Shown here piece by piece: positions 1 through 64,000 of a stretch of 64,000 nucleotides of DNA; positions within the stretch are counted from its first letter, which is position 1; each line of letters opens with the position of its first letter. The position numbers and the translations under genes were made by a program. The notes beneath the pieces are model-generated. The model did not search any database. It was not told where the DNA came from and worked only from the letters and a program-made list of their open reading frames with translations. Source of the stretch: Mesonia sp. HuA40 (GTDB lineage: Bacteria > Bacteroidota > Bacteroidia > Flavobacteriales > Flavobacteriaceae); NCBI RefSeq assembly GCF_008017835.1, contig NZ_VRLT01000028.1:1-64000 (forward strand), given 5' to 3'.

Positions 1-459
1 ACAAACCCTGGTGGAACTTCTATTCTCAATAATCAAGATGTGGGGAATGTAACTAGTTTTACTCCTGCAAATCCGCTACCAAGCAACACCACAATTTACG
101 TGAGTATAATACCCTACAATTCGGCAGGAAATGCTAGTACTTGCGCAGAAGAAAGTTTTACTACGGAAAGTGTAACTACTGAACCGCCTATTGATAAAAA
201 TGAATTAGTTATACCTAATTTTTTCACACCGAATTCAGATGGTATCAACGATGTTTTACGTTTTAAAGATCCTAAAAACGAAATGGATTATGTATTGATT
301 TTTGATCGATATGGTAAACTTTTACATCAATCTAATACCAGTAATAGAATTTGGGATGGCAATTATAATGGAAAACCTATGCCGAGTAATGATTACTGGA
401 TTAAAGTGTTTTTAAAATCAAAATATATATTAAAATTAAACATTACTTTAAAGCGTTAA
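1..459 (+). CDS. T9SS type B sorting domain protein, C-terminal part (5' end outside window)
   Basis: The reading frame is open from base 1, so the gene starts upstream; a GTG at 40 is internal. The first 60 or so residues look like the end of a fibronectin type III-like module (phrases TIYVSIIPYNSAG and CAEESFTTE). The last 80 residues are a gliding motility-associated C-terminal (type B) sorting domain, with FFTPNSDGINDVLRF, then VLIFDRYGKLL, then WDGNYNGKPMPSNDYWIKV and a short basic end, LKR. Such domains send outer-membrane or secreted cargo through the type IX secretion system. The last 17 bases overlap the end of the convergent peptidase gene. The job of the full protein cannot be judged from this fragment. 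Confidence 0.9.
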   Translation, partial: TNPGGTSILNNQDVGNVTSFTPANPLPSNTTIYVSIIPYNSAGNASTCAEESFTTESVTTEPPIDKNELVIPNFFTPNSDGINDVLRFKDPKNEMDYVLIFDRYGKLLHQSNTSNRIWDGNYNGKPMPSNDYWIKVFLKSKYILKLNITLKR

Positions 460-1309
460 GCGCTTTAAAAGTGTTATGTTGCTTCATATCGCCCGATTGA
501 AAACCTTTTAGAAACCAATACATTCTTTGTTTAGAGGTGCCGTGCGTAAAAGTGTCTGGGTTTACCGAACCACGCACTCTTTTTTGGATAGCGTCATCGC
601 CCACGGCTTGCGCAGCACTTAAAGCCTCTTCTATGTCGCCTTTTTCTAAATATTGCTGATTGTAGTGCGCCCATAATCCTGCATAAAAATCGGCTTGTAA
701 CTCGAGGGCTACAGACAGTTTATTGGCTTCTACAGCATTCATATTTTGTTGTGCCCGACGAACATTTTGTGAGGTTCCTAAAAGCGTTTGAACGTGATGA
801 CCAATTTCATGAGCCGTGACATAAGCCATCGCAAAATCACCTCTTTTTGCTCCAAAACGAGTATATAATTCATTAAAAAAAGTGAGATCCATATACACAT
901 TTTGGTCGGCTGGACAATAAAATGGGCCGGTTGCTGCGGTTGCATTACCACATTTTGTTTGTACTGCATCGCTAAACAAAATCATCTTTGGCTTTTGATA
1001 ATCACCTATGTTATTTTGACGAAAAATTTGTGTCCACACATCTTCTGTATCGGCAAGAATGGTTGCCATGAAATCGCCTAATTCCTTTTCTTGGTCGGTT
1101 AATTCTCTTTCAGCTACCTGTTGTGACGCATTATTGGTATTGAGTTGATTTAATACGGGTGCGACAGCTTGACCAGTTTCTCCGCCAAAAACCTGAAGTA
1201 GTATGACGATAATTGCAATTAAACCACCTCCCGCGGCAATTTTACCTTTGCCACTCATACCTCTACGATCTTCTAGATTATTACTTTTGCGTCTTCCTTT
1301 CCATTTCAT
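443..1309 (-). CDS. Neutral zinc metallopeptidase (YpfJ/Zn_peptidase family)
   Basis: A 288-residue protein of the putative neutral zinc metallopeptidase family. A basic N-terminus is followed by one membrane segment at about residues 22-43, so the protease domain should face the periplasm. The zinc site HEIGH lies at 167-171, and the downstream ELQAD motif (near 203-207) supplies the third ligand region. Cysteines near 120 and 132, in the KCGNA and FYCPA contexts, are typical of the family. Length matches the family. The substrate is unknown. It starts at an ATG and its end overlaps the end of the opposing T9SS gene by 17 bases, so the two transcripts converge. Confidence 0.9.
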   Translation of the reverse strand: MKWKGRRKSNNLEDRRGMSGKGKIAAGGGLIAIIVILLQVFGGETGQAVAPVLNQLNTNNASQQVAERELTDQEKELGDFMATILADTEDVWTQIFRQNNIGDYQKPKMILFSDAVQTKCGNATAATGPFYCPADQNVYMDLTFFNELYTRFGAKRGDFAMAYVTAHEIGHHVQTLLGTSQNVRRAQQNMNAVEANKLSVALELQADFYAGLWAHYNQQYLEKGDIEEALSAAQAVGDDAIQKRVRGSVNPDTFTHGTSKQRMYWFLKGFQSGDMKQHNTFKALNALK

Positions 1310-1369
1310 AACAGCAAATTTATTTTTGTTTTCAATAAATATAGTGAAAATTTACAGTTAATCTTCTTT

Positions 1370-1489
1370 GCGCGAGGGATAGCAGCGGCATCTTTTTTTG
1401 CTTACTACTGGTTAAACGAATTACAAAGAGGTTCTTGCAAAAAAAATATAGCGTATAGCCCGACCCCTTTCTTTTAAGGGGTCGCGCCC
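1370..1489 (+). ncRNA. Structured RNA, Flavo-1-like
   Basis: This gap between the peptidase and paaI genes is unusually structured. GCGCGA at 1370-1375 can pair with TCGCGC at 1482-1487. TTTTTTTGC (1393-1401) pairs with GCAAAAAAA (1437-1445). CGACCCC (1461-1467) pairs with GGGGTCG (1478-1484), competing with the outer helix. The opening string GCGAGGGATAGCAGCGGCATC and the end AGCCCGACC...GGTCGCGCCC match, from memory, an element that recurs in flavobacterial intergenic regions and is known as the Flavo-1 RNA motif. Its role is unknown. Read on the minus strand, the same hairpin followed by T8 could also end the paa transcript. A covariance-model search would settle its identity. Confidence 0.6.
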
Positions 1490-1500
1490 AAAAGCTTATA

Positions 1501-1923
1501 TTATATTTCCCAATCTACATTTGTTTTATAAGTAACTCCTTTAAAAAGGGCCACTAATTGATTGTCTCTTTTTATTTCAACAATATAGAAGCCGAGCTTA
1601 TTTTTTTGACTCTTTACATCTGACTCTGCAATGAGAATATCGCCCTCTACTAGCGCCTCGATATGATTGATAGAACTCTCTATTGATACCGCTTTTTTAC
1701 CATACGTATTACAAGCAAACCCGAAAGCGGTGTCTGCTAAAGCGTAAGTTATACCGCCGTGGGCTTTTTTCATGCTGTTAAGCATGTCTTTACGGATTTG
1801 CATTTTTAATTGGCAGTAGCCTTTTTTTACGTCAAGAATTTGGATACCTAACCACTTACTGTAGGCATCGTTCTCTAGCATTTTATAAGGTATTTGCTTC
1901 GCCTTATCATCGGATTTACCCAT
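1501..1923 (-). CDS. paaI: Hotdog-fold acyl-CoA thioesterase PaaI
   Basis: A 140-residue single hotdog domain. The helix motif HGGITYALADTAFGFA has His55-Gly-Gly and Asp64, the positions that carry catalysis and the acyl-CoA site in PaaI enzymes. PaaI hydrolyses hydroxyphenylacetyl-CoA and related dead-end thioesters, releasing CoA when ring oxidation stalls. It is the last gene of the minus-strand paa operon, 8 bases after the small membrane protein gene. The context makes PaaI a better call than a general 4-hydroxybenzoyl-CoA-type thioesterase. Confidence 0.9.
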   Translation of the reverse strand: MGKSDDKAKQIPYKMLENDAYSKWLGIQILDVKKGYCQLKMQIRKDMLNSMKKAHGGITYALADTAFGFACNTYGKKAVSIESSINHIEALVEGDILIAESDVKSQKNKLGFYIVEIKRDNQLVALFKGVTYKTNVDWEI

Positions 1924-1931
1924 AAAATCTT

Positions 1932-2360
1932 TTAGCCCATTTTGTTGTTGATGATAGCTACTTTAATTTTATAACCCAACCAAGCCATAGGTATATAAGC
2001 TAGTAGTAAATCTAGAAAAATAAACCAGGTTGGTGCTGGAATCATAAAACTAGCCACAATGCCCCCAATTAGAAAAAAGCTTCCTACAATTATAGCTAGT
2101 AAACCTTCTTTTTTTACTCCTAATAAGGCAGCAAAAAAACCACCTATTAAAGTTCCTAAAGCATGAGCTAGGAATGGAATTACATAGTGTTTCGCAGTTA
2201 AAGAATCTGCCGCCGCTTTTAAACCTTCTACGGTTGTAGTATCTACACCAGCTGGATATTCGATAAGTGACGGACCTAAATAAATAATCGCAGAATTGGT
2301 AATACCGCCAATTAGGGCACCTATGATAACTGCCAAAATGTTCCTAATGATTCTTTTCAT
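1932..2360 (-). CDS. Small four-helix membrane protein of unknown function in the paa operon
   Basis: A 142-residue protein with about four hydrophobic helices: residues 5-28, 62-82, 87-108 and 110-130. Gly-rich helices (IIGALIGGITNS, GTLIGGFFAALLG) suggest tight packing. I do not recognise a family with a known role. It lies between the hydroxyacyl-CoA dehydrogenase and paaI genes, with gaps of 12 and 8 bases, so it is almost surely co-transcribed with them. A role in substrate uptake or membrane stress is possible but not shown; the size is small for a transporter. Confidence 0.8.
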   Translation of the reverse strand: MKRIIRNILAVIIGALIGGITNSAIIYLGPSLIEYPAGVDTTTVEGLKAAADSLTAKHYVIPFLAHALGTLIGGFFAALLGVKKEGLLAIIVGSFFLIGGIVASFMIPAPTWFIFLDLLLAYIPMAWLGYKIKVAIINNKMG

Positions 2361-2372
2361 ACCTCTAATTGT

Positions 2373-3545
2373 TTAGGTTATTATAAAATTTTCATTTTGT
2401 TTTGCCATTTTTCTTAACAGTGGACTGCAACGATAACGGTCTTCGTGATATTCATTGTATAATGCATCTATTTGGTTTACACACCAAGCTATTCCTTTTT
2501 CATTTGCCCAAGCGAGTAGCCCTTTGGGATAATTTACGCCTTTTGTCATGGCTAAATCTATGTCTTTTGCCGTTGCAATATTTAAGAACAAAGCATCTGC
2601 AGCCTCATTAATAAGCATTACTAATATACGATTAAAGACGTAATGAGCCATATCTTTACTTAAGTTGATGCTTTTATTTTGTGTTTCTAAGGCTTTACCG
2701 TCTTGATAGGTATAAAAACCTTTTCCTGTTTTTCTACCCAAATAACCGGCTTCGGCTAGTCTTTTTTGTGTAAAAGAAGGTTTGTATCTAGGGTCAAAGT
2801 AAAATTCTTTAAAAACGGTTTCGGTAACGGTGTAGTTCACGTCATGACCTATAAAATCCATCAATTCAAAAGGTCCCATTCTAAACTTACCCAATTCTTT
2901 CATCACGTGGTCAATTTCGAGTAAGTTGGCTTTACCTTCTTCATAAATCCGGAGCGCTTCTCCATAAAATGGTCTTGCGACCCGGTTTACGATAAACCCT
3001 GGTGTATCTTTGGCTAACACACCCACCTTACGCCAGTCTTTAATGATTTTAACCACTTCATCTTTTACTGATGCCGAAGTTTGCACAGCTGGAATAATTT
3101 CTACCAAGGGCATAAGTGGAGCCGGATTAAAAAAATGTATTCCTATTACTCGTTCAGGATTTTTAAAGGCCGAAGCGATTGATGCAATGGAAAGTGAAGA
3201 AGTATTGGTAGCAATAATCGCGTTTTCTGTCTGATAGCTTTCTAATTCTTGAAAGACCTTTTGTTTGATTTCTAAATTTTCAACAATGGCTTCAATAGTT
3301 AAGTCAGCCTCAGCTAAATCTCTTAGGTGCGTTACATAGGTTATATTCTGCTGTATACGTTTTTTTTCGGCATCATCGATTCTATTTTTTTCGATTAACC
3401 GATTCAATACTTTTTCAAGTTTGGCTTTACTCGTTTCTAACGCCTCTGGTTTTGTATCATAAAGCAGTACCTTGTTTCCGGCAGTAGCTGCTACTTGAGC
3501 TATTCCGCTACCCATTGTTCCTGCTCCTATTACAGCTGTTTTCAT
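2373..3545 (-). CDS. paaH: 3-hydroxyacyl-CoA dehydrogenase (PaaH type)
   Basis: A 390-residue NAD-dependent L-3-hydroxyacyl-CoA dehydrogenase. The N-terminal Rossmann site is GAGTMGSGIAQVA (residues 7-19). The catalytic stretch GIHFFNPAPLMPLVEII holds the active-site His. The C-terminal helical domain contains GFIVNRVARPF and GPFELMDFIG, followed by a second shorter helical repeat. In the phenylacetate pathway PaaH oxidises 3-hydroxyadipyl-CoA to 3-oxoadipyl-CoA. It lies 34 bases after paaG in the operon. Length suits the shorter PaaH form; the E. coli enzyme is longer. A general beta-oxidation role is possible, but the context favours phenylacetate. Confidence 0.9.
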   Translation of the reverse strand: MKTAVIGAGTMGSGIAQVAATAGNKVLLYDTKPEALETSKAKLEKVLNRLIEKNRIDDAEKKRIQQNITYVTHLRDLAEADLTIEAIVENLEIKQKVFQELESYQTENAIIATNTSSLSIASIASAFKNPERVIGIHFFNPAPLMPLVEIIPAVQTSASVKDEVVKIIKDWRKVGVLAKDTPGFIVNRVARPFYGEALRIYEEGKANLLEIDHVMKELGKFRMGPFELMDFIGHDVNYTVTETVFKEFYFDPRYKPSFTQKRLAEAGYLGRKTGKGFYTYQDGKALETQNKSINLSKDMAHYVFNRILVMLINEAADALFLNIATAKDIDLAMTKGVNYPKGLLAWANEKGIAWCVNQIDALYNEYHEDRYRCSPLLRKMAKQNENFIIT

Positions 3546-3579
3546 CTTTTCTCCTTTTAGATAGATTTAAAAAATTTGG

Positions 3580-4362
3580 TTATTTTCCTTTGAATTCTGG
3601 CTTTCTTTTTTGCACAAAAGCACTTACCCCTTCGGTATAGTCTTGAGAAGAGGCCGCTTCTATCTGAAACTGCGATTCTAATGCCAGTTGCTCATCTAAG
3701 TTGTTCACCAATGCGTGATTCAAAGCTTCTTTGGTTAATGCCAAAGCCTTTGTTGGCATGTCTCCCAATTTTACTGCAAGTTTATTTACTTCATCCTCAA
3801 AATCTTTGGTGGGGTAATATTTATAAATCATCCCAAGACGTTCGGCCTCTTGAGCATCTACTTTATCGCCGAGCATAGCCAATGCAGAAGCTTTTTGAAA
3901 GCCAATTAAACGCGGCAAGAAGAATGTACCAGCTGAATCTGGTATTAAGCCTATTTTACTAAAAGCCTGAATAAAAGCAGCCTGTTCTGAGGCCACCACA
4001 ATATCACAAGCTAAAGCTATATTTGCTCCGGCCCCAGCGGCTACACCATTTACCGCTGCTAAAACAGGTTTTGGCGTCTCACGAATGAGTTGAATAATAG
4101 GATTGTAATGCTCTTCTAAAATAGCTTTGAAACCAGGATTTAAACTGGGGTCTGTCACCTCTTTTAAATCTTGACCAGCACAAAAAGCTCTTCCTGAACC
4201 GGTTAACACAATAGCGCGAACCTCTGGATGGGTTGCAAGATTTTTTAATTCTTTTTGCACAGCAAGTGCCATTTCTCGATTAAAACTATTAAAAACTTCT
4301 GGTCTATTTAGCCTAATGGTAGCTACTCTGTCTTTTATATCTACTTGAATGGTTTGACTCAT
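3580..4362 (-). CDS. paaG: Enoyl-CoA hydratase/isomerase, ring 1,2-epoxyphenylacetyl-CoA isomerase PaaG
   Basis: A 260-residue crotonase. The oxyanion-hole segments are GRAFCAGQDL (about 58-67) and VNGVAAGAGANIALACD (about 105-121), followed by FSKIGLIPDSAGTFFLPRLIG, where an Asp replaces a usual Glu as in PaaG isomerases. PaaG converts ring 1,2-epoxyphenylacetyl-CoA to the oxepin and acts again on later double-bond isomers. It is separated from paaD by 151 bases, the longest gap but one in the operon; I see no convincing internal promoter there. The neighbouring epoxidase genes make PaaG more likely than a fatty acid hydratase. Confidence 0.9.
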   Translation of the reverse strand: MSQTIQVDIKDRVATIRLNRPEVFNSFNREMALAVQKELKNLATHPEVRAIVLTGSGRAFCAGQDLKEVTDPSLNPGFKAILEEHYNPIIQLIRETPKPVLAAVNGVAAGAGANIALACDIVVASEQAAFIQAFSKIGLIPDSAGTFFLPRLIGFQKASALAMLGDKVDAQEAERLGMIYKYYPTKDFEDEVNKLAVKLGDMPTKALALTKEALNHALVNNLDEQLALESQFQIEAASSQDYTEGVSAFVQKRKPEFKGK

Positions 4363-4513
4363 TAATGGTATTATTTTATAATTTTTCTTTAACTCTATGT
4401 CTTATTTCTATTGGGATTGGGTACCGTGAAAATTTATTTTAATTGCCGACAATTTTTAATAACCTGGAAAACAAGGTAAAAATAAATAGCTTAATATTTA
4501 TTAAAAGTCAGTT

Positions 4514-5014
4514 TTATATCAAGCATTTGAAATAATCAAAAGGCTCTTGGCAATCATCACATTTAAAAAGTGCTTTACAAGCTGTAGATCCAAATTGGCT
4601 TACCAAGTGGGTTTTCTTAGATTGACATTGGGGGCACTTCACCAATTTTTCTTCTCCTAAGAGTGCACGCTTATCTGCCGAAGCATCTAAAGGCGGAGCG
4701 ATACCATATTTTTCTAGGGCTTTACGCCCCTCTGGGGTAATCCAATCTGTGCTCCAAGCCGGTGCCAAGACCAACTCTACATCACAAACATAACCAGCAT
4801 CTTCTATCGCTTTTTTAATATCATCGCCAATAACATCCATAGCAGGGCAACCGCTATAAGTGGGCGTAAGTTTCACGGCAACGGCTTTATCATTCAACCG
4901 TGCTTCACGAACCATTCCTAAATCTAAAATACTCAAAACTGGTATTTCGGGATCTGGAACCTCCCGTAAAATAGGCTCTAAAACTGGATCTATGTAAACT
5001 GATTTTTGTTGCAA
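4514..5014 (-). CDS. paaD: Phenylacetyl-CoA epoxidase accessory subunit PaaD (TTG start)
   Basis: A 166-residue protein. The N-terminal MIP18/DUF59 domain has VPDPEIPVLSILDLGMV and TPTYSGCPAMDVI. The C-terminal zinc ribbon is CPQCQSKKTH...CKALFKCDDCQEPF. PaaD is thought to help insert iron or an Fe-S group into the epoxidase; it is not part of the PaaABC catalytic core. The start is unusual: no in-frame ATG precedes the conserved VPDPEIP block, an in-frame stop lies just upstream, and TTG at 5014 is the best start. It lies 45 bases after paaC. Confidence 0.9.
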   Translation of the reverse strand: MQQKSVYIDPVLEPILREVPDPEIPVLSILDLGMVREARLNDKAVAVKLTPTYSGCPAMDVIGDDIKKAIEDAGYVCDVELVLAPAWSTDWITPEGRKALEKYGIAPPLDASADKRALLGEEKLVKCPQCQSKKTHLVSQFGSTACKALFKCDDCQEPFDYFKCLI

Positions 5015-5059
5015 AACTACGCCAATTGATTAGCTAAAAATTACTCATTAAAATATTAG

Positions 5060-5839
5060 TTACCATTTCATACCTGGGTAAGTTCGTTGCATATATTGCA
5101 TATCGCTCAATAAGTAACCCATATGCTCTGAGTGCACTCCTTTTTTACCCCCACGCTGATAGAACTCTAAAACAGGTACTTCTAGAGTCGCCTCTATAAG
5201 AACTTTTTCTACAGCTCGCTTGTACTCTTCTTGCAGTTTTGAAATATCGACTCCATATCCCAATTCAATAGCTTTTTCTTCGGCTTCATTTGGCTCAAAA
5301 AGCTCTTGAGTAAAAGGCCATAAATCATTTATAGCCTTCTGTATTTTTTCTTTACTTGTTGTTGTGCCATCACCTAATCGCAATACCCAGTCAGATGAAA
5401 ATCGCTTATGGTAGCTAACTTCTTTTATACTTTTCTTAGCAATAGCGCTTAATGTTGTGTCGTTACTTTTTTGCAGTTCGTTTAAAAACAAAAAATGATA
5501 ATGATCAAATAAAAATTGTTTGGCTATCACATATGCAAAATTAGTATTGGGCTGCTCTACTAAGAGTACATTTTTGTACTCTCGCTCGGTTCTTAAAAAA
5601 GCTAAATCATCTTCTGTGCACGACTTTCCTGATAGCTGTGCAGCATATTGAAAATAACTTCTTACTTGCCCAAATAAATCCAAGGCGATATTGGTACAAG
5701 CAATGTCTACCTCTAAAGTAGGACCGTGCCCAGTTAACTCTCCCATTCTTTGCCCTAAGATTAATGAGTTATCAGCAATGGTAAGTAAATAATCTATTTT
5801 ATCTCCGTTTTCACGGAAGTCATGTTTTTTTAAACTCAT
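5060..5839 (-). CDS. paaC: Phenylacetyl-CoA epoxidase structural subunit PaaC
   Basis: A 259-residue ferritin-like helical protein. PaaC pairs with PaaA to form the epoxidase core but lacks a complete di-iron site. Family hallmarks are LLTIADNSLILGQRMGELTGHGP near the N-terminus, IACTNIALDLFGQVRSYFQYAA, SYHKRFSSDWVLRLGDGT in the middle and YQRGGKKGVHSEHMGYLLSDMQ at the end. The frame could begin at a TTG at 5848, but the ATG at 5839 (MSLKKHDF) is the likelier start. Gene order B-C-D with short gaps supports the assignment. Confidence 0.93.
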   Translation of the reverse strand: MSLKKHDFRENGDKIDYLLTIADNSLILGQRMGELTGHGPTLEVDIACTNIALDLFGQVRSYFQYAAQLSGKSCTEDDLAFLRTEREYKNVLLVEQPNTNFAYVIAKQFLFDHYHFLFLNELQKSNDTTLSAIAKKSIKEVSYHKRFSSDWVLRLGDGTTTSKEKIQKAINDLWPFTQELFEPNEAEEKAIELGYGVDISKLQEEYKRAVEKVLIEATLEVPVLEFYQRGGKKGVHSEHMGYLLSDMQYMQRTYPGMKW

Positions 5840-5900
5840 GATTTTCAATTATATAAAAATTGATTTTTATTTAGCTTTCGCGGATTTCACCTATAAAAGT

Positions 5901-6203
5901 TTACATGTGTTTTACCTCATCTGGTAAATCATAAAAAGTTGGATGCCTGTAAACTTTATCAGAGGCTGGTTCAAACAACTCTCCGTTGTCTTTAGGGTTT
6001 GAGGCTGTAATGTTTTTAGACTCCACTACCCAAATGCTTACACCTTCATTTCTTCGTGTATACACGTCTCTAGCATTTTCAAGTGCCATCTCTGCATCGG
6101 CTGCGTGCAAGCTACCAAAGTGGCGGTGTTCTAATCCGTTTTTACTGCGTACAAAAACCTCCCAAAGAGGCCAGTTTTTTTTATTGTTTTTACTTTCTGA
6201 CAT
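5901..6203 (-). CDS. paaB: Phenylacetyl-CoA epoxidase subunit PaaB
   Basis: A 100-residue protein of the PaaB family. Conserved stretches are WPLWEVFVRSKNGLEHRHFGSLHA, AENARDVYTRRNEG-like sequence, SIWVVESKNI and a C-terminal DKVYRHPTFYDLPDEV. PaaB bridges the PaaAC heterodimers of the epoxidase and is needed for activity. It lies 157 bases downstream of paaA, the longest gap in the operon, and 61 bases before paaC. The gap to paaA holds AT-rich sequence and an imperfect palindrome around CCCTAGGG, with no clear promoter. Confidence 0.93.
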   Translation of the reverse strand: MSESKNNKKNWPLWEVFVRSKNGLEHRHFGSLHAADAEMALENARDVYTRRNEGVSIWVVESKNITASNPKDNGELFEPASDKVYRHPTFYDLPDEVKHM

Positions 6204-6360
6204 ATTTATTATTTATGTAATCAAAGTTATTATTAGGCGAAAAAAAATTGCGTTTCTTTAATTTGAAAACTAGTTTAACCCCTAGGGTTTTACATTGCTC
6301 TACTAAAGTGTCTTTTTCACCACCCTGTAAAAATCCGCTTTAAGCTTGGCCAAATAAATT

Positions 6361-7317
6361 TTATCCAGCTTGCTTCACTTTTCTTTCTGCTTTTTTCTCG
6401 GCATAAGCCATAGCAGCATCGCGTACCCATTCACCTTCTTCCCAAGCGTCAACACGGGTCTGCAAGCGCTCTTTGTTGCAGGGTCCGTGGCCCTTTACTA
6501 CTTGCCAAAATTCATCCCAGTTTATAGGACCAAAATCATAATGACCACGCTCCTCGTTCCATTTTAAATCTGGATCAGGAATAGACAAACCTAAGATATT
6601 GGCTTGTGGCACAGTTTGGTCAATAAACTGCTGGCGCAATGCATCGTTTGTTTTACGTTTCAATTTCCACTTCATAGACTGCTCGGTATGGGTAGACATA
6701 TCGTCTGTTGGGCCAAACATCATTAAACTAGGCCACCACCAGCGGTTTAATGCATCTTGAGCCATTTCTTTTTGCTCTGGTGTACCATTGGCCAATGTAA
6801 GCATAATCTCGTAGCCTTGTCTTTGGTGAAAACTTTCTTCTTTACATACTCGCACCATAGCCCTTGCATAAGGACCAAAGGAGGTACTACAAAGCGGAAC
6901 TTGGTTGATAATGGCTGCACCGTCTACCAGCCAACCAATAGCTCCTATATCTGCCCAGGTGATGGTAGGGTAATTAAATATGCTCGAATATTTTGCTTTT
7001 CCCGAGTGTAATTGCTCATAAAGTTCTTCCCGAGAAATACCTAAGGTTTCGGTTGCACTGTATAAGTATAATCCGTGACCGGCTTCATCCTGTACTTTGG
7101 CCAACAAGGCCACTTTTCTTCTTAACGAAGGAGCTCTTGTAATCCAATTTCCTTCGGGTAGCATACCCACAATTTCTGAGTGGGCGTGTTGAGACATTTG
7201 CCTAATGTGTGTTTTTCTATACTTCTCTGGCATCCAGTCTTTAGGCTCTATCTTTTCATCACGGGCTATTTTAGCTTCAAAAATAGCCTCTAAATTTTTA
7301 ATTTCCTTTTCGCTCAT
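6361..7317 (-). CDS. paaA: Phenylacetyl-CoA epoxidase catalytic subunit PaaA
   Basis: A 318-residue di-iron oxygenase subunit. It adds one atom of oxygen across the C1-C2 bond of phenylacetyl-CoA, using electrons delivered by PaaE. The iron-ligand motifs are visible in order: [33 protein letters not shown] (E and H of an ExxH pair), and [14 protein letters not shown] (second ExxH pair). Length matches the family. It follows paaE by 74 bases and precedes paaB. All expected ligands are present, so it should be active. Confidence 0.95.
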
Positions 7318-7391
7318 AATCCTTTTTTTATTAAGAAGATAGTAATTATTGCAACAAATTACAAACTTTATTGGTTTTGTGTAAAGGTGGT

Positions 7392-8465
7392 TTATACGTC
7401 AAAATCTACTTTTACCTTTTTGGTCTTGGGTACGGCTTGACAACTTAACACTAAGTTTTGTTGAATTTCATTTTCTTCTAAGGCATAATTAATTTTCATT
7501 TCAACCTCTCCCTCTAAAACTTGGCATTTGCAAGTACTACAAACCCCACCTTTACAAGCAAAAGGTAAATCGGCTCCTGCTCCTAATGCCGCATCGAGTA
7601 CGTTATCATATTCTTGTGTCATGGTAAAACTAAATTCTTTACCTCCATCGACAATGGTAACCTGTGTTCCCTCTACATTTCTTTTAGCTAAGCGTTTGGC
7701 ACGTGCGATGTCCTCTTCTGAAAGACCACTCACAAACAGCTCAAAGTGAACTAATTCTTTGGGCAAGCCAGCTTTTATTAAATAATCACTTACATAATTC
7801 ACCATGCTTTCTGGACCACATAAGAAGACCTCACTTGTGTCTGGAATATCTATAAAAGTACGTGTTAAAACCTCCATTTTCTCATCGTTAAACCTACCGT
7901 TAAACAACTCGATATCTCTGCGTTCTTGTGTTAAGAAGTAATAAATCTCTAACCGCCCAAAATATTGATTACGCAATTGCTCTAACTCCTCTTTAAAAAT
8001 AATTGATTTTGCAGTTTTGTTTACATAAAACAATTTACACGTTGAGTTCGGTTCTAGTGCTAAGTGCGACTTAATCATGGATAAAATTGGAGTAATTCCA
8101 CTTCCGGCAGCAAAAAACAAATAATTCTTAGCCTTTTCTTTTTGTACCGAAACACCAAATTTACCGCTAGGCGCCATCACCTCAAGTTCATCGCCAATTT
8201 TTAACTCTTGATTTACATAGGTAGAAAACACTCCGGTTGGTATTTCTTTAACGGCTACACGCCATTCTTGTTCAACAGGGCTAGAACAAAGCGAGTAGGA
8301 GCGCCGCACATCTTCTCCTAATATATTTTTTCTCAAAGTCAAATGCTGACCTTGATTAAATTTAAATTCTGTTTTTAACTCCTCAGGAACATCAAATGTA
8401 ACTACACTACAATCTGAAGTTTCTTTATAAATGTCTTTTACCTTTAATTTATGAAATTTTGCCAT
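7392..8465 (-). CDS. paaE: Phenylacetyl-CoA epoxidase reductase PaaE
   Basis: A 357-residue three-domain reductase. The FAD domain carries RRSYSLCSS (about 55-63). The NAD(P)H domain carries [15 protein letters not shown] (about 120-134). The C-terminal plant-type ferredoxin domain has [16 protein letters not shown] and a later SCQA, giving the CX4CX2C...C ligand set of a [2Fe-2S] cluster. It passes electrons from NADPH to the PaaA di-iron site. It is the first gene of the operon, unlike the E. coli order where paaE is last. Its ATG lies about 17 bases after the predicted transcript start of the palindrome-covered promoter. Confidence 0.95.
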
Positions 8466-8485
8466 ATCTAGGTTTAATCTTCCTC

Positions 8486-8518
8486 ACAAAACTAACGATT
8501 GTTAGTTTTGTATGCAAA
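8486..8518 (-). promoter_or_regulatory. paa operon promoter with overlapping 26-bp palindromic operator
   Basis: ACAAAACTAAC-GATT-GTTAGTTTTGT at 8486-8511 is a perfect inverted repeat (11-bp arms, 4-bp centre). On the minus strand its right arm contains TAGTTTTG (8494-8487), an exact TAnnTTTG -7 element. TTTG at 8518-8515 lies 20 bases upstream as the -33 element. The palindrome therefore covers the promoter, as expected for a repressor site, and the TetR gene next door is the natural candidate. The symmetry also places a TAGTTTTG on the plus strand, but nothing is encoded that way. Confidence 0.8.
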
Positions 8519-8558
8519 TTTCGCTAATTATTTTAACAAGACACTAGTTTGTAGCAGC

Positions 8559-9128
8559 TTAACTACGAATACCCGTTAGCAAAGTGGTGCATAAATCCCC
8601 TTTTACTTTTTCAAAATCCAGCATTTGGTGCTTGGCGTACCATAAGTAAAAAGTGCGCAGAGTTGATAAAATAGAGAAAAGCATAATTTCTAGATCAATT
8701 GGTTTAAGCGCCTTTTCTTGTATTCCTTGCAGTAATAAAGATCTAAATTTCTCTTCGTATGCGTTTCGCATTTTTATGTATTGCTTCTTATCAACATCAT
8801 TTAAATGTACCCAATCGTTATTCATACAAGCCAAAAACTCACTTTTCTTAAGTGTCAAATCAATATGCATGGTAATTATAGCTTCTAATTTTTGCAAAAT
8901 TGGCAGAGAGTCATCAATAACTGCATTAATATGAGTGGTAAATTCAACGCTTACTTCAAAAATTATGGCACCCAATATACTTTGCTTAGAAGGCAAATGA
9001 TTATATATACTAGCTGCCTTAATACCCATTTCTTGTGCTAAATCACGCATTGAAACAGCATTAAAGCCTTTTTCTTTAAACAACAAGGCCGCCGTATTAA
9101 TTATCTCCTGCTTTCTAGTAATTGACAT
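8559..9128 (-). CDS. TetR/AcrR family transcriptional regulator, probable paa repressor
   Basis: A 189-residue TetR-family protein. The N-terminal helix-turn-helix (about residues 8-50) includes TAALLFKEKGFNAVSMRDLAQEMGIKAASIYNHLPSK. The C-terminal ligand domain is helical and aromatic-rich (RTFYLWYAKHQM). It lies 93 bases upstream of paaE in the same direction and is divergent from the aromatic amino acid hydroxylase gene. It probably binds the 26-bp palindrome in the paaE promoter and lets go when an aromatic acyl-CoA binds, as phenylacetate TetR regulators do in other phyla. The ligand is inferred from position only. Confidence 0.88.
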   Translation of the reverse strand: MSITRKQEIINTAALLFKEKGFNAVSMRDLAQEMGIKAASIYNHLPSKQSILGAIIFEVSVEFTTHINAVIDDSLPILQKLEAIITMHIDLTLKKSEFLACMNNDWVHLNDVDKKQYIKMRNAYEEKFRSLLLQGIQEKALKPIDLEIMLFSILSTLRTFYLWYAKHQMLDFEKVKGDLCTTLLTGIRS

Positions 9129-9214
9129 ATCTTTTTATGCATCTCAATTGGCTCGAATTCTTATCGAACAATAATTTATTTTAATTTTGGAAACACAAAT
9201 TTATACTTTTAAAA

Positions 9215-9244
9215 TTTGTTTGCTTCAACAGAGAAGTATCTTTG
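9215..9244 (+). promoter_or_regulatory. Promoter of the aromatic amino acid hydroxylase gene
   Basis: TTTG at 9215-9218, an 18-base spacer and TATCTTTG at 9237-9244 match the flavobacterial consensus TTG-N17-23-TAnnTTTG. The leader to the ATG at 9267 would be about 17 bases. An inverted repeat ACAAATTT-N9-AAATTTGT (9195-9219) overlaps the -33 box and could be an operator, but it is AT-rich and may be chance. The 26-bp paa palindrome is not present here. Confidence 0.65.
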
Positions 9245-9266
9245 TAGATAAATCAAGTATAGCACG

Positions 9267-11009
9267 ATGGCCGATACGTACCAAAGTAACCCCTTAATTG
9301 AGGCCTTACCTCCTCACTTAAAACAATTCATAAAACCACAAAATTATGAATCTTACACTCCAATTAACCAAGCGGTATGGCGCTATGTTATGCGAAAAAA
9401 TGTTGATTATTTAAGTAAAGTAGCCCATTCTTCTTATCTAGACGGATTGAAGAAGACAGGAATCTCTATAGATGAAATTCCTAGTATGTATGGCATGAAT
9501 CGTATTTTAAAAGATATTGGTTGGGCGGCTGTTGCCGTTGATGGTTTTATACCTCCCAATGCTTTTATGGAGTTTCAGGCTTACAAGGTGTTGGTTATCG
9601 CTTCAGAGATACGACAATTAGAAAATATTGAATACACTCCCGCTCCAGATATTATCCACGAAGGTGCAGGACACGCCCCAATTATTGCGAGCCCCGATTA
9701 CGCAGAATATTTAAGACGTTTTGGAGCTATAGGTAGCAAGGCCATTGCTTCTGCACACGATATGGAAATGTACCATGCGGTACGCGACTTATCTATTTTA
9801 AAAGAAAGTGATTACGCTTCCGCGGAAGCGATAAAAGAAGCCGAAAATAAAGTAGAACAACTACAAAAGAAAAAAGTAGAGCCTTCTGAAATTGCAAAAA
9901 TAAGAAACCTGCATTGGTGGACTGTTGAATATGGCCTAGTGGGAAGCCTAGATGACCCTAAAATTTACGGAGCCGGACTTCTGTCTTCTATTGGAGAAAG
10001 CAAAAGTTGTATGCAACCCGAAGTAAAAAAAATACCCTATTCTATTGAAGCCGCCAAGCAAGATTTTGACATTACAAAACCTCAACCACAACTTTATGTT
10101 ACGCCAGATTTCGCCTATTTGGCCGAGGTTTTAGAAGAATTTGCTGATGGTATGGCATTGAGAAAAGGAGGCCACAGAGGCCTACAACGTCTAATTGACT
10201 CAAAATCAATTGGAACAATTGAATTGAGTACCGGAATTCAAGTTTCAGGAACCTTTACCCGAATGATAAAAAATGAAGAAAACGAAGTTGTATATTTTGA
10301 AACCAAAGGCCCTACAGCTCTAGCCAATCGCGATAAAGAATTAATAGGTCACGGCATTAACACTCACCACAATGGCTTTAGATCTCCTATTGGTAAATTA
10401 AAAGGTATTAATTTATCTATAGAAAATATGGGACCGCGTGATTTAAAAGCCTACAATTTTTACGACAATAAACGAATTGAATTTACTTTTGAAAGTGGAA
10501 TCGTTGTTGAAGGACTTAATGTTACGGGTATTAGAAATTTAAAAGGTGAACTTATACTAATTCAATTTACAGATTGCACCGTCACTTATGGAGATGAAAT
10601 TTTATTTGCTCCAAAAGACGGCGACTTTTATTTGGCCGTTGGAAAAAAGATTGTTTCTGCTTTTGCTGGAGCAGCAGACCCCTATTCTTTTGAGGCAACA
10701 ATTCACGAACTCTCTACTTCACCAAAAGGTTTTAAAAAATCTATAGCGCAAATAGAGCTAGAGCAATTATACCAAAAAGTAAGAAATATAAGAGAGACAG
10801 GAGAAGAACAAGTGCAGCTATTGCTTATTTTAGAAAAGCTAAAACAAGATTACCCTTTAGATTGGTTGCTAACTTTAGAAATTTATGAGCTTGCTAAGCA
10901 ATTTAAGAATAACGTCTTAAAAAACCATGCTCTTGATGCTTTAAATGAATTGAAGGTAAAACGTCCGGAAATTAAACATCTTATTGAAGATGGCATGGAC
11001 TTGATTTAA
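9267..11009 (+). CDS. Aromatic amino acid hydroxylase (phenylalanine 4-monooxygenase type) with long C-terminal extension
   Basis: A 580-residue protein. Residues about 1-320 form a pterin- and iron-dependent aromatic amino acid hydroxylase. The iron ligands are His131 and His136 in HEGAGHAP and Glu221 in HWWTVEYGLVGS. PDFAYLAEVLEEFADGMALR follows. It probably converts phenylalanine to tyrosine. The last 260 residues are not part of the usual bacterial enzyme (about 260-300 residues): they contain a beta-rich section, then helices (IAQIELEQLYQKV onward). Similar long forms are known in Bacteroidota. An in-frame palindrome (9815-9830) encodes A-S-A-E-A. Its stop overlaps the end of the opposing DUF4230 gene by 4 bases. 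Confidence 0.88.
   Translation: MADTYQSNPLIEALPPHLKQFIKPQNYESYTPINQAVWRYVMRKNVDYLSKVAHSSYLDGLKKTGISIDEIPSMYGMNRILKDIGWAAVAVDGFIPPNAFMEFQAYKVLVIASEIRQLENIEYTPAPDIIHEGAGHAPIIASPDYAEYLRRFGAIGSKAIASAHDMEMYHAVRDLSILKESDYASAEAIKEAENKVEQLQKKKVEPSEIAKIRNLHWWTVEYGLVGSLDDPKIYGAGLLSSIGESKSCMQPEVKKIPYSIEAAKQDFDITKPQPQLYVTPDFAYLAEVLEEFADGMALRKGGHRGLQRLIDSKSIGTIELSTGIQVSGTFTRMIKNEENEVVYFETKGPTALANRDKELIGHGINTHHNGFRSPIGKLKGINLSIENMGPRDLKAYNFYDNKRIEFTFESGIVVEGLNVTGIRNLKGELILIQFTDCTVTYGDEILFAPKDGDFYLAVGKKIVSAFAGAADPYSFEATIHELSTSPKGFKKSIAQIELEQLYQKVRNIRETGEEQVQLLLILEKLKQDYPLDWLLTLEIYELAKQFKNNVLKNHALDALNELKVKRPEIKHLIEDGMDLI
9815..9830. repeat. Perfect 16-bp palindrome CGCTTCCGCGGAAGCG inside the hydroxylase gene
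   Basis: The sequence is a perfect palindrome and far more GC-rich than its surroundings. It reads in frame as part of D-Y-A-S-A-E-A-I-K. A 15/16 copy lies inside the TolC-like gene at 63591-63606, also read in frame as A-S-A-E. Weaker versions lie near 5870 and 22728. This resembles a short palindromic repeat scattered in flavobacterial genomes. Confidence 0.6.
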
Positions 11010-11614
11010 AAAAGTATCTCTAGTTCTCTAGCCGATTGTACGGGCTGTTTGTAGTATTCTAAAGTCCAACCTAGACTTTGTGTTAATACAAAAATCTTTT
11101 GCAACTCGTTAATTAATCGCTCATCTGCGTTACTCATTAGGCTTGACGCTTCAATTTCATTTTGCAGTTTACGGGTTATACGTTTTTTTATGGTGTTGTA
11201 ATCTTTTGCCTCAAATTTATTAAGATAATCTGCAGATATATCATAATAATCAAAATCGGGATAAATACTTAATTCAGGTTCTGGTATACGGGTTATTCGC
11301 AACACTTGCGATTTGGGGTTTACTTCATAAGAAAGTTGGTTCAAGTCATAGCTTACTGTAGCTTTGGCGTTGACCGCTACTAACGCTTTTTTACGCGCCT
11401 CTACACCTAAAAAAACGTCTTTACTCGATTCATAAGTATAAATCTGAGCATAGCTGCCCTCGGTAACTATAAGCTTACTTACATTTTTTATTTGCTTTTC
11501 AAGCAGTTGACTAGTTTGTAACAGCTCTAATTTTTGGTCTTTTTGAGTTTTATAATACCAAAACCCTAGAAACAAAATACCACTAAATAAAAATCCCAAT
11601 ATAAATTTTCTCAT
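11006..11614 (-). CDS. DUF4230 domain protein
   Basis: A 203-residue protein with one N-terminal membrane helix (about residues 4-20) followed by a charged stretch and a DUF4230 domain. The domain is recognised by VSKLIVTEGSYAQIYTYESSKDV, VNAKATVSYDLNQLSYEV and IYPDFDYYDI. It is probably anchored in the inner membrane facing the periplasm. The function of this family is unknown. The ATG at 11614 (MRKFILG) is preferred over a TTG six bases upstream. Its end overlaps the hydroxylase gene by 4 bases. Confidence 0.85.
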   Translation of the reverse strand: MRKFILGFLFSGILFLGFWYYKTQKDQKLELLQTSQLLEKQIKNVSKLIVTEGSYAQIYTYESSKDVFLGVEARKKALVAVNAKATVSYDLNQLSYEVNPKSQVLRITRIPEPELSIYPDFDYYDISADYLNKFEAKDYNTIKKRITRKLQNEIEASSLMSNADERLINELQKIFVLTQSLGWTLEYYKQPVQSARELEILF

Positions 11615-11761
11615 AGACAATTTTGGTTCTAAAATACAAATTTAGGTCTTAATTAATCTTATTTGTAATCATGAATTACTATTGCTGATCAATAATCGTA
11701 AATCGTCTAAATTTATTAATCCTGGATAAAATTCTAAGATTTAAACAAAGATAAAGGTTAA

Positions 11762-11805
11762 GTAACTTAAGTTACCTGTATAAAAAGAAACATTGCTTTA
11801 CTTTG
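11762..11805 (+). promoter_or_regulatory. Palindromic activator-type site and promoter for single-domain rhodanese gene
   Basis: GTAAC-TTAA-GTTAC at 11762-11775 is a perfect 14-bp palindrome. A -7-like element, TTACTTTG (5 of 6 consensus bases), lies at 11798-11805. Its end is 36.5 bases from the palindrome centre, putting the site near -41.5 relative to the expected start of transcription. The same palindrome at the same spacing precedes two other rhodanese genes (near 31975 and 35194). No TTG -33 box is seen at the right place, which fits an activator-dependent promoter. Confidence 0.7.
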
Positions 11806-11814
11806 ACAAAAAAA

Positions 11815-12126
11815 ATGGGTATTTTAAATTTATTATTGGGCAACAAAAGTAAAATGATTCAAGACTTTAAATCACGTGGCGCTATAATTATTGATGTTCG
11901 CTCGGCAGGCGAATATGCAAATGGTGCCATTCCAGGATCGAAAAATATTCCGCTACAGCAAATCGGTCAAAATATTCAAAAGATCAAAAATTACAACAAA
12001 CCGATTATTACGTGTTGTGCTAGCGGTATGCGCTCTGGGAGTGCGGCAGGGATTTTAAAAAGCAAAGGCATTGAATGTATAAATGGTGGCAATTGGCATA
12101 AATTATATACACTACTCAATCCGTAA
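11815..12126 (+). CDS. Single-domain rhodanese-like sulfurtransferase
   Basis: A 103-residue rhodanese domain with IIDVRSAGEYANGAIPGSKNIPL near the start and the active-site loop CCASGMRSGSA, followed by CINGGNWHKL. The second Cys of the loop is the expected persulfide carrier. There is no signal peptide, so it should be cytoplasmic. The frame extends to a TTG at 11803, but that lies within the predicted promoter; ATG at 11815 is the start. Its end overlaps the opposing GSCFA gene by 11 bases. It probably moves sulfane sulfur in the response to sulfide or polysulfide, as inferred from the shared operator. Confidence 0.88.
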   Translation: MGILNLLLGNKSKMIQDFKSRGAIIIDVRSAGEYANGAIPGSKNIPLQQIGQNIQKIKNYNKPIITCCASGMRSGSAAGILKSKGIECINGGNWHKLYTLLNP

Positions 12127-13072
12127 ACCGCATAAAACCATATTGGTTTTTCAAAGCCTCAATGTCTTGTTTAAGTTTTTGTAAAAAGTTTTGATGCTGT
12201 TTACTTTGAGGGTTAAAAGCTTTATGCTCAAGTCTTTTTTGTACTGAATCTACTTTTTTCATGGTCTCAAACGCATTAGGATTTATCCAGGTTTGCATAA
12301 AATTCTCCCAAATATATTCTATAGCTAGTGACGATGGATGAAGCATGTCTTTTGCGTAAAAGCGGTAGTCTCTCAATTCATCTAGCATAATTTCATAAGA
12401 GGGAAAATACGAGGCCTGCGGCCAGGTTGGCAGCAAATCGTGTATGGCTGTTATCAATTGAGCTTTACTGTAATTATTTTCAACCAAACCGTCTTTCATA
12501 TGTCTTACTGGCGAAACGGTAAATATTACTTTTACATCTTTACGGATGGCAGTGCAATAATTCATTATGCGTTTGAGACTAACTAAAATAGCATCAGCTT
12601 TAACACAAGATTTTGCGAAGTGCTTTTGGGGCACTTTATGACAATTGGCCACATATTTATCGCTCTCAAGATGGCGGTAAATATAGGCCGTACCTAAGGT
12701 AATCACAATGTGAGTGGAGTTTTGCAAATAATCTTGTGTGTCCCTAAGTGCCAAGTTTAATTTTAACAACAAGTCATCTTGTGATTGCGTACTTTTCAAT
12801 CTACTATGCGCCTCAAAGCAGTGCCAAGCTTCATTATAACAAAAAACATCTTGCGCGGTAAATAAATTGTTTTGTGTGGCCCGTAAGAGTAATTTTTCAA
12901 TACCAAAAGGATGAAATAAAATACCTAAGGGATTTTGAAGGTTTTGAAACTTAAAACGATCAAACTGAAGCCCTATATTTTCGGAAAAACACGAACCCAA
13001 AAGCAGTATTTTAGAGCCATAGTCAATTTTTGGTTGCTGCGCTAAAATACTGATAGGGGTCTGTAATTTCAT
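12116..13072 (-). CDS. GSCFA domain protein
   Basis: A 318-residue protein with the name-giving motif LLLGSCFSENIG near the N-terminus (about residues 23-34). Later GDSL/SGNH-like elements are ITLGTAYIYRH, IFTVSPVRHMKDGL and KDMLHPSSLAIEYIWENF, where the last His can act as the catalytic base. GSCFA proteins are putative esterases or hydrolases; the substrate is unknown. The frame extends to a TTG at 13093, but the ATG at 13072 (MKLQTPIS) is a better start. It follows alaS by 30 bases on the same strand and is probably co-transcribed. Confidence 0.87.
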   Translation of the reverse strand: MKLQTPISILAQQPKIDYGSKILLLGSCFSENIGLQFDRFKFQNLQNPLGILFHPFGIEKLLLRATQNNLFTAQDVFCYNEAWHCFEAHSRLKSTQSQDDLLLKLNLALRDTQDYLQNSTHIVITLGTAYIYRHLESDKYVANCHKVPQKHFAKSCVKADAILVSLKRIMNYCTAIRKDVKVIFTVSPVRHMKDGLVENNYSKAQLITAIHDLLPTWPQASYFPSYEIMLDELRDYRFYAKDMLHPSSLAIEYIWENFMQTWINPNAFETMKKVDSVQKRLEHKAFNPQSKQHQNFLQKLKQDIEALKNQYGFMRFTD

Positions 13073-13102
13073 GGCATTATATTTTATCGACAATACTCAC
13101 GG

Positions 13103-15715
13103 CTAATCTATGTAAGTTTTTGCAGCGGATAATGCCTCTGCTAAACCTGATGGGTTTTTACCCCCAGCGGTAGCAAAAAAGGCTTGACCACCACCACCTC
13201 CTTGTATAAACTTACCCAAGTCTCGAATAATCTTTCCGGCATTTAGCTCTTTTTCTTCGGCTAATTTTTTATCGATATAAATAGACAATAAGGCTTTACC
13301 ATTCTGTTTAGATCCAAGCACTAAAAACAATTGTTCAACTTCTCCTGCCAGTTGAAAAGATAAATCTTTCATCGCCGCAGCATCTAAATTTACAGTAGTA
13401 GCTAAAAAATTAATACCATTTACTTGTTGCAGAGCGGCTTTTAGGTTTGTTTTTGCTGCTGCTGCTTTCTCCTTTTTAAGCTGCTCAATCTCCTTTTTAA
13501 GTTGGGCATTCTCATTTTGAAGGTTTTCAACAGCTTTTAAAGGTTCTTTGCTGTTTTTCACCAATTGCTTTAAAGCGTTAAATTGATTGCTTTGCTCGTT
13601 CAAAAAGTCTTTTGCCGCATCTAGAGTAATGGCTTCAATTCGTCTAACCCCAGCAGCAACCGCTGATTCTGATACTATTTTGAAATGCCAAATTTGACTT
13701 GTATTTGAAACGTGAGTACCTCCGCAAAGTTCAAAAGAATTACCAAATTGAATTGTTCGCACCGTATCTCCATACTTTTCACCAAATAACGCCGTAGCTC
13801 CTTGCTCAACCGCTTGAGCAAAGGGTACATTTCTACCTTCAACTAAATCGAGTTCTTCGTAAATACGCGCATTAACAAACTGTTGAATCTCTTCTAATTG
13901 CTCGTGACTTACTTTACTAAAATGAGAGAAATCAAATCTTAAATAAGCAGGGTGTACCAAAGATCCTTTTTGCTCTACGTGCTCACCTAATACATTTTTT
14001 AATGCTTGATGCAATAAATGTGTTGCACTATGGTTAGCAGCTGCATTTAATCTATGTTGATTATTTACCGTAGCAGTAAAGGTAGCATGCAGATCTTGCG
14101 GTAAGTGCTTAGAGATATGAATAATTAAGTTATTCTCTTTTTTAGTATCAATTATATAAGTAAGGTTTCCATTTGGCTCTTCAAGGTAACCTTTATCACC
14201 AACTTGACCTCCTCCTTCTGGATAAAATGGAGTTAAATTAAAAACCAATTGAAATAATTTTCCGTCTTTTTTACTTTCAACTTGGCGGTAACGGGTTAAT
14301 TTAACTTGTGTTTCTAAGTAGTCATAACCAATAAATTCCTCCTCATCATCTTGCCTAAGTATTACCCAATCACCAGCTGTACTTTGAGCAGCGGAGCGCG
14401 AACGTTCTTTTTGTTTGCTCAACTCGCTCTCAAATTCACTATAATTAAGGCTTAACCCTTTTTCTTCCAAAATTAGAGCCGTTAAATCTATAGGGAAACC
14501 ATAAGTATCGTACAATTCAAATGCTTTCTTACCCGAAATCTCTTTTGACTGCGCATTATTGATTATACTTTCTAACAAATTCAAGCCTTGATCTAAGGTT
14601 TTTAAGAAAGAATTCTCTTCCTCTTTAATCACATTTTCACACAAATGCTGTTGCTTTTTAATTTCTGGGAAAGTATCTCCCATTTGGTTGCTTATCACGG
14701 CTACCAATTTATAGATAAAAGCTTCTTTGGTATTTAAGAAGGTAAATCCGTAACGAATAGCCCTTCTTAAAATTCTTCGTATTACATAACCTGCACCATT
14801 ATTGCTAGGTAATTGTCCATCGGCTATAGCAAAACTAACCGCTCGAACATGATCTGCAATTACTCTTATGGCAATATCTGTCTGTTCTGTTTTTTGATAG
14901 GTTGCACCGGTAATGGTTTCAATTTCGTGAATAATAGGCATAAATACATCCGTGTCATAGTTAGACTGTTTGCCTTGCATAACCATCGCCAAGCGCTCAA
15001 ACCCCATTCCTGTATCAATATGCTTTGCGGGCAATTCTTTAAGGCTTCCATTAGCCATTCGGTTGTACTGTATAAAAACCAAGTTCCAAATTTCAACTAC
15101 TTGAGGGTGATCTTGATTCACTAAGTCTTTACCAAGAACTTTCGCTTTTTCCTCCTCCGATCTGATATCGACGTGAATTTCAGAGGCTGGGCCACAAGGC
15201 CCTTGCTCTCCCATTTCCCAAAAATTATCTTTTTTATTGCCTAACAAAATACGCTCTTCAGCAATATGTTTTTTCCATAAGTTAAAGGCCTCATTATCTT
15301 TTTGGATTTGATCCTCCTCATCGCCCTCAAAAACAGTTACATATAAATTCTCTGGTGCTATTTTCAATTCAACGGTTAAAAATTCCCAAGCCCAAGCAAT
15401 TGCATCTTCTTTAAAATAATCACCAATACTCCAGTTACCTAACATCTCAAACATAGTATGGTGGTAAGTATCTTTACCTACTTCTTCTAAATCATTGTGT
15501 TTACCACTTACTCGCAGGCATTTTTGCGTATCAGCTATTCTCGTATACTTGGCCGTGGCGTTACCCAGAAAATACTCTTTAAATTGGTTCATCCCCGCAT
15601 TGGTGAACATCAAGGTAGGATCATCTTTCATCACCATAGGTGCAGAGGGCACAATCTCGTGATTTTTCGATTTAAAAAAGTTTAAAAATCTACTGCGTAT
15701 TTCTTTTGATTTCAT
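13103..15715 (-). CDS. alaS: Alanyl-tRNA synthetase
   Basis: An 870-residue class II enzyme that charges tRNA-Ala. The aminoacylation domain starts [22 protein letters not shown] and contains [28 protein letters not shown]-type sequence and [12 protein letters not shown]. The editing domain has the zinc/active-site motif [11 protein letters not shown] and the later [10 protein letters not shown] coiled segment and C-Ala domain ([18 protein letters not shown]) follow. The frame extends to 15763, but the ATG at 15715 fits the family. It is divergent from the M23 peptidase gene. A CAAAAATA at 15815-15822 (TATTTTTG on the minus strand) may be its -7 element. Confidence 0.97.
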
Positions 15716-15837
15716 AGGCTTTGCGGCTCTTGACTTATAATTATTAGCGTACTTTTGAAACAATGTTTATCTTTGTTCGTTATTAAGGTTGAACATATCA
15801 ACACAAAACGTTTGCAAAAATAGCATAATTTCAAACA

Positions 15838-16812
15838 ATGTCGAAGGTAAAATATTATTACGACAACGAAAGTTTGTCGTATAAAAAGATAGAACGAAAA
15901 CCAGGTAGGAGAATTGGGCTAATTGCATTGGGGATTGCGAGTTCTTTTTTAGCAGGCTTTATTTTATTGATAATCTATTTTAATATCCCGCAAATTGAGA
16001 CGCCAAAAGAGAAAGCACTCAAACGTGAACTCAATAATTTAAAAATTCAATATTCGGTTTTAAATAAAAAAATTGATTTAGCTCAAGAGGTCCTAGCCGA
16101 TGTACAGCATCGAGACAACAATATTTACCGGGTTTATTTTGAGGCCAATCCAATTCCCGAAGAACAGCGCAAAGCAGGATTTGGCGGAGTAAACCGCTAC
16201 CAATACCTCAATGGATTTGATAATTCAGATTTGATTATTGAGACGCATAAAAAAATGGACATCTTGCAGAAACAAATAGTTGTGCAGTCCAAATCTCTAG
16301 ATGAAATCGTGAAATTGGCCAAAGAAAAAGAAAAATTACTTACTGCCATTCCGGCCATACAACCCATAAAAAACGAAAATTTAACCCGCATGGCTTCAGG
16401 CTACGGAATGCGTATGCATCCCATCCTCAAATACCGCAAGATGCATAATGGTATGGATTTTACCGCAAAAAAAGGAACCGACGTATTTGCTACAGGTGAT
16501 GCTACGGTTAAAAAAGCCAGAAGAAGCAGAGGCTTTGGTAATTTAATTATTCTTGACCATGGCTTTGGCTACGAAACCTATTATGCCCATCTTAGTGCTT
16601 TTGAGGTTCGGGAAGGTCAAAAAGTTAAAAGAGGCGAGGTGATCGGCAAGGTAGGAAACACCGGTTTATCAACAGGAGCGCATTTGCACTATGAGGTGCA
16701 TAAAAACGGAAAGGTTGTTAATCCTATAAATTATTACCACGGCGATTTAACGGCAGAAGAATATGATATTATGTTAAACCAATCTACCTTAGAAAATCAA
16801 TCTTTAGACTAA
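15838..16812 (+). CDS. M23 family metallopeptidase (LytM-type cell wall hydrolase)
   Basis: A 324-residue protein. It has a cytoplasmic N-terminus, one membrane helix at about 26-50, a coiled-coil at about 55-85, and a C-terminal M23 domain. Zinc and catalytic residues are visible in HNGMDFTAKKGT (HxxxD) and GAHLHYEVH (HxH). GYGMRMHPILKYRKMHNG is the usual opening of the domain. It probably cuts or regulates cutting of peptidoglycan cross-links at the periplasmic face. Its stop overlaps the start of the MerR gene by one base (TAATG), so translation is coupled. Confidence 0.93.
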   Translation: MSKVKYYYDNESLSYKKIERKPGRRIGLIALGIASSFLAGFILLIIYFNIPQIETPKEKALKRELNNLKIQYSVLNKKIDLAQEVLADVQHRDNNIYRVYFEANPIPEEQRKAGFGGVNRYQYLNGFDNSDLIIETHKKMDILQKQIVVQSKSLDEIVKLAKEKEKLLTAIPAIQPIKNENLTRMASGYGMRMHPILKYRKMHNGMDFTAKKGTDVFATGDATVKKARRSRGFGNLIILDHGFGYETYYAHLSAFEVREGQKVKRGEVIGKVGNTGLSTGAHLHYEVHKNGKVVNPINYYHGDLTAEEYDIMLNQSTLENQSLD

Positions 16813-17141
16813 TGGCGGTTGAGTTACCAAAAAAAATGTATTATGGCATTGGCGAGGTAGCCGAGGCATTCGAAGTAAATACTTCGCTTATTCGCTTTTG
16901 GGAGAAAGAATTTGACATTTTAAAGCCTAAAAAAAACGCTAAAGGAAATCGGAAATTTACTCCAGAAGACATTAAAAATCTAGAAAAAATTTATCATCTG
17001 GTTAAAGAACGTGGCTTCACCTTAGAGGGCGCGAAAATTCAGCTTAAAGCTGAAAAAAGAAAGCCCCTAAATAACTATGAAATGATTAAGCGTCTTAACC
17101 ATATTAAAGAACAATTAATTCAAATAAAAAATCAACTTTAA
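16812..17141 (+). CDS. MerR family transcriptional regulator
   Basis: A 109-residue MerR-type protein made of a winged helix: KMYYGIGEVAEAFEVNTSLIRFWEKEFDIL is the helix-turn-helix, and FTPEDIKNLEKIYHLVKERGFTLEGAKIQL is the second half. A short coiled tail follows, with no metal-binding Cys cluster, so it is not a classic metal sensor. It is translationally coupled to the M23 peptidase gene and lies 12 bases upstream of lemA. Its targets are unknown. Confidence 0.9.
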   Translation: MAVELPKKMYYGIGEVAEAFEVNTSLIRFWEKEFDILKPKKNAKGNRKFTPEDIKNLEKIYHLVKERGFTLEGAKIQLKAEKRKPLNNYEMIKRLNHIKEQLIQIKNQL

Positions 17142-17153
17142 ACAAAAGAAATC

Positions 17154-17744
17154 ATGAAAAAATGGTTAATTCCCGTTATTGTAATCGCCATCATTGGCTT
17201 CATAGCTTATTCGTTATTTGGCGGAACGTATAACACAGCTGTTGAAAAACAGGAAGAAGCCAAAACCGCTTGGTCTAATGTAGAAAATGCCTACCAAAGA
17301 AGAAATGACCTAATTCCTAATTTGGTAAATACGGTGAAAGGTGCAGCAGATTTTGAACAAGAAACACTTACCCAAGTTATTCAAGCTCGTGCTAAAGCTA
17401 CCTCGGTAAATATCGATGCAGATAACCTTTCTCCAGAAGCAATCGCTAATTTTCAACAAGCTCAAGACGGATTAAGTTCTGCAATATCAAAATTACTTGT
17501 GAGCGTAGAACGCTACCCAGAATTAAAAGCTACGCAAAACTATCAGCAATTGCAGTCTCAGCTAGAAGGAACAGAGAACCGTATCAATGTAGAAAGAAAA
17601 CGATACAATGAAGCGGTGAAATTATACAATACCTTTATTAGAAAATTTCCTAACAATCTAGTTGTTGGCTTTTTTGGGTTTGATAAGATGACTGCATTTG
17701 AAGCAGTTGAAGGTGCAGAACAAGCTCCTACTGTAGAATTTTAA
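17154..17744 (+). CDS. lemA: LemA family protein
   Basis: A 196-residue LemA protein with one N-terminal membrane helix (about residues 4-22) and a helical domain. Hallmarks are AWSNVENAYQRRNDLIPNLVNTVKG, LLVSVERYPELKATQNYQQLQSQLEGTENRINVERKRYNEAV and NTFIRKFPNN. The function is not well known; LemA is often next to TPM-domain proteins, as here (the next gene is 12 bases downstream). The product probably sits in the inner membrane. Confidence 0.94.
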   Translation: MKKWLIPVIVIAIIGFIAYSLFGGTYNTAVEKQEEAKTAWSNVENAYQRRNDLIPNLVNTVKGAADFEQETLTQVIQARAKATSVNIDADNLSPEAIANFQQAQDGLSSAISKLLVSVERYPELKATQNYQQLQSQLEGTENRINVERKRYNEAVKLYNTFIRKFPNNLVVGFFGFDKMTAFEAVEGAEQAPTVEF

Positions 17745-17756
17745 TCTTTATTTCTC

Positions 17757-18191
17757 ATGGCTATTCAGCTTTTTACTCAACAAGACGAAAATGAAATTAT
17801 CAATGCGATAAAAGCAGCCGAGAAGAACACTTCTGGCGAGATACGCGTGCATCTAGAAAGTAAATGTAAGGGTCCTGCATTTGAAAGAGCCAAGGAGGTT
17901 TTTGAAAAACTTGAGATGCACCAAACCGAACAAAAAAATGGAGTTCTGTTTTATATTGCTCTTGAAGATCATTTATTTTATATACTAGGCGATCAGGGAA
18001 TTAACGACCGTGTTGAAGCAAATTTTTGGGAGTCGACCAAAGAATTAGTCATTGAGTATTTTAAAAAGGCTGAATTTAAACAAGGATTGATAGCTGGTAT
18101 TTTAAAGGCCGGTGAGCAATTACAAAACTATTTCCCCTACCAGGCAGATGATGTAAATGAATTGTCTGATGAAATCTCAAAAGGCAAATAA
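17757..18191 (+). CDS. TPM domain protein, short cytoplasmic form
   Basis: A 144-residue TPM_phosphatase-type domain. Typical elements are EIINAIKAAEKNTSGEIRVHLESKC, GVLFYIALEDHLFYILGDQGI and FKQGLIAGILKAGEQL. It has no signal peptide or membrane helix. The next gene encodes a second TPM protein with export signal and membrane anchor; the stop and start of the pair overlap by one base (TAATG). The role is unknown. Confidence 0.9.
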   Translation: MAIQLFTQQDENEIINAIKAAEKNTSGEIRVHLESKCKGPAFERAKEVFEKLEMHQTEQKNGVLFYIALEDHLFYILGDQGINDRVEANFWESTKELVIEYFKKAEFKQGLIAGILKAGEQLQNYFPYQADDVNELSDEISKGK

Positions 18192-18997
18192 TGTTCAATA
18201 AAAAACAGATCTTCCGGTATATTTTTTTATTAGGCTTTTTATTGCCTACCCACTATGGTTTTGCACAGCTTAATCTACCAGCCAAACCCAAGGTTGCAAC
18301 TAGTGTTTACGATGCTGCAGAGCTTTTAAGCCCATCTGAAGAATCGGCTTTAAAACAGAAACTCATCAAGTACGCCGATACAACCTCAACCCAGATTGTG
18401 GTAGTTACTATCAACACCTTAAACGGAGAATACATTGGCACATTTGCCGCCGAGTGGGCCCATAAATGGGGAATTGGGGACAATAAAAAAGACAATGGCT
18501 TGCTCATTTTAATGGCAAAAAAAGAACGCAAATTATGGATAACAACTGGCTACGGTCTTGAACAATATTTAACCGATTATCGTACAAAGGAAATTATAGA
18601 TCAAATTATTATTCCACATTTTAAGCGAGGTAATTTTTATGCCGGTTTAGATGCTGGTACTACTGCTGTAATGCAAGTTCTAAGTGGCACTTATAAAACT
18701 CCAAAAAAGAGATCTAGCTCAGGAAATTCTGGAGTTGGTTTTTTTATAATTATTTTCTTTATCGTAATTATTATACTCTCTGTCATTAAGAATCGTAATG
18801 GTGGTGGCAGAAACGGAGGCCGTAAATCTGGGGCAGATTCACTACTTGATATACTCATTTTAAGCAGCATGGGCCGCGGTTTTGGCGGAGGATCTTCTGG
18901 CGGTTTTGGTTCAGGTGGAGGCTTTGGCGGTGGCGGTTTTGGTGGCGGCTTCGGCGGTGGCGGTTTTGGCGGTGGTGGAGCCGGCGGCAGCTGGTAA
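18191..18997 (+). CDS. TPM domain protein (YgcG-like), exported, with Gly-rich tail
   Basis: A 268-residue protein. The signal peptide covers about residues 1-25 (ending FAQ). The TPM domain contains [62 protein letters not shown] and TGYGLEQYLTDYRTKEIID. A transmembrane helix follows at about residues 182-200. The last 40 residues are a Gly-Phe-Ser low-complexity tail, common in this family. The periplasmic TPM domain and membrane anchor suit an envelope role beside LemA. Confidence 0.92.
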   Translation: MFNKKQIFRYIFLLGFLLPTHYGFAQLNLPAKPKVATSVYDAAELLSPSEESALKQKLIKYADTTSTQIVVVTINTLNGEYIGTFAAEWAHKWGIGDNKKDNGLLILMAKKERKLWITTGYGLEQYLTDYRTKEIIDQIIIPHFKRGNFYAGLDAGTTAVMQVLSGTYKTPKKRSSSGNSGVGFFIIIFFIVIIILSVIKNRNGGGRNGGRKSGADSLLDILILSSMGRGFGGGSSGGFGSGGGFGGGGFGGGFGGGGFGGGGAGGSW

Positions 18998-19116
18998 AAG
19001 TCAATTCGTCTTAATTATCAAGCTTTTAATCAATTTTAAGAAAGGATTTTCATTAAATTTTTCGGGATTAGTCAGTTTAGTTGTAATTTTCGGCAACTAA
19101 CTAACAATCTTTAATT

Positions 19117-19272
19117 ATGAAAACTAATCCACCGCAGGAATTACGGGTGCAAGCACTCGGATTCACTTTTAAACGAAAATCAAGCAGTTTTATCACCTGG
19201 ATGAAAGAAATAACCTCATCTAACCCGTATTATGCCAACAAAACTCTATTTCATAAAGAGATGAATTTATGA
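19117..19272 (+). CDS. Possible small protein, 51 codons
   Basis: In the 276-base gap between the TPM gene and the outer-membrane receptor gene there is an ATG-started frame of 51 codons. It has mixed composition: MKTNPPQELRVQALGFTFK, then KRKSSSFITWMKEITSS and a Tyr/Lys-rich end. It ends one base before the opposing gene's stop. Its codon use resembles the neighbours and the region before it looks like a leader (AACAATCTTTAATT). I recognise no family. It may be a real conserved small protein or chance. Confidence 0.4.
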   Translation: MKTNPPQELRVQALGFTFKRKSSSFITWMKEITSSNPYYANKTLFHKEMNL

Positions 19273-19273
19273 T

Positions 19274-22042
19274 TTAGCCTTTGTTTTTACCAAATTTATC
19301 TAGCTTAAAAGTCAAACTGAACATCATATATCTCTCTAAAACCAACTCTTGGGTGTCTTGAATAAAGTCTTCACCGGTTTGTCTGCGAGTAGCTATATTT
19401 TGGTCTAAAACATCAAAAACCTTGACTTTAAAAGTAGCTTTTTCATCAAAGAATTGATAGCCCAAGCTCATATTCCATAAAATAAAATTATTGGTAAAGC
19501 CCGGGCTTACATTTCCTAGGCGCTGGTAGGATATGTCATTTCCAAATATGAGATTTTTGGGCCAGAAGCTAGTTACTTCAACGCCAAGTTCATGATTCAC
19601 AAAACGCTCATTACTGCGCGTAGGTAAACTGTATTTAGCATTTTGAAAATTTATTTCGTAATAAGGGGTAAGCTGTAGAATATCTGTAAAATCAACATCT
19701 AATTTTACACTTGGCGATAACCTTGAGTCTTTGGTAACAAACTCAACTGCATTACTAAAACCAACGTCTCTACTAAAGGCACCGCTTAAACCCAAACGGA
19801 GTTTTAAATTGTAAAACTCTTTTTTAGAAAACATAAAGCTATAATTAGCACCCCCAAATGCAGAATACGCACCATTCACATTGGTGTAACTGGTTTCACG
19901 AATCAGTTCTTCATTGGTCTGACTAATGCTGGTTACTTTATCTTGAATAAAATCTGCACCAGCATAGGTATATAAACCCGATTTAGTTTTGTAGTTATAA
20001 TTATTAAAACTAAAGTAAAAATTATGAGTTAAATTAGGCTTTAAATTTGGGTTACCCTGTATAATATTTAAAGGGTTTGTTCTGTTTTCAACCGGTTGCA
20101 GTTGATTGATACTTGGTGCGTTTTGTTGACTCTCGTAATTGAAATAAACAGAAGCCGCTTGGTTTATCTTGTACCTTAAGTAAAGGTCTGAATAAAAGTT
20201 AGTAAAATTACTCTCAAAACGATTGCCGCTAAAATGATCTTTATTGGTTAAACTAAGTTGTTCTACCCCAGCAGATAGTGAGGCCCTTAATTTTTTACTC
20301 CGGTAAACCATACCCAAACTGGGTCGATGCTTTAAACTACTGGTTTTGAAATCATTACTTAAGTCTAGCAAAAAATCTTTAGTGCTATTATCGTAAACCA
20401 AACGCTCATTTATAGACTTTGAGTAATTGAGGGTATATTCTACATCTAAGAAGATTTTTTTGGGTAAAGCTATACGTGCGCCAAGCCCGGTATTAAAAGT
20501 TTTCGCATCTGTATTTTCTTTTATGCGCTGGTCTTGTAAATCTGTATCGGAAACACCTCCATTATCATCAAAAATTTGTCGCAGTGAATAAAACAATTGT
20601 TGATTGTCTGTAGTATTATTGGTGTAATTAAGATTAACATTTACATAACTTCCCAGCGTATCTAGTCTTCGGCTAGCACCTAACCTAGCGGCAAAATTGA
20701 GTTGTTCTATCTCGGTATCATTTCTTGTTTCTGCTTGATTTAAAACGGCAAAATTTTCTTGAAAGGATTTGGTTTCAGAATCGCTTTGTGACTTTCCTTT
20801 GTTGTAAGAGAAATTAGGACGAAACGAAATCCGCGTAAGCGAGTCTGGGCGAAAACTAAAATCAAAACTTGCGCGGTGATTATCGTTTTCCCGTTGAGAA
20901 ATAGAACTTGACTCATTAAAAAAAATGCGATCGGGTAATATGTTCTCTCGGTTAATTTTTGTTTTAGTCTCGGTGTTGCTGCGATTAAAAAAGTAATCTG
21001 TCTCCAATTCTGTTTGCTCTGCCCATTCCTCTACTAGGTTAAAACCAGCGTTGTAGGTTTGGGTAATACCCGAACTACCCCCTCCAAAAGAGTTTCCATT
21101 AATACTGAAACTGCCATTGCTACTGCGTGAAATACTATATGCGTTTCTCCCCATAGCATCATAAATTTCATCGAAACTAAAGCCTGAAGAGTTAATATTA
21201 TTAGACCCTCCCAATACACTTAAGCGAAAATTATTTTTAAAATAATTGGCAATTCCGCTTGCTTCGTAACGGTCTTTTGTACCTATACCCGCGGTGATTC
21301 GAGCGAAATAACCTTTATTTTTATCTTCGTCTATAGTTATATTAAGCGTCTTATTTTGACTATCACCTTCTTTACCTGTAAATTCTTCGGTTTTTGTTTT
21401 GGTGTCTACCACTTGGATTTTGTTGATAAGTTCCTTAGGTAAATTTTTAGTGGCTATTTTGGGGTCGTCACCAAAAAAAGATTTGCCATTCACTAGAATC
21501 TTAGCAACTGGTTTACCGTTAATACTGATTTCACCTGCGTTGTTAACGCTTACTCCAGGTAATTTTTTAAGCACGTCTTCAAGATTGGCATTTGCCTTTG
21601 TTTTAAATGAAGCGGCATTAAACTCCAAAGTGTCTGTCTTTACCGTAACCGGTGCTGCTTGCGCTTGAACTAATACCTCCTCTAAGGTTTTATCATCAAT
21701 TTTCATTTGCAAGTTATTGAAACTCCAGTTACTTTGCTTTTTTAAGTCTAGTAATTGCTTTACCGGTAAAAATCCGGTGTAGCTAACAAACAAGAACAAA
21801 CTATCGTTTTGTACTTTTCCTGCAATTTCAAATCTTCCCTCCTTATTACTAAGGGTATAATCTACTAAAGTACCGTTGGGCTCTTCTATATATATAGTAG
21901 CCGACTCCAAGGGCCTCTCATTATCATCGATTAAACTTCCTTCTACTAGAAAGTCATGGTATTCTTGCGCAAAACTCATTGAGCCTATAAATAGAATAAA
22001 AAGTACTAAAATGCGTCTGTGTTTTAAGTGCTTAGTAGGCAT
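19274..22042 (-). CDS. Outer membrane beta-barrel receptor (OMP_b-brl_3 / TonB-dependent-like)
   Basis: A 922-residue outer membrane protein. The signal peptide covers about residues 1-25 (ending FAQ). A carboxypeptidase-regulatory-like beta-sandwich covers about 30-110 (LVEGSLIDDNERPLESATIYI). The plug-like domain spans about 120-230 (LEDVLKKLPGVSVNNAGEISINGKPVAKILVNGKSFFGDDP). A large barrel runs to the C-terminus, which ends FSLTFKLDKFGKNKG. This architecture fits the outer membrane protein beta-barrel family 3 rather than SusC. The ligand is unknown, and no SusD or regulator lies beside it. Confidence 0.88.
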   Translation of the reverse strand: MPTKHLKHRRILVLFILFIGSMSFAQEYHDFLVEGSLIDDNERPLESATIYIEEPNGTLVDYTLSNKEGRFEIAGKVQNDSLFLFVSYTGFLPVKQLLDLKKQSNWSFNNLQMKIDDKTLEEVLVQAQAAPVTVKTDTLEFNAASFKTKANANLEDVLKKLPGVSVNNAGEISINGKPVAKILVNGKSFFGDDPKIATKNLPKELINKIQVVDTKTKTEEFTGKEGDSQNKTLNITIDEDKNKGYFARITAGIGTKDRYEASGIANYFKNNFRLSVLGGSNNINSSGFSFDEIYDAMGRNAYSISRSSNGSFSINGNSFGGGSSGITQTYNAGFNLVEEWAEQTELETDYFFNRSNTETKTKINRENILPDRIFFNESSSISQRENDNHRASFDFSFRPDSLTRISFRPNFSYNKGKSQSDSETKSFQENFAVLNQAETRNDTEIEQLNFAARLGASRRLDTLGSYVNVNLNYTNNTTDNQQLFYSLRQIFDDNGGVSDTDLQDQRIKENTDAKTFNTGLGARIALPKKIFLDVEYTLNYSKSINERLVYDNSTKDFLLDLSNDFKTSSLKHRPSLGMVYRSKKLRASLSAGVEQLSLTNKDHFSGNRFESNFTNFYSDLYLRYKINQAASVYFNYESQQNAPSINQLQPVENRTNPLNIIQGNPNLKPNLTHNFYFSFNNYNYKTKSGLYTYAGADFIQDKVTSISQTNEELIRETSYTNVNGAYSAFGGANYSFMFSKKEFYNLKLRLGLSGAFSRDVGFSNAVEFVTKDSRLSPSVKLDVDFTDILQLTPYYEINFQNAKYSLPTRSNERFVNHELGVEVTSFWPKNLIFGNDISYQRLGNVSPGFTNNFILWNMSLGYQFFDEKATFKVKVFDVLDQNIATRRQTGEDFIQDTQELVLERYMMFSLTFKLDKFGKNKG

Positions 22043-22110
22043 ATCGATTATTTAAGATAAAAATCATATAATTTACAATAAAATATTTAAAACCCTGATA
22101 AGGGTAACCA

Positions 22111-22719
22111 CTATGTAAAAACCGTTTTAAAAAGAATCTTAATATCTAAAGTCAAACTATAGTTCTCTAGGTAATATTTGTTTAATCTAATTTTTTCGGG
22201 CCAAATCACCTCACGATTGTATGCTATAGGGTCGTTTTGCCGCGCCAAAAGTTCTTCTTCATTTTTAAAAGCCAAGGTGGCCAAACCCGTAATGCCCGGT
22301 TTTAGCAATAATATTTTAGCATTATTATCGGTAAGATTATCGGCAAAGCCTGTTACATCTGGCCTTGGTCCTACCAAACTCATTTGGCCTAGCAGCACAT
22401 TAAACAATTGTGGTAGCTCATCTATTTTGTATTTTCTTAAAAATGCACCAATACCTGTAATACGAGGATCCCGAGTTGTGGTTACTGAAGTTTCAACCCC
22501 CTCGATTCTGCGCATACTCCTTAATTTTAAAATATAAAATTCTTTACCAAATTGACCTATTCGCTTGCTTCTGTAAATTCCGTTTTGATTTGTGCTCAAA
22601 CTGGCTAAAATAAAACCTAAAATCAATATTGGGGAAAGTAGGCCTATTCCCACCAGAGAGGCTATTAAATCTACACCGCGTTTTACCCATTTTTCGCTAG
22701 TACTTAAATTATTTTTCAT
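22111..22719 (-). CDS. Bacterial sugar transferase (PglC-like phosphoglycosyl transferase)
   Basis: A 202-residue enzyme of the small monotopic phosphoglycosyl transferase group. It has one N-terminal membrane-associated helix (about 17-38). Conserved motifs are RSKRIGQFGKEFYILKLRSMR, KYKIDELPQLFNVLLGQMSLVGPRPDV and a C-terminal LKPGITGLATL. It transfers a sugar phosphate to undecaprenyl phosphate, the first step of polysaccharide or O-antigen synthesis. Its start overlaps the end of the EamA gene by 11 bases, so the two are co-transcribed. No other polysaccharide genes lie nearby, so it is an isolated copy. Confidence 0.9.
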   Translation of the reverse strand: MKNNLSTSEKWVKRGVDLIASLVGIGLLSPILILGFILASLSTNQNGIYRSKRIGQFGKEFYILKLRSMRRIEGVETSVTTTRDPRITGIGAFLRKYKIDELPQLFNVLLGQMSLVGPRPDVTGFADNLTDNNAKILLLKPGITGLATLAFKNEEELLARQNDPIAYNREVIWPEKIRLNKYYLENYSLTLDIKILFKTVFT

Positions 22720-23626
22720 CTTGTTTTCGATTCCGCGAAAAGCGTAGTTGCCTAAAACTGATTTTATCGTACACCAAGCCGCTAATAATTAAAAATAATC
22801 CCATTAAAGTAGGTAATCCTATTGGCTCTTTTAAAATTAAATAGATGACTACAAGCGACAAAAAAGGAACCAAATACACCAACTTACTCACTCCTGCAGC
22901 AGAATATGATTTTTTAAGCGCAATAGACCAAATTATAAAAGTGATGCCCATTTCAAACAAACCCACATATACTGCACTCCACAAACCTACACCATAATCC
23001 ATTGTGAAGTCTGAAAAGAAGTAAACACTAATTGCAATATAGACAAAGCCAAAACAAAAATTGAGGAATAATTTACTCAATTCTTCACGCTCATCTTTAA
23101 TGTTAAAAATCCAGAATGCAGCCCAGATAATTGCTGAACCCAACCCAAACAAAACTCCTTGTAAATTTGAAAAGGACAAGTTCACCAAATTACCACGTGT
23201 GGCAATAATCAGAACTCCTACAAAACTGATGCCTATAGCCAATAAATTTTTTGGTGTCATCTTTTGCTTTAAAAGCGGAATGGCTAATAGACTAAACATT
23301 ATGGGCCAAGTATAATTAAGTGCTTGTGCTTCTTGAGCCGGCAATAAATCGTAAGCTTTAAAAAGTACGATATAATACAAAAAGGGATTTATTCCACCGT
23401 ATAAAGCAGACTTAAAAATAGCTTTAGCGGGGAGTTTAAAGAGTTGAAAGAATCTCTTCTTTACTACCAATATTATAGCCAAAACCAACACTGCTGTTCC
23501 TGAGGACCAAAAGAGTAATTGTAAATAGTCAAAACTATCCAAGGCAAGTTTCATACCTGTGGCTACGGTACTCCATAGTAAAACCGCTATTCCGGCATAA
23601 GCCATAGCCTGCTTTTGATTTTTCAT
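22709..23626 (-). CDS. EamA family (DMT) transporter
   Basis: A 305-residue protein with about ten hydrophobic helices and two EamA repeats (about 5-140 and 150-285). Examples are YAGIAVLLWSTVATGMKLAL and LLAIGISFVGVLIIATRG in the first half and LFEMGITFIIWSIALKKS in the second. Family members export amino acids, metabolites or drugs; the substrate here is unknown. It overlaps the sugar transferase gene by 11 bases. The C-terminal tail is encoded through an imperfect copy of the CGCTTCCGCGGAAGCG-like palindrome (22728-22744). Confidence 0.9.
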   Translation of the reverse strand: MKNQKQAMAYAGIAVLLWSTVATGMKLALDSFDYLQLLFWSSGTAVLVLAIILVVKKRFFQLFKLPAKAIFKSALYGGINPFLYYIVLFKAYDLLPAQEAQALNYTWPIMFSLLAIPLLKQKMTPKNLLAIGISFVGVLIIATRGNLVNLSFSNLQGVLFGLGSAIIWAAFWIFNIKDEREELSKLFLNFCFGFVYIAISVYFFSDFTMDYGVGLWSAVYVGLFEMGITFIIWSIALKKSYSAAGVSKLVYLVPFLSLVVIYLILKEPIGLPTLMGLFLIISGLVYDKISFRQLRFSRNRKQDEK

Positions 23627-23721
23627 GTGGCTCAGTTTAATACAATAAATGTAATGGATTAAAAAAAGCTGGCAAACGATTTTTTTATTTTTAAGCCCAA
23701 TGCTTTATTAAAGCGCTAATT

Positions 23722-24143
23722 TTAAAAGCACCTGAATCGGTTTCTATATCTGCTCCATAACTCAAACTGCAAAAAAACTTCGTGAGAGCCACTGCTATAC
23801 TTGCTTATGATGGTAGTTTCGTTGTCATAAGCATAACCTAAAGTCAATTCATCTGTTATACAAAAACCCGCCAAAGCAGTAAAGGCCGCGTTTAATCGAT
23901 AAGATGCACCCAGGTTCCAACGCTCTAAAAAAAAATATTCCTAGACAAGTCTATTGCTAGAGGTGCACCGCTAACCGCTTTAATTAAAAAAGCAGGTTTT
24001 AATTGAACTTCGTTCTCAAGGGGAAATACATAACCGCCTAAAAAATAGATATGAGCTTTATTGGTATAGGTAGAGACACTTACTTCATTAAATTTTAAAA
24101 AAACAGACTTAGAGACAATTAAACTGTCTTTTAAACCTGTTTT
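23722..24143 (-). pseudogene. Broken PorP/SprF family gene (T9SS-associated outer membrane protein), C-terminal remnant
   Basis: Read on the minus strand, this 422-base stretch encodes the last 140 or so residues of a PorP/SprF protein. It starts in KAHIYFLGGYVFPLENEVQLK and LIKAVSGAPLAIDLS, then hits a frameshift in a run of nine T (23926-23934), where one extra base would restore the frame. It continues with ERWNLGASYRLNAAFTALAGF, DELTLGYAYDNETT and SGSHEVFLQFEL. The N-terminal half (about 170 residues and the signal peptide) is missing, since a stop and then the der gene lie directly upstream. So it is a remnant, not just a sequencing error. An intact relative is at 53563-54591. Confidence 0.82.
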
Positions 24144-24164
24144 TTAACACTATTTATTAAATAT

Positions 24165-25469
24165 TTACTTTTTTCTCAGATATACTGAAATAGGCACACC
24201 GCTAAAATCAAATTCTTGTCTCAATTTATTCTCTAAAAATCTTTTGTAGGGATCACGAACGTATTGTGGTAGATTACAGAAAAAGGCAAATTGAGGTTGT
24301 GGCGTGGGCAATTGTGTTATAAATTTTATTTTCACATATTTCCCTTTATAAGCTGGTGGCGGATTGTTTTGAATTATTGGCAACAACACATCATTTAAGG
24401 TGCGCGTTTTTATTTTCTTACTTCGGTTATGGTATACCTCAACGGCTTTTTCTATAGCTTTAAAAATACGTTGTTTGTTCAAAACAGAAATGAAAACGAT
24501 AGGCACATCGGTAAACGGTTCAATTTCCTTTCTAATTTTAGCTTCAAAATCTTTCATGGTATTGGTTTCTTTCTCAACCAAATCCCATTTATTCACTAAA
24601 ATTACAATGCCTTTACGATTGCGTTGAGCCAACCAAAAAATATTTTGCACTTGTGCATCAAAGCCTCGACTAGCGTCTACAATCAATAAACATACATCTG
24701 AATGCTCTATAGCTCGCACACTTCGCATAACCGAGTAAAACTCGATATCTTCTTTAACTTTAGATTTGCGTCGGATACCAGCAGTATCTACCAAATTAAA
24801 TTCAAAACCAAAACGATTGTATTTTGTATCTATAGAATCTCTCGTAGTACCTGCTATATCGGTAACTATATAACGCTCTTCTCCAATCAAAGCATTTATA
24901 AAAGATGATTTCCCTGCATTGGGGCGACCTACAACGGCAAAACGTGGTAGATTTTCATCCTCTTGTTCCTCTTTTTCTGGAAAAGCTGCTACAACAGCAT
25001 CTAGCAAATCGCCAGTACCGCTACCGTTAATTCCTGCAATGCTATAATACTCTCCCAACCCAAGCGTGTAAAACTCCATCGCTTGATCTTCTCTTTTTCC
25101 GCTATCTACTTTGTTAACAGCTAGAAAAACAGGTTTATTTACCTTGCGTAATAATTTGGCTACATCTTCATCCATTGGAGTAACCCCAGTTTCTACATCG
25201 ACCACAAAAATTATCACATCTGCTTCATCAATAGCAAGCTCAACCTGTTTATCGATTTCAGCTTCAAAAACATCTTCACTCCCTATCACGTAGCCTCCAG
25301 TATCTATAACCGTAAATTCTTTTCCATTCCAATCAGACTTTCCGTAATGTCTATCTCGCGTCACCCCACTTACCGAATCAACAATGGCTTCGCGGCGTTG
25401 AATTAAACGATTAAAAAAAGTAGATTTACCTACATTAGGCCTTCCTACAATGGCTACTATATTACTCAT
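24165..25469 (-). CDS. der: Ribosome biogenesis GTPase Der (EngA)
   Basis: A 434-residue double GTPase. The first G domain has GRPNVGKST (about 9-17) and NKVD; the second has GRPNAGKSS (about 180-188), [10 protein letters not shown] and [10 protein letters not shown]-terminal KH-like domain follows ([20 protein letters not shown]). Der helps assemble the 50S ribosomal subunit. It lies 69 bases downstream of era on the same strand; the pair may be one transcript. The broken PorP/SprF gene follows directly. Confidence 0.97.
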
Positions 25470-25538
25470 TTCTTGTATTTTTGATGCTGCAAAAATAGGT
25501 GTAAAAGCTTAGGCTACCTATAATTTTTTAGTATTAGT

Positions 25539-26420
25539 TTATTTATTGTATCCAAAGCGTTTTAATTGACGATCATCACTTCGCCAATTTTTGTTGACCT
25601 TTACATACAACTCTATGTGTACTTGCTTGCCAAAAAAACGCTCTAAATCTTTTCTAGCTTCCATACCTACTCGCTTAATAGCTGATCCTTTGTGCCCAAT
25701 TATTATTCCTTTTTGTGTGCTACGCTCAACCATTATCACACATCGCATACGTATGATCTCTTCATCTTCAAAAAACTCTTCAGTTTCAATTTCAACGCTA
25801 TAAGGAATTTCTTTTTTATAATGCAATAGTATTTTTTCTCTAACTATTTCGTTTACAAAAAAACGTTCAGGTTTATCGGTTAATGCGTCTTTAGGGTAAA
25901 AGGCTGGTGATTCTGGCAGTAATTCAACAATGCGTTTAAACACTTCTTGAACACCAAAATTTTCTAGGGCTGAAATAGCAAAAATTTCTGCATTAGGCAC
26001 TTGTTCTTTCCATAATTTTGTTTGTTCTTCTACTTGTTGCTGCGTACCCTGATCTACTTTATTCAATAATAAAAGTACAGGGATTTTAGCGTGAACAATC
26101 TTTTTAAAAAACTGTTCATCTTTTAATGCTTTTTCGCCCAATTCAACCAAATAAATTAAAATATCTGCATCTTCAAAGGCAGATTTAACAAAATCCATCA
26201 TTGAGCTTTGAAGTTGATAAGCAGGTTTAATTATACCCGGTGTATCGCTTAAAATTACTTGAAAATCTTCACCATTTACTATTCCTAAAATACGATGTCT
26301 AGTAGTTTGTGCTTTACTGGTGATGATTGATAGGCGCTCTCCCACAAATGCGTTCATGAGAGTTGATTTTCCCACATTGGGATTGCCAATAATATTTACA
26401 AATCCTGCTTTATGCGCCAT
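25539..26420 (-). CDS. era: GTPase Era
   Basis: A 293-residue GTPase with P-loop GNPNVGKST (about 12-20), switch TTRHRILGIV, DTPGII and NKVD motifs, then a KH type 2 RNA-binding domain at about 200-290 (IIGHKGSAIKRVGMEARKDLERFFGKQVHIELYVKV). Era acts in 16S rRNA maturation and 30S assembly. The length is standard. It is upstream of der, giving an era-der pair of ribosome assembly GTPases. Confidence 0.97.
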   Translation of the reverse strand: MAHKAGFVNIIGNPNVGKSTLMNAFVGERLSIITSKAQTTRHRILGIVNGEDFQVILSDTPGIIKPAYQLQSSMMDFVKSAFEDADILIYLVELGEKALKDEQFFKKIVHAKIPVLLLLNKVDQGTQQQVEEQTKLWKEQVPNAEIFAISALENFGVQEVFKRIVELLPESPAFYPKDALTDKPERFFVNEIVREKILLHYKKEIPYSVEIETEEFFEDEEIIRMRCVIMVERSTQKGIIIGHKGSAIKRVGMEARKDLERFFGKQVHIELYVKVNKNWRSDDRQLKRFGYNK

Positions 26421-26540
26421 AATTTAATTTTTTTACAAAGGTATAATATAAAAAATAAGTAGAGGTATTACTATTTTTAGAAAACATTATCATTTTTTAA
26501 AGGGTACAACTCATTAATTTTAAGTACTTTAAAATAAAAA

Positions 26541-26774
26541 ATGAAAAATTTAGGTCTTCCGCTTTTAGCGATAACAACGTTTATTTTATTAACGGTAACT
26601 ATTTTTGCCGCCATGGATATTGCTTTTACTTGGGTATTTTATTTAACCGTGCTTGGGCAACTTGCATTAGTAATGGCTGTTTACCATGTTTTAATTGACA
26701 ATTACTCTACTACAAAAACATTTGCTGATGGTTATGAGGATGCTCCCATGGCGCCGGGTGAAAAATTTAGGTAA
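26541..26774 (+). CDS. Small two-helix membrane protein, unknown function
   Basis: A 77-residue protein with two hydrophobic helices (about residues 5-26 and 29-50) and a polar C-terminal tail, DNYSTTKTFADGYEDAPMAPGEKFR. It is followed at once by a strong hairpin terminator, so it forms its own transcript. The upstream gap of 120 bases can hold its promoter. I know no function; similar small membrane proteins are common in Flavobacteriaceae. Confidence 0.8.
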   Translation: MKNLGLPLLAITTFILLTVTIFAAMDIAFTWVFYLTVLGQLALVMAVYHVLIDNYSTTKTFADGYEDAPMAPGEKFR

Positions 26775-26808
26775 AAAAAAACCGGAATTAAAAATTCCGG
26801 TTTTTTTT
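26773..26808. terminator. Bidirectional intrinsic terminator between small membrane protein and M1 peptidase genes
   Basis: CCGGAATT (26782-26789) pairs with AATTCCGG (26793-26800), flanked by A8 on the left and T8 on the right. It ends the plus-strand gene and, read the other way, the M1 peptidase gene that stops at 26823. Confidence 0.9.
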
Positions 26809-26822
26809 AATTAATTGATGCG

Positions 26823-28736
26823 TTATTTACCCCAGGAATCGTTTGAGCCATCAATATCAGCTACTTGTTTTTTAGGATCAAATTCTACCACAGTAACCTT
26901 TTTTGAGGTTTCGTGAAAATAATCCCAATCATTACCGCGTTGCCAAATTTCAACCGGTAAACGAACGGTATCGTATGAACCATCTGCATAACTTACCTTC
27001 AAAGCTACTGGCATAGGAATTTCCCCCTTATTTTCAAGACTAATTAGTGCTCCGTGCTCTTTATTAGTTACATCTACCACCGCTATATCGATATTATTAT
27101 TGGTATAAAACCAATTTTTCCAGAACCAGTTAAGACTCTCTCCACTTGCATTTTCTATATGCGCAAAGAAATCTTGAGGACGTGGATGTTTAAATGCCCA
27201 AGTTTTGATATAGGATTTAAAAGCATAATCAAAACGCTCTTCTCCTATAATATATTCACGCAACATGATTAAACCTATAGCTGGTTTATAATATGCTGTA
27301 TAGGCTAAATTACGTAAATTGGTAGCATCTGGGTAGGTGTTAATAGATTCTCTACCAGGAAATTTAAGGTAAGGGTTTATAACTCTACCGTTGGTAAAAT
27401 CTGCAGGATACTCACCATTATTAAAATTCAACGTGCTATAATGGTTGATAAAAGTGTTGAAACCTTCGTCCATCCACGCATGTAAACGTTCGTTTGATCC
27501 TACAATCATAGGGAACCAATTGTGTCCAAATTCGTGATCTGTCACGCCCCAAAGACTTGCACCTTTACTTTTATAACTACAAAAGCTCACCCCTGGATAT
27601 TCCATACCTCCTACATCTGCAGCAACATTAATAGCCGTAGCATAGGGGTAATCAAAATAAGTGTCTGCGTAGAATCTAATTGATTCTTGAGTATACTCAG
27701 TGCTTCGGCTCCAAGCCTCTTCACCATCACTTTCTGCTGGATAAACCGATTGTGCCATAACATTTTTACCCGAAGCTAATTTTATGTTGGCAGCATCCCA
27801 AATAAAGGCCGATGAAGAAGCAAAAGCGATATCTCTAGTATTCTCCATCTTAAAATGCCATGTTTGGGTACCCTTTCGTTTATTAAGTACTCTTCGAGAA
27901 CCTACCTCGCTTGGTTCTATTAAATAGGTTGTTTCTTCGGTTTCTTGAGCTTTTTGATATCTTTTATATACTTTTTTATTTAAAACTTCTTTTGGGTTCA
28001 TTAACCTACCCGATGCAACAACAGTGTGATTATAAGGTACTGTAATTTTATAGTCATAATTTCCATAACCCAAATAAAACTCTCCAGCCCCTAAATAAGG
28101 CTCTATATTCCATCCGCTCACATCGTCAAACACAGCTACTTTAGGGAACCATTGCGCTAAAGCATAAATAGTACCTTGCTGTACTTCAAGTCTTCCCATT
28201 CGGTCCATTCCTTTTACTGGGATTTTATAAGCGAAGTTCATACTTATAGTTGTAGATCCGCCATTTGCCGCTAAAGATTCTGGCAAGAAAACTTGCATTC
28301 GTGTATCAGATATTGAGTATTTAGCTTTTTCTCCATTTACTTTAACTTGACCAAGATCGTAACCTCCTTCAACATCTCCGTTATAACGGTTTCCTTGTAT
28401 AGGCGTGGTTAAAGTTCCTCTTGATGTTGAAGTAAACCTATTTTGCTCTAAAAACAACCAAATAAAATCAAGTTTTTCTGGACTGTTGTTGGTATAAGTA
28501 ATAGTAACCTTCCCCTTTAACCGATGGTTTTTTTCGTCAAGTGATACCGTTATTTCATAATCATTTTGATTTTGCCAATAAGCTGGTCCTGGCTTACCAG
28601 ATGCTGTACGATAAAGGGTAGAAGGAGTTTGCATAAACTCATCAAAATGCTGCTGATTATTTTGTGCATTCTGTTCTTGAGAAAAGATGAGAAATACAAA
28701 ATTTAGCAACAAAAAATAAGAAAAATTAAATTTCAT
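26823..28736 (-). CDS. M1 family metallopeptidase
   Basis: A 637-residue gluzincin aminopeptidase-like protein. It has an N-terminal signal peptide (about 1-22). The zinc site is HEFGHNWFP, followed after 18 residues by the third ligand Glu in WMDEGFN. An aromatic and Gly-rich segment, VGGMEYPGVSFCSYKS, replaces the GAMEN motif of classical M1 aminopeptidases. It should be periplasmic or surface-exposed and digest peptides. It is a single gene with its own terminator. No T9SS sorting domain is seen at the C-terminus. Confidence 0.92.
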   Translation of the reverse strand: MKFNFSYFLLLNFVFLIFSQEQNAQNNQQHFDEFMQTPSTLYRTASGKPGPAYWQNQNDYEITVSLDEKNHRLKGKVTITYTNNSPEKLDFIWLFLEQNRFTSTSRGTLTTPIQGNRYNGDVEGGYDLGQVKVNGEKAKYSISDTRMQVFLPESLAANGGSTTISMNFAYKIPVKGMDRMGRLEVQQGTIYALAQWFPKVAVFDDVSGWNIEPYLGAGEFYLGYGNYDYKITVPYNHTVVASGRLMNPKEVLNKKVYKRYQKAQETEETTYLIEPSEVGSRRVLNKRKGTQTWHFKMENTRDIAFASSSAFIWDAANIKLASGKNVMAQSVYPAESDGEEAWSRSTEYTQESIRFYADTYFDYPYATAINVAADVGGMEYPGVSFCSYKSKGASLWGVTDHEFGHNWFPMIVGSNERLHAWMDEGFNTFINHYSTLNFNNGEYPADFTNGRVINPYLKFPGRESINTYPDATNLRNLAYTAYYKPAIGLIMLREYIIGEERFDYAFKSYIKTWAFKHPRPQDFFAHIENASGESLNWFWKNWFYTNNNIDIAVVDVTNKEHGALISLENKGEIPMPVALKVSYADGSYDTVRLPVEIWQRGNDWDYFHETSKKVTVVEFDPKKQVADIDGSNDSWGK

Positions 28737-28748
28737 AGTTGATAATTA

Positions 28749-29408
28749 TTAGTTGAAAAATTGATTTAAATAAGGGAGGGTGATTTGATTAAAATCAGAA
28801 GTTATATGGTCTGCTTCAGAGTAATCTTGATTTTTTGAGTGCGGACTTTTAAACGCAACACAAAAGATATTTGCCGCTTTAGCTGCTTTAATACCGTTTG
28901 TAGAATCTTCTATAACCACACAATGCTCTGGCTTAACTCCTGCGCTTTGTGATGCTTTAAGAAAAATCTCTGGGTGTGGTTTCGAAGCTTTTAAATCTGC
29001 CCCGCTCAATTTATCTACAAAATAGGGATTAAGCCCAAACCTATCAAAAACACTATTAATAGTACCCATAGATGCCGATGAAGCTAAAACCAATTGTAGT
29101 CCAGCCTCGTGATAATGTTTTATTAACTTCTCAACTCCAGAAATTAACTGTAAACTAGGGTCTGTAGCAAATAAAGCTTTAAAAATGCTTCTCTTTTTCA
29201 ATACCAAATCAGTAGGTTTATGTGGAAGGTCAAAATGCTTGCAAAGTTGTTGACAAACATACAAAGTAGATTGACCTGTAAACGTTTGGTACAAAGTTTC
29301 AGGAACCTTAATGCCTATCTCGTCAAACATCCCGTAATAGGCTTTATGGTGTAAAGGTTCTGTATCTACAATTACACCGTCCATATCAAATAATATCGCT
29401 TTTACCAC
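28749..29408 (-). CDS. HAD family hydrolase (beta-phosphoglucomutase-like phosphatase), GTG start
   Basis: A 219-residue HAD subfamily IA enzyme. Motif I is LFDMDGVIVDTEP (nucleophile Asp and acid/base Asp two residues later). Motif II is VLASSASMGT, and the later motifs are KLSGADLKASKPHPEIFLKA and CVVIEDSTNGIKAAKAA. The helical cap fits sugar phosphatases and beta-phosphoglucomutases; the substrate cannot be told from sequence. The start is a GTG at 29408 directly before the conserved strand. It lies 12 bases upstream of the M1 peptidase gene and may share its transcript. Confidence 0.88.
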   Translation of the reverse strand: MVKAILFDMDGVIVDTEPLHHKAYYGMFDEIGIKVPETLYQTFTGQSTLYVCQQLCKHFDLPHKPTDLVLKKRSIFKALFATDPSLQLISGVEKLIKHYHEAGLQLVLASSASMGTINSVFDRFGLNPYFVDKLSGADLKASKPHPEIFLKASQSAGVKPEHCVVIEDSTNGIKAAKAANIFCVAFKSPHSKNQDYSEADHITSDFNQITLPYLNQFFN

Positions 29409-29567
29409 AATTTTTTTTGGTGAAGATAAGCCCTCTAATTAAAAAAGAAAAAAATATCTAAATTCAATCTTCACAACACCCCCTTAAAACACTCATCAAC
29501 AAGCGTTTAAAACTGTTAAAATTAACTGCTAATTTTTTAAAATAACGTATTTTTAAAATAAAATAAA

Positions 29568-30800
29568 ATGTTTCAAAATAAATTTATCTACCTTACTTTT
29601 ATCATTTCTTTATTTTACGGATTTGATTCTACAGCTCAAAATAACTCAGAAGTTGCGGGTTATGTTTACGACCAATCTAACCAAAAACCTGTTGCACAAG
29701 CCCAAGTAGAAATTCAAGAATTGAATATTAATACTGTTACTAATGCCGAGGGTTATTTTAAACTAAAGTATAATAAACTGCAGGGTACAGCTTTTTTAAC
29801 CGTTAATGCCTTAGGTTTTAAATCAAAAAAAATTAGTTTAAACGAAATTACTAAAACCCAACCAATCAAAATATTTTTAAATAGCCAGACCAACATGCTG
29901 CCGGCCGTTGAAATGTTTAGTGTACAAAATTTACAGGAGTTGGTTAAAAAAAGTATAGCAGCACATAAAAAATTCACCAAAGAAAATACTCAATTTCAAA
30001 CTGCCTTTTATCGGGAAACCATCAAGAAATCAAAACGTCCTGTTAGTTTAGCTGAAAGTGTAATTAGGCTAGTGCGGCCTGGTGAAAAATCTTTTAAAAA
30101 TGACAAAATAGCGATCTACAAAGCTCGAAAAATAACTGACTACGACCGTTTAGACACCTTAGCTTTTAAAATGCAAGGCGGACCTTATGCTGCACTTTAC
30201 ACCGATATTATAACTTACAACGATAAATTTTTTGATACGCAAGCCCTTGAATTGTTAGAACTTAAATTCTTAGGCAGGACCCAATTATCTAGCGAGCCAG
30301 TACTTGAAATAGGGTTTAAAGAGAAAATAAAAGGTGACGTATGGTTCTCTGGATCATTCTTTATTCATGAAAAAGAGCAAGTTTTAGTCCAGTTGCATTA
30401 TACCTTAAATGTAGAGGATCGAAAAAAAGCCGCCCGATATTTTGTAAGCAAAAGACCTCGTAAAGTTAAAGTGTACCCTGAACAAATAAATTATGAAGTG
30501 CATTATTTTCGTGATCAAAATATTTGGCGATTCGGGTACAGCCAAGTTATGGCTGAATTTACGGTTAATAAAAAAGGAAAACTCTTTAATACCAAATATT
30601 TTAGTCAAAGTGAACTACTGGTTACAAAACACCAACAAAAAAACTTTAATTTAGACCGCAAAGATTATATACGAGAAGATTATATTTTAATAGACGATAG
30701 ATCAGGTTTTGAAGATGCTACTTTTTGGGGTAAAAATAACATCATTGAGCCCGATAAAAGTATTTTAAATGCTATTGAAAAAATTAGAGCTCAACTATAA
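29568..30800 (+). CDS. Carboxypeptidase-regulatory-like domain protein, exported
   Basis: A 410-residue protein with a signal peptide (about 1-24, ending STAQ). A carboxypeptidase-D-regulatory-like beta-sandwich covers about 28-110 (VAGYVYDQSNQKPVAQAQVEI, NAEGYFKLKY). The remaining 300 residues are rich in beta strands and basic residues (FYRETIKKSKRPVSLAESVIRLV, KVKVYPEQINYEVHYF). Similar proteins are widespread in Bacteroidota and are thought to be periplasmic or outer-membrane associated; the function is unknown. It stands alone; the 171-base gap downstream shows no clear feature. Confidence 0.82.
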   Translation: MFQNKFIYLTFIISLFYGFDSTAQNNSEVAGYVYDQSNQKPVAQAQVEIQELNINTVTNAEGYFKLKYNKLQGTAFLTVNALGFKSKKISLNEITKTQPIKIFLNSQTNMLPAVEMFSVQNLQELVKKSIAAHKKFTKENTQFQTAFYRETIKKSKRPVSLAESVIRLVRPGEKSFKNDKIAIYKARKITDYDRLDTLAFKMQGGPYAALYTDIITYNDKFFDTQALELLELKFLGRTQLSSEPVLEIGFKEKIKGDVWFSGSFFIHEKEQVLVQLHYTLNVEDRKKAARYFVSKRPRKVKVYPEQINYEVHYFRDQNIWRFGYSQVMAEFTVNKKGKLFNTKYFSQSELLVTKHQQKNFNLDRKDYIREDYILIDDRSGFEDATFWGKNNIIEPDKSILNAIEKIRAQL

Positions 30801-30971
30801 TTTTAAAAAGATTAATATAAGTTCTTTATTGATTGATTCATTTAATCTAACCTATTCTAGCACGAAAGATTTTTGCAATGTGAAAGGTTTTTCAATCGCA
30901 TCGAAATCAAATATCCTAAAACAGAAAAAAGGAATATAAAAGGTTTTTATAAGGCTAGATTTATTTATAAA

Positions 30972-31436
30972 TCAATAAATGTGGGTGCCCTTTGTGTTTC
31001 GATCATACATAACAATGCTCCCTGCCACCGCAACATTTAAGCTTAAAGCGGAATTAAACTCGACGAGTAAATGACAGGCTTTTATAGCTTCCTTTGTTAG
31101 GCCGTGATCTTCGGCTCCTAACAAATATACTGCACGCCTAGGATGCTTAAAATTTTCTAATTTTTTAGCGTTTTTATCCTGTTCTACTCCAATTAACAAG
31201 GCACTTTTTGGTAAGTGCTTATAGAAATCTGTAAAGCAATCATAGTGAAAATAAGGCATTGCTCCTACAGCCTTATGCGTATCGCAAGCTTGCTTATGAT
31301 ACCTATTGCCAATGGTAAAAATGAAACTTGCTCCTAGGTTTTGGGCAGATCGCCATAACACACCCAGATTTTCTGGTGTTTTCCCATTTTGTATGCCAAT
31401 ACCAAAATAACCCTGCTCTAAATTATTATTTTGCAT
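30972..31436 (-). CDS. SpoU/TrmH family RNA 2'-O-methyltransferase
   Basis: A 154-residue single-domain SPOUT methyltransferase. Motif 1 is NGKTPENLGVLWRSAQNLGA, motif 2 is AVYLLGAEDHGLTKEA, and motif 3 is LSLNVAVAGSIVMYDR, which form the knotted SAM-binding fold. It is close in size to TrmL. The target RNA is not certain. Its start overlaps the end of the Gre-factor gene by 11 bases, so they are co-transcribed. Confidence 0.9.
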   Translation of the reverse strand: MQNNNLEQGYFGIGIQNGKTPENLGVLWRSAQNLGASFIFTIGNRYHKQACDTHKAVGAMPYFHYDCFTDFYKHLPKSALLIGVEQDKNAKKLENFKHPRRAVYLLGAEDHGLTKEAIKACHLLVEFNSALSLNVAVAGSIVMYDRNTKGTHIY

Positions 31437-31926
31437 ACTTAATAGCTAGAATTTGAACTTTTTTAGTTTTATTACCAAGAGAAAACTCAGAAGATTCCCC
31501 TACTTTAAGTCCATTTAAAACCCTAGCTAAAGGGGCAATAAATGCAATTTTTTGTTGTTTTAAATCAGCTTCATCTACTCCAACAATTTGTAAGTTTTGA
31601 GTTTTGTCTTCAAGCAAAAATTTTACGTACGCTCCAAACCGAACTTCATCTCTAGGCTGCTGTTTTAAGTCTATAATTTTAGCACTGCGAAGGCGATCGT
31701 TCAAAAGTTTCATTTTACCATCAATTACCGCTGAATTTCTGCGGTATTCCGTCTCATTGACTTTATCTAAATTTTTTTTTTGCTCTTCAAGTTCATTTTT
31801 TTCTAACTGCAATAAATCATAACCCTTTGGCGTGACATAATTTACAACACCATTAGGTAAAGCCGCTCTAGGTGGTATAAATGGAGCTTCCTCCTGATCT
31901 TCCTCTTTAACAAACCCTCTACTCAT
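31426..31926 (-). CDS. GreA/GreB family transcription elongation factor
   Basis: A 166-residue protein with an N-terminal coiled-coil (about 35-95: LLQLEKNELEEQKKNLDKVNETEYRR) and a C-terminal FKBP-like domain (VRFGAYVKFLLEDKTQNLQIVGVDEAD, APLARVLNGLKVGESSEFSLG). The N-terminal leader VKEEDQEEAPFIPPRAALP is GreB-like. Gre factors make RNA polymerase cut back-tracked transcripts. The coiled tip carries NETEYRRNSAVIDGK, where acidic residues are expected. It overlaps the SpoU methylase gene. Confidence 0.88.
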   Translation of the reverse strand: MSRGFVKEEDQEEAPFIPPRAALPNGVVNYVTPKGYDLLQLEKNELEEQKKNLDKVNETEYRRNSAVIDGKMKLLNDRLRSAKIIDLKQQPRDEVRFGAYVKFLLEDKTQNLQIVGVDEADLKQQKIAFIAPLARVLNGLKVGESSEFSLGNKTKKVQILAIKYAK

Positions 31927-31968
31927 CGTCTTTATTTTGTAACTTTAAAGATACAAATAATATTAAGT

Positions 31969-32012
31969 GTAACCTGAGTTACGTTTAGGCTATTTATATT
32001 TGTTTACATTTA
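31969..32012 (+). promoter_or_regulatory. Palindromic activator-type site and promoter for rhodanese lipoprotein gene
   Basis: GTAAC-CTGA-GTTAC at 31969-31982 has perfect 5-bp arms. TACATTTA (32005-32012) is a 5-of-6 match to the -7 consensus at the same spacing (36.5 bases from centre to end) as in the other two copies. An alternative perfect -7 element, TATATTTG, is at 31995-32002, one helical turn closer. There is no TTG -33 box for either, since the palindrome takes that place. Confidence 0.7.
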
Positions 32013-32029
32013 CAGCTAAATTCCTTGTT

Positions 32030-32443
32030 ATGAAAAAAATACTATTCACTCTTGCAATAGCCAATTTAAGCCTTTTAGGATGCGGTCAAAAGAGCACTAA
32101 TGAAGCTAATATGACCCAAGAAATAGAAAAGCATGTGGATGGTAGCATTTACATATTGTCTAAGACTGAATTTGCTAAGGCTATTGAAAAAAAAGGAGTG
32201 CAATTGGTTGATGTGAGAACACCTAGCGAATATCAAGAGGGCACTATAAAAAACGCCCAACTTATAGATTATAAGCAACCAAAAACTTTTGACTCAAAAT
32301 TCGCAGCGTTAGATAAAGACAAGCCTGTTTACCTATTCTGCCGCTCTGGAGCGCGAAGCCAAGCCGCTGCCAAGAAATTAGTTAAAATGGGGTTTAAAGA
32401 AATTTATGATTTAGAAGGTGGTTATTTAAACTGGGCAAATTAA
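32030..32443 (+). CDS. Rhodanese-like lipoprotein
   Basis: A 137-residue exported rhodanese. The signal peptide MKKILFTLAIANLSLLGC ends in a lipobox, so the protein should be lipid-anchored and periplasmic. The rhodanese domain has VQLVDVRTPSEYQEGTIKNA and the active loop FCRSGARSQAA, with its Cys present, then EIYDLEGGYLNW. The frame opens at 32000, but the ATG at 32030 starts the lipoprotein signal. It is coupled to the next methyltransferase gene by a one-base TAATG overlap. The upstream palindrome is shared with two other rhodanese genes. Confidence 0.9.
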   Translation: MKKILFTLAIANLSLLGCGQKSTNEANMTQEIEKHVDGSIYILSKTEFAKAIEKKGVQLVDVRTPSEYQEGTIKNAQLIDYKQPKTFDSKFAALDKDKPVYLFCRSGARSQAAAKKLVKMGFKEIYDLEGGYLNWAN

Positions 32444-33027
32444 TGGAAAAATTAGACGCTCGATTTTGGACGGCCAAATATAAAAATCAAGAAACCGGTT
32501 GGGATTTAGGGCAGGTATCGCCTCCATTAAAAGCTTACTTTGATCAATTAGAAGATAAAGATTTAAAAATTCTAATTCCAGGAGGTGGCAATGCTTATGA
32601 GGCGGAATATTTATATGGAAAAGGGTTTAAAAAAGTTTATGTTGCCGATTTATCTGAGACTCCCTTGTTAAATTTAAAAAGACGAGTTCCTTCTTTTCCC
32701 GACCATCATTTATTACATACTGATTTTTTTGAATTGAAAGACCGCTTTGATTTAATTTTTGAACAAACTTTTTTTTGCGCTTTAAATCCAAATTTAAGAT
32801 TTAAATATGCAGAAAACATGAGTCAGCTTTTAAAGCCTTCTGGGCACCTTGTAGGTTTGTTGTTTGACGCTACTTTAAATAATGACAAGCCTCCATTTGG
32901 AGGAAATAAAAAGGAATATAAAGTCTTGTTTTCTAAGTACTTTAATCTTGAAATTATGGAGACGTGCTATAATTCAATCAAACCTCGCTTAGGTAACGAA
33001 TTGTTTATAAAGTTATCACCGAAGTAA
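32443..33027 (+). CDS. Thiopurine-methyltransferase-like SAM-dependent methyltransferase
   Basis: A 194-residue Rossmann methyltransferase of the TPMT family. It opens ARFWTAKYKNQETGWDLGQVSPPLKAYFD, typical of the family. The SAM site is ILIPGGGNAYEAEYLYGKGF with the acidic VYVADLSETPL. FDLIFEQTFFCALNP follows. Bacterial TPMT-like enzymes methylate thiols, sulfide, selenium or tellurium compounds. Translational coupling to a rhodanese lipoprotein gene favours a sulfur substrate, though this is inferred. A strong terminator follows. Confidence 0.88.
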   Translation: MEKLDARFWTAKYKNQETGWDLGQVSPPLKAYFDQLEDKDLKILIPGGGNAYEAEYLYGKGFKKVYVADLSETPLLNLKRRVPSFPDHHLLHTDFFELKDRFDLIFEQTFFCALNPNLRFKYAENMSQLLKPSGHLVGLLFDATLNNDKPPFGGNKKEYKVLFSKYFNLEIMETCYNSIKPRLGNELFIKLSPK

Positions 33028-33044
33028 AAGTATAAAAGTATATC

Positions 33045-33082
33045 AAAAAAAAGATCGGTTGTTACAACCGATCTTTTTTTTT
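33045..33082. terminator. Intrinsic terminator after the rhodanese-methyltransferase pair
   Basis: AAGATCGGTTG (33051-33061) and CAACCGATCTT (33065-33075) pair around a TTA loop, followed by T7 and preceded by A8. It serves the plus-strand pair and can serve the DUF3365 gene that ends at 33101 on the other strand. Confidence 0.92.
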
Positions 33083-33100
33083 CGAATAAAATTATACATT

Positions 33101-33703
33101 TTACTTTTCAATATCAATTGACCACAAGCCACGTATTTGGTTGGCAGCATAGCCGGTGGCTTTATCATTTGGATAAAGCGCTTTGATTTGAGTAAAAGTC
33201 TTTTCGTTTACCTGTTGCCCCACAACACCGTGGCAATTCAAACATAGTTTATTGCTAACAATAGGCTGATAATAACGATAACCCCCATTTTCTTTTTTAA
33301 ATGCACTAGGTCTTATATTTTTACCCGTAGCTAGATCTTTTGAATAAGCTGCTATAAGTTTTTCCTCTGCTCCAGAAGCTTGATTCATCTGATTTCTCGG
33401 TTTATCACTTATCCTTTTAATAGAGTGTTTATGGGCTATAGACATACTGTCTGTTAGCTTTATAGCTGCTGTGTTACAAAAAGTTATCGCTCCTAAAACA
33501 CCTCCTTTTTCAATTGCAAGCTTTAAATTTTTACCCAATACTTGTTGGGAGGCTATGGCTAAATTCTGCCCTATTTCTAAAGCCTCTTCTTGAGAGATTG
33601 CTTCTTTTTGCTCTTTAGCAACCTCCTTATTTTTAGTATTTGGTTGACAGTGAACAAATACAACAAGAAAAAGTAGCCAGTAAAGTGTTTTTTTGCGAAA
33701 CAT
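33101..33703 (-). CDS. DUF3365 (Tll0287-like) heme lipoprotein
   Basis: A 200-residue protein with a short signal peptide ending in VHC, so it is a likely lipoprotein. The body matches the Tll0287-like heme domain (FCNTAAIKLTDSMSIAHKHSIKRIS, KPRNQMNQASGAEE). The c-type heme site is LCLNCHG (CXXCH) near residue 160. Such domains are thought to bind heme for redox or gas sensing. It begins only 8 bases after the MBL-rhodanese gene on the same strand, so it belongs to the same transcript and perhaps to sulfide or redox chemistry. Confidence 0.88.
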   Translation of the reverse strand: MFRKKTLYWLLFLVVFVHCQPNTKNKEVAKEQKEAISQEEALEIGQNLAIASQQVLGKNLKLAIEKGGVLGAITFCNTAAIKLTDSMSIAHKHSIKRISDKPRNQMNQASGAEEKLIAAYSKDLATGKNIRPSAFKKENGGYRYYQPIVSNKLCLNCHGVVGQQVNEKTFTQIKALYPNDKATGYAANQIRGLWSIDIEK

Positions 33704-33711
33704 TTTATTAA

Positions 33712-35127
33712 TTATTTTAGAGTACTAGGGCAAACATATTGGGTAGTTGGCAAGTTGGTTTCGGTTTTAATTTTATTAAAGCCTCCAGCTACTTCTTTAA
33801 AGTTATCCCAACCACGCTGTTTCAATATTGATGCGGCAATCATACTTCTATAACCGCCTGCACAATGAACGGCAAATTCTTGATCCTTAGGAAAGCTCGC
33901 TAAATGATCGTTCATTTCACTCAAAGGTATATTAAGCGCTCCTTCAATATGTTCGGCTTGAAATTCTGAAGCCTTACGCACATCGATTACTTTAAATCCA
34001 TTTTGATTTAATTCATCTTCAAATGTTTTAGGACTTATTCGGGTAACGGTATCAACCTCTTTTCCTGAATTTTTCCAAGCTTCGAATCCTCCTTTAAGGT
34101 AGCCTACGGTATAATCATAACCAACACGAGAGAGACGAGTGAGTGCTTCCTCCTCTGTTCCTGGCTCGGCAATCAAAAGAATGGGTTGTTTAATATCAGG
34201 AATCATAGCGCCTACCCAAGGAGCAAAACTACCTTTGAGCCCTATATTGATACTATTAGGAATAAAACCGTTTTTAAAATCTTCCGCTTGACGGGTGTCT
34301 AATAAAAGTGCACCTGTTTCATTCGCCGCAGCCTCAAATTCTTGGGGAGACAAAGCTTGATCCGCGCGTGTAAGCACATCATCTAAACTTTCGTAACCTT
34401 GAATATTCAACATTACATTTTGCGGAAAATACCCCGGCGGTGGTGTAAGACCATCTAAAACTGCTTCTATAAACTCTTCTTTGGTCATTTCTTGTAGCGC
34501 ATAATTGGTCTTCTTTTGGTTTCCTAGCGTATCGGTGGTTTCTTTACTCATATTTTTACCACAGGCAGAACCCGCACCATGGTTTGGGTAAACAATCAAA
34601 TCATCTGCCAATGGCATAATCTTATTGCGCAAAGAATCATATAAATGGCCTGCTAATTTTTCTTGTGTTAAATCTGCAGCTACTTTTTGAGCTAAATCTG
34701 GTCTACCAACATCACCTATAAATAAAGTATCGCCCGTAATAATACCGTGCTCTTTATCATTTTCATCGATCAATAGATATGTAGTACTCTCCATGGTATG
34801 ACCTGGAGTGTGCAACACCTTAATTTTGTAATCTCCTATTTGAAATTCTTGATTATCTTCTGCAATTAATGCATCATAATTTGGGTTTGCATTGGGACCG
34901 AATACAATTTGAGCGCCTGTCTTTTTTTGCAAATCTAAATGACCACTCACAAAATCTGCGTGAAAATGAGTCTCAAAAACATACTTTATTTTTGCGTTAT
35001 CTTTATTGGCTCTATTGATATATGGCTGCACTTCTCGCAATGGGTCAAAAACAGCAGCTTCGCCATTACTTTCTATATAATACGCCGCATGGGCTATACA
35101 ACCGGTATAAATTTGTTCTACTTTCAT
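33712..35127 (-). CDS. MBL-fold hydrolase with two rhodanese domains (persulfide dioxygenase-like)
   Basis: A 471-residue fusion. Residues about 1-240 are a metallo-beta-lactamase fold with ETHFHADFVSGH (metal site), LHTPGHTMES, TGDTLFIGDVGRPDL and YPNHGAGSACG, close to ETHE1-type persulfide dioxygenases. Two rhodanese domains follow. The first (about 270-355) has IAEPGTEEEA where the Cys loop should be, so it looks inactive. The second (about 370-465) has CAGGYRSMIA with its Cys. The frame extends to 35148, but ATG at 35127 (MKVEQIYTG) fits the family. It probably oxidises persulfides to sulfite and passes on sulfur. Its promoter carries the shared palindrome. Confidence 0.92.
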   Translation of the reverse strand: MKVEQIYTGCIAHAAYYIESNGEAAVFDPLREVQPYINRANKDNAKIKYVFETHFHADFVSGHLDLQKKTGAQIVFGPNANPNYDALIAEDNQEFQIGDYKIKVLHTPGHTMESTTYLLIDENDKEHGIITGDTLFIGDVGRPDLAQKVAADLTQEKLAGHLYDSLRNKIMPLADDLIVYPNHGAGSACGKNMSKETTDTLGNQKKTNYALQEMTKEEFIEAVLDGLTPPPGYFPQNVMLNIQGYESLDDVLTRADQALSPQEFEAAANETGALLLDTRQAEDFKNGFIPNSINIGLKGSFAPWVGAMIPDIKQPILLIAEPGTEEEALTRLSRVGYDYTVGYLKGGFEAWKNSGKEVDTVTRISPKTFEDELNQNGFKVIDVRKASEFQAEHIEGALNIPLSEMNDHLASFPKDQEFAVHCAGGYRSMIAASILKQRGWDNFKEVAGGFNKIKTETNLPTTQYVCPSTLK

Positions 35128-35157
35128 AATTCTCGTTTTTACTTTCAAATTTCTGGA

Positions 35158-35201
35158 TAAAAATACAATATATCATGTAATAATTAAGTGACTAATGTTA
35201 C
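35158..35201 (-). promoter_or_regulatory. Palindromic activator-type site and promoter for MBL-rhodanese gene
   Basis: On the minus strand, GTAAC-ATTA-GTCAC (35201-35188) is the same palindrome with one mismatch. TATTTTTA (35165-35158) is a 5-of-6 match to the -7 element. Its end is again 36.5 bases from the palindrome centre. The leader to the ATG at 35127 would be about 25 bases. Confidence 0.65.
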
Positions 35202-35237
35202 AAACTCCATTAGTATGTCGCGCAGTTTAAAATACAA

Positions 35238-35270
35238 AAAAAGGCTTCACTAATTTGTGAAGCCTTTTTT
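35238..35270. terminator. Intrinsic terminator next to the initiator tRNA
   Basis: AAAGGCTTCAC (35240-35250) pairs with GTGAAGCCTTT (35257-35267) around a TAATTT loop, with A and T runs on both sides. On the minus strand it lies right after the tRNA and should end its transcript. Confidence 0.9.
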
Positions 35271-35273
35271 TAG

Positions 35274-35346
<73 letters not shown>

Positions 35347-35444
35347 ATTTCGTGAGGCAAATATATAAACTTTTAATCTTTAAGCCAAATATTTGCCTCT
35401 AATTTTTTATACTATTTTAAAAAAGTGAAGATAATCACCTAATT

Positions 35445-37034
35445 TTAATTGATATTCAATCTCTTAGATTTCGGGAATTTTATTTCATAATTAAAATATT
35501 TCTCCAATTCTTGCTTAGAATCTATCTCAATTTCCCACGTCAAAATACCTGTCTGCTTGTCTAAATTCTGGGCATCGTGATGAACACCTTCTACACTAAT
35601 TTCTGAATTTCTAGAAACCGGTATTCTGTCAAGAATTTTTAATTGAATTGCATCTTGTTTTTGGTTGCGTATTTTAATTTTGTAGCCTTTTTCCCATTTA
35701 ACCATATTACCAAAAAAAGATTTATCTTTGTTGTTTACGGTAGTTATACGCTCTATTTGTACAGCCTGATCTACACCTAGCGATATTAACAACTCCTCTG
35801 CTGTTGTTCTAGGATCGATACCTATTTTGCCTGCATAACTGCCAGAGTAGTAAATTTGGGCTTCACCTGGTAATAAATCATAAGACTCCCAGTCTCGTAC
35901 TTCGGCGGTCAAATAAACTTTTTCTTGAACTAAAGGAACCGCATAATGAGAAAAAGTAGCCGGAATCTTAAAGTTATCAATAATTACAGTTTGAGCATCT
36001 TGGGCCGACAAAATTGTATACTTTTCATTCAAATTAAACATTACCTGATTAAAAAGCTGCTCTTTTGTAATTTCTTGGCTATAGCCTTCTACTCTACTAG
36101 TTCCGGCATCGCTCACCACCATTTCTTCTAATTGGGGTGCAGCATTCATTTTATTTTTAGTTGCTAATTGAGATCGATATTGCTGTAAAAAGGTCAAATA
36201 TTGCGGATTTAATTCTGGTTGAGTATTATTTAAACTAGGATTTCCTGTAGATAGACGCAGTTTGACATTCTCCCAATCTTGACCAGTAGACTGATACACC
36301 ATTGCCTTGTACTTAAATTGCAGGTCTTTTGCATTTTCTTCTGCTCTAATTTCGTAGCTAGGGTACCATCCTGCATTATTGACAACGTAGCTCAATGCTA
36401 GGTTTATGGTTTGCGATTTATCTGTTTCTAAATCTAAAATAATTTCACCTGTAGGTCTTTTTAAATCGGCTTTAAACCCAGATAAACTGCGGTTTAGTTG
36501 ATAAATTTTTTCTCTCAAAGTTTCAATTTCAATACTTAAATCGTACTGTTGAGTTTTTAGTTCTTGGGTTTGTTCTGCCATTAAAAGAGCGTAATCTTTT
36601 AGCTCATCTACACTAAGGTTTTGCTTGTCATTATTTACTTTTTGATTGGTCAATAATAGATTTAGTGCATTTTTTGATCCTTCTAATTCAAATTCTAAAA
36701 CAGCCTTTTTCTTTTTCAATTGCGCTAATTGTGCTTCTAAGCTTTTTATTTCTAAACTTGCCTCCTTATTTTCTAAATAATTTTGCTTGAATTGCATGCC
36801 GTGCATCGCAACACCTTTAAGCCCATTTACTTGAATACTATTACCAATTAACCCAGATGATAATTGCGTAAAATGCACTTGTGTTCTTCCTTTAGGCAAG
36901 AAGAATGACGCCTCACCACTCATTTGGGCTTGGTTTAAATAAACGGTTACATCGGTTTTATTTAGCTTTATTTTTTGAGTATTTTGAGACCAAACAAGTT
37001 GATTAACTAGAAGTAGAATAAATAAAATTCGCAT
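35445..37034 (-). CDS. DUF4139 / mucoidy inhibitor MuiA-like protein
   Basis: A 529-residue protein with a signal peptide (about 1-16, ending VWSQ). An N-terminal beta domain (VTVYLNQAQMSGEASFFLPKG, the DUF4140 region) comes first, then a long coiled-coil (about 75-185, LEAQLAQLKKKKAVLEFELEG). The C-terminal DUF4139 beta-rich region holds YVVNNAGWYPSYEIRAEE, WENVKLRLSTGNPSLN and GILTWEIEIDSKQELEKYFNYEIKFPK. The family includes MuiA; its role is unknown. The gene stands alone. Confidence 0.9.
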   Translation of the reverse strand: MRILFILLLVNQLVWSQNTQKIKLNKTDVTVYLNQAQMSGEASFFLPKGRTQVHFTQLSSGLIGNSIQVNGLKGVAMHGMQFKQNYLENKEASLEIKSLEAQLAQLKKKKAVLEFELEGSKNALNLLLTNQKVNNDKQNLSVDELKDYALLMAEQTQELKTQQYDLSIEIETLREKIYQLNRSLSGFKADLKRPTGEIILDLETDKSQTINLALSYVVNNAGWYPSYEIRAEENAKDLQFKYKAMVYQSTGQDWENVKLRLSTGNPSLNNTQPELNPQYLTFLQQYRSQLATKNKMNAAPQLEEMVVSDAGTSRVEGYSQEITKEQLFNQVMFNLNEKYTILSAQDAQTVIIDNFKIPATFSHYAVPLVQEKVYLTAEVRDWESYDLLPGEAQIYYSGSYAGKIGIDPRTTAEELLISLGVDQAVQIERITTVNNKDKSFFGNMVKWEKGYKIKIRNQKQDAIQLKILDRIPVSRNSEISVEGVHHDAQNLDKQTGILTWEIEIDSKQELEKYFNYEIKFPKSKRLNIN

Positions 37035-37151
37035 AAATATAATTTTAGATTAATAACACGCTAAAAAACAAATCTTGTGCCACAAAGCTATTAATATAAA
37101 AACAACGAGTTCTAAAATCTGTATTTTACTTCTTACACCACTCATTAAAAT

Positions 37152-37183
37152 AAAAAACCTATTCAATAAGAATAGGTTTTTTT
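37152..37183. terminator. Intrinsic terminator downstream of clpX
   Basis: CCTATTC (37158-37164) pairs with GAATAGG (37170-37176) around AATAA, flanked by A6 and T7. On the minus strand it ends the clp transcript; on the plus strand nothing recognisable precedes it. Confidence 0.85.
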
Positions 37184-37246
37184 GTTTTAAGTGCGTCACT
37201 TATGACACAAACAAAGATTGTGCGTTTTATTACATTAAAATCTTAA

Positions 37247-38482
37247 TTAGGAAACTGCCTTAAGTTTCTTTATTGTAGATTTTTGCAAAGCCTTTTCGGC
37301 ATAGCTCTTCGTCACTTTAAATTCAGATTCTCCGCTTTCGGGTAACTCAAACATAGCATCTGTAAGAATGGCTTCACATAAAGAGCGTAAACCACGCGCA
37401 CCAAGTTTGTATTCTATAGCTTTTTCGACAATATAATCTAAAGCCCCATCGGTGATACTAAATGCGATTCCATCCATAGCAAACAATTTGGTATATTGTT
37501 TAACCAAAGAGTTTTTTGGTTCGGTTAGAATGCTACGCAAAGTTTCCTTGTCAAGTGGATTCATATGCGTAAGTACTGGTAACCTACCTATAATTTCTGG
37601 AATTAAACCGAAGTCTTTTAAATCTTTAGGGATAATATACTTAAGCATATTTTCCTTTTCTATTAAATCCTCGGTACGAGAAGCACTATAACCAACAGCT
37701 TGCAAGTTTAAGCGTTTTGATATTTTTTTCTCTATACCATCAAAAGCCCCACCGGCAATAAACAGAATATTGCTGGTATCAACTTCAATGAATTTTTGAT
37801 CTGGATGTTTTCTTCCTCCTTTAGGTGGAACATTAACTGTGGTACCCTCTAACAACTTTAAAAGTGCCTGCTGAACACCTTCACCACTAACATCACGCGT
37901 TATAGATGGATTATCGCTTTTGCGGGCAATTTTATCTATTTCATCTATAAACACAATACCCTGCTGGGCTTTCTCTAAATTATAGTCGGCCGCTTGCAGT
38001 AATCGGGTTAAAATACTTTCAACATCCTCTCCTACATAACCAGCCTCTGTAAGCACGGTTGCGTCAACAATTGCTAAAGGCACATTCAACATGCGAGCAA
38101 TGGTTTTGGCAATTAAGGTTTTACCGGTTCCTGTCTGCCCAACCATAATAATATTACTCTTTTCTATTTCGATATCATCTTGCTCACTTTTAGGCTGAAG
38201 CAAACGCTTATAATGATTATAAACTGCCACAGAGAGTACTTTCTTTGTATATTCTTGACCAATTACATAGTCATCTATGAACTCTTTAATTGATTTTGGT
38301 TTTTTCAATTCTAGCTCGTTCGCTAGCTCTTGCTGGCCTTCCTGCTTAGCTTCTTCAATTACAATACCATGGGCTTGTTCTATACATCTATCACAAATAT
38401 GTGCATCTAGACCAGCAATCAATAAATTGGTTTCTGGTTTTTTCCTTCCGCAAAACGAACATTCTAGGTTATCTTTAGCCAT
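37247..38482 (-). CDS. clpX: ATP-dependent protease ATPase subunit ClpX
   Basis: A 411-residue AAA+ unfoldase. The N-terminal zinc-binding domain has [10 protein letters not shown] and CDRC. The Walker A motif is GQTGTGKT (about 115-122), Walker B is [11 protein letters not shown], and sensor 2 lies in [12 protein letters not shown]. The pore loop VGYVGED-type sequence (AGYVGEDVE) is present. It delivers unfolded substrates to ClpP. It follows clpP by 10 bases, so the two are co-transcribed. Confidence 0.97.
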
Positions 38483-38492
38483 AAATTATGCT

Positions 38493-39176
38493 TTATTTAT
38501 CTTCTCTAGTTAAAATTTCATCAATCATTCCGTACTCCTTTGCCTTATCAGCCTTCATCCAGTAATCTCTATCGCTATCTTGGTAAACCTTCTCATAGGA
38601 TTGCCCACTATGTTTAGCAATAATATTATATAACTCTTCTTTTAAAGTTAAAATTTCTTTAGCGGTAATTTCTATATCACTAGCTTGCCCTTGAACCCCT
38701 CCTAATGGTTGGTGAATCATCACACGTGAATGAGGTAATCCACTGCGTTTTCCCGCAGCTCCTGCACATAGTAAAACGGCACCCATAGATGCTGCCATAC
38801 CGGTACAAATAGTTGCAATATCTGGTTTAATAAATTGCATGGTGTCATAAATTCCTAAGCCTGCATATACGCTACCACCTGGCGAATTGATATAGATCTG
38901 AATATCTTTGTTAGCGTCTGCACTTTCTAAAAAGAGCATCTGAGCTTGCACAATATTAGCGATTTGGTCATTAATCCCCGTGCCTAAGAAGATAATTCGG
39001 TCCATCATCAAACGCGAGAAAACATCCATAGCTACCGCATTCATTTGTCTTTCTTCAATAATATTGGGTGTCATGCCTGTAGGCGGAGTAACAGCACTCA
39101 CTATTTTATCGTAGTAGTTACTATTAATACCTTGATCTTTTATTGCAAATTTTTTAAATTCTTTTCCAAAATCCAT
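38493..39176 (-). CDS. clpP: ATP-dependent Clp protease proteolytic subunit
   Basis: A 227-residue serine protease. The catalytic Ser130 lies in GMAASMG, His155 in [10 protein letters not shown], and the Asp in SDRDYWMKA. An N-terminal extension of about 30 residues precedes the core, as in other Bacteroidota. It forms the proteolytic chamber with ClpX. It lies 103 bases downstream of tig; the gap carries a hairpin (39220-39252). Confidence 0.97.
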
Positions 39177-39219
39177 AGATTCTCTTTTTTTACTGAAATA
39201 AATCAGGTTATTATTACAA

Positions 39220-39252
39220 AAGGCGTTAACCTCGAAAGAGATTTAACGCCTT
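39220..39252. terminator. Hairpin between tig and clpP, possible attenuator or weak terminator
   Basis: AAGGCGTTAA (39220-39229) pairs with TTAACGCCTT (39243-39252); inside, CTC-GAAA-GAG forms a small extra stem with a GNRA loop on the plus strand. On the minus strand only four T follow, so it is a weak terminator at best. It could lower read-through from tig into clpP or mark an RNA processing site. Confidence 0.6.
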
Positions 39253-39279
39253 AAATATACTATTTATTCTTGTTTTAAA

Positions 39280-40602
39280 TTAGTTGTAAACCTCTTTAAC
39301 AAAATCTTCATAGCTTAGCTCCTTTTCTTCCAAGTTGGCTTTTTCTTTATAAGTATCGAGCAACTTTTTATTTAAAACTTGTTCTGATAATTTCTTAACC
39401 TCATCTTGATTAGCTAAAACACGAGCAGTTATATCTTCTAAGTCTTTATCTGAAGGATTCATTTGACCAAATTGAGCCATCTGCATCTTGATTCTGTCTT
39501 TGGTAAGGTCTTTAATTTCTTCTAATTCAACCTTCAAATCATTATCATTGATAATCTTAGCCTCTATCAATTGAAAACGAATTCCTTTTTCACTCTTTTC
39601 GTATTCTTCTTTTGCTTCCTCAGCAGATAATTCTTTCTCTCCACTGGTCATGATCCACTTCTGTAAAAATTCACCAGGCAACTCAAATTTAGTTTCCTCG
39701 ATCAATTTTTCAGTCACATCATTAAGCAACTGCTGATCGCTTTGCTGCACGAATTGATTCTCAGCATCTTCTTTTATCTTTTCTTTCAATTCTGTTACCG
39801 ATTTCACCTGATCTTTCCCAAATAGCTTATCAAACAACTCTTGGTCTAGTTCAGCTGGTTCCTGTTTGTTCACCTCGGTAATTTCAAAACTCAAATCTAC
39901 ATCTAAGTCTTCTGCCGTTTCAGCATCCACTCCTAAAAATTCTGTCAAATCTTCTGTATTTTCAAATAAGTTTTTCGATTTTAAACTCAATTGATCACCT
40001 ACTTTTGCTCCAATAAATTTTGCAGTATTGCGCTTGCCTTTAACTTTTTCAACAGGTAGCGTAGTAGTATTTTCTATTTCGCCGTCTTCACTTTTAAAAG
40101 TTCCTGCGACAAGATCTCCTTCTTCAACTTCATTCTTCGAAACCAGTTTGCCATACTGTTTTTGTATGGTTTTCACATGGTTATCTATCATTTCTTCGTT
40201 TGCCACTATTTTATAGTGAGTTACCTTGTCTTTAGTATTAAGATTCACATCAAATTTTGGTGCTAAACCTAATTCAAATTCAAAAGCATAATCTTCTTTA
40301 TCCCAATCAAAATTATCTTGAGCTTTTGGAAGCGGATTACCTAAAACCTCTAATTTCTCCTCGTTCAAATAATTATTTAATGATTCTTGAAGCAATTTAT
40401 TTACCTCATCTACAAGAACAGCTTTACCGTATTGCTTTTTAACTAAGCCCATAGGCACGTGCCCTTTCCTAAACCCAGGAATATTAGCCGATTTTCTATA
40501 ATCTTTTAATATCTTTTCTACTTTAGGCTGGTAATCATCTTTTTTGATTTCTACCTTTACCACTGCATTAAGCTCATCAATATTTTCTCTTGTGATATTC
40601 AT
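39280..40602 (-). CDS. tig: Trigger factor
   Basis: A 440-residue ribosome-associated chaperone. The N-terminal ribosome-binding loop is IPGFRKGHVPMGLVKKQYG (about 39-57). A central region of about 150-240 stands in the place of the FKBP domain, and a helical C-terminal region follows. The frame extends to 40632, but ATG at 40602 (MNITRENID) fits the family. Genes tig-clpP-clpX lie in this order on one strand, joining nascent-chain folding and protein breakdown as in many bacteria. Confidence 0.95.
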   Translation of the reverse strand: MNITRENIDELNAVVKVEIKKDDYQPKVEKILKDYRKSANIPGFRKGHVPMGLVKKQYGKAVLVDEVNKLLQESLNNYLNEEKLEVLGNPLPKAQDNFDWDKEDYAFEFELGLAPKFDVNLNTKDKVTHYKIVANEEMIDNHVKTIQKQYGKLVSKNEVEEGDLVAGTFKSEDGEIENTTTLPVEKVKGKRNTAKFIGAKVGDQLSLKSKNLFENTEDLTEFLGVDAETAEDLDVDLSFEITEVNKQEPAELDQELFDKLFGKDQVKSVTELKEKIKEDAENQFVQQSDQQLLNDVTEKLIEETKFELPGEFLQKWIMTSGEKELSAEEAKEEYEKSEKGIRFQLIEAKIINDNDLKVELEEIKDLTKDRIKMQMAQFGQMNPSDKDLEDITARVLANQDEVKKLSEQVLNKKLLDTYKEKANLEEKELSYEDFVKEVYN

Positions 40603-40683
40603 GGTTGTTTTTTGTGAAAATTTGGTTGGCAAAATTACAATTTATTTGCCTGCCAACCAAGTTTTTATTTTTTTAAGTCAATT

Positions 40684-40717
40684 AAAAAAAGTCTCACTGA
40701 ATTAACCTTGAGACTTT
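40684..40717 (-). terminator. Intrinsic terminator downstream of the 4-TM protein gene
   Basis: On the minus strand AAAGTCTCA pairs with TGAGACTTT (40717-40709 with 40696-40688), followed by a run of T. It closes the single-gene transcript that stops at 40739. Confidence 0.85.
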
Positions 40718-40738
40718 CTATGTTTCATTTAACAAAAT

Positions 40739-41077
40739 CTATTTTTCAACTAAAGCATCGAGTATAGATTGCAAGATAGACAAACAAATACTAAATAGAA
40801 GCGCCCACCAAAATCCATCTACACTAAATCCATCTATAAGACCATCGGTCATTAATATTATAAATGCATTTATTACCAGTAAAAATAAACCTAGGGTTAA
40901 TATTGTTACTGGTAAGGTAAGAATTACCAAAACAGGCCTTACGATTAAATTTAGAATACCTAATATTAAAGCCACAATAATGGCGGTCCAATAAGAATCT
41001 GTGCTCACACCCGGTAACAGATTAGCTAATAGTACTACTAAAATTCCTGTTACTAATAAGCGAAGTAAAAATTTCAT
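40739..41077 (-). CDS. Phage holin family 4 superfamily IV membrane protein (not phage)
   Basis: A 112-residue protein with four hydrophobic helices (about 3-25, 30-50, 55-77 and 88-108). The pattern LGILNLIVRPVLVILTLPVTILTLGLFLLVINAFIILMTDGLI is typical of the widespread bacterial family named after a holin. No phage genes lie nearby, so a lysis role is unlikely. The function is unknown. It has its own terminator. Confidence 0.88.
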   Translation of the reverse strand: MKFLLRLLVTGILVVLLANLLPGVSTDSYWTAIIVALILGILNLIVRPVLVILTLPVTILTLGLFLLVINAFIILMTDGLIDGFSVDGFWWALLFSICLSILQSILDALVEK

Positions 41078-41100
41078 AATATAAAGATTTGATTAAAATT

Positions 41101-41132
41101 AAAAAAGCGTCGCTATTGATGCGACGCTTTTA
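41101..41132 (-). terminator. Intrinsic terminator of the GDSL-FadL pair
   Basis: AAAAGCGTCGC (41103-41113) pairs with GCGACGCTTTT (41121-41131) around TATTGAT. On the minus strand it ends in T6 and lies 20 bases after the lipoprotein gene. Confidence 0.9.
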
Positions 41133-41152
41133 TGAAAATTATAACGATATTT

Positions 41153-42718
41153 TTATTCTCCAATAGCAGGGCCCCCGTTATAGTCTCCCACATTAAGCAT
41201 TGGGATGTCTGAGCCGTAGGTCTCTTTTAATGATAAAATAATTTGATTAGCGATAAAAGCATTTCCTCTAGGAGTGAGGTGCACACCATCTAATGAGAAA
41301 GCTCCTCCTGTTGCAAACGTACTGGTAATCAAACCACCATCAAAAGAAACTCCTCCATCGGCTACTTCGTTTAAAATAGCATTTACATCAACTAATGCCA
41401 AGCCTTTTGATGAGGCAATGCCAGCAATGGTAGCATTGAAAGCCGCTGTAGCATTTGCAATATCTTCTTGTTCTGTAGGAATTAACACATATTGATCTTG
41501 CAACGGATAAGTAACTCCATTAACTGCCAGTTGCGCTGCTGCTTCTCTTGGTACACCTAAGCCCATTAAAACACCTAAGTGCGATTCATTTAAGCTACCA
41601 ATCACAGCACTACTGGTAAGCACCAGCAAGTCGTTTTCATTTGATTGCCTAACCTGACCAAATTGCTGGGCATATAAATTAGCCGTTGCTGCATCTAAAC
41701 CTCCTGCTTGTAAAACTTGAGCAAGCTGAGCTGAAATATTTGGAATACTTTCATCCTGTATCAAGACTCCGCTTGGCCCATCGCTATTAAACTGTATAGC
41801 TCTTTCTGGAACACCCAAAAATGCAAACGCCTGATTCAATTGAGCGAATGTAGCATTTAAGACTGGTAACTGATCGCCTAGCAAAGCAGGTGTTAAGGGT
41901 GCAAAGGGAACCGTTGTAAAAAATGGAGTATCAGTCACGTTAGGAATATTTAATAATACTCCCGCGCTAGCCGAAGCCATTAAAGCCTCTACTTCCTGCG
42001 CATATACACTTGCAAAAACATTCGGGTCTGTTATATCATTGCTGCCATAAGTGGTAGGGTCTAAGTTACCCAATTGGTTTTCACCTACCCCTCCAGAAGT
42101 AGCGTAACTTAACACGTCATTATTACCGATCCATAAGCTAAAAAAAGTTGGATTTTGCGCTACAGCATCTTCTATAACACTAGCATTTTCTGATGATCTA
42201 AAACGAACAAAGTAGGGGTTTGCCTGCCCTGCAGAAACACCAGCAAGGTTTCCGTACCCGTTAGCTAGCAAATGAAATGATTTAGCACCAGGAACTCCCA
42301 TATTATTAAAGGGACCTGTCTGAGTATTACTAATTTCGGTTGTGGGCTGCCCCTCGATTGGAGTCGGAGAAGGATTACCGTTGACCAACGATAGAGTTAA
42401 TCGATTACTAGCAATGGCTTGACCGTTTAAGGTGAGACCTCCTAGATTATCATTGGTTAAAGGCTGATTGAACTCGCCGCCTCCTACAAATTCAAGTTGT
42501 TGGGCTAATAAGTTAGGAAATGAGTTTTTTTGACCTTGCCTGTAAAGAGCACCATCGGCATAACCCGCGGTAAGCGAATTACCCACAGCGACATATTTAG
42601 CAAAATTGGCTTCTCCGCTACTATAAAAATCGCCGTCTTCTACAGATTTATCAAACTCTGGCTCACAAGCCACCAAACCTAATGCGGCAATTGCTACAAA
42701 TTTTATATAATTTTTCAT
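41153..42718 (-). CDS. SGNH/GDSL hydrolase-like lipoprotein
   Basis: A 521-residue lipoprotein. The signal peptide ends in LVAC (lipobox Cys at 18). SGNH blocks are visible in order: AVGNSLTAGYADG (block I, with Ser), MGVPGAKSF (block II Gly), LWIGNNDVL (block III Asn) and LDGVHLTPRGNAF (block V, Asp-x-x-His). So it is a probable lipase or esterase anchored at the cell surface or periplasm. Between blocks III and V lies a long Ala/Gln-rich helical insert (about 300-400). It follows the fadL-like gene by 4 bases. Confidence 0.9.
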   Translation of the reverse strand: MKNYIKFVAIAALGLVACEPEFDKSVEDGDFYSSGEANFAKYVAVGNSLTAGYADGALYRQGQKNSFPNLLAQQLEFVGGGEFNQPLTNDNLGGLTLNGQAIASNRLTLSLVNGNPSPTPIEGQPTTEISNTQTGPFNNMGVPGAKSFHLLANGYGNLAGVSAGQANPYFVRFRSSENASVIEDAVAQNPTFFSLWIGNNDVLSYATSGGVGENQLGNLDPTTYGSNDITDPNVFASVYAQEVEALMASASAGVLLNIPNVTDTPFFTTVPFAPLTPALLGDQLPVLNATFAQLNQAFAFLGVPERAIQFNSDGPSGVLIQDESIPNISAQLAQVLQAGGLDAATANLYAQQFGQVRQSNENDLLVLTSSAVIGSLNESHLGVLMGLGVPREAAAQLAVNGVTYPLQDQYVLIPTEQEDIANATAAFNATIAGIASSKGLALVDVNAILNEVADGGVSFDGGLITSTFATGGAFSLDGVHLTPRGNAFIANQIILSLKETYGSDIPMLNVGDYNGGPAIGE

Positions 42719-42722
42719 TTTT

Positions 42723-43982
42723 TTATAGTTTAAATGTTACTCCTAATCCGGCTAGGATTGCATTACTTTTATATGTACCTCCAAAAGGAACTTCTTGACC
42801 ATTCTCTTGGTAATGATCGTAACTTTCGTCTACCTCATCAAAACGTAAATAGGCTATAGATGCATCTATGGCTAATTTTTCTGTAATTTGATAAGACAGC
42901 CCTCCAGTAAATCCTGAAGAGTCATTTCTTGGTGTTTCAGGCGCGAAATAACCTGACTGAACAGGTGATTCATCATAGTAATATCCCGCACGTAAAGTTA
43001 GCTTATCAAGCGCCTCGTATTGTAAACCAAAACGGTATGTCGAAGCGTTTTTGTAATTTCTCGGGTTTCTAGAGGTAGGAATATCTTCTGGCGTAAAATT
43101 GATTGTAAGATCTTCATACACTCCCCAATATGCGCGATTATAGTCAAATGCAAACAACCACTTATCAGCAAACTCGTAAGATAAACCAATGGTCAATTCG
43201 GCTGGCATCGGTAAAGAGGCGTTAAACCCAACCGTTCCGTTTTCAACTGGAGCCAAAGGTGAATCTGGAACATTACTAAAAGTAGCCTCTCCATTCTCTG
43301 CATCTAGGATAATTTCAGAGCGATAATTAAAACCAATACGCAAATTATCGGTTGGATTAAACATCCAACTAGCTGACCAACCCCATTTTGAAACATCAGA
43401 AGCATCAACCTCTACATTCGAGCGATTACCCTGTTCATCGGTTAAATTTCTATTTAAATTTCTATTAAAGTTAACACCCCCCGTAACATAAATAGGCCCT
43501 CCTCCAATACTAAAATATTCTGATAATTTTAAGGAGATTAAAGGTTGTATATAAAATGCAGTAAGCTCTATATCATTAATTAAATGTGAACCTGCCCAAT
43601 CTGTTGGCCATTCTACAGAACTACCGTATGGCGTAGTAACACTAACTCCCACACTTAAAAAATCTGTAACGGCATAAGAAGCATTAAAGTAAAATGGTGT
43701 TTTCCAGATTTTTTCTGTTTCTGAAAATTGACCCGTCATGGAATTTTGCCATTTTACATTTGCATTTACGGCAGTTACACCAGCCGAGATATTTAACTTA
43801 TTTTCTAAATACACCAGTCCTGCTGGATTAAAAAATGCCAACTCTGCACTATTCACTACAGCAACACCTGTGTGCCCCATAGCTAATGCGCGTTGACCTT
43901 GCGTACTAATACGGTACCCGCCCGCAAAAGTTAAACTTACCGCGAACAAAAATACGGTAAGTGAAAGTAGTTTTCTCTTCAT
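42723..43982 (-). CDS. OmpP1/FadL family outer membrane transporter
   Basis: A 419-residue beta-barrel protein. A signal peptide of about 20 residues ends at AGG. The N-terminal FadL hatch signature is GYRISTQGQRALAMGHTGVAVV and AELAFFNPAGLVYL. C-terminal strands end AILAGLGVTFKL, a typical barrel end. It probably takes up long-chain fatty acids or other hydrophobic compounds. Coupling to a GDSL lipoprotein suggests that lipid cleavage and uptake go together. Confidence 0.92.
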   Translation of the reverse strand: MKRKLLSLTVFLFAVSLTFAGGYRISTQGQRALAMGHTGVAVVNSAELAFFNPAGLVYLENKLNISAGVTAVNANVKWQNSMTGQFSETEKIWKTPFYFNASYAVTDFLSVGVSVTTPYGSSVEWPTDWAGSHLINDIELTAFYIQPLISLKLSEYFSIGGGPIYVTGGVNFNRNLNRNLTDEQGNRSNVEVDASDVSKWGWSASWMFNPTDNLRIGFNYRSEIILDAENGEATFSNVPDSPLAPVENGTVGFNASLPMPAELTIGLSYEFADKWLFAFDYNRAYWGVYEDLTINFTPEDIPTSRNPRNYKNASTYRFGLQYEALDKLTLRAGYYYDESPVQSGYFAPETPRNDSSGFTGGLSYQITEKLAIDASIAYLRFDEVDESYDHYQENGQEVPFGGTYKSNAILAGLGVTFKL

Positions 43983-44084
43983 AATTAAAAATGAATTAGT
44001 TTTTCATTAACCCAAATTTAACACAAAATAAGAGAATTACAACTTTTTTATGATTTATTATGCGAGCATAGCAAAAAATGCAAA

Positions 44085-44849
44085 TCAGCGATTTAAATAC
44101 CTTAACACAGCTTGGTAAAACACTTCTGGCTTTTCTGCATGAATCCAATGCCCAGCATCCTTAATGGTAACCAATTGACTAGAAGGGAAATACTTTCTAA
44201 TCAAATCTCTATCATTTGACCTGACGTAGTTTGAATTGCCCCCGTTAATAAATAATGCGCTACCTTCAAATAATTCTCCTTCTTCAAGTGCCGCACCTAC
44301 ATTTTCAATTTTACTTTTAAGCACAGGCAAGTTTACACGTAATTTTAGGACATTATCTTTACGGAATAAATTTTTGAGTAGAAATTGACGTACCCCCCAA
44401 TCATCTATAAATTCTGCTAGCTTCTTATCTGCATCTTGCCTAGAAGTTAGTTTAGCATCAGCCAGCATAGTTAATCCTTCTAAAATGGTTTGGTGATGCG
44501 GTTCATAATAGCGTGGTGCAATATCAACCACAACCAAATCTTTTATCAGCTCTGGATAAGAGACGGCAGTTTTCATGGCGGTTTTACCGCCCATTGAGTG
44601 CCCCATCAAAACAACCTTATTTAAATTATGCTCGCGGCAATAGTTTTTAATATCTTTCGCCAAAATGGCATAAGAAAACTCTTCTGAGTGAGGACTACGT
44701 CCGTGGTTTCTTTGGTCTATAAGATGCACTTGATAACCTTCTTCTGCAAATTGCTTACCTAAGGTTTTCCAATTGTCTCCCATACCCAAAAAACCATGCA
44801 AAATTAGCAATGGCTCACCCTGACCTATAATATTTGCGTGTAACTTCAT
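44085..44849 (-). CDS. Alpha/beta fold hydrolase (YbfF-like)
   Basis: A 254-residue hydrolase. HGFLGMGDNW forms the oxyanion region. The nucleophile elbow is GHSMGG (about 99-104), the acid lies in the FINGGNSNYV region and the base His in DAGHWIHAEKP. LIDQRNHGRSPH is typical of the YbfF esterase group. The substrate is unknown, probably an acyl ester or thioester. Its start overlaps the stop of pdxJ by 4 bases (ATGA-type), so it is translated with it. Confidence 0.9.
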   Translation of the reverse strand: MKLHANIIGQGEPLLILHGFLGMGDNWKTLGKQFAEEGYQVHLIDQRNHGRSPHSEEFSYAILAKDIKNYCREHNLNKVVLMGHSMGGKTAMKTAVSYPELIKDLVVVDIAPRYYEPHHQTILEGLTMLADAKLTSRQDADKKLAEFIDDWGVRQFLLKNLFRKDNVLKLRVNLPVLKSKIENVGAALEEGELFEGSALFINGGNSNYVRSNDRDLIRKYFPSSQLVTIKDAGHWIHAEKPEVFYQAVLRYLNR

Positions 44850-45559
44850 TTAAGTTTATGTAAATAAGATTTGACTACGTTTTCTAATCCGCTGTAAAGC
44901 GCCTCAGCAATTAAAGCATGGCCTATTGAAACTTCATCAAGATACGGCATATGCTGCTTAAAAAAAGCTATGTTTTCTAATGATAAATCATGACCCGCAT
45001 TAATACCCAGACCTAATTTCTTACCTATTGCAGCACAATCGGCGTAAGCAGCAATAGCAGCTCTAGGGTTTTTAGCGTAATTTATTGCATAAGCTTCTGT
45101 ATACAATTCGATTCTATCGGTTCCCGTTTTAACAGCCGATTCTACCATAGCTGAATTAGGATCTACAAAAATAGATGTCCTTATTCCCGCATTTTTAAAT
45201 ACGCTTATAACTTCGCTTAGGAATGCTTGGTGTTTTTGGGTGTTCCAACCGGCATTTGAAGTGAGCACATCTACAGCGTCGGGAACTAAAGTTACTTGAG
45301 TAGGTTTATTTTCTAGTACCAAATCGATAAATTTTTGATTGGGATTACCCTCGATATTGAATTCGGTTTGCACTACTTCACTTAAGTCCCTTACATCTTG
45401 ATAGGTTATATGCCTTTCATCTGGTCTGGGGTGAACCGTAATTCCCTGCGCACCAAACCCCTCTATACGCTTGGCAGCTTCTACTACATTAGGTACATTT
45501 CCGCCTCGAGCGTTTCTTAAAGTAGCAATCTTGTTTATGTTTACGCTTAGTTTGGTCAT
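44846..45559 (-). CDS. pdxJ: Pyridoxine 5'-phosphate synthase
   Basis: A 237-residue TIM-barrel enzyme that joins 1-deoxyxylulose 5-phosphate and 3-amino-2-oxopropyl phosphate to make pyridoxine 5'-phosphate. Motifs are LSVNINKIATLRNARGG at the start, GITVHPRPDERHI, EGNPNQKF, GIRTSIFVDPN, RIELYTEAYA and INAGHDLSLEN near the end. ATG at 45559 is chosen over an upstream start at 45589 since it begins the conserved strand. It is followed by the hydrolase gene. The next gene upstream is divergent. Confidence 0.95.
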   Translation of the reverse strand: MTKLSVNINKIATLRNARGGNVPNVVEAAKRIEGFGAQGITVHPRPDERHITYQDVRDLSEVVQTEFNIEGNPNQKFIDLVLENKPTQVTLVPDAVDVLTSNAGWNTQKHQAFLSEVISVFKNAGIRTSIFVDPNSAMVESAVKTGTDRIELYTEAYAINYAKNPRAAIAAYADCAAIGKKLGLGINAGHDLSLENIAFFKQHMPYLDEVSIGHALIAEALYSGLENVVKSYLHKLK

Positions 45560-45644
45560 ATTTCTTAACTTTAAATGACAAAAATACAAAGTTGCACCGC
45601 ATCTATGTGTTATAAATTAATTAATTTGCACCAAACATTAAGCT

Positions 45645-46304
45645 ATGAAGCTATCGCAATACATTATCAACGACATAGATTTACAACCCATATCGCAAAC
45701 TGTTGGAGCGTTTAAGGCAATTTTTAAAGAATTCACCTACACGCACTTACCTGTTGCTGAAAATGATGTTTATATTGGATTGATTGCTGAAAATGACCTA
45801 CGTTGTTTTGATGAGACAAAAACATTGACAGAATATAGATATGCCATAGAGAATGTTCATGCCGATGTAAATGAAAACTGGCTAGAAGTTTTAGCTCATT
45901 TTGGTAAGCTTGAAACCAACTTGCTACCCCTTATCAATCCAGAAGATCAAAAATACTTGGGCTATATAGAACTCATTGACTTGCTTGGCATTTTTAGTTC
46001 TACCCCTTTCTTACAGCAAGAAGGTGCGTTGGTAGTAATTGAAAAATCGGCGCGAGATTACACCTTAAGCGAAGTAACCCAAATTGCAGAACAAGCCAAC
46101 CAGACAGTTTTGGGCCTTTTTATAAGTGAAACCGATTTAAATAAAGTACAAATCACCTTAAAAATAGGAAGCCAAAGCATTACCGAAGTTCTAGCTGCCT
46201 TTAGACGATATGATTATCAAATTGTTAGCCTACACCAAGAAGATCGGCACACACAAACTATAAAAGAAAGATCAAATTACCTTAAAAAATATTTAGATAT
46301 ATGA
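45645..46304 (+). CDS. CBS domain protein with ACT-like C-terminus
   Basis: A 219-residue protein. Two degenerate CBS repeats fill about residues 1-125 (FTYTHLPVAENDVYIGLIAENDLRC, LINPEDQKYLGYIELIDLL). The last 85 residues look like an ACT-type domain (QEGALVVIEKSARDYTLSEVTQIAEQA, LKIGSQSITEVLAAFRRYDYQIV). It may sense a nucleotide or amino acid. It overlaps nadK by 4 bases, so it may be linked to NADP production. Confidence 0.85.
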   Translation: MKLSQYIINDIDLQPISQTVGAFKAIFKEFTYTHLPVAENDVYIGLIAENDLRCFDETKTLTEYRYAIENVHADVNENWLEVLAHFGKLETNLLPLINPEDQKYLGYIELIDLLGIFSSTPFLQQEGALVVIEKSARDYTLSEVTQIAEQANQTVLGLFISETDLNKVQITLKIGSQSITEVLAAFRRYDYQIVSLHQEDRHTQTIKERSNYLKKYLDI

Positions 46305-47194
46305 AAGTAGCTCTTTACGGACAATTTTACCATAAAAACTCAGGAAAATACATACGGGAATTGCTCGATGAGCTAAGCAACCTAGATATTGAAGTTCGAA
46401 TAGAGGAGGAATTTCTTAAAATTATAAACCAAAATAAAAGCGTTGCCAAACAATACACCCAATTTAAAACTTTTAAACAGCTTGACGACAGTTATGATTT
46501 ATTTTTTAGTATTGGGGGAGATGGCACAATTTTACGCAGTGTGCATTTTGTAAAAGCATTAGATATACCCATTGTAGGTATAAACACTGGACGATTAGGC
46601 TTTTTGGCAACCATTCAAAAAGAAGAAATTAAAGCTATGATTTTAGCCCTAAAGCAAAAAGAATACACGATTTCTAAAAGAGATTTGTTAAGTGTTGCAA
46701 CATATCCAGACAATCAAAGTCTTTCTAGTATGAATTTTGCTTTAAATGAAGTGGCCATAAGCCGAAAAAACAGTACCTCTATGATTACCGTAGAAAGTTG
46801 GATGGACGATAAATACCTGAATGCCTATTGGGCAGATGGTCTTATTATCTCAACTCCAACAGGATCGACGGGCTACTCACTTAGTTGCGGAGGCCCTATT
46901 ATTACACCAGAAACCAAGGCTATTTCTATTACCCCCATAGCACCGCACAATCTGAATGTGAGGCCATTAATAATACCAGACGATAAAGAACTAAAATTAA
47001 AAGTATCTAGCCGTGAAAATCAATTTTTAATTTCACTAGACTCGAGACTTACCACTTTAAACAACGATACCGAAATACATCTCAAGAAAGCAGATTTTCA
47101 AATAGGTATTGTATTACTCAATGAAAATAGTTTTATTAAGACCTTGCGTCAGAAACTATTATGGGGAGAAGATAAAAGGAATTTAAAACAATAA
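46301..47194 (+). CDS. nadK: NAD kinase
   Basis: A 297-residue NAD kinase that makes NADP from NAD and ATP. The motifs are SIGGDGTILRSVHF (about 68-81), GINTGRLGFLATI, FALNEVAI and STPTGSTGYSLSCGGPI. The length is normal. The ATG overlaps the stop of the CBS gene (ATGA), so translation is coupled. The 95-base gap after it holds the promoter of the next operon. Confidence 0.96.
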   Translation: MKVALYGQFYHKNSGKYIRELLDELSNLDIEVRIEEEFLKIINQNKSVAKQYTQFKTFKQLDDSYDLFFSIGGDGTILRSVHFVKALDIPIVGINTGRLGFLATIQKEEIKAMILALKQKEYTISKRDLLSVATYPDNQSLSSMNFALNEVAISRKNSTSMITVESWMDDKYLNAYWADGLIISTPTGSTGYSLSCGGPIITPETKAISITPIAPHNLNVRPLIIPDDKELKLKVSSRENQFLISLDSRLTTLNNDTEIHLKKADFQIGIVLLNENSFIKTLRQKLLWGEDKRNLKQ

Positions 47195-47264
47195 ACTAGC
47201 GTATAATTTGTTAATCATAGAGGCACAAAATAGTTTAAAATTAACGTAGAGCAAACTTAATTTA

Positions 47265-47272
47265 TATATTTG
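47265..47272 (+). promoter_or_regulatory. -7 promoter element of the DUF6089-uppS-bamA-ompH operon
   Basis: TATATTTG is an exact TAnnTTTG match 17 bases before the ATG at 47290. No clear TTG -33 box lies 17-23 bases upstream, so the promoter call rests on the -7 box and position. Confidence 0.5.
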
Positions 47273-47289
47273 CAATCTTTTGAGATTCT

Positions 47290-47979
47290 ATGAGATATTT
47301 AATCTTTTCATTTATAATATTATTCACCAGCCTAAGTTTGGCCCAAACCTTTGAAATTGGCCCTATGCTCGGTGCAACCAATTACATTGGTGATGTGGGT
47401 AACACCCAATATATCGCTCCAAAAACACTAGCGGCTGGCGGAATTTTTAAGTGGAATCGAAGCACCAGACATTCCTTTAGGTTTAGCCTTTTTCATTCAA
47501 AAATAAAAGCCAACGACGCAGACGCCCAAGAAACAAGAAGAAAGCTAAGGGATTACTCGTTTAAAAATAAAATTACAGAAGCTTCCCTAGGTATTGAATA
47601 CACCTTTTGGGAGTGGGATTTGCACAATTTAGAAGCACAATGGACGCCTTATATCTACACTGGTCTTACAGGAATATTTACACAAGATATGTTTGTAGAT
47701 AGACGTAATAAAATTATACCAGAAGACAATAAATTTACTTCTGCTATTCCTATGGTTTTAGGGGTAAAAGGAACGCTATCTACAAAATGGATTTTAGCTT
47801 TTGAGATTGGAGCGCGTTATACTTTTACCGATAATTTGGACGGAAGCAATCCAGAAGAAATAGATGCCGAAGATGTTTACCCCAGCTTTGGTAGTGCCAA
47901 CTCGAACGATTGGTATGTTTTTACCGGGATAACACTTACTTATAGTTTTGGACGCAAACCATGTTATTGTAAATTTTAA
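47290..47979 (+). CDS. DUF6089 family outer membrane beta-barrel protein
   Basis: A 229-residue protein with a signal peptide (about 1-18, ending LAQ). Conserved blocks are FEIGPMLGATNYIGDVGNTQYI, FSLFHSKIKANDADAQETRRKLRDYSF, EASLGIEYTFWEWDL and a C-terminal ITLTYSFGRKPCYCKF. Such proteins are predicted small outer-membrane barrels of unknown function. It overlaps uppS by one base (TAATG), which ties it to cell envelope synthesis. Confidence 0.88.
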   Translation: MRYLIFSFIILFTSLSLAQTFEIGPMLGATNYIGDVGNTQYIAPKTLAAGGIFKWNRSTRHSFRFSLFHSKIKANDADAQETRRKLRDYSFKNKITEASLGIEYTFWEWDLHNLEAQWTPYIYTGLTGIFTQDMFVDRRNKIIPEDNKFTSAIPMVLGVKGTLSTKWILAFEIGARYTFTDNLDGSNPEEIDAEDVYPSFGSANSNDWYVFTGITLTYSFGRKPCYCKF

Positions 47980-48719
47980 TGGAGCCTTTTCACGACATAG
48001 ACAAAGAAAGATTACCCAAGCATATCGCGATCATTATGGATGGTAATGGAAGATGGGCAAAAAACAAAGGATTATTGCGGGTTGCTGGGCATAAAAGCGG
48101 CACAAAATCGGTGCGCGAGACCGTTGAAACCTGTGCGAAATTAGGTATAGAAAACCTTACCCTATTCGCTTTTTCTACAGAAAACTGGAATAGACCACAA
48201 ATTGAAGTGAAAACTTTAATGAAATTACTGGTTTCCTCTTTACGCAAAGAAATCAAAACGCTTCAAGATAACAACATTAGACTTAAAGCTATCGGATGTT
48301 TAGACAGTTTACCGCAAAAAGCAAAAGAAGAATTAAATGAAGTGATGCAACAAACCGCAAAAAACACTATGATGACGCTAACATTAGCGCTTAGTTATGG
48401 GTCGCGGGAAGAGTTGCTTAATGTAACCAAAAAAATTGCCCGCTTGGCTCAAGAAAATAAAATAGATCCAGACAAGATCACTGAGCAAGATATAAACAAT
48501 CAATTATATACCAACTTTATACCCGATGTTGATTTATTGATTAGAACTAGCGGTGAGCAACGCATAAGTAATTTTTTATTATGGCAAATAGCTTATGCAG
48601 AATTATATTTCACACAAGTCTTATGGCCAGATTTTAGAAAAGAACACTTAGCCGAGGCCATATTAAATTACCAAAATAGAGAAAGAAGATTTGGAAAAAC
48701 AAGTGAACAAATCAATTAA
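47979..48719 (+). CDS. uppS: Isoprenyl transferase (undecaprenyl diphosphate synthase)
   Basis: A 246-residue cis-prenyltransferase that makes the undecaprenyl carrier for peptidoglycan and glycans. The conserved blocks are HIAIIMDGNGRWAKNKG (with catalytic Asp), GHKSGTKSVRETVETCAKLGI, LTLFAFSTENW, LALSYGSREEL and DLLIRTSGEQRISNFLLWQIAYAELYF. It lies between the DUF6089 gene and bamA, giving a cell envelope operon as in many Bacteroidota. Confidence 0.97.
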   Translation: MEPFHDIDKERLPKHIAIIMDGNGRWAKNKGLLRVAGHKSGTKSVRETVETCAKLGIENLTLFAFSTENWNRPQIEVKTLMKLLVSSLRKEIKTLQDNNIRLKAIGCLDSLPQKAKEELNEVMQQTAKNTMMTLTLALSYGSREELLNVTKKIARLAQENKIDPDKITEQDINNQLYTNFIPDVDLLIRTSGEQRISNFLLWQIAYAELYFTQVLWPDFRKEHLAEAILNYQNRERRFGKTSEQIN

Positions 48720-48726
48720 GATTTTA

Positions 48727-51288
48727 ATGATTAAGAAATTATACCTTTTATGTTTTTGCCTTTTTGCAGTTTGGCAATCGCAAGCCCAAGACATGGCTTT
48801 GGCTAATGGTAAAGAATATACCATTGGCAAAATAAGTGTTGTAGGAAGCACCAATTATAACCAACAAACCGTTATCGCCTTTATGGGGATTAAATCTGGA
48901 GATAAACTTTATATCCCAGGAGATAAAATAAGCGGAATAATAAAAAAACTTTGGGATTTAGGATTGTTTAGCGACATCAACCTATATGTAACCAACATTG
49001 ACAATAATGTTGCCGATCTGCAGCTAGAAATAAAAGAAGTTCCCGAACTGAATGAAGTAAAAATTAGCGGCCTTGACAAAAAGAAAAAACGAGAAGAAAT
49101 CATTAAAGAAAATGATTTAAAACCAGGCACAAAAGTTACCGAAAACTTAATTGCCACCACTAAATCAAGCATAGAAAACAAATATGCCGAAGATGGTTTT
49201 CTGTTTGCTAAAGTTAATATTCAAACCCGCACCATTAAAGATAGTTTAGACAACGACAAGGAAAAGGTTGACCTAGTACTGCGAATCAATAAAGGTGAAA
49301 AAGTAAAAATAAAAGAAATTGAAATTAAGGGTAATGAGATCTTTAGCGATGCCAAGATTAGGCGCCAAATGAAAACCAAGCAAAAGAATTTTTTACGCTT
49401 TTGGAAAAGGTCTAAATACATTGCAGAAGAATATAAAGAAAGTAAAGAAAACATTATTAACAAGTATAAAAGTAGTGGTTTCAGAGATGCGCGAATTATA
49501 AAAGATAGCCTAAGTATTTTAAATGAAGAAGAAGTAGCCTTAACACTTGAATTAGAAGAAGGTAACAAATATTATTTTGGAGAGATTAGCTTTTTAGGAA
49601 ATTCAGTTTACACCGATAAGCAATTAAAAGCAGTTTTGGGTATCGCCAAAGGTGATGTTTATAACGGAGTACTTTTAGAGAAAAAAATTGCGGACAAAGA
49701 AAGACCAGATGCTGCAGATTTAACCAACTTATACCAAAATAACGGTTATTTATTTGCTAGAATTAATCCTGTAGAAACTCGAGTTTACAATGATACTATC
49801 GACTTTGAAATCCGAGTGATGGAAGGAAAAATGGCTTATTTTGATGAAATTAGGGTTACTGGAAACGACAAAACCAATGACCACGTAATATACAGAAACA
49901 TAAGAACCAGACCGGGACAGGTTTATAGTAAGCAAGATGTCGTGCGAACCGTAAGAGAATTAGGAGCCACTGGCTTTTTTGATGCCGAACAACTTTCACC
50001 CGACTTTGATGTAAATCCGAGTGATGGTACCGTAGACTTAAACTTTAAAGTGGTTGAAAGTGGCGCAAGCCAAATTGAACTACAAGGAGGATATGGCGGC
50101 GGTGGTTTTGTAGGAACTTTGGGCCTTTCATTTAACAATTTTTCTTTAAAAGGAATATTCGACAAAGACGCATACAAACCTCTACCAATGGGAGACGGCC
50201 AAACGCTTTCATTAAGAGCTCAAGCTTCTTCATTCTACCAAACTTACAGCTTGTCTTTCTCAGAGCCTTGGTTAGGAGGTAAAAAGCCCATTCGTTTAAC
50301 TACAAGTTTCTCACACACGAAACAGTTTTACCGTGACTTTTTTGCTCGTGAAACCGATACAGATCGCAGCTTTTTAATCACCGGTGGATCTATCGGCTTA
50401 GCTAAAAACCTTAAAGTTCCAGATGACTTTTTTGTAGCCTCTGTAGCCCTAAGTTTTCAGCATTATAACTTGCAAAATTATAACATTGGTTTATTTACGT
50501 TCCCCAATGGTACAGCAGACAACCTTGCCATAACTTTTGGTCTAAGCCGAGATAACACCCACACCAACCCTATTTTCCCAACAGGAGGATCTAAATTTGG
50601 TATAACCGCAAAGGTAACACCCCCTTATTCGGCTTGGAATGGTGTAGACTACGCTAACCTGGCCAATGACCCTGCTTTTCAATTACCCAACGGTCAACCA
50701 GATGTAGCCAAAATAGACCAAGAAAGGTTTAGATGGTTAGAATATTATAAAATAAAATTTAATGGTGACTGGTACAATAAACTTATAGGTAAATTAGTGC
50801 TTAGAACTGCAACAGAATTTGGTTTCCTAGGAGCCTACAACAACGATAGAGGTATACCGCCTTTTGAGCGTTTTTACTTAGGAGGAGACGGTCTTGGTGG
50901 CTATAGCCTAGATGGTAGAGAAAACATCGCTTTACGCGGATATGGTAACCAAACAGTTGTACCCAGAGATAGAGATGAAAGTCTTACTCGCGAAGATGGT
51001 GCTACCATTTACAACAAGTTTTCATTAGAGCTTAGGTACCCAATTACACTTAAACCACAAGCATCTATTTATGCGTTAACCTTCTTAGAAGGAGGTTCGA
51101 GTTATGACGGATTTAAGGATTACAACCCTTTTCAATTAAACCGATCTGCCGGTGCAGGAATTCGAATCTTTATGCCTGCTTTTGGATTGTTAGGAATAGA
51201 CTTTGGTTACGGTTTTGATCCCATCCCAGGAACCAACGGTGCCGCTAACGGTTGGGAAACCCACTTTATAATTGGACAGCAATTTTAA
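48727..51288 (+). CDS. bamA: Outer membrane protein assembly factor BamA
   Basis: An 853-residue Omp85 protein. The signal peptide MIKKLYLLCFCLFAVWQSQAQ begins at the ATG at 48727; the frame extends to 48691 inside uppS, but that would precede the signal with polar residues. About five POTRA domains (30-420) are followed by the barrel. Barrel signatures are LQGGYGGGGFVGTLGLSFNNFSLKG, SLSFSEPWLGGKKP, GGDGLGGYSLDGRENIALRGY and the final WETHFIIGQQF. BamA inserts beta-barrel proteins. The two ompH genes downstream encode its chaperone partners. Confidence 0.96.
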   Translation: MIKKLYLLCFCLFAVWQSQAQDMALANGKEYTIGKISVVGSTNYNQQTVIAFMGIKSGDKLYIPGDKISGIIKKLWDLGLFSDINLYVTNIDNNVADLQLEIKEVPELNEVKISGLDKKKKREEIIKENDLKPGTKVTENLIATTKSSIENKYAEDGFLFAKVNIQTRTIKDSLDNDKEKVDLVLRINKGEKVKIKEIEIKGNEIFSDAKIRRQMKTKQKNFLRFWKRSKYIAEEYKESKENIINKYKSSGFRDARIIKDSLSILNEEEVALTLELEEGNKYYFGEISFLGNSVYTDKQLKAVLGIAKGDVYNGVLLEKKIADKERPDAADLTNLYQNNGYLFARINPVETRVYNDTIDFEIRVMEGKMAYFDEIRVTGNDKTNDHVIYRNIRTRPGQVYSKQDVVRTVRELGATGFFDAEQLSPDFDVNPSDGTVDLNFKVVESGASQIELQGGYGGGGFVGTLGLSFNNFSLKGIFDKDAYKPLPMGDGQTLSLRAQASSFYQTYSLSFSEPWLGGKKPIRLTTSFSHTKQFYRDFFARETDTDRSFLITGGSIGLAKNLKVPDDFFVASVALSFQHYNLQNYNIGLFTFPNGTADNLAITFGLSRDNTHTNPIFPTGGSKFGITAKVTPPYSAWNGVDYANLANDPAFQLPNGQPDVAKIDQERFRWLEYYKIKFNGDWYNKLIGKLVLRTATEFGFLGAYNNDRGIPPFERFYLGGDGLGGYSLDGRENIALRGYGNQTVVPRDRDESLTREDGATIYNKFSLELRYPITLKPQASIYALTFLEGGSSYDGFKDYNPFQLNRSAGAGIRIFMPAFGLLGIDFGYGFDPIPGTNGAANGWETHFIIGQQF

Positions 51289-51321
51289 TTTTGGCACGAT
51301 ATTTTCTAAATTTGAAATAAC

Positions 51322-52119
51322 ATGAGAAAAAACATAGTACTTTTTATATTTCTTCTTCAAGCAGGCTTTCTATTCGCTCAAAGCGGATTGAAAATTGCCT
51401 ATATTGATATGGATTATATTCTAGAGAATGTTCCAGAATACCAAGAGGCAAACAACCAATTGGATGCAAAAGTTCAAAAATGGAGAGCCGAGGTCGAGCA
51501 AAAACTTAACCAAGTTGAACAAATGAAACAGGCTTTAAAACAGGAAAGCCCTTTACTAACCAAAGAATTGATTGAAGAGCGCGAAGACGAAATCGATTAT
51601 GAGGTACAACAAGTGGTTGCATACCAACAAAAAAGATTTGGCCCTCAAGGGGATTTTATAACTCAGAAAAGACAACTTATTCAACCCGTGCAAGATCAAG
51701 TCTTTAATGCTGTACAGGAGTATGCGATTAAAAGAGATTTTGATTATATTTTTGAACGGTCTTCAGATGCATTAATGCTATTTTCGGCTAACCGTCACGA
51801 CATCAGCGATCAAATTCTTAAAATGATTGACAGACAGAGTCGTACAGAACGAAGAGAAAATAAAGGTGCAGATATAGCAGAAGACACGTATAAATCTGTT
51901 GAAAAAGCAAAAGAAGATAAGGCAGAGGAAGCTCAACGCGAAAGAGATCGTTTAACGCGAGAGAAAGAAAGAGAAAACCTGATTAAAGATCGTGAGAGAG
52001 CTAGAGATTCTGCACGAGCGGCTAGGCAAGCTGCATTCGAAGCAAGAAGACAAAAACTATTAGAAGATAGACAGCGAAGAAGAGATAGTTTAGAGCGAGT
52101 AAGAAACAGCAAAGATTAA
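51322..52119 (+). CDS. OmpH/Skp family periplasmic chaperone with long charged tail
   Basis: A 265-residue protein. Signal peptide about 1-19 (ending LFAQ). An OmpH/Skp-like domain follows (LKIAYIDMDYILENVPEYQEANNQLD, then coiled-coil helices, LIQPVQDQVFNAVQEYAIKRDFDYIFE). The last 80 residues are an Arg/Glu-rich helix (REKERENLIKDRERARDSARAA and so on) not found in the usual 160-residue Skp. It probably escorts outer membrane proteins to BamA. It lies 33 bases after bamA, with a second ompH gene next. Confidence 0.9.
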   Translation: MRKNIVLFIFLLQAGFLFAQSGLKIAYIDMDYILENVPEYQEANNQLDAKVQKWRAEVEQKLNQVEQMKQALKQESPLLTKELIEEREDEIDYEVQQVVAYQQKRFGPQGDFITQKRQLIQPVQDQVFNAVQEYAIKRDFDYIFERSSDALMLFSANRHDISDQILKMIDRQSRTERRENKGADIAEDTYKSVEKAKEDKAEEAQRERDRLTREKERENLIKDRERARDSARAARQAAFEARRQKLLEDRQRRRDSLERVRNSKD

Positions 52120-52172
52120 ATCCGCCGAAAGGCAAAAATTAAATAACCCAAAATCAAATTAATTAAGAAAAG

Positions 52173-52688
52173 ATGAAACAATTTAAAACCGTATTTTTAG
52201 CTTTAACGCTTATGTTTGGTGCTATGAATTTTGCTCAAGCACAAACTTCTAAAATTGCTCATATAGGCACACAAGAGCTAATTGAGTCTATGCCAGGATA
52301 TAAATCGGCTATGTCACAATTAGAGAAATTAGAGCAAACTTATCGTTCTGAAATAGACGACTTACTAAAAGAAGCGCAGAGCAAAAATCAGCGCTATCAA
52401 AATGAAGCTCCTACCAAAACAGATGAGGAGAATGCAGCACGCGCAAGAGAGTTACAGGCTACACAAGAAAAAATAGTTCAATTTCAACAAACCGCACAAA
52501 GAGAATTGCAGAAGAAAGAAACTGAATTACTTAGACCAGTGTATGAAAAAGCTAGAAATGCTATTCAAAAAGTGGCCCGTGCAAAAGGATTTGACTATGT
52601 ACTTGATTCTACTACCGGAGCTGGCGGAGTATTGCTAGCAGACGGGTACAACTTACTTAATGATGTAAAAAAAGAATTAGGGATGTAA
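52173..52688 (+). CDS. OmpH/Skp family periplasmic chaperone
   Basis: A 171-residue Skp-type protein. A signal peptide of about 23 residues (ending AQAQ) is followed by SKIAHIGTQELIESMPGYKSAMSQL, a coiled-coil hairpin (about 50-120) and RPVYEKARNAIQKVARAKGFDYVLDSTTG. It is the standard size and probably forms trimers that hold unfolded outer membrane proteins. It is the last gene of the bamA block and has a terminator after it. Confidence 0.93.
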   Translation: MKQFKTVFLALTLMFGAMNFAQAQTSKIAHIGTQELIESMPGYKSAMSQLEKLEQTYRSEIDDLLKEAQSKNQRYQNEAPTKTDEENAARARELQATQEKIVQFQQTAQRELQKKETELLRPVYEKARNAIQKVARAKGFDYVLDSTTGAGGVLLADGYNLLNDVKKELGM

Positions 52689-52716
52689 GAGCCTTCTTTA
52701 TTAAATAATATATTAC

Positions 52717-52746
52717 AAAGCGTTTCTTAAATAGAAACGCTTTTTT
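52717..52746 (+). terminator. Intrinsic terminator after the ompH pair
   Basis: AAAGCGTTTCT (52717-52727) pairs with AGAAACGCTTT (52733-52743) around a short AT loop, followed by T6. It separates the bamA operon from murI. Confidence 0.9.
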
Positions 52747-52777
52747 ATTTTTACTACTTAACCAAGAAGCTAACGCA

Positions 52778-53566
52778 ATGCAAAAAAAACTGGCACCCAT
52801 AGGTATGTTTGATTCGGGAATAGGCGGAACATCTATTTTTAAAGAGATTCATAAGCTTTTACCGTTGGAACAAGTAATTTACCTCGCAGACAGTAAAAAC
52901 GCTCCCTATGGTGCTAAAAGTCAGCAAGAGATTATAGATTTATCTATTAAAAATACCGAGTTGTTACTGGAGATGGGCGCAAAGATAATTGTTGTAGCCT
53001 GCAATACCGCTACCACCAATGCTATAAAAGTGTTGCGTGAAAAATACAGCACACCCATTGTAGGCATAGAACCTGCAATAAAACCAGCGGCTTTAAATAG
53101 TAAAAATAAAACGATTGGCATTTTAGCTACTAAAGGTACCTTGGCAAGCGAATTATTTATAAAAACATCAGATTTGTATACACGCGGTACTAAAGTAATA
53201 GAAGTGGTAGGTGAAGGACTGGTTCCTTTAATTGAAACAGGCAATTTACAACAGCCCGCCTTAAAGCAATTGGTTAAAAAACTTGTTACACCTATGCTTA
53301 AAGAAAATATAGATTACTTAGTTTTAGGCTGCAGCCACTACCCTTATCTTATGCCAATTCTTAACGAAATTGTTCCACAACACGTACAAATTATTGATTC
53401 AGGAAGAGCCGCGGCGCAACAAACAAAAAATGTATTAGAAAAGCTAAATCTTCTCAGAAAAGACTCCGGTGAAAAGTGTATATTTTATAGCAATAAAAAT
53501 CCCCGGATTATAGAAAAAATTCTTCAATCCGAGGAGCGGTTTTTAGTTGGTTATAAAGATTTTTAG
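52778..53566 (+). CDS. murI: Glutamate racemase
   Basis: A 262-residue enzyme that turns L-glutamate into D-glutamate for peptidoglycan. Active-site segments are GMFDSGIGGTSIF (Asp and Ser), VACNTATTNAI (first catalytic Cys) and YLVLGCSHYPYLMPIL (second catalytic Cys and His). AKNAPYG-type SKNAPYGAKS lies between. The gene sits after the ompH terminator. Its end overlaps the opposing PorP/SprF gene by 4 bases. Confidence 0.96.
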   Translation: MQKKLAPIGMFDSGIGGTSIFKEIHKLLPLEQVIYLADSKNAPYGAKSQQEIIDLSIKNTELLLEMGAKIIVVACNTATTNAIKVLREKYSTPIVGIEPAIKPAALNSKNKTIGILATKGTLASELFIKTSDLYTRGTKVIEVVGEGLVPLIETGNLQQPALKQLVKKLVTPMLKENIDYLVLGCSHYPYLMPILNEIVPQHVQIIDSGRAAAQQTKNVLEKLNLLRKDSGEKCIFYSNKNPRIIEKILQSEERFLVGYKDF

Positions 53567-54591
53567 TAATTAATCGCAGGACAGTTACAGTGATATTTCT
53601 CTTTGCCACCTCCAAAATTATATCCTAAGGTGATTTGATGAAATCCAGCATTACTTAACACAATAGAATTAGCTTGATAAGTATAAGTATAAGCAAACAT
53701 AAATTGCTTGTAATTAATACCTAAAAAGGGAGAAAAATATTGTAATTTCTGATTTTCAACCGTCGCAGCACCGTCTTCTGTATATTCAGCACCGTCTAAA
53801 CTACGTCTATAAGACAAACCTCCCCATAATTGACCAAAGTCAAATTGTCTGTATACTTTAAAGTTTCCGTCTACGGCCGCTTCTGCAGTTTCTTCTTTCA
53901 TTTGAAACATTACAGAAGGTTCAAAAGACCAGTCACTAGCAAAGGGTGCTATAGTGTAACCCAAAGTAAATAAGTATTGACGCTGATTATCAGTTTCAAA
54001 ATCTTCGGCAAAAATATCACGCTTCTGCGGAATTAAATTTTTAACAGTTAAATGCGTAAAGAACTCAAGATAATAGTAAGAAATACCAAAATCAATATTA
54101 AAGTAAGAATCTTGCTGCTCGATACCTGCTATATTAGGATCTGAAGGGTTGGTACCTCCAATCAAATCACTTTCATCAAGTTTTTCTTGTAAAACCCCAA
54201 CACTTAAACCAAATGACAATTGATTTAAATCTACCCGATCTCTAGAAAGCAATAAATGATAAGCAAAAGTAGCATAGGCACCTTGTTGTGAAAATCTACC
54301 ATTACTATCATTATACAATATACCACCTAAGCCAATGTTACTATCACTTAGTCTACCATTTAAGCTCAAGGTTTCTAAAGTAGGCGCATCATCTACATCA
54401 AACCACTGCCTTCTAGCAGTAAGTCTAGCTTTACTAAGCAACCCTGCCCCTGCCATAGAAGGGTGAATTAAATACATATTATCTGTTAAGTAATCACTGT
54501 AAACGGGAATTCCTCGTTCTTGACTAAAGCCTAATAATGAAAAGGCAAAAAATACAAAAACTAAATAGGTTTTATTAAACTTCATATTCAT
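53563..54591 (-). CDS. PorP/SprF family type IX secretion membrane protein
   Basis: A 342-residue outer membrane protein with a signal peptide (about 1-23, ending GFSQ). Family signatures are PVYSDYLTDNMYLIHPSMAGA, ARRQWFDVDDAPTLETLSLNGRL and a C-terminal GINYKQFMFAYTYTYQANSIVLSNAGFHQITLGYNFGG. The start could be ATG 54591 or 54585 (MNMKF). These proteins work with T9SS cargo or gliding components and often pair with a big adhesin gene; none is seen here. The stop overlaps murI by 4 bases. Confidence 0.92.
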   Translation of the reverse strand: MNMKFNKTYLVFVFFAFSLLGFSQERGIPVYSDYLTDNMYLIHPSMAGAGLLSKARLTARRQWFDVDDAPTLETLSLNGRLSDSNIGLGGILYNDSNGRFSQQGAYATFAYHLLLSRDRVDLNQLSFGLSVGVLQEKLDESDLIGGTNPSDPNIAGIEQQDSYFNIDFGISYYYLEFFTHLTVKNLIPQKRDIFAEDFETDNQRQYLFTLGYTIAPFASDWSFEPSVMFQMKEETAEAAVDGNFKVYRQFDFGQLWGGLSYRRSLDGAEYTEDGAATVENQKLQYFSPFLGINYKQFMFAYTYTYQANSIVLSNAGFHQITLGYNFGGGKEKYHCNCPAINY

Positions 54592-54745
54592 TTAGGGTGT
54601 TGTTGCTCCAAATTAAAACAAAATGCAAGTAAGTAAAAAATTTATTTTGGCTTTTTTTTAAAATAAAATTAACACTACTCTTAATTCAACGTGAATTTTA
54701 AGGTTTTTATTGTTTTTAGGTGAAAATTATAATTGGGTAAATATA

Positions 54746-54777
54746 TTGAATTCATAGTATTTCTTTTAGTATTTTTG
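54746..54777 (+). promoter_or_regulatory. Promoter of the NifU-like gene
   Basis: TTG at 54746-54748, a 21-base spacer and TATTTTTG at 54770-54777 match the flavobacterial promoter consensus. The expected start of transcription falls after the first in-frame ATG (54779), so the second ATG at 54794 must be the true start. Confidence 0.7.
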
Positions 54778-54793
54778 TATGAAATTTAAAACT

Positions 54794-55708
54794 ATGGAAA
54801 ATTACAAGATTGAATTACAAAATACGTCAAATCCAGATATCCTAAAATTTGAAACCGACAGGTTTTTGGTCAATCATAAATCCTATGAATTTAACAATAT
54901 TGATGACGCCAAAGACTCCCCTTTAGCTCAAGCTCTTTTTCATTTACCCTTTGTAAAAACAGTTTATATCGCTCAAAATTTTGTAGCGATAAAGAAGTTT
55001 AACATCGCCCCCTGGTCTGAAATTCAAAATGAATTAAAGTCTAAAATAACCGATTTATTAAACCAAGGAACTAAAATTGTAAAAGATAAAAACCAAAATG
55101 AAAAAATAGCCATAACGGTTTATGCCGAGAGCACACCCAACCCGGCGGTTTTAAAATTTGTTGCAAACAAGAAACTGGTTCTACAAAGCATTGAGTTTAA
55201 AAATATAGACGAAACCAAGGATGCACCACTACCTCAAGCTCTTTTTCATTTCCCTTTTGTAAAGGAAGTGTTTTTAGATGATAACTATATTTCGATTACT
55301 AAATACGATATTGCAGAATGGAATGAAATCACTCTAGAATTAAGGGAGTTTATCAAAACTTATTTAGAAGAAGGCAAACCAGTACTAAATAAAGAAATAA
55401 AGCGCACCGAGTCAAATAAAGACACAGAAAAACCAAAAAGCCAAGCTGATAATTCAAAAGAATTAGATTCGGTATCAAAGCAAATAATTGCCGTGTTAGA
55501 GGAGTATGTGAAACCCGCCGTAGCTAGTGATGGCGGTAATATTATGTTTGATTCTTACGAAGCCAACACTAAAACGGTAAAAGTTATTTTGCAAGGCGCT
55601 TGTAGCGGCTGTCCTTCATCTACCATCACCTTAAAGAATGGTATTGAAAACGTTTTAAAAGAAATGTTACACGATAAAATTGGCCGTGTAGAAGCTGTAA
55701 ATGGCTAA
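54794..55708 (+). CDS. NifU-like Fe-S scaffold protein with duplicated N-terminal domain
   Basis: A 304-residue protein. Two Nfu N-terminal-like repeats fill about residues 1-90 and 105-190: SNPDILKFETDRFLV...SPLAQALFHLPFVKTVYI and TPNPAVLKFVANKKLV...APLPQALFHFPFVKEVFL. A Ser/Lys/Glu-rich linker leads to a NifU C-terminal domain with GACSGCPSSTITLKNGIE, whose CxxC binds a Fe-S cluster. It should deliver clusters to target enzymes. The frame opens at 54779, but promoter position favours 54794. Confidence 0.92.
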   Translation: MENYKIELQNTSNPDILKFETDRFLVNHKSYEFNNIDDAKDSPLAQALFHLPFVKTVYIAQNFVAIKKFNIAPWSEIQNELKSKITDLLNQGTKIVKDKNQNEKIAITVYAESTPNPAVLKFVANKKLVLQSIEFKNIDETKDAPLPQALFHFPFVKEVFLDDNYISITKYDIAEWNEITLELREFIKTYLEEGKPVLNKEIKRTESNKDTEKPKSQADNSKELDSVSKQIIAVLEEYVKPAVASDGGNIMFDSYEANTKTVKVILQGACSGCPSSTITLKNGIENVLKEMLHDKIGRVEAVNG

Positions 55709-55731
55709 TATTGTATAACCAAATAACTCAT

Positions 55732-55765
55732 AAAAAAAGGAGGCTCTCACGAGCCTCCTTTTTTA
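55732..55765. terminator. Bidirectional terminator between NifU-like and phosphate transporter genes
   Basis: AAGGAGGCTC (55737-55746) pairs with GAGCCTCCTT (55751-55760) around a TCAC loop, with A and T runs on both sides. It can serve both convergent genes. Confidence 0.93.
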
Positions 55766-55788
55766 TCAACTTATAACAGAATTTAAAT

Positions 55789-58041
55789 TTACAACTCTCT
55801 TTTTGCGTCTTGATAATAATCATCAAAAAGCTGCAGTAAATTCATGGTAGCGCTTATTAAATCTTTGGTCTCTAACAAGATACCAAAATAAAGCTTGGTG
55901 TTTTTAGGGCTGGTTTCTGAAGTTCTGATACGATTGATTTGCTTTTGAATTAACTCAGACACCTTGTTCATTAACTTCTGCTTTTCTTCCAGAATTCGGT
56001 TAATATTTTCAAACGAATGACTATCGAAGGTTTCAATGATGTCATCAAAAAGCACCTGCATATCCCGATCTACACTTTTTAAATCTCTAATTTGATTAAA
56101 CTTCAGGTTTTTATGATTATTGTTTACGTGTTTGTAACTTGATTGTGCTATAAGACCGATAGATTGTACCATGTCTTGCAAATAGTCTAAAAATAAGATA
56201 TAGAATTTACTAGCTTCAACCGAGTTATCTTCTAAAGACTTAATAAAATAGAAAACATTATCTTTCAACTCTTCTACTTCTCCATCAAGCTCGTTCAAGC
56301 GTTTCTTATCTTTTTTAAGTTTACTCAGATCGTGATAACCCAAATGGTTTATGACCTTACTATATCTTTTATTAATACCTTTAATTACATTGGAAACATT
56401 TTGCGAAGTCTCTTGAGTAATTTCATTAATAGTGATGATATCGCTTCTATTAAATCGCTTTTTACTTTGTTCTAGTCTCTTTTTACGATTATGAAGAATT
56501 GCTCCACGAACAATTAAAAATACTGCTAGACCAACTAATAATGAAATGGCTACCATGCCTCCGAACCAAATCACCAAAGCAAAAATCGCCGCTGCCACAA
56601 AAGCTACTAAAGCAGTAACAAACCAACCGCCAACTACATTAATCACACCTGCCACACGATAAACAGCACTTTCACGATCCCAAGCACGATCAGCAAGCGA
56701 AGTACCCATGGCTACCATAAAGGTAACATAAGTAGTAGACAAGGGTAACTTAAGATTAGTACCTATTGAAATTAAAATACTAGCAACAACCAAATTCACA
56801 GAAGCGCGTACCATATCAAAAGCAGGAGCATCAATTCTGCGATCATTCAATAATTCTTTAGGTTTTTGAAATTTAGATTCGATACTATTGGTTATACTAT
56901 TGGGTAGAATATGAGTAATACTGTTGCTAAAAATTACTGAATATCTTACAATAACCCTAGAGAGGCTATTCGGTTCAAAGCGTTCTGCCCCGTCTCCTTG
57001 TCTAGAAAGATTTATACCCGTATCTACAACCGCTCGGGCTTTACTCGAAAACCACAACGTAATAACCATTATGGCTCCAGCCCCTATCAAAAGTATTTCA
57101 GGGGTTTGCACCGCACCTGCAAGGCCGGTCATATCTAATTGTCCTGGTGCTTGGCCACTGGCCATCCAAATGTCGTAAGATTGCCAAGCTGCAATAGGAA
57201 CCCCTATAAAATTTACCAAATCATTCCCGGCAAAGGCCAAGGCTAGTGCAAAGGTCCCAATTACTATAATTGCTCTAAGGATATTTACTTTGAATAGGCT
57301 CATCATTAACTGGGAAACAAGTGTCCAGAACAAAAAACTAATCCCTATTATTATCAAGGTTTGATCGTTTACAAATTCTTTAACCGACCCTGGAATAAAA
57401 GAAATACTTTTCATCCCTTTAATAAAAATGAAATAAGTGATAGCCGTAATAGACACCCCTCCAAAAACAGACCCTACATATTTCATTTTACGTTCAAACT
57501 GAAAAGAAAATACTAACCGGGAGAGATATTGCACAATGGCTCCTACTGTAAATGCAATGAGCACAGAAAGCAAAATACCCATAATTATCTCTAAGGCCTT
57601 TGAAGTGTTTATATAATCATAAATAAGATTAAAACTCTGGGACTGCTCGTATAACTTGATTGCAGCTACACTTACCGCAGCTCCTAACAACTCAAATACA
57701 ATAGAAACTGTAGTTGAAGTAGGCAATCCTAAGGAATTAAAAAAGTCGAGCAATAGTACATCGGTAATCATAACTGCCAGAAAGATGATCATGATTTCAT
57801 CAAAATAAAATTGACTGGGATCAAAGATTCCTTTTCTGGCTACTTCCATAAGTCCGCTTGAAAAGATTGCTCCAACGGCCACCCCTATACTAGCTACAAT
57901 CATAATTGTCTTTAGGGAAATAGCTTTTGAACCAATGGCCGAATTTAGAAAGTTTACAGCATCATTACTTACCCCCACTACTAAATCTGTAATGGCTAAA
58001 GCAAATAATATAACTAAAACAATAATGTAAAAAGTTTCCAT
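55789..58041 (-). CDS. PiT family inorganic phosphate transporter fused to a PhoU-like domain
   Basis: A 750-residue protein. Residues about 1-525 hold the PiT transporter: the first repeat has VVGVSNDAVNFLNSAIGSKAI and later GLPTSTTVSIVFELLGAAVS; the second has FAGNDLVNFIGVPIAAWQS and LPLSTTYVTFMVAMGTSLADRAW. After a basic stretch the last 220 residues form a soluble helical domain (LDGEVEELKDNVFYFIKSLEDNS) that looks like PhoU/DUF47. PiT carriers import phosphate with protons or sodium. Carrying the PhoU-like part in the same chain suggests built-in control. It stands alone, divergent from the DUF255 gene. Confidence 0.92.
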   Translation of the reverse strand: METFYIIVLVILFALAITDLVVGVSNDAVNFLNSAIGSKAISLKTIMIVASIGVAVGAIFSSGLMEVARKGIFDPSQFYFDEIMIIFLAVMITDVLLLDFFNSLGLPTSTTVSIVFELLGAAVSVAAIKLYEQSQSFNLIYDYINTSKALEIIMGILLSVLIAFTVGAIVQYLSRLVFSFQFERKMKYVGSVFGGVSITAITYFIFIKGMKSISFIPGSVKEFVNDQTLIIIGISFLFWTLVSQLMMSLFKVNILRAIIVIGTFALALAFAGNDLVNFIGVPIAAWQSYDIWMASGQAPGQLDMTGLAGAVQTPEILLIGAGAIMVITLWFSSKARAVVDTGINLSRQGDGAERFEPNSLSRVIVRYSVIFSNSITHILPNSITNSIESKFQKPKELLNDRRIDAPAFDMVRASVNLVVASILISIGTNLKLPLSTTYVTFMVAMGTSLADRAWDRESAVYRVAGVINVVGGWFVTALVAFVAAAIFALVIWFGGMVAISLLVGLAVFLIVRGAILHNRKKRLEQSKKRFNRSDIITINEITQETSQNVSNVIKGINKRYSKVINHLGYHDLSKLKKDKKRLNELDGEVEELKDNVFYFIKSLEDNSVEASKFYILFLDYLQDMVQSIGLIAQSSYKHVNNNHKNLKFNQIRDLKSVDRDMQVLFDDIIETFDSHSFENINRILEEKQKLMNKVSELIQKQINRIRTSETSPKNTKLYFGILLETKDLISATMNLLQLFDDYYQDAKREL

Positions 58042-58159
58042 AAATTTGTTTACCTAATTGGGTGCAAAATTCCTGCTTTTATTTTTAATTACTTATCAAC
58101 CCAATGTTACCAAAACATTAATTTTCAATTTACCTTCTTCCCGAAAAAAAATAATAATT

Positions 58160-60172
58160 ATGATCAATTTTAAATCCAATAACCTCAAAAACTCCAATAG
58201 CCCTTATTTAAAACAACACGCCGACAACCCGATAAATTGGCAAGTGTGGAGTAATGACGTATTAAACTATGCTATTGAAAAAAATAAAATGCTGATAATT
58301 AGTATAGGTTATACTACCTGCCATTGGTGTCACGAAATGGAAAAAGAGGTATTCGAGAACAAGGAGGTAGCTAAATTTATGAATGAACATTTTGTTGCTA
58401 TAAAAGTAGATCGTGAGGTTCATCCCGAAGTCGACCATCTCTATATGCAAAGTCTGCAGCTTATGATTAAGCAAGGGGGTTGGCCCCTAAATATTATAGC
58501 CCTACCCAACAAGATGCCAGTTTGGGGTTGTACATTTTTAAAAGCGAAACCATGGTTAAGTGCCTTAATGCAGATAAATGCTTTGTTTGAAAAAGATCCT
58601 AATTCAATGCAAGAATACGCCGACACCTTAAAGGAAGGAGTATCAAAACTACAATTACCTAATATAAATGATAAAGAATTAAAGAAAAAAATAGATTTTG
58701 AATTGCTTATAAATAAATGGAAGAATCAACTCGATTACACCTATGGAGGTGACTTGGGCATCCCAAAGTTTATGATGCCTAATCAGCACTTATTTTTACT
58801 AAAATACGCTCATATTGCCCAAGACGATAATTTGAATAATTATCTTAAATTAAGTTTGAAAAAAATTGAACGCGGAGGAATCCATGATCATATTGAAGGC
58901 GGATTTTCACGCTATGCTCTAGATCAAAATTGGCATGTCCCACATTTTGAGAAAATGTTATATGACAACCTTCAACTCATCAACCTGTACCACCAAGCCT
59001 ATATTTTATTCCAAGAGAAATCCTTTAAAAAAACATATAAGAAAACACTCGCTTTCATTGACCAGCAATTGAGTGATAATGATTATTTGTGGTTTACTGC
59101 TCTAGATGCCGATAGCCTTAATTTAAAAGAAGAGCGCGAAGAAGGTGCATATTATACCTGGAAAAAAGAAGAACTCCAAGAATTACTAAAAGAAAAGTTT
59201 GAGTTATTTGCCAGTTACTTTAACATCAACCCGAAAGGGTATTGGGAGAATGGAAATTACATTTTATATAAAAGTCAATCCATTTCAAGCCTTGTAAAAT
59301 CATTTAATTTATCGAAGCTAGAGGCAGAAAATAAAATAAACGAATGCTTACAAACATTAAAAGCTAGCAAAGCAAAAAGAGCAAAACCACAACTAGACAA
59401 TAAAAAGATGCTATCGCTTAATGCCATGGCCATTACAACCTACTTGAATGTTTATAAAACAACACAAGAGCAACCTCTCCTATTGCGATGCCAAAATGCA
59501 ATAGATCGAATATTACAGCTCAACTACGATGGCAATAAGCTTTACAAGGAATTACACGAGCACCAAGATTCAAAAGCTGGCAGCTTAGAAGATTACGCGT
59601 TTTTTATTCAGGCCTTACTTAGTATGCATGAAGTTAGTCTAAAGCCTATTTATTTAAAGCTTTCTGAGGCTTTTATCCAGTATTGTTTTAAAAACTTTAA
59701 AAAAGAAACCGATATCTTTTTTTACTATTCTGAGATTCATAACGAAGATTTATTTATAAAACCAATTGCAGTTCGTGATAATGTTGTTCCTAGTGCCAAT
59801 GCTGTAATGAGTGAGAATCTGCATAAGCTGGCGCTGCTTACGGGCAAGTCAACATATCGAAAACAATTTGAGAAAATGCAAGATTGTATTTTGGCAGATA
59901 TTATTCACTCTCCTAGTGACTATTCTCAATGGCTACAAAACCAATTGAAACGAGATTATCCGTTTTTTTTGGTGAAAACCAATGAAAACTTGTGGTCTGC
60001 GTTTTGCAAAAGAAAAGCACTTATTAACTTTTATCGTACGATTAATACAAGCCAAAAAAGCACAAATAACACTGTAAAGGAAGAAATATTAATTTGCACA
60101 GAAAAAGCTTGCCTCCCTCCTGTATATAATACGCAGAAAGCCATAAAGCTCTTATTGAGTAATAATTATTAA
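58160..60172 (+). CDS. Thioredoxin-domain DUF255 protein (YyaL/spermatogenesis-associated 20-like)
   Basis: A 670-residue protein. An N-terminal thioredoxin-like DUF255 domain covers about 1-165: NSPYLKQHADNPINWQVWS, then TCHWCHEMEKEVFEN (CxxC) and VDREVHPEVDHLYM and GGWPLNIIALP. A six-hairpin glycosidase-like helical region follows (GGIHDHIEGGFSRYALDQNWHVPHFEKMLYDN). The biochemical function is not known. The frame is open from 58058, but the ATG at 58160 (MINFKSNNL) fits the family's start; the extra N-terminus would be odd. Confidence 0.92.
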   Translation: MINFKSNNLKNSNSPYLKQHADNPINWQVWSNDVLNYAIEKNKMLIISIGYTTCHWCHEMEKEVFENKEVAKFMNEHFVAIKVDREVHPEVDHLYMQSLQLMIKQGGWPLNIIALPNKMPVWGCTFLKAKPWLSALMQINALFEKDPNSMQEYADTLKEGVSKLQLPNINDKELKKKIDFELLINKWKNQLDYTYGGDLGIPKFMMPNQHLFLLKYAHIAQDDNLNNYLKLSLKKIERGGIHDHIEGGFSRYALDQNWHVPHFEKMLYDNLQLINLYHQAYILFQEKSFKKTYKKTLAFIDQQLSDNDYLWFTALDADSLNLKEEREEGAYYTWKKEELQELLKEKFELFASYFNINPKGYWENGNYILYKSQSISSLVKSFNLSKLEAENKINECLQTLKASKAKRAKPQLDNKKMLSLNAMAITTYLNVYKTTQEQPLLLRCQNAIDRILQLNYDGNKLYKELHEHQDSKAGSLEDYAFFIQALLSMHEVSLKPIYLKLSEAFIQYCFKNFKKETDIFFYYSEIHNEDLFIKPIAVRDNVVPSANAVMSENLHKLALLTGKSTYRKQFEKMQDCILADIIHSPSDYSQWLQNQLKRDYPFFLVKTNENLWSAFCKRKALINFYRTINTSQKSTNNTVKEEILICTEKACLPPVYNTQKAIKLLLSNNY

Positions 60173-60244
60173 CAAAAATTAAACGAATAAAAGTTTTAAA
60201 AAAGCAGTTTGTTCCATATAATGCAACAAACAAAAATTATAAAT

Positions 60245-61072
60245 ATGGAAATAACTGAATTTGAAAATTACGCAAAAGAGTATATCGATAAAATAATCGA
60301 TTTCTTACCTAATTTACTAGCCGCAATTGTCATCTTAATTATAGGATGGTGGCTTTCTAAAGTCATTGTTAAGTATGTAAGAAAAATTTTAAGCAAAAAA
60401 GATTACGGCATTGCTTTAGAGCAATTTCTTACTAAAATTATCGAATATACGCTTAAGATTCTCGTTTTCATTACAGCTATTAATCAAATCGGTATAGAGA
60501 CCACAAGTATAATTGCAGTTATTGGTGCTGCCACTTTAGCTATTGGTTTGGCTCTACAAGGTTCTTTGGCCAATTTTGCAGGAGGTGTGATTATAGTTAT
60601 TTTAAAGCCCTTTAGAATAGGCGACTGGATTGAGGCTCAAGGTGTTTCTGGATCTGTAAAAGAAATCTCTTTATTTTATACAAAAATAAATACATTCGGG
60701 AATCAATTGGTTACGGTTCCTAATGGCCCTTTAGCCAATGATAACATTACTAACTACACTGTTGAAGGAAAGCGTAAAGATGCTATTACTATAGGTATTT
60801 CTTATGATGCAGATATAAAACAAGCTAAAGATATTTTAGAAAACCTTATGCTAGAGCAGGAAAATATTATGCGTGATCCTGCACCACAAGTAGTTGTAAC
60901 AGAATTAGCCGATAATTCAGTTAATTTATCTTTACGTTTTTGGGCATTAAATGAGCATTTCTGGGACTGCCATTGGTATACCATCGAAGAGGCTAAAAGA
61001 AGATTGGATGCTGCCGAAATTGGTATTCCTTACCCTCAAAGAGACGTTCATATTATTAGCAAACCCGAATAA
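60245..61072 (+). CDS. mscS: Small-conductance mechanosensitive ion channel, MscS family
   Basis: A 275-residue MscS channel. Three helices fill about residues 15-115; the pore helix and hinge are AVIGAATLAIGLALQGSLANFAGGVIIVILKPFRIGDWIE. The beta domain has GNQLVTVPNGPLANDNITNYT and a C-terminal mixed domain follows. It opens on membrane stretch to release solutes. The frame is open from 60209, but ATG at 60245 (MEITEFENY) is the likely start. An inverted repeat GTTTGTT...AACAAAC lies at 60207-60231. Confidence 0.94.
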   Translation: MEITEFENYAKEYIDKIIDFLPNLLAAIVILIIGWWLSKVIVKYVRKILSKKDYGIALEQFLTKIIEYTLKILVFITAINQIGIETTSIIAVIGAATLAIGLALQGSLANFAGGVIIVILKPFRIGDWIEAQGVSGSVKEISLFYTKINTFGNQLVTVPNGPLANDNITNYTVEGKRKDAITIGISYDADIKQAKDILENLMLEQENIMRDPAPQVVVTELADNSVNLSLRFWALNEHFWDCHWYTIEEAKRRLDAAEIGIPYPQRDVHIISKPE

Positions 61073-61076
61073 GGGA

Positions 61077-61763
61077 TTACCCTAATTTGAAATCTTTCAA
61101 ATAAAACGGTTCAAAATAAGCGACGTCTTCTACGTCGCTTATTTTATATTTTCGCATAGCCAAAATACCTACTTCCTTTGCAGAAGGTTGTGCTTCAACA
61201 AAAGTAAAATTATCTTTAGACGTCAACTTTTCAGACAACTTACTTGTAGCTTCTCCCAAAAATAAAAGACGTTGGCTTTTTTCATCTTGAAAAGAATCTG
61301 CTTCAATTATTAAAGCTTCAACGGGTTTAATTGTGGTTAAGCCAGTATCAGATTTCGAATTCACCGAATAAAAACCGGCATAAACTTCCATTCGGCGAGC
61401 ATCTAGGCAAGATATAATTTTATCTACCTCTCCGTGCGTTTCTTTATTATACCGCATAGCTAGAGCCTCTAAAGTATCGACGGCAATAAGCGGAACGCCC
61501 AAGGCATAACACAAACCTTTAGCCGCCGACACCCCAATTCGTAATCCGGTATACGACCCTGGACCTTTACTTATGGCTACTGCATCTAAACTTTTTAATG
61601 AAAAACCATTGTCTTCAATTATTTTTTGAATAAAGGTATGAAGCAATTCAGCGTGGGAATATCCAGGAGTTCGATCTTCGATTAAATCTATTAACTTCTC
61701 ATCTTTCCACAACGCAACAGAACAATTGGTAGTTGTTGTTTCTAACGCTAATAATAATGCCAA
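61077..61763 (-). CDS. tsaB: tRNA threonylcarbamoyladenosine biosynthesis protein TsaB (TTG start)
   Basis: A 228-residue ASKHA-fold protein that supports TsaD in making the t6A base of ANN-decoding tRNAs. Motifs are LALETTTTNCSVALW at the start, YSHAELLHTFIQKII, AISKGPGSYTGLRIGVSAAKGLCYALGVPLI and CLDARRMEVYAGF. There is no in-frame ATG. TTG at 61763, one base after the adaptor gene's stop, gives the usual start MALLLALET; a further TTG at 61790 would overlap that gene. It is co-transcribed with the efflux genes. Confidence 0.92.
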   Translation of the reverse strand: MALLLALETTTTNCSVALWKDEKLIDLIEDRTPGYSHAELLHTFIQKIIEDNGFSLKSLDAVAISKGPGSYTGLRIGVSAAKGLCYALGVPLIAVDTLEALAMRYNKETHGEVDKIISCLDARRMEVYAGFYSVNSKSDTGLTTIKPVEALIIEADSFQDEKSQRLLFLGEATSKLSEKLTSKDNFTFVEAQPSAKEVGILAMRKYKISDVEDVAYFEPFYLKDFKLG

Positions 61764-61764
61764 T

Positions 61765-63012
61765 TTATTTCGATTTTTTAATTTCTTCAACCGCGTGACC
61801 GTCTTTTAATTTTTTAGTAACTAAACTATACGGACCTGTAATTATTTTATCTCCTTCTTTAAGACCTTCAATAATCTCAATATTGGTTTCATCTTGAATA
61901 CCGGTTTTTATGGCTTGTAACTTTGCTTCGCCTTCCTCTTTAATGAATACAGCTTCGTAAGTTTTGTCGTCTAAACCAGACGCGTTTGACTTGGTCGTAT
62001 CTGTTTTAATAACAATCGCGCTAATAGGAACCGCAAGAATGTCTTTTTTACTGTTTGTAATTATATCAACTGTGGCTGTCATCCCTGGTCTAAAGGGTGA
62101 ATAGTTCTCTCCTTTACCCGCTAATAAATCGGCATAAGATTCTTTTAAAATTTTCACTTTCACCTTAAAGTTAGTTACTTGATCGGCAGAAAGCGCATCG
62201 TTTGCAGAATTACTTATAGCCGTTACCAACCCCTTAAATTTTTTATCCAAGTAAGCGTCAACCTCCACTATAGCGGAATCACCTACATTAATTTTTACGA
62301 TATCATTCTCATTCACATCAACCTCAACTTCCATTTCATTCAAGTTGGCAACGCGTAATATCTCTGTACCCGCCATTTGCTGGGTTCCCACAACACGCTC
62401 GCCCAATTCGGCGTCCAATTTTGAAATTGTCCCCGACATGGGTGCATAAATTGTAGTTCTGCCTAAGTTATCTTGTGCTTCGTTAACCGTTGCTGCGGCA
62501 CTTTGTACATTAAAATAGGCGCTTTTTTGTGTGGCTTTTGCTACCTCATACCTAGATAAAACGGCATCCCATTCACTTTGTGAAATAACCCCTTTCTCAA
62601 ACAAAGTTTTGTTTCGGTTATAGTTAGCTTCAGCTTCTTTAAGGCTAGCCTTAGCTTGCTCTAAATTGGCTTTAATATTTTGGTAGCTAGCTTGCGAACG
62701 TTGTAGACTTGATTGGTATAAATCTGGATTAATTTTTACCAGTAAATCACCTTTTTCAACGCGTTGTCCTTCTTTTATAGGTAGTTCGATAATCTCACCC
62801 GAAACTTCAGAAGATAGTTTAACCTCTACCTCAGGCTGTATTTTACCCGTTGCTGACACCGTTTCTACCAAGTCCATTTTTTCTAAAAGGGATACCTCCA
62901 CTTGTTTAAGGTTATCTGCCTTTCCAAACCAACCCGCTTTTTTACCTCCTATTAAAAAGGCAATTAAAACCAATACACTTATTACAATTACAAGTATTTT
63001 CTTTTTTTTCAT
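61765..63012 (-). CDS. Efflux RND/ABC periplasmic adaptor subunit (HlyD/MacA type)
   Basis: A 415-residue membrane fusion protein. An N-terminal membrane helix (about 5-24) is followed by a lipoyl half (SGEIIELPIKEGQRVEKGDLLVKINPDLY), a long coiled-coil hairpin (about 85-175), the second lipoyl half (TTIYAPMSGTISKLDAELGERV) and beta-barrel domains. It joins an inner membrane pump to the TolC-like channel encoded 2 bases upstream. No pump gene lies in the window; it may be in front of the TolC gene or elsewhere. Long hairpin and motifs resemble MacA. Confidence 0.92.
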   Translation of the reverse strand: MKKKKILVIVISVLVLIAFLIGGKKAGWFGKADNLKQVEVSLLEKMDLVETVSATGKIQPEVEVKLSSEVSGEIIELPIKEGQRVEKGDLLVKINPDLYQSSLQRSQASYQNIKANLEQAKASLKEAEANYNRNKTLFEKGVISQSEWDAVLSRYEVAKATQKSAYFNVQSAAATVNEAQDNLGRTTIYAPMSGTISKLDAELGERVVGTQQMAGTEILRVANLNEMEVEVDVNENDIVKINVGDSAIVEVDAYLDKKFKGLVTAISNSANDALSADQVTNFKVKVKILKESYADLLAGKGENYSPFRPGMTATVDIITNSKKDILAVPISAIVIKTDTTKSNASGLDDKTYEAVFIKEEGEAKLQAIKTGIQDETNIEIIEGLKEGDKIITGPYSLVTKKLKDGHAVEEIKKSK

Positions 63013-63014
63013 TT

Positions 63015-64000
63015 TTATAATTTTAAGTTTTGCGGATCTATTCCGAAATACAATTCAAGCACCTTTAATTTAAAAATATAGTCGTATTTAGCACGATTAA
63101 GCTCTATAAAAGCGTTGTCTAATCTTTGTTTAGCCTGGGTAAAATCAAAACCATTGGTGAGACCAACATCATAGCGCTGCTGGGCATAATCAAAAGCCAA
63201 TTCTTGTGATTTAACCACTTCTTGAGCTGCTTCATATGCTTCTAAAGCTCCCTGAGCATCTACGTGTGCTTGATATACATTAGACTCTAAATCTAATTTA
63301 GCTTGTTCTAGTTGGTACTTTCTTCTTTCTAAATTTATTTTACTGCGAGCTACATTATTTCTAGTGGCCAAACCGTTAAGTATAGGTACGTTTAATTGCA
63401 CTCCATAGCCAATTCCGTCATTTTGATACAACTGCGTTGTGAATGAACGTTCAAAAAAATCATTATCTGAATAACGGGTATTATATCCAAAAAAAGCGGT
63501 TAAAGTAGGATAATATGCTCCCCTAGAAATTTGCACATCTTTTTGTGCAATAGCTAAATTTTGTTCGGCAATTTTAAGTTCTGGCCTATTCTCTTCCGCG
63601 GAAGCGATAATAGATGCCACAGGCTGGTTAGCTACTTCGTTTGAGACCAGCTCATAACCTTCATCAACGATTTGAAAATTTTCATAATCTTTAACCAACA
63701 ACAACTGCGCGAGATTAATTAAAGCAATTTTTACATTGTTTCGTGCTATGGCTATTTGCTGCTTTTCATTGGCCATATTGGCTTTTATTTCTAAAAGATC
63801 TCCTTTTGGTAGTACGCCACCTTCTACCAAATCTTCTGTACGCTTTAACTGCTCATTACTAACCTGGTTTTGACTTTGTAGCGATGATAGGTTGGCTTTA
63901 TTAAGCAAGACATTTAAATAGGCGTTTGCCACGGCGAGACTAATATCATCTTTCATTTTATCAAGTTGATATTGCGTGGCCAATTGAGCTAATTTGGCTC
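63015..64000 (-). CDS. TolC family outer membrane efflux protein (N-terminus outside window)
   Basis: The frame is open to the right edge of the window, so the 5' end is missing; a TTG at 63983 is internal. The 328 visible residues form most of two outer membrane efflux repeats: DDISLAVANAYLNVLLNKANL, QQIAIARNNVKIALINLAQLL, YGVQLNVPILNGLATRNNVARSKINL and YAQQRYDVGLTNGFDFTQAKQRLDNAFIELNRAKYDYIFKLKVLEL. It forms a channel across the periplasm and outer membrane with the adaptor next to it. A palindromic repeat copy (63591-63606) is encoded in frame as A-S-A-E. Confidence 0.92.
   Translation of the reverse strand, partial: AKLAQLATQYQLDKMKDDISLAVANAYLNVLLNKANLSSLQSQNQVSNEQLKRTEDLVEGGVLPKGDLLEIKANMANEKQQIAIARNNVKIALINLAQLLLVKDYENFQIVDEGYELVSNEVANQPVASIIASAEENRPELKIAEQNLAIAQKDVQISRGAYYPTLTAFFGYNTRYSDNDFFERSFTTQLYQNDGIGYGVQLNVPILNGLATRNNVARSKINLERRKYQLEQAKLDLESNVYQAHVDAQGALEAYEAAQEVVKSQELAFDYAQQRYDVGLTNGFDFTQAKQRLDNAFIELNRAKYDYIFKLKVLELYFGIDPQNLKL
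63591..63606. repeat. Near-perfect palindrome CTCTTCCGCGGAAGCG in the TolC-like gene
   Basis: It differs from the copy at 9815-9830 (CGCTTCCGCGGAAGCG) at one base. Read on the minus strand it is in frame and gives A-S-A-E in the sequence ASAEENRPELK. Confidence 0.55.

Follow-up and report, generated by a model that had tools for sequence, protein, structure and literature searches.

A palindrome before three rhodanese genes of Mesonia sp. HuA40 as the probable operator of a Crp/Fnr-type activator of reactive-sulfur genes

Three genes encoding rhodanese domains in a 64-kb stretch of DNA from Mesonia sp. HuA40 (the window) are each preceded by the palindrome GTAAC-N4-GTTAC or a close copy of it, which raises the question of whether these genes answer to one regulator and, if so, to which. 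The features concerned are collected in Table 1. The initial annotation had placed a -7-like element ending 36.5 nt from the palindrome centre at each site. Both the palindromes and these positions were confirmed: two palindromes are exact and one has a single mismatch, and all three boxes begin exactly 22 nt past the palindrome, so that each box ends 36.5 nt from its centre. The elements themselves stand as described at sites 2 and 3, but that of site 1 is imperfect. In our reading, which sequence comparison makes highly likely, the palindrome would be the operator of a 210-aa Crp/Fnr protein, here called Crp210, which would activate a regulon of reactive-sulfur genes in class II fashion; in other words, this mirror-image site is very probably the switch of a Crp-type regulator that governs how toxic sulfur compounds are handled.

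Table 1. Predicted operators, -7 elements and genes in the window of Mesonia sp. HuA40
Feature	Position	Strand	Remarks
Site 1 palindrome GTAACTTAAGTTAC	11762..11775	+	Predicted Crp/Fnr operator, centre -41.5; exact match
Site 1 -7-like element TTACTTTG	11798..11805	+	Imperfect: A of TAnnTTTG missing
Rhodanese, single-domain, 103 aa	11815..12126	+	ATG 11815; PF00581 54.6 bits
Site 2 palindrome GTAACCTGAGTTAC	31969..31982	+	Exact match; kept in G053
Site 2 -7 element TACATTTA	32005..32012	+	
Rhodanese with lipoprotein-like start, 137 aa	32030..32443	+	ATG 32030; PF00581 81.9 bits
TPMT-like methyltransferase	32443..33027	+	PF05724 94.6 bits; overlaps rhodanese stop codon
Tll0287-like (formerly DUF3365) protein with CxxCH	33101..33703	-	PF11845 77.8 bits
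MBL-rhodanese-rhodanese protein, 471 aa	33712..35127	-	ATG 35127; PF00753 and two PF00581 stretches
Site 3 -7 element TATTTTTA	35158..35165 (read 35165-35158)	-	
Site 3 palindrome GTAACATTAGTCAC	35188..35201	-	One mismatch; kept in G053

The identities first proposed for the rhodanese, MBL-rhodanese-rhodanese, TPMT and DUF3365 proteins were all borne out by Pfam. The TPMT-like gene presumably forms one operon with the lipoprotein-like rhodanese gene, and the Tll0287-like gene is presumably the second of the MBL-rhodanese-rhodanese operon. TPMT relatives are present in 19 of 80 named Crp loci, and DUF3365 relatives lie directly downstream of some motif sites in other genomes too. The best PDB sequence matches of the MBL-rhodanese-rhodanese protein are 3tp9 and 3r2u (8e-59 for the latter, which we take to be CstB of S. 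aureus), and it has the domain order of CstB and PDO-rhodanese fusions, MBL followed by two rhodanese domains. Against the NCBIfam Blh model it scores 59.1 bits, under the cut-off of 625, and its persulfide dioxygenase function is putative.

Palindromes with at most one mismatch occur eight times in the window, whereas 100 shuffles gave 1.4 on average and never more than 5; on neither side of the five besides those in Table 1 (49, 7657, 21719, 25180, 45282) does a TAnnTTTG box stand at 22 nt. The exact palindrome occurs nine times in the whole genome against five for the reversed control, and at eight of the nine a -7-like box stands 21-22 nt to one side (six exact TAnnTTTR, two one letter off), the ninth lying inside a TonB-receptor gene without a proper box. 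The palindrome alone is a weak signal, and specificity comes only with palindrome plus spaced box. Besides the window rhodaneses, exact sites precede genes for a peroxiredoxin, cytochrome bd (cydA), TauE, YeeE/YedE, a SoxB-like operon and a TolC/RND pump, and the genes for SQR and a second MBL-rhodanese have upstream sites with one mismatch. The one-mismatch palindrome found 19 bp upstream of the start of the fifth rhodanese gene (C33:113171) has no box at 21-22 nt, so that this gene is not counted as a target; the sixth rhodanese gene of the genome has neither palindrome nor box.

The exact layout of palindrome and spaced box was found in 225 of 299 genomes of the family, the reversed control matching in 11 (counted by hand from the table). 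In 80 named loci picked by their regulator gene 137 copies of the layout were counted, while 59 permuted half-sites gave a mean of 0.07 and a maximum of 4; in 13 of the 80 the flank examined contains no exact site. Spacing, analysed for 76 of the 80 Crp proteins (length filter 190-235 aa), is strict: TAnnTTTR stands at exactly 22 nt from 135 of 179 palindromes, every other offset from 5 to 44 being used 0-4 times. The -33 box had been called missing, and no canonical one is seen at the three window sites; among the 135 sites of named relatives, however, T and G are enriched at -34 and -33 (67% and 64%). The palindrome centre falls at -41.5, the class II position, and this layout, proposed in the initial annotation, fits the published flavobacterial -7 box at -12 to -5 (PMC9723704); the terms "Crp" and "GTAAC" are absent from the main text of that paper. 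By a simple gene caller, 132 of 150 sites lie at most 150 bp from a downstream start and three of 150 lie inside a CDS. Conservation before orthologous genes was found in part: each of the three window sites stands in front of the same gene in a very close genome of the genus (G053), and in a more distant one (G273) site 1 recurs before a 78%-identical rhodanese, but no match within two mismatches is listed there before the orthologues of the site 2 and site 3 genes.

The genes downstream of the motif were surveyed at 150 sites from 60 of the 225 motif-bearing genomes, including 20 regions selected for having several sites, and 148 sites had a downstream gene. The expected enrichment was found: MBL-rhodanese or rhodanese (most often labelled MBL-rhodanese-rhodanese), TolC and TauE are the three largest groups, the first being the largest. 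SQR is also among the downstream genes, and in many genomes the motif stands directly before the SQR, PDO/rhodanese and TauE families, whose expression it is predicted to control. Frequent targets not obviously related to sulfur are TolC/RND (20 of 150), DUF983 (four) and fatty-acid hydroxylase (two), the DUF983 label having been assigned by eye for L288 to L299, L317 and L366, with one member profile-scanned. The gene caller retains the longest frames and may overlook the gene that really follows a site, as at L311; it gave none at L295 (from the variant-site survey), L316 and L318 either, and these three were not counted as targets. The SoxB-like protein, which is 5'-nucleotidase-like and encoded outside the window, scores 265.8 bits with the NCBIfam SoxB model, still its best model although the cut-off of 550 is not reached, and the SorA-like assignment is likewise under its NCBIfam cut-off.

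As first noted, no Crp/Fnr gene lies in the window; two proteins of the genome pass the HTH_Crp_2 cut-off, encoded on contigs C43 and C62. The latter is Crp210 (C62:79209-79841, minus strand), with domains PF00027 (34.5 bits), PF13545 (39.6) and PF00325 (28.6), all above cut-off. Its gene is both linked to motif clusters and found together with the motif, as an enrichment of Crp/Fnr genes would predict. Crp210 is present in 15 of 20 clusters of relatives chosen for several sites, where it adjoins genes for TauE, MBL-rhodanese, rhodanese, peroxiredoxin, SQR or CydA, many of these genes being preceded by a site; in five of the 20 regions no Crp210 was found. The exact motif occurs in 220 of 255 genomes with a Crp210 relative against five of 44 without (Fisher 6e-23, kinship ignored), and in 172 of 177 with a close orthologue (E below 1e-63). 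Motif loss, first suspected in the other 35 of the 255, is in part drift to a one-base variant: GTAAC-N4-ATTAC in the same layout was found in 11 of 18 genomes with a mid-distance Crp210 and no exact motif, in none of 19 lacking Crp210 and in none of 12 with a distant Crp relative only, the reversed control matching in two of the 49 genomes tested. In eight of 13 analysed cases the variant site lies between the genes for Crp210 and YeeE/YedE-TauE. Outside the family, 32 of 56 motif-bearing genomes and 29 motif-free ones were covered, chosen by family and not at random. A link between Glu183 and absence of the motif was sought in the class outside this family, but the motif is present, by our reading, in 18 of 22 carriers of Val and three of six of Glu (L342 gave the wrong gene and L336 none), and position 183 is therefore not decisive.

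The AlphaFold model of the Crp210 orthologue of Mesonia aquimarina has the CRP fold and matches 4ev0 and 3dv8. The recognition-helix residues Arg182, Ser186 and Arg187 are present in 140 of 140 family members. At the positions of Gly71, Glu72 and Arg82 of CRP, which we take to be cAMP-contact residues, relatives have A/S/T at the first, Met at the second (132 of 140, otherwise L, I or V) and mostly Lys at the third (113 of 140, with Arg in only 11), and our own Crp210 has Met and Gln at the Glu72 and Arg82 positions. Judged by these residues the ligand loop is without cAMP contacts, and Crp210 would not be classed as a cAMP-responsive CRP. The FNR oxygen sensor holds a 4Fe-4S in an N-terminal Cys cluster; Crp210 does not match that type, its first Cys being at residue 77, with no N-terminal cluster. 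Its only Cys residues are 77, 83 and 84, in the ligand loop, and these are kept in 167, 164 and 158 of the 167 sequences used (of 171 distinct ones). Cys83 and Cys84 are both lost in L065 and L184 and Cys84 only in L069, among loci of which L177, L186 and L191 gave the wrong gene. Model pLDDT is 74 for the block of Cys77 and 58 for that of the Cys83/Cys84 loop, its least certain part.

From this we infer that Crp210 binds GTAAC-N4-GTTAC as a dimer, with the centre of the site at -41.5, and draws RNA polymerase by class II activation to promoters without a proper -33 box. It would thereby switch on dispersed genes whose products oxidise sulfide and persulfide (SQR, MBL-rhodaneses, rhodaneses, SorA-like and SoxB-like enzymes), export and exchange sulfite and thiosulfate (TauE, YeeE/YedE, SulP), or allow respiration that tolerates sulfide and protect thiols (cytochrome bd, peroxiredoxin), as well as the RND pump. 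Crp210 is probably thiol-sensing; less certainly, a reactive sulfur species may modify Cys77, with Cys83 and Cys84 as its usual partners, and the proposed switch would sit in the loop that in CRP binds the phosphate of cAMP. The shared layout is real and more extensive than first noted, and its interpretation as a regulon is supported, with joint response, binding and the sulfur signal remaining predictions.

Could the sites be there by chance, or be a general promoter element with no regulator? The palindrome alone is indeed not rare, as the genome count and the copy in the TonB-receptor gene indicate, but the permutation and spacing controls led us to reject chance, and gene content and co-occurrence also speak against it, which makes this reading extremely improbable. 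That the site is read by the other Crp of the genome, a response-regulator/Crp fusion of 347 aa on contig C43, is suggested by its being the only other protein above the HTH_Crp_2 cut-off and by the motif in 124 of 132 genomes with a fusion. We rejected it as very unlikely because the motif is common in genomes without the fusion (101 of 167 without a match at E<=1e-80, with at most seven candidates scored per genome, against the five of 44 without Crp210); moreover, the Crp gene in the sulfur clusters is not the fusion, apart from one weak 30% match in L074.

Two further explanations keep Crp210 as the reader. A site overlapping -33 could block polymerase, and the box alone looks good at many sites, so Crp210 might repress, or both repress and activate. 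Repressor sites usually tolerate variable positions, however, and the fixed 22-nt spacing together with a degraded -33 element is typical of activation, so that we consider repression unlikely. A stronger contender, although we lean slightly against it, is that regulon and regulator are as proposed and the effector is instead sulfite or thiosulfate, the oxidation of thiols in general, a low oxygen level, or a small molecule, for instance glutathione. The TauE, SorA-like and SoxB-like targets would suit sulfite or thiosulfate, CydA and peroxiredoxin would suit a redox or oxygen signal, and glutathione is described as activating Vfr and PrfA in part of PMC7315123. Against this, MBL-rhodanese and rhodanese genes form the largest downstream group and SQR is also a target; no NO- or denitrification-type gene was recognised among the target groups listed, many single targets being without annotation; and an invariant loop Cys is more easily explained by a thiol-reactive signal.

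The wider reading of Crp210, for and against which we see the balance as even, is that it founds a Crp/Fnr subfamily sensing reactive sulfur directly, in which the cassette for the cyclic-nucleotide phosphate has turned into a Cys77-x5-Cys83-Cys84 thiol switch, and that in Flavobacteriaceae and other Bacteroidia families it acts as master activator of the genes dealing with sulfide, persulfide and sulfite. If so, one regulator and one 44-bp promoter grammar would explain the control of these compounds in much of a major family and would give function leads for the poorly understood DUF983, Tll0287-like and YgaP-like proteins and the RND pump. Among the papers listed by a narrow literature search, none deals with Crp/Fnr control of rhodanese or sulfide genes in Bacteroidota, which is weak evidence.

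Among known systems, E. coli CRP at class II promoters shares with Crp210 the PF00027/PF13545/PF00325 domains, the CRP fold, a palindrome at -41.5 and the helix pattern Arg...Ser-Arg, but Crp210 differs in its replaced cAMP-contact residues, its three loop Cys, its predicted GTAAC operator in place of TGTGA or TTGAT, and the Bacteroidota-type -7 box. The best PDB sequence match of Crp210 (4.5e-21) and second structural match, 3dv8 from Eubacterium rectale, annotated there simply as a putative regulator, has Cys aligned with Cys77 and Cys83; unlike Crp210 it has Glu at the position of Val183 in the recognition helix, and its domain arrangement differs from the model (rmsd 13.6). The Crp-like A1S_1182 of A. 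baumannii, near E. coli Crp and Vfr, has its Cys opposite the ligand pocket and, in the available excerpts, no described sulfur regulon of its own. The cst regulon of S. aureus comprises CstR, TauE, CstA, CstB and SQR, and like the predicted Crp210 regulon it places TauE, MBL-rhodanese-rhodanese, rhodanese and SQR under one regulator. According to excerpts of PMC9774590, CstR is a CsoR-like repressor that senses persulfide through dithiols; Crp210, by contrast, belongs to the Crp/Fnr family, its predicted sites have the geometry of an activator, and its proposed regulon is larger and dispersed. For FisR and BigR of A. baumannii and SqrR of Rhodobacter, part of PMC7315123 likewise describes operons under sulfide or persulfide control that contain SQR, PDO, TauE and YeeE/YedE genes. 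Of these regulators, FisR is a sigma-54 activator and SqrR and its homologue BigR are ArsR-family repressors (excerpts of PMC9774590, PMC7315123). None of these is a Crp/Fnr protein, and Crp210, if our reading is correct, would add that type to the reactive-sulfur regulators named in the excerpts of those two papers.

Three GTAAC-N4-GTTAC palindromes with -7-like boxes had been reported in the window, each before a gene with a rhodanese domain; we confirmed the positions of both elements in the sequence, and the gene content assigned to them was upheld (see table). Palindromes with at most one mismatch occur eight times in the window versus a mean of 1.4 in shuffled sequence, and of these eight only the three reported ones have the box at 22 nt.

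Sites, genes and loci discussed in the text
Location	Feature	Observation
Window 11762-11775	Site 1	Before single rhodanese, 103 aa
Window 31969-31982	Site 2	Before rhodanese with lipoprotein-like start, whose gene overlaps that of a TPMT-like methyltransferase
Window 35188-35201	Site 3	Before MBL-rhodanese-rhodanese protein, then Tll0287-like (DUF3365) protein
L001:1501-1514 (C22)	Ninth exact palindrome	Within TonB-receptor gene; poor box only
L373:1817-1830 (C33)	GTTACATTTGTTAC	19 bp upstream of fifth rhodanese gene
C33:113171-113437	Fifth rhodanese gene	Palindrome without -7 box at 21-22 nt
L147:2892-8514	Operon of TolC/membrane-fusion/RND pump	
L145:1446-2384 (C33 near 100445)	SQR gene	Seems frame-broken early; 226-aa open remainder behind
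L208:9983-10629	Nearest crp210 gene (uncultured Mesonia MAG)	Apparently frame-broken too
L064:11374-12000	crp210 paralogue in G087	Beside TauE/MBL-rhodanese cluster
L065:2922-3554	Second crp210 paralogue in G087	Beside TauE/MBL-rhodanese cluster; without Cys83 and Cys84
L077:6870-7262; L254:9604-9993; L288-L299	DUF983 or DUF983-like genes with CxxC	Often adjoin crp210 or stand behind motif

The whole genome measures 2.64 Mb, and its contig C54 begins with the 64 kb of the window; the genome is Mesonia-like, because its Crp gene shows 99% identity to that of an uncultured Mesonia genome and 70% to that of Mesonia aquimarina. Eight of its nine exact palindromes have a -7-like box on one side at 21 or 22 nt (exact TAnnTTTR in six, one letter off in two), and these precede genes for a peroxiredoxin, cydA of cytochrome bd, two window rhodaneses, TauE, a YeeE/YedE pair, an operon with a 552-aa product nearest to SoxB, and a TolC/RND operon, whose pump might have sulfur species as its substrate. 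The ninth is probably due to chance. With up to two mismatches, palindrome and box together gave 16 matches versus 4 for the reversed motif, and three further sites among them look convincing from the sequence: before the window MBL-rhodanese gene, before a second MBL-rhodanese gene (443 aa), and between a methyltransferase gene and the SQR gene, whose apparent frame break in this assembly would be either a sequencing error or decay. The genome encodes eight rhodanese domains in six reading frames, and before four of these frames the motif stands at the class II position, in two cases with one mismatch; the fifth rhodanese gene might be under a different regulatory mode.

The initial annotation would have been refuted by a motif found at random, and this objection failed. 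In 80 named loci (1.50 Mb), chosen by their Crp gene rather than by the motif, we counted the layout of palindrome and box 137 times; when the half-site letters were rearranged in the 59 other ways, the count averaged 0.07 and never exceeded 4. At least one match is present in 67 of the 80 loci. When 179 exact palindromes were read in both directions (358 orientations), the box lay 135 times at offset 22 and 0-4 times at each of the other offsets in the range 5-44. The TAnnTTTG box of Flavobacterium psychrophilum has been placed at -12 to -5 (PMC9723704), which puts the centre of the palindrome at -41.5. The profile of the sites also includes a T preceding the palindrome (87%). The -33 box, described earlier as missing, is across the named relatives worn down but not wholly absent, with T and G at -34 and -33 (67% and 64%).

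A search of 299 family genomes for GTAAC-N4-GTTAC-N21/22-TANNTTTR found the layout in 225 and the reversed control, by our own count from the table of 299, in 11. We surveyed the genes downstream of 150 distinct sites in fetched loci from 60 genomes; 132 sites lie within 150 bp of the downstream start and 3 within coding sequence. MBL-rhodanese or rhodanese genes follow 31 sites, and TolC genes form the second largest group (20), followed by TauE (14), a molybdenum protein nearest to SorA sulfite dehydrogenase (8), SulP, the SQR group and the small first gene of a SoxB-like operon (7 each), peroxiredoxin (6), a YgaP-type membrane protein (5), DUF983 and DUF3365 (4 each) and Crp210 itself (3), the remainder being small groups and singletons. 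The DUF983 and DUF983-like proteins are possible new members of sulfur or thiol homeostasis. Conservation before orthologous genes, on which the proposal was to be judged, holds in part: in the very close genome G053 all three window sites stand before the same genes, and in G273, a more distant member of the genus, site 1 is kept before a rhodanese of 78% identity, whereas no counterpart of sites 2 and 3 was found there at up to two mismatches. Other G273 sites lie upstream of TolC, a SoxB-like operon and the gene preceding a 443-aa MBL-rhodanese.

Two proteins of the genome exceed the HTH_Crp_2 cut-off. One is Crp210 (210 aa); its gene lies on contig C62, some 0.6 kb away from the TolC site. 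We fetched 20 multi-site regions of relatives, and 15 of them carry the gene for an orthologue (51-63% identity), usually within a sulfur cluster and with sites around it. Kordia algicida and a Maribacter strain are among the laboratory flavobacteria that have Crp210. Genomes with a Crp210 relative bear the motif in 220/255 cases and those lacking one in 5/44 (299 genomes in all; Fisher test, 6e-23); for genomes with a close orthologue the figure is 172/177. The other protein, a response-regulator/Crp fusion, was also considered as reader of the site and rejected; it seems dispensable, since 101 of the 167 genomes with no match to it bear the motif.

Crp210 carries CRP/FNR domains in a domain search, and a CRP fold is seen in the model of its orthologue from Mesonia aquimarina (mean pLDDT 85.5). 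In the recognition helix of Crp210, Arg182, Ser186 and Arg187 occur in 140/140 family members and Val183 in 139/140. In CRP/FNR proteins the outer G of each half-site is contacted by the first-position Arg, and without the Glu at the next position the G:C preference two steps in disappears, which fits GTAAC instead of TGTGA or TTGAT. The cAMP contacts Gly71, Glu72 and Arg82 of CRP align with Ala, Met and Gln (the last mostly Lys in relatives), making cAMP binding of the CRP kind unlikely. Cys77, Cys83 and Cys84, aligned with CRP residues 70, 76 and 77, are present in 167/167, 164/167 and 158/167 sequences; at least one of the few members without Cys83 or Cys84 is next to sulfur genes.

In a second Crp210 clade (L183-L207) the operator seems to have drifted in many genomes to GTAAC-N4-ATTAC with the layout retained, because, of 18 genomes that lack the motif and have a mid-distance Crp210, 11 show this variant at the same box spacing, as against none of 12 with a distant Crp and none of 19 without one. 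Of 13 analysed cases, 8 lie between Crp210 and YeeE/YedE-TauE and 5 before DUF983-like genes. Outside the family but within the class, the layout was found in 56/286 genomes versus 19 for the reversed control (our count), and a Crp210 relative in 29/32 tested layout-bearing versus 17/29 motif-free genomes. There, 13 of 22 sites in 20 fetched loci precede MBL-rhodanese (4), rhodanese (4), TauE (2), TolC (2) or DUF3365 (1) genes; the others precede different genes, some by eye thioredoxin-like, DUF983-like or thioredoxin-reductase-like. Six of 27 relatives outside the family (L335, L344, L346, L348, L349, L350) have Glu instead of Val183, suggesting that they read a different operator.

The operator, its geometry, the target set and the linked regulator are strongly supported by these comparisons. 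In the proposed mechanism, SQR would oxidise sulfide to per- or polysulfide, and the Crp210 dimer, once modified, would be ready to occupy the site at -41.5 and to bring in RNA polymerase. That per- or polysulfide modifies Cys77 we infer; the effector may instead be sulfite, thiosulfate or general thiol stress.

By its sequence Crp210 is a Crp/Fnr member and neither a cAMP receptor nor an FNR oxygen sensor, since it has the domains of the former and lacks the features of the latter two, and, judged by its target set, it would work like a reactive-sulfur regulator. A limited literature search revealed no Crp/Fnr protein in charge of a regulon of this kind in Bacteroidota, an absence that is weak evidence. 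The genes of the cst operon of Staphylococcus aureus are similar to the target set. Regulators named in a 2022 review (PMC9774590) and in a paper on Acinetobacter baumannii (PMC7315123) include the CsoR-type CstR, the ArsR-type SqrR and BigR, and the sigma-54-type FisR; in A. baumannii a Crp-like protein is reported to be persulfidated, with an effect not established, and the FisR and BigR operons have a target set similar to that of the Crp210 regulon (PMC7315123).
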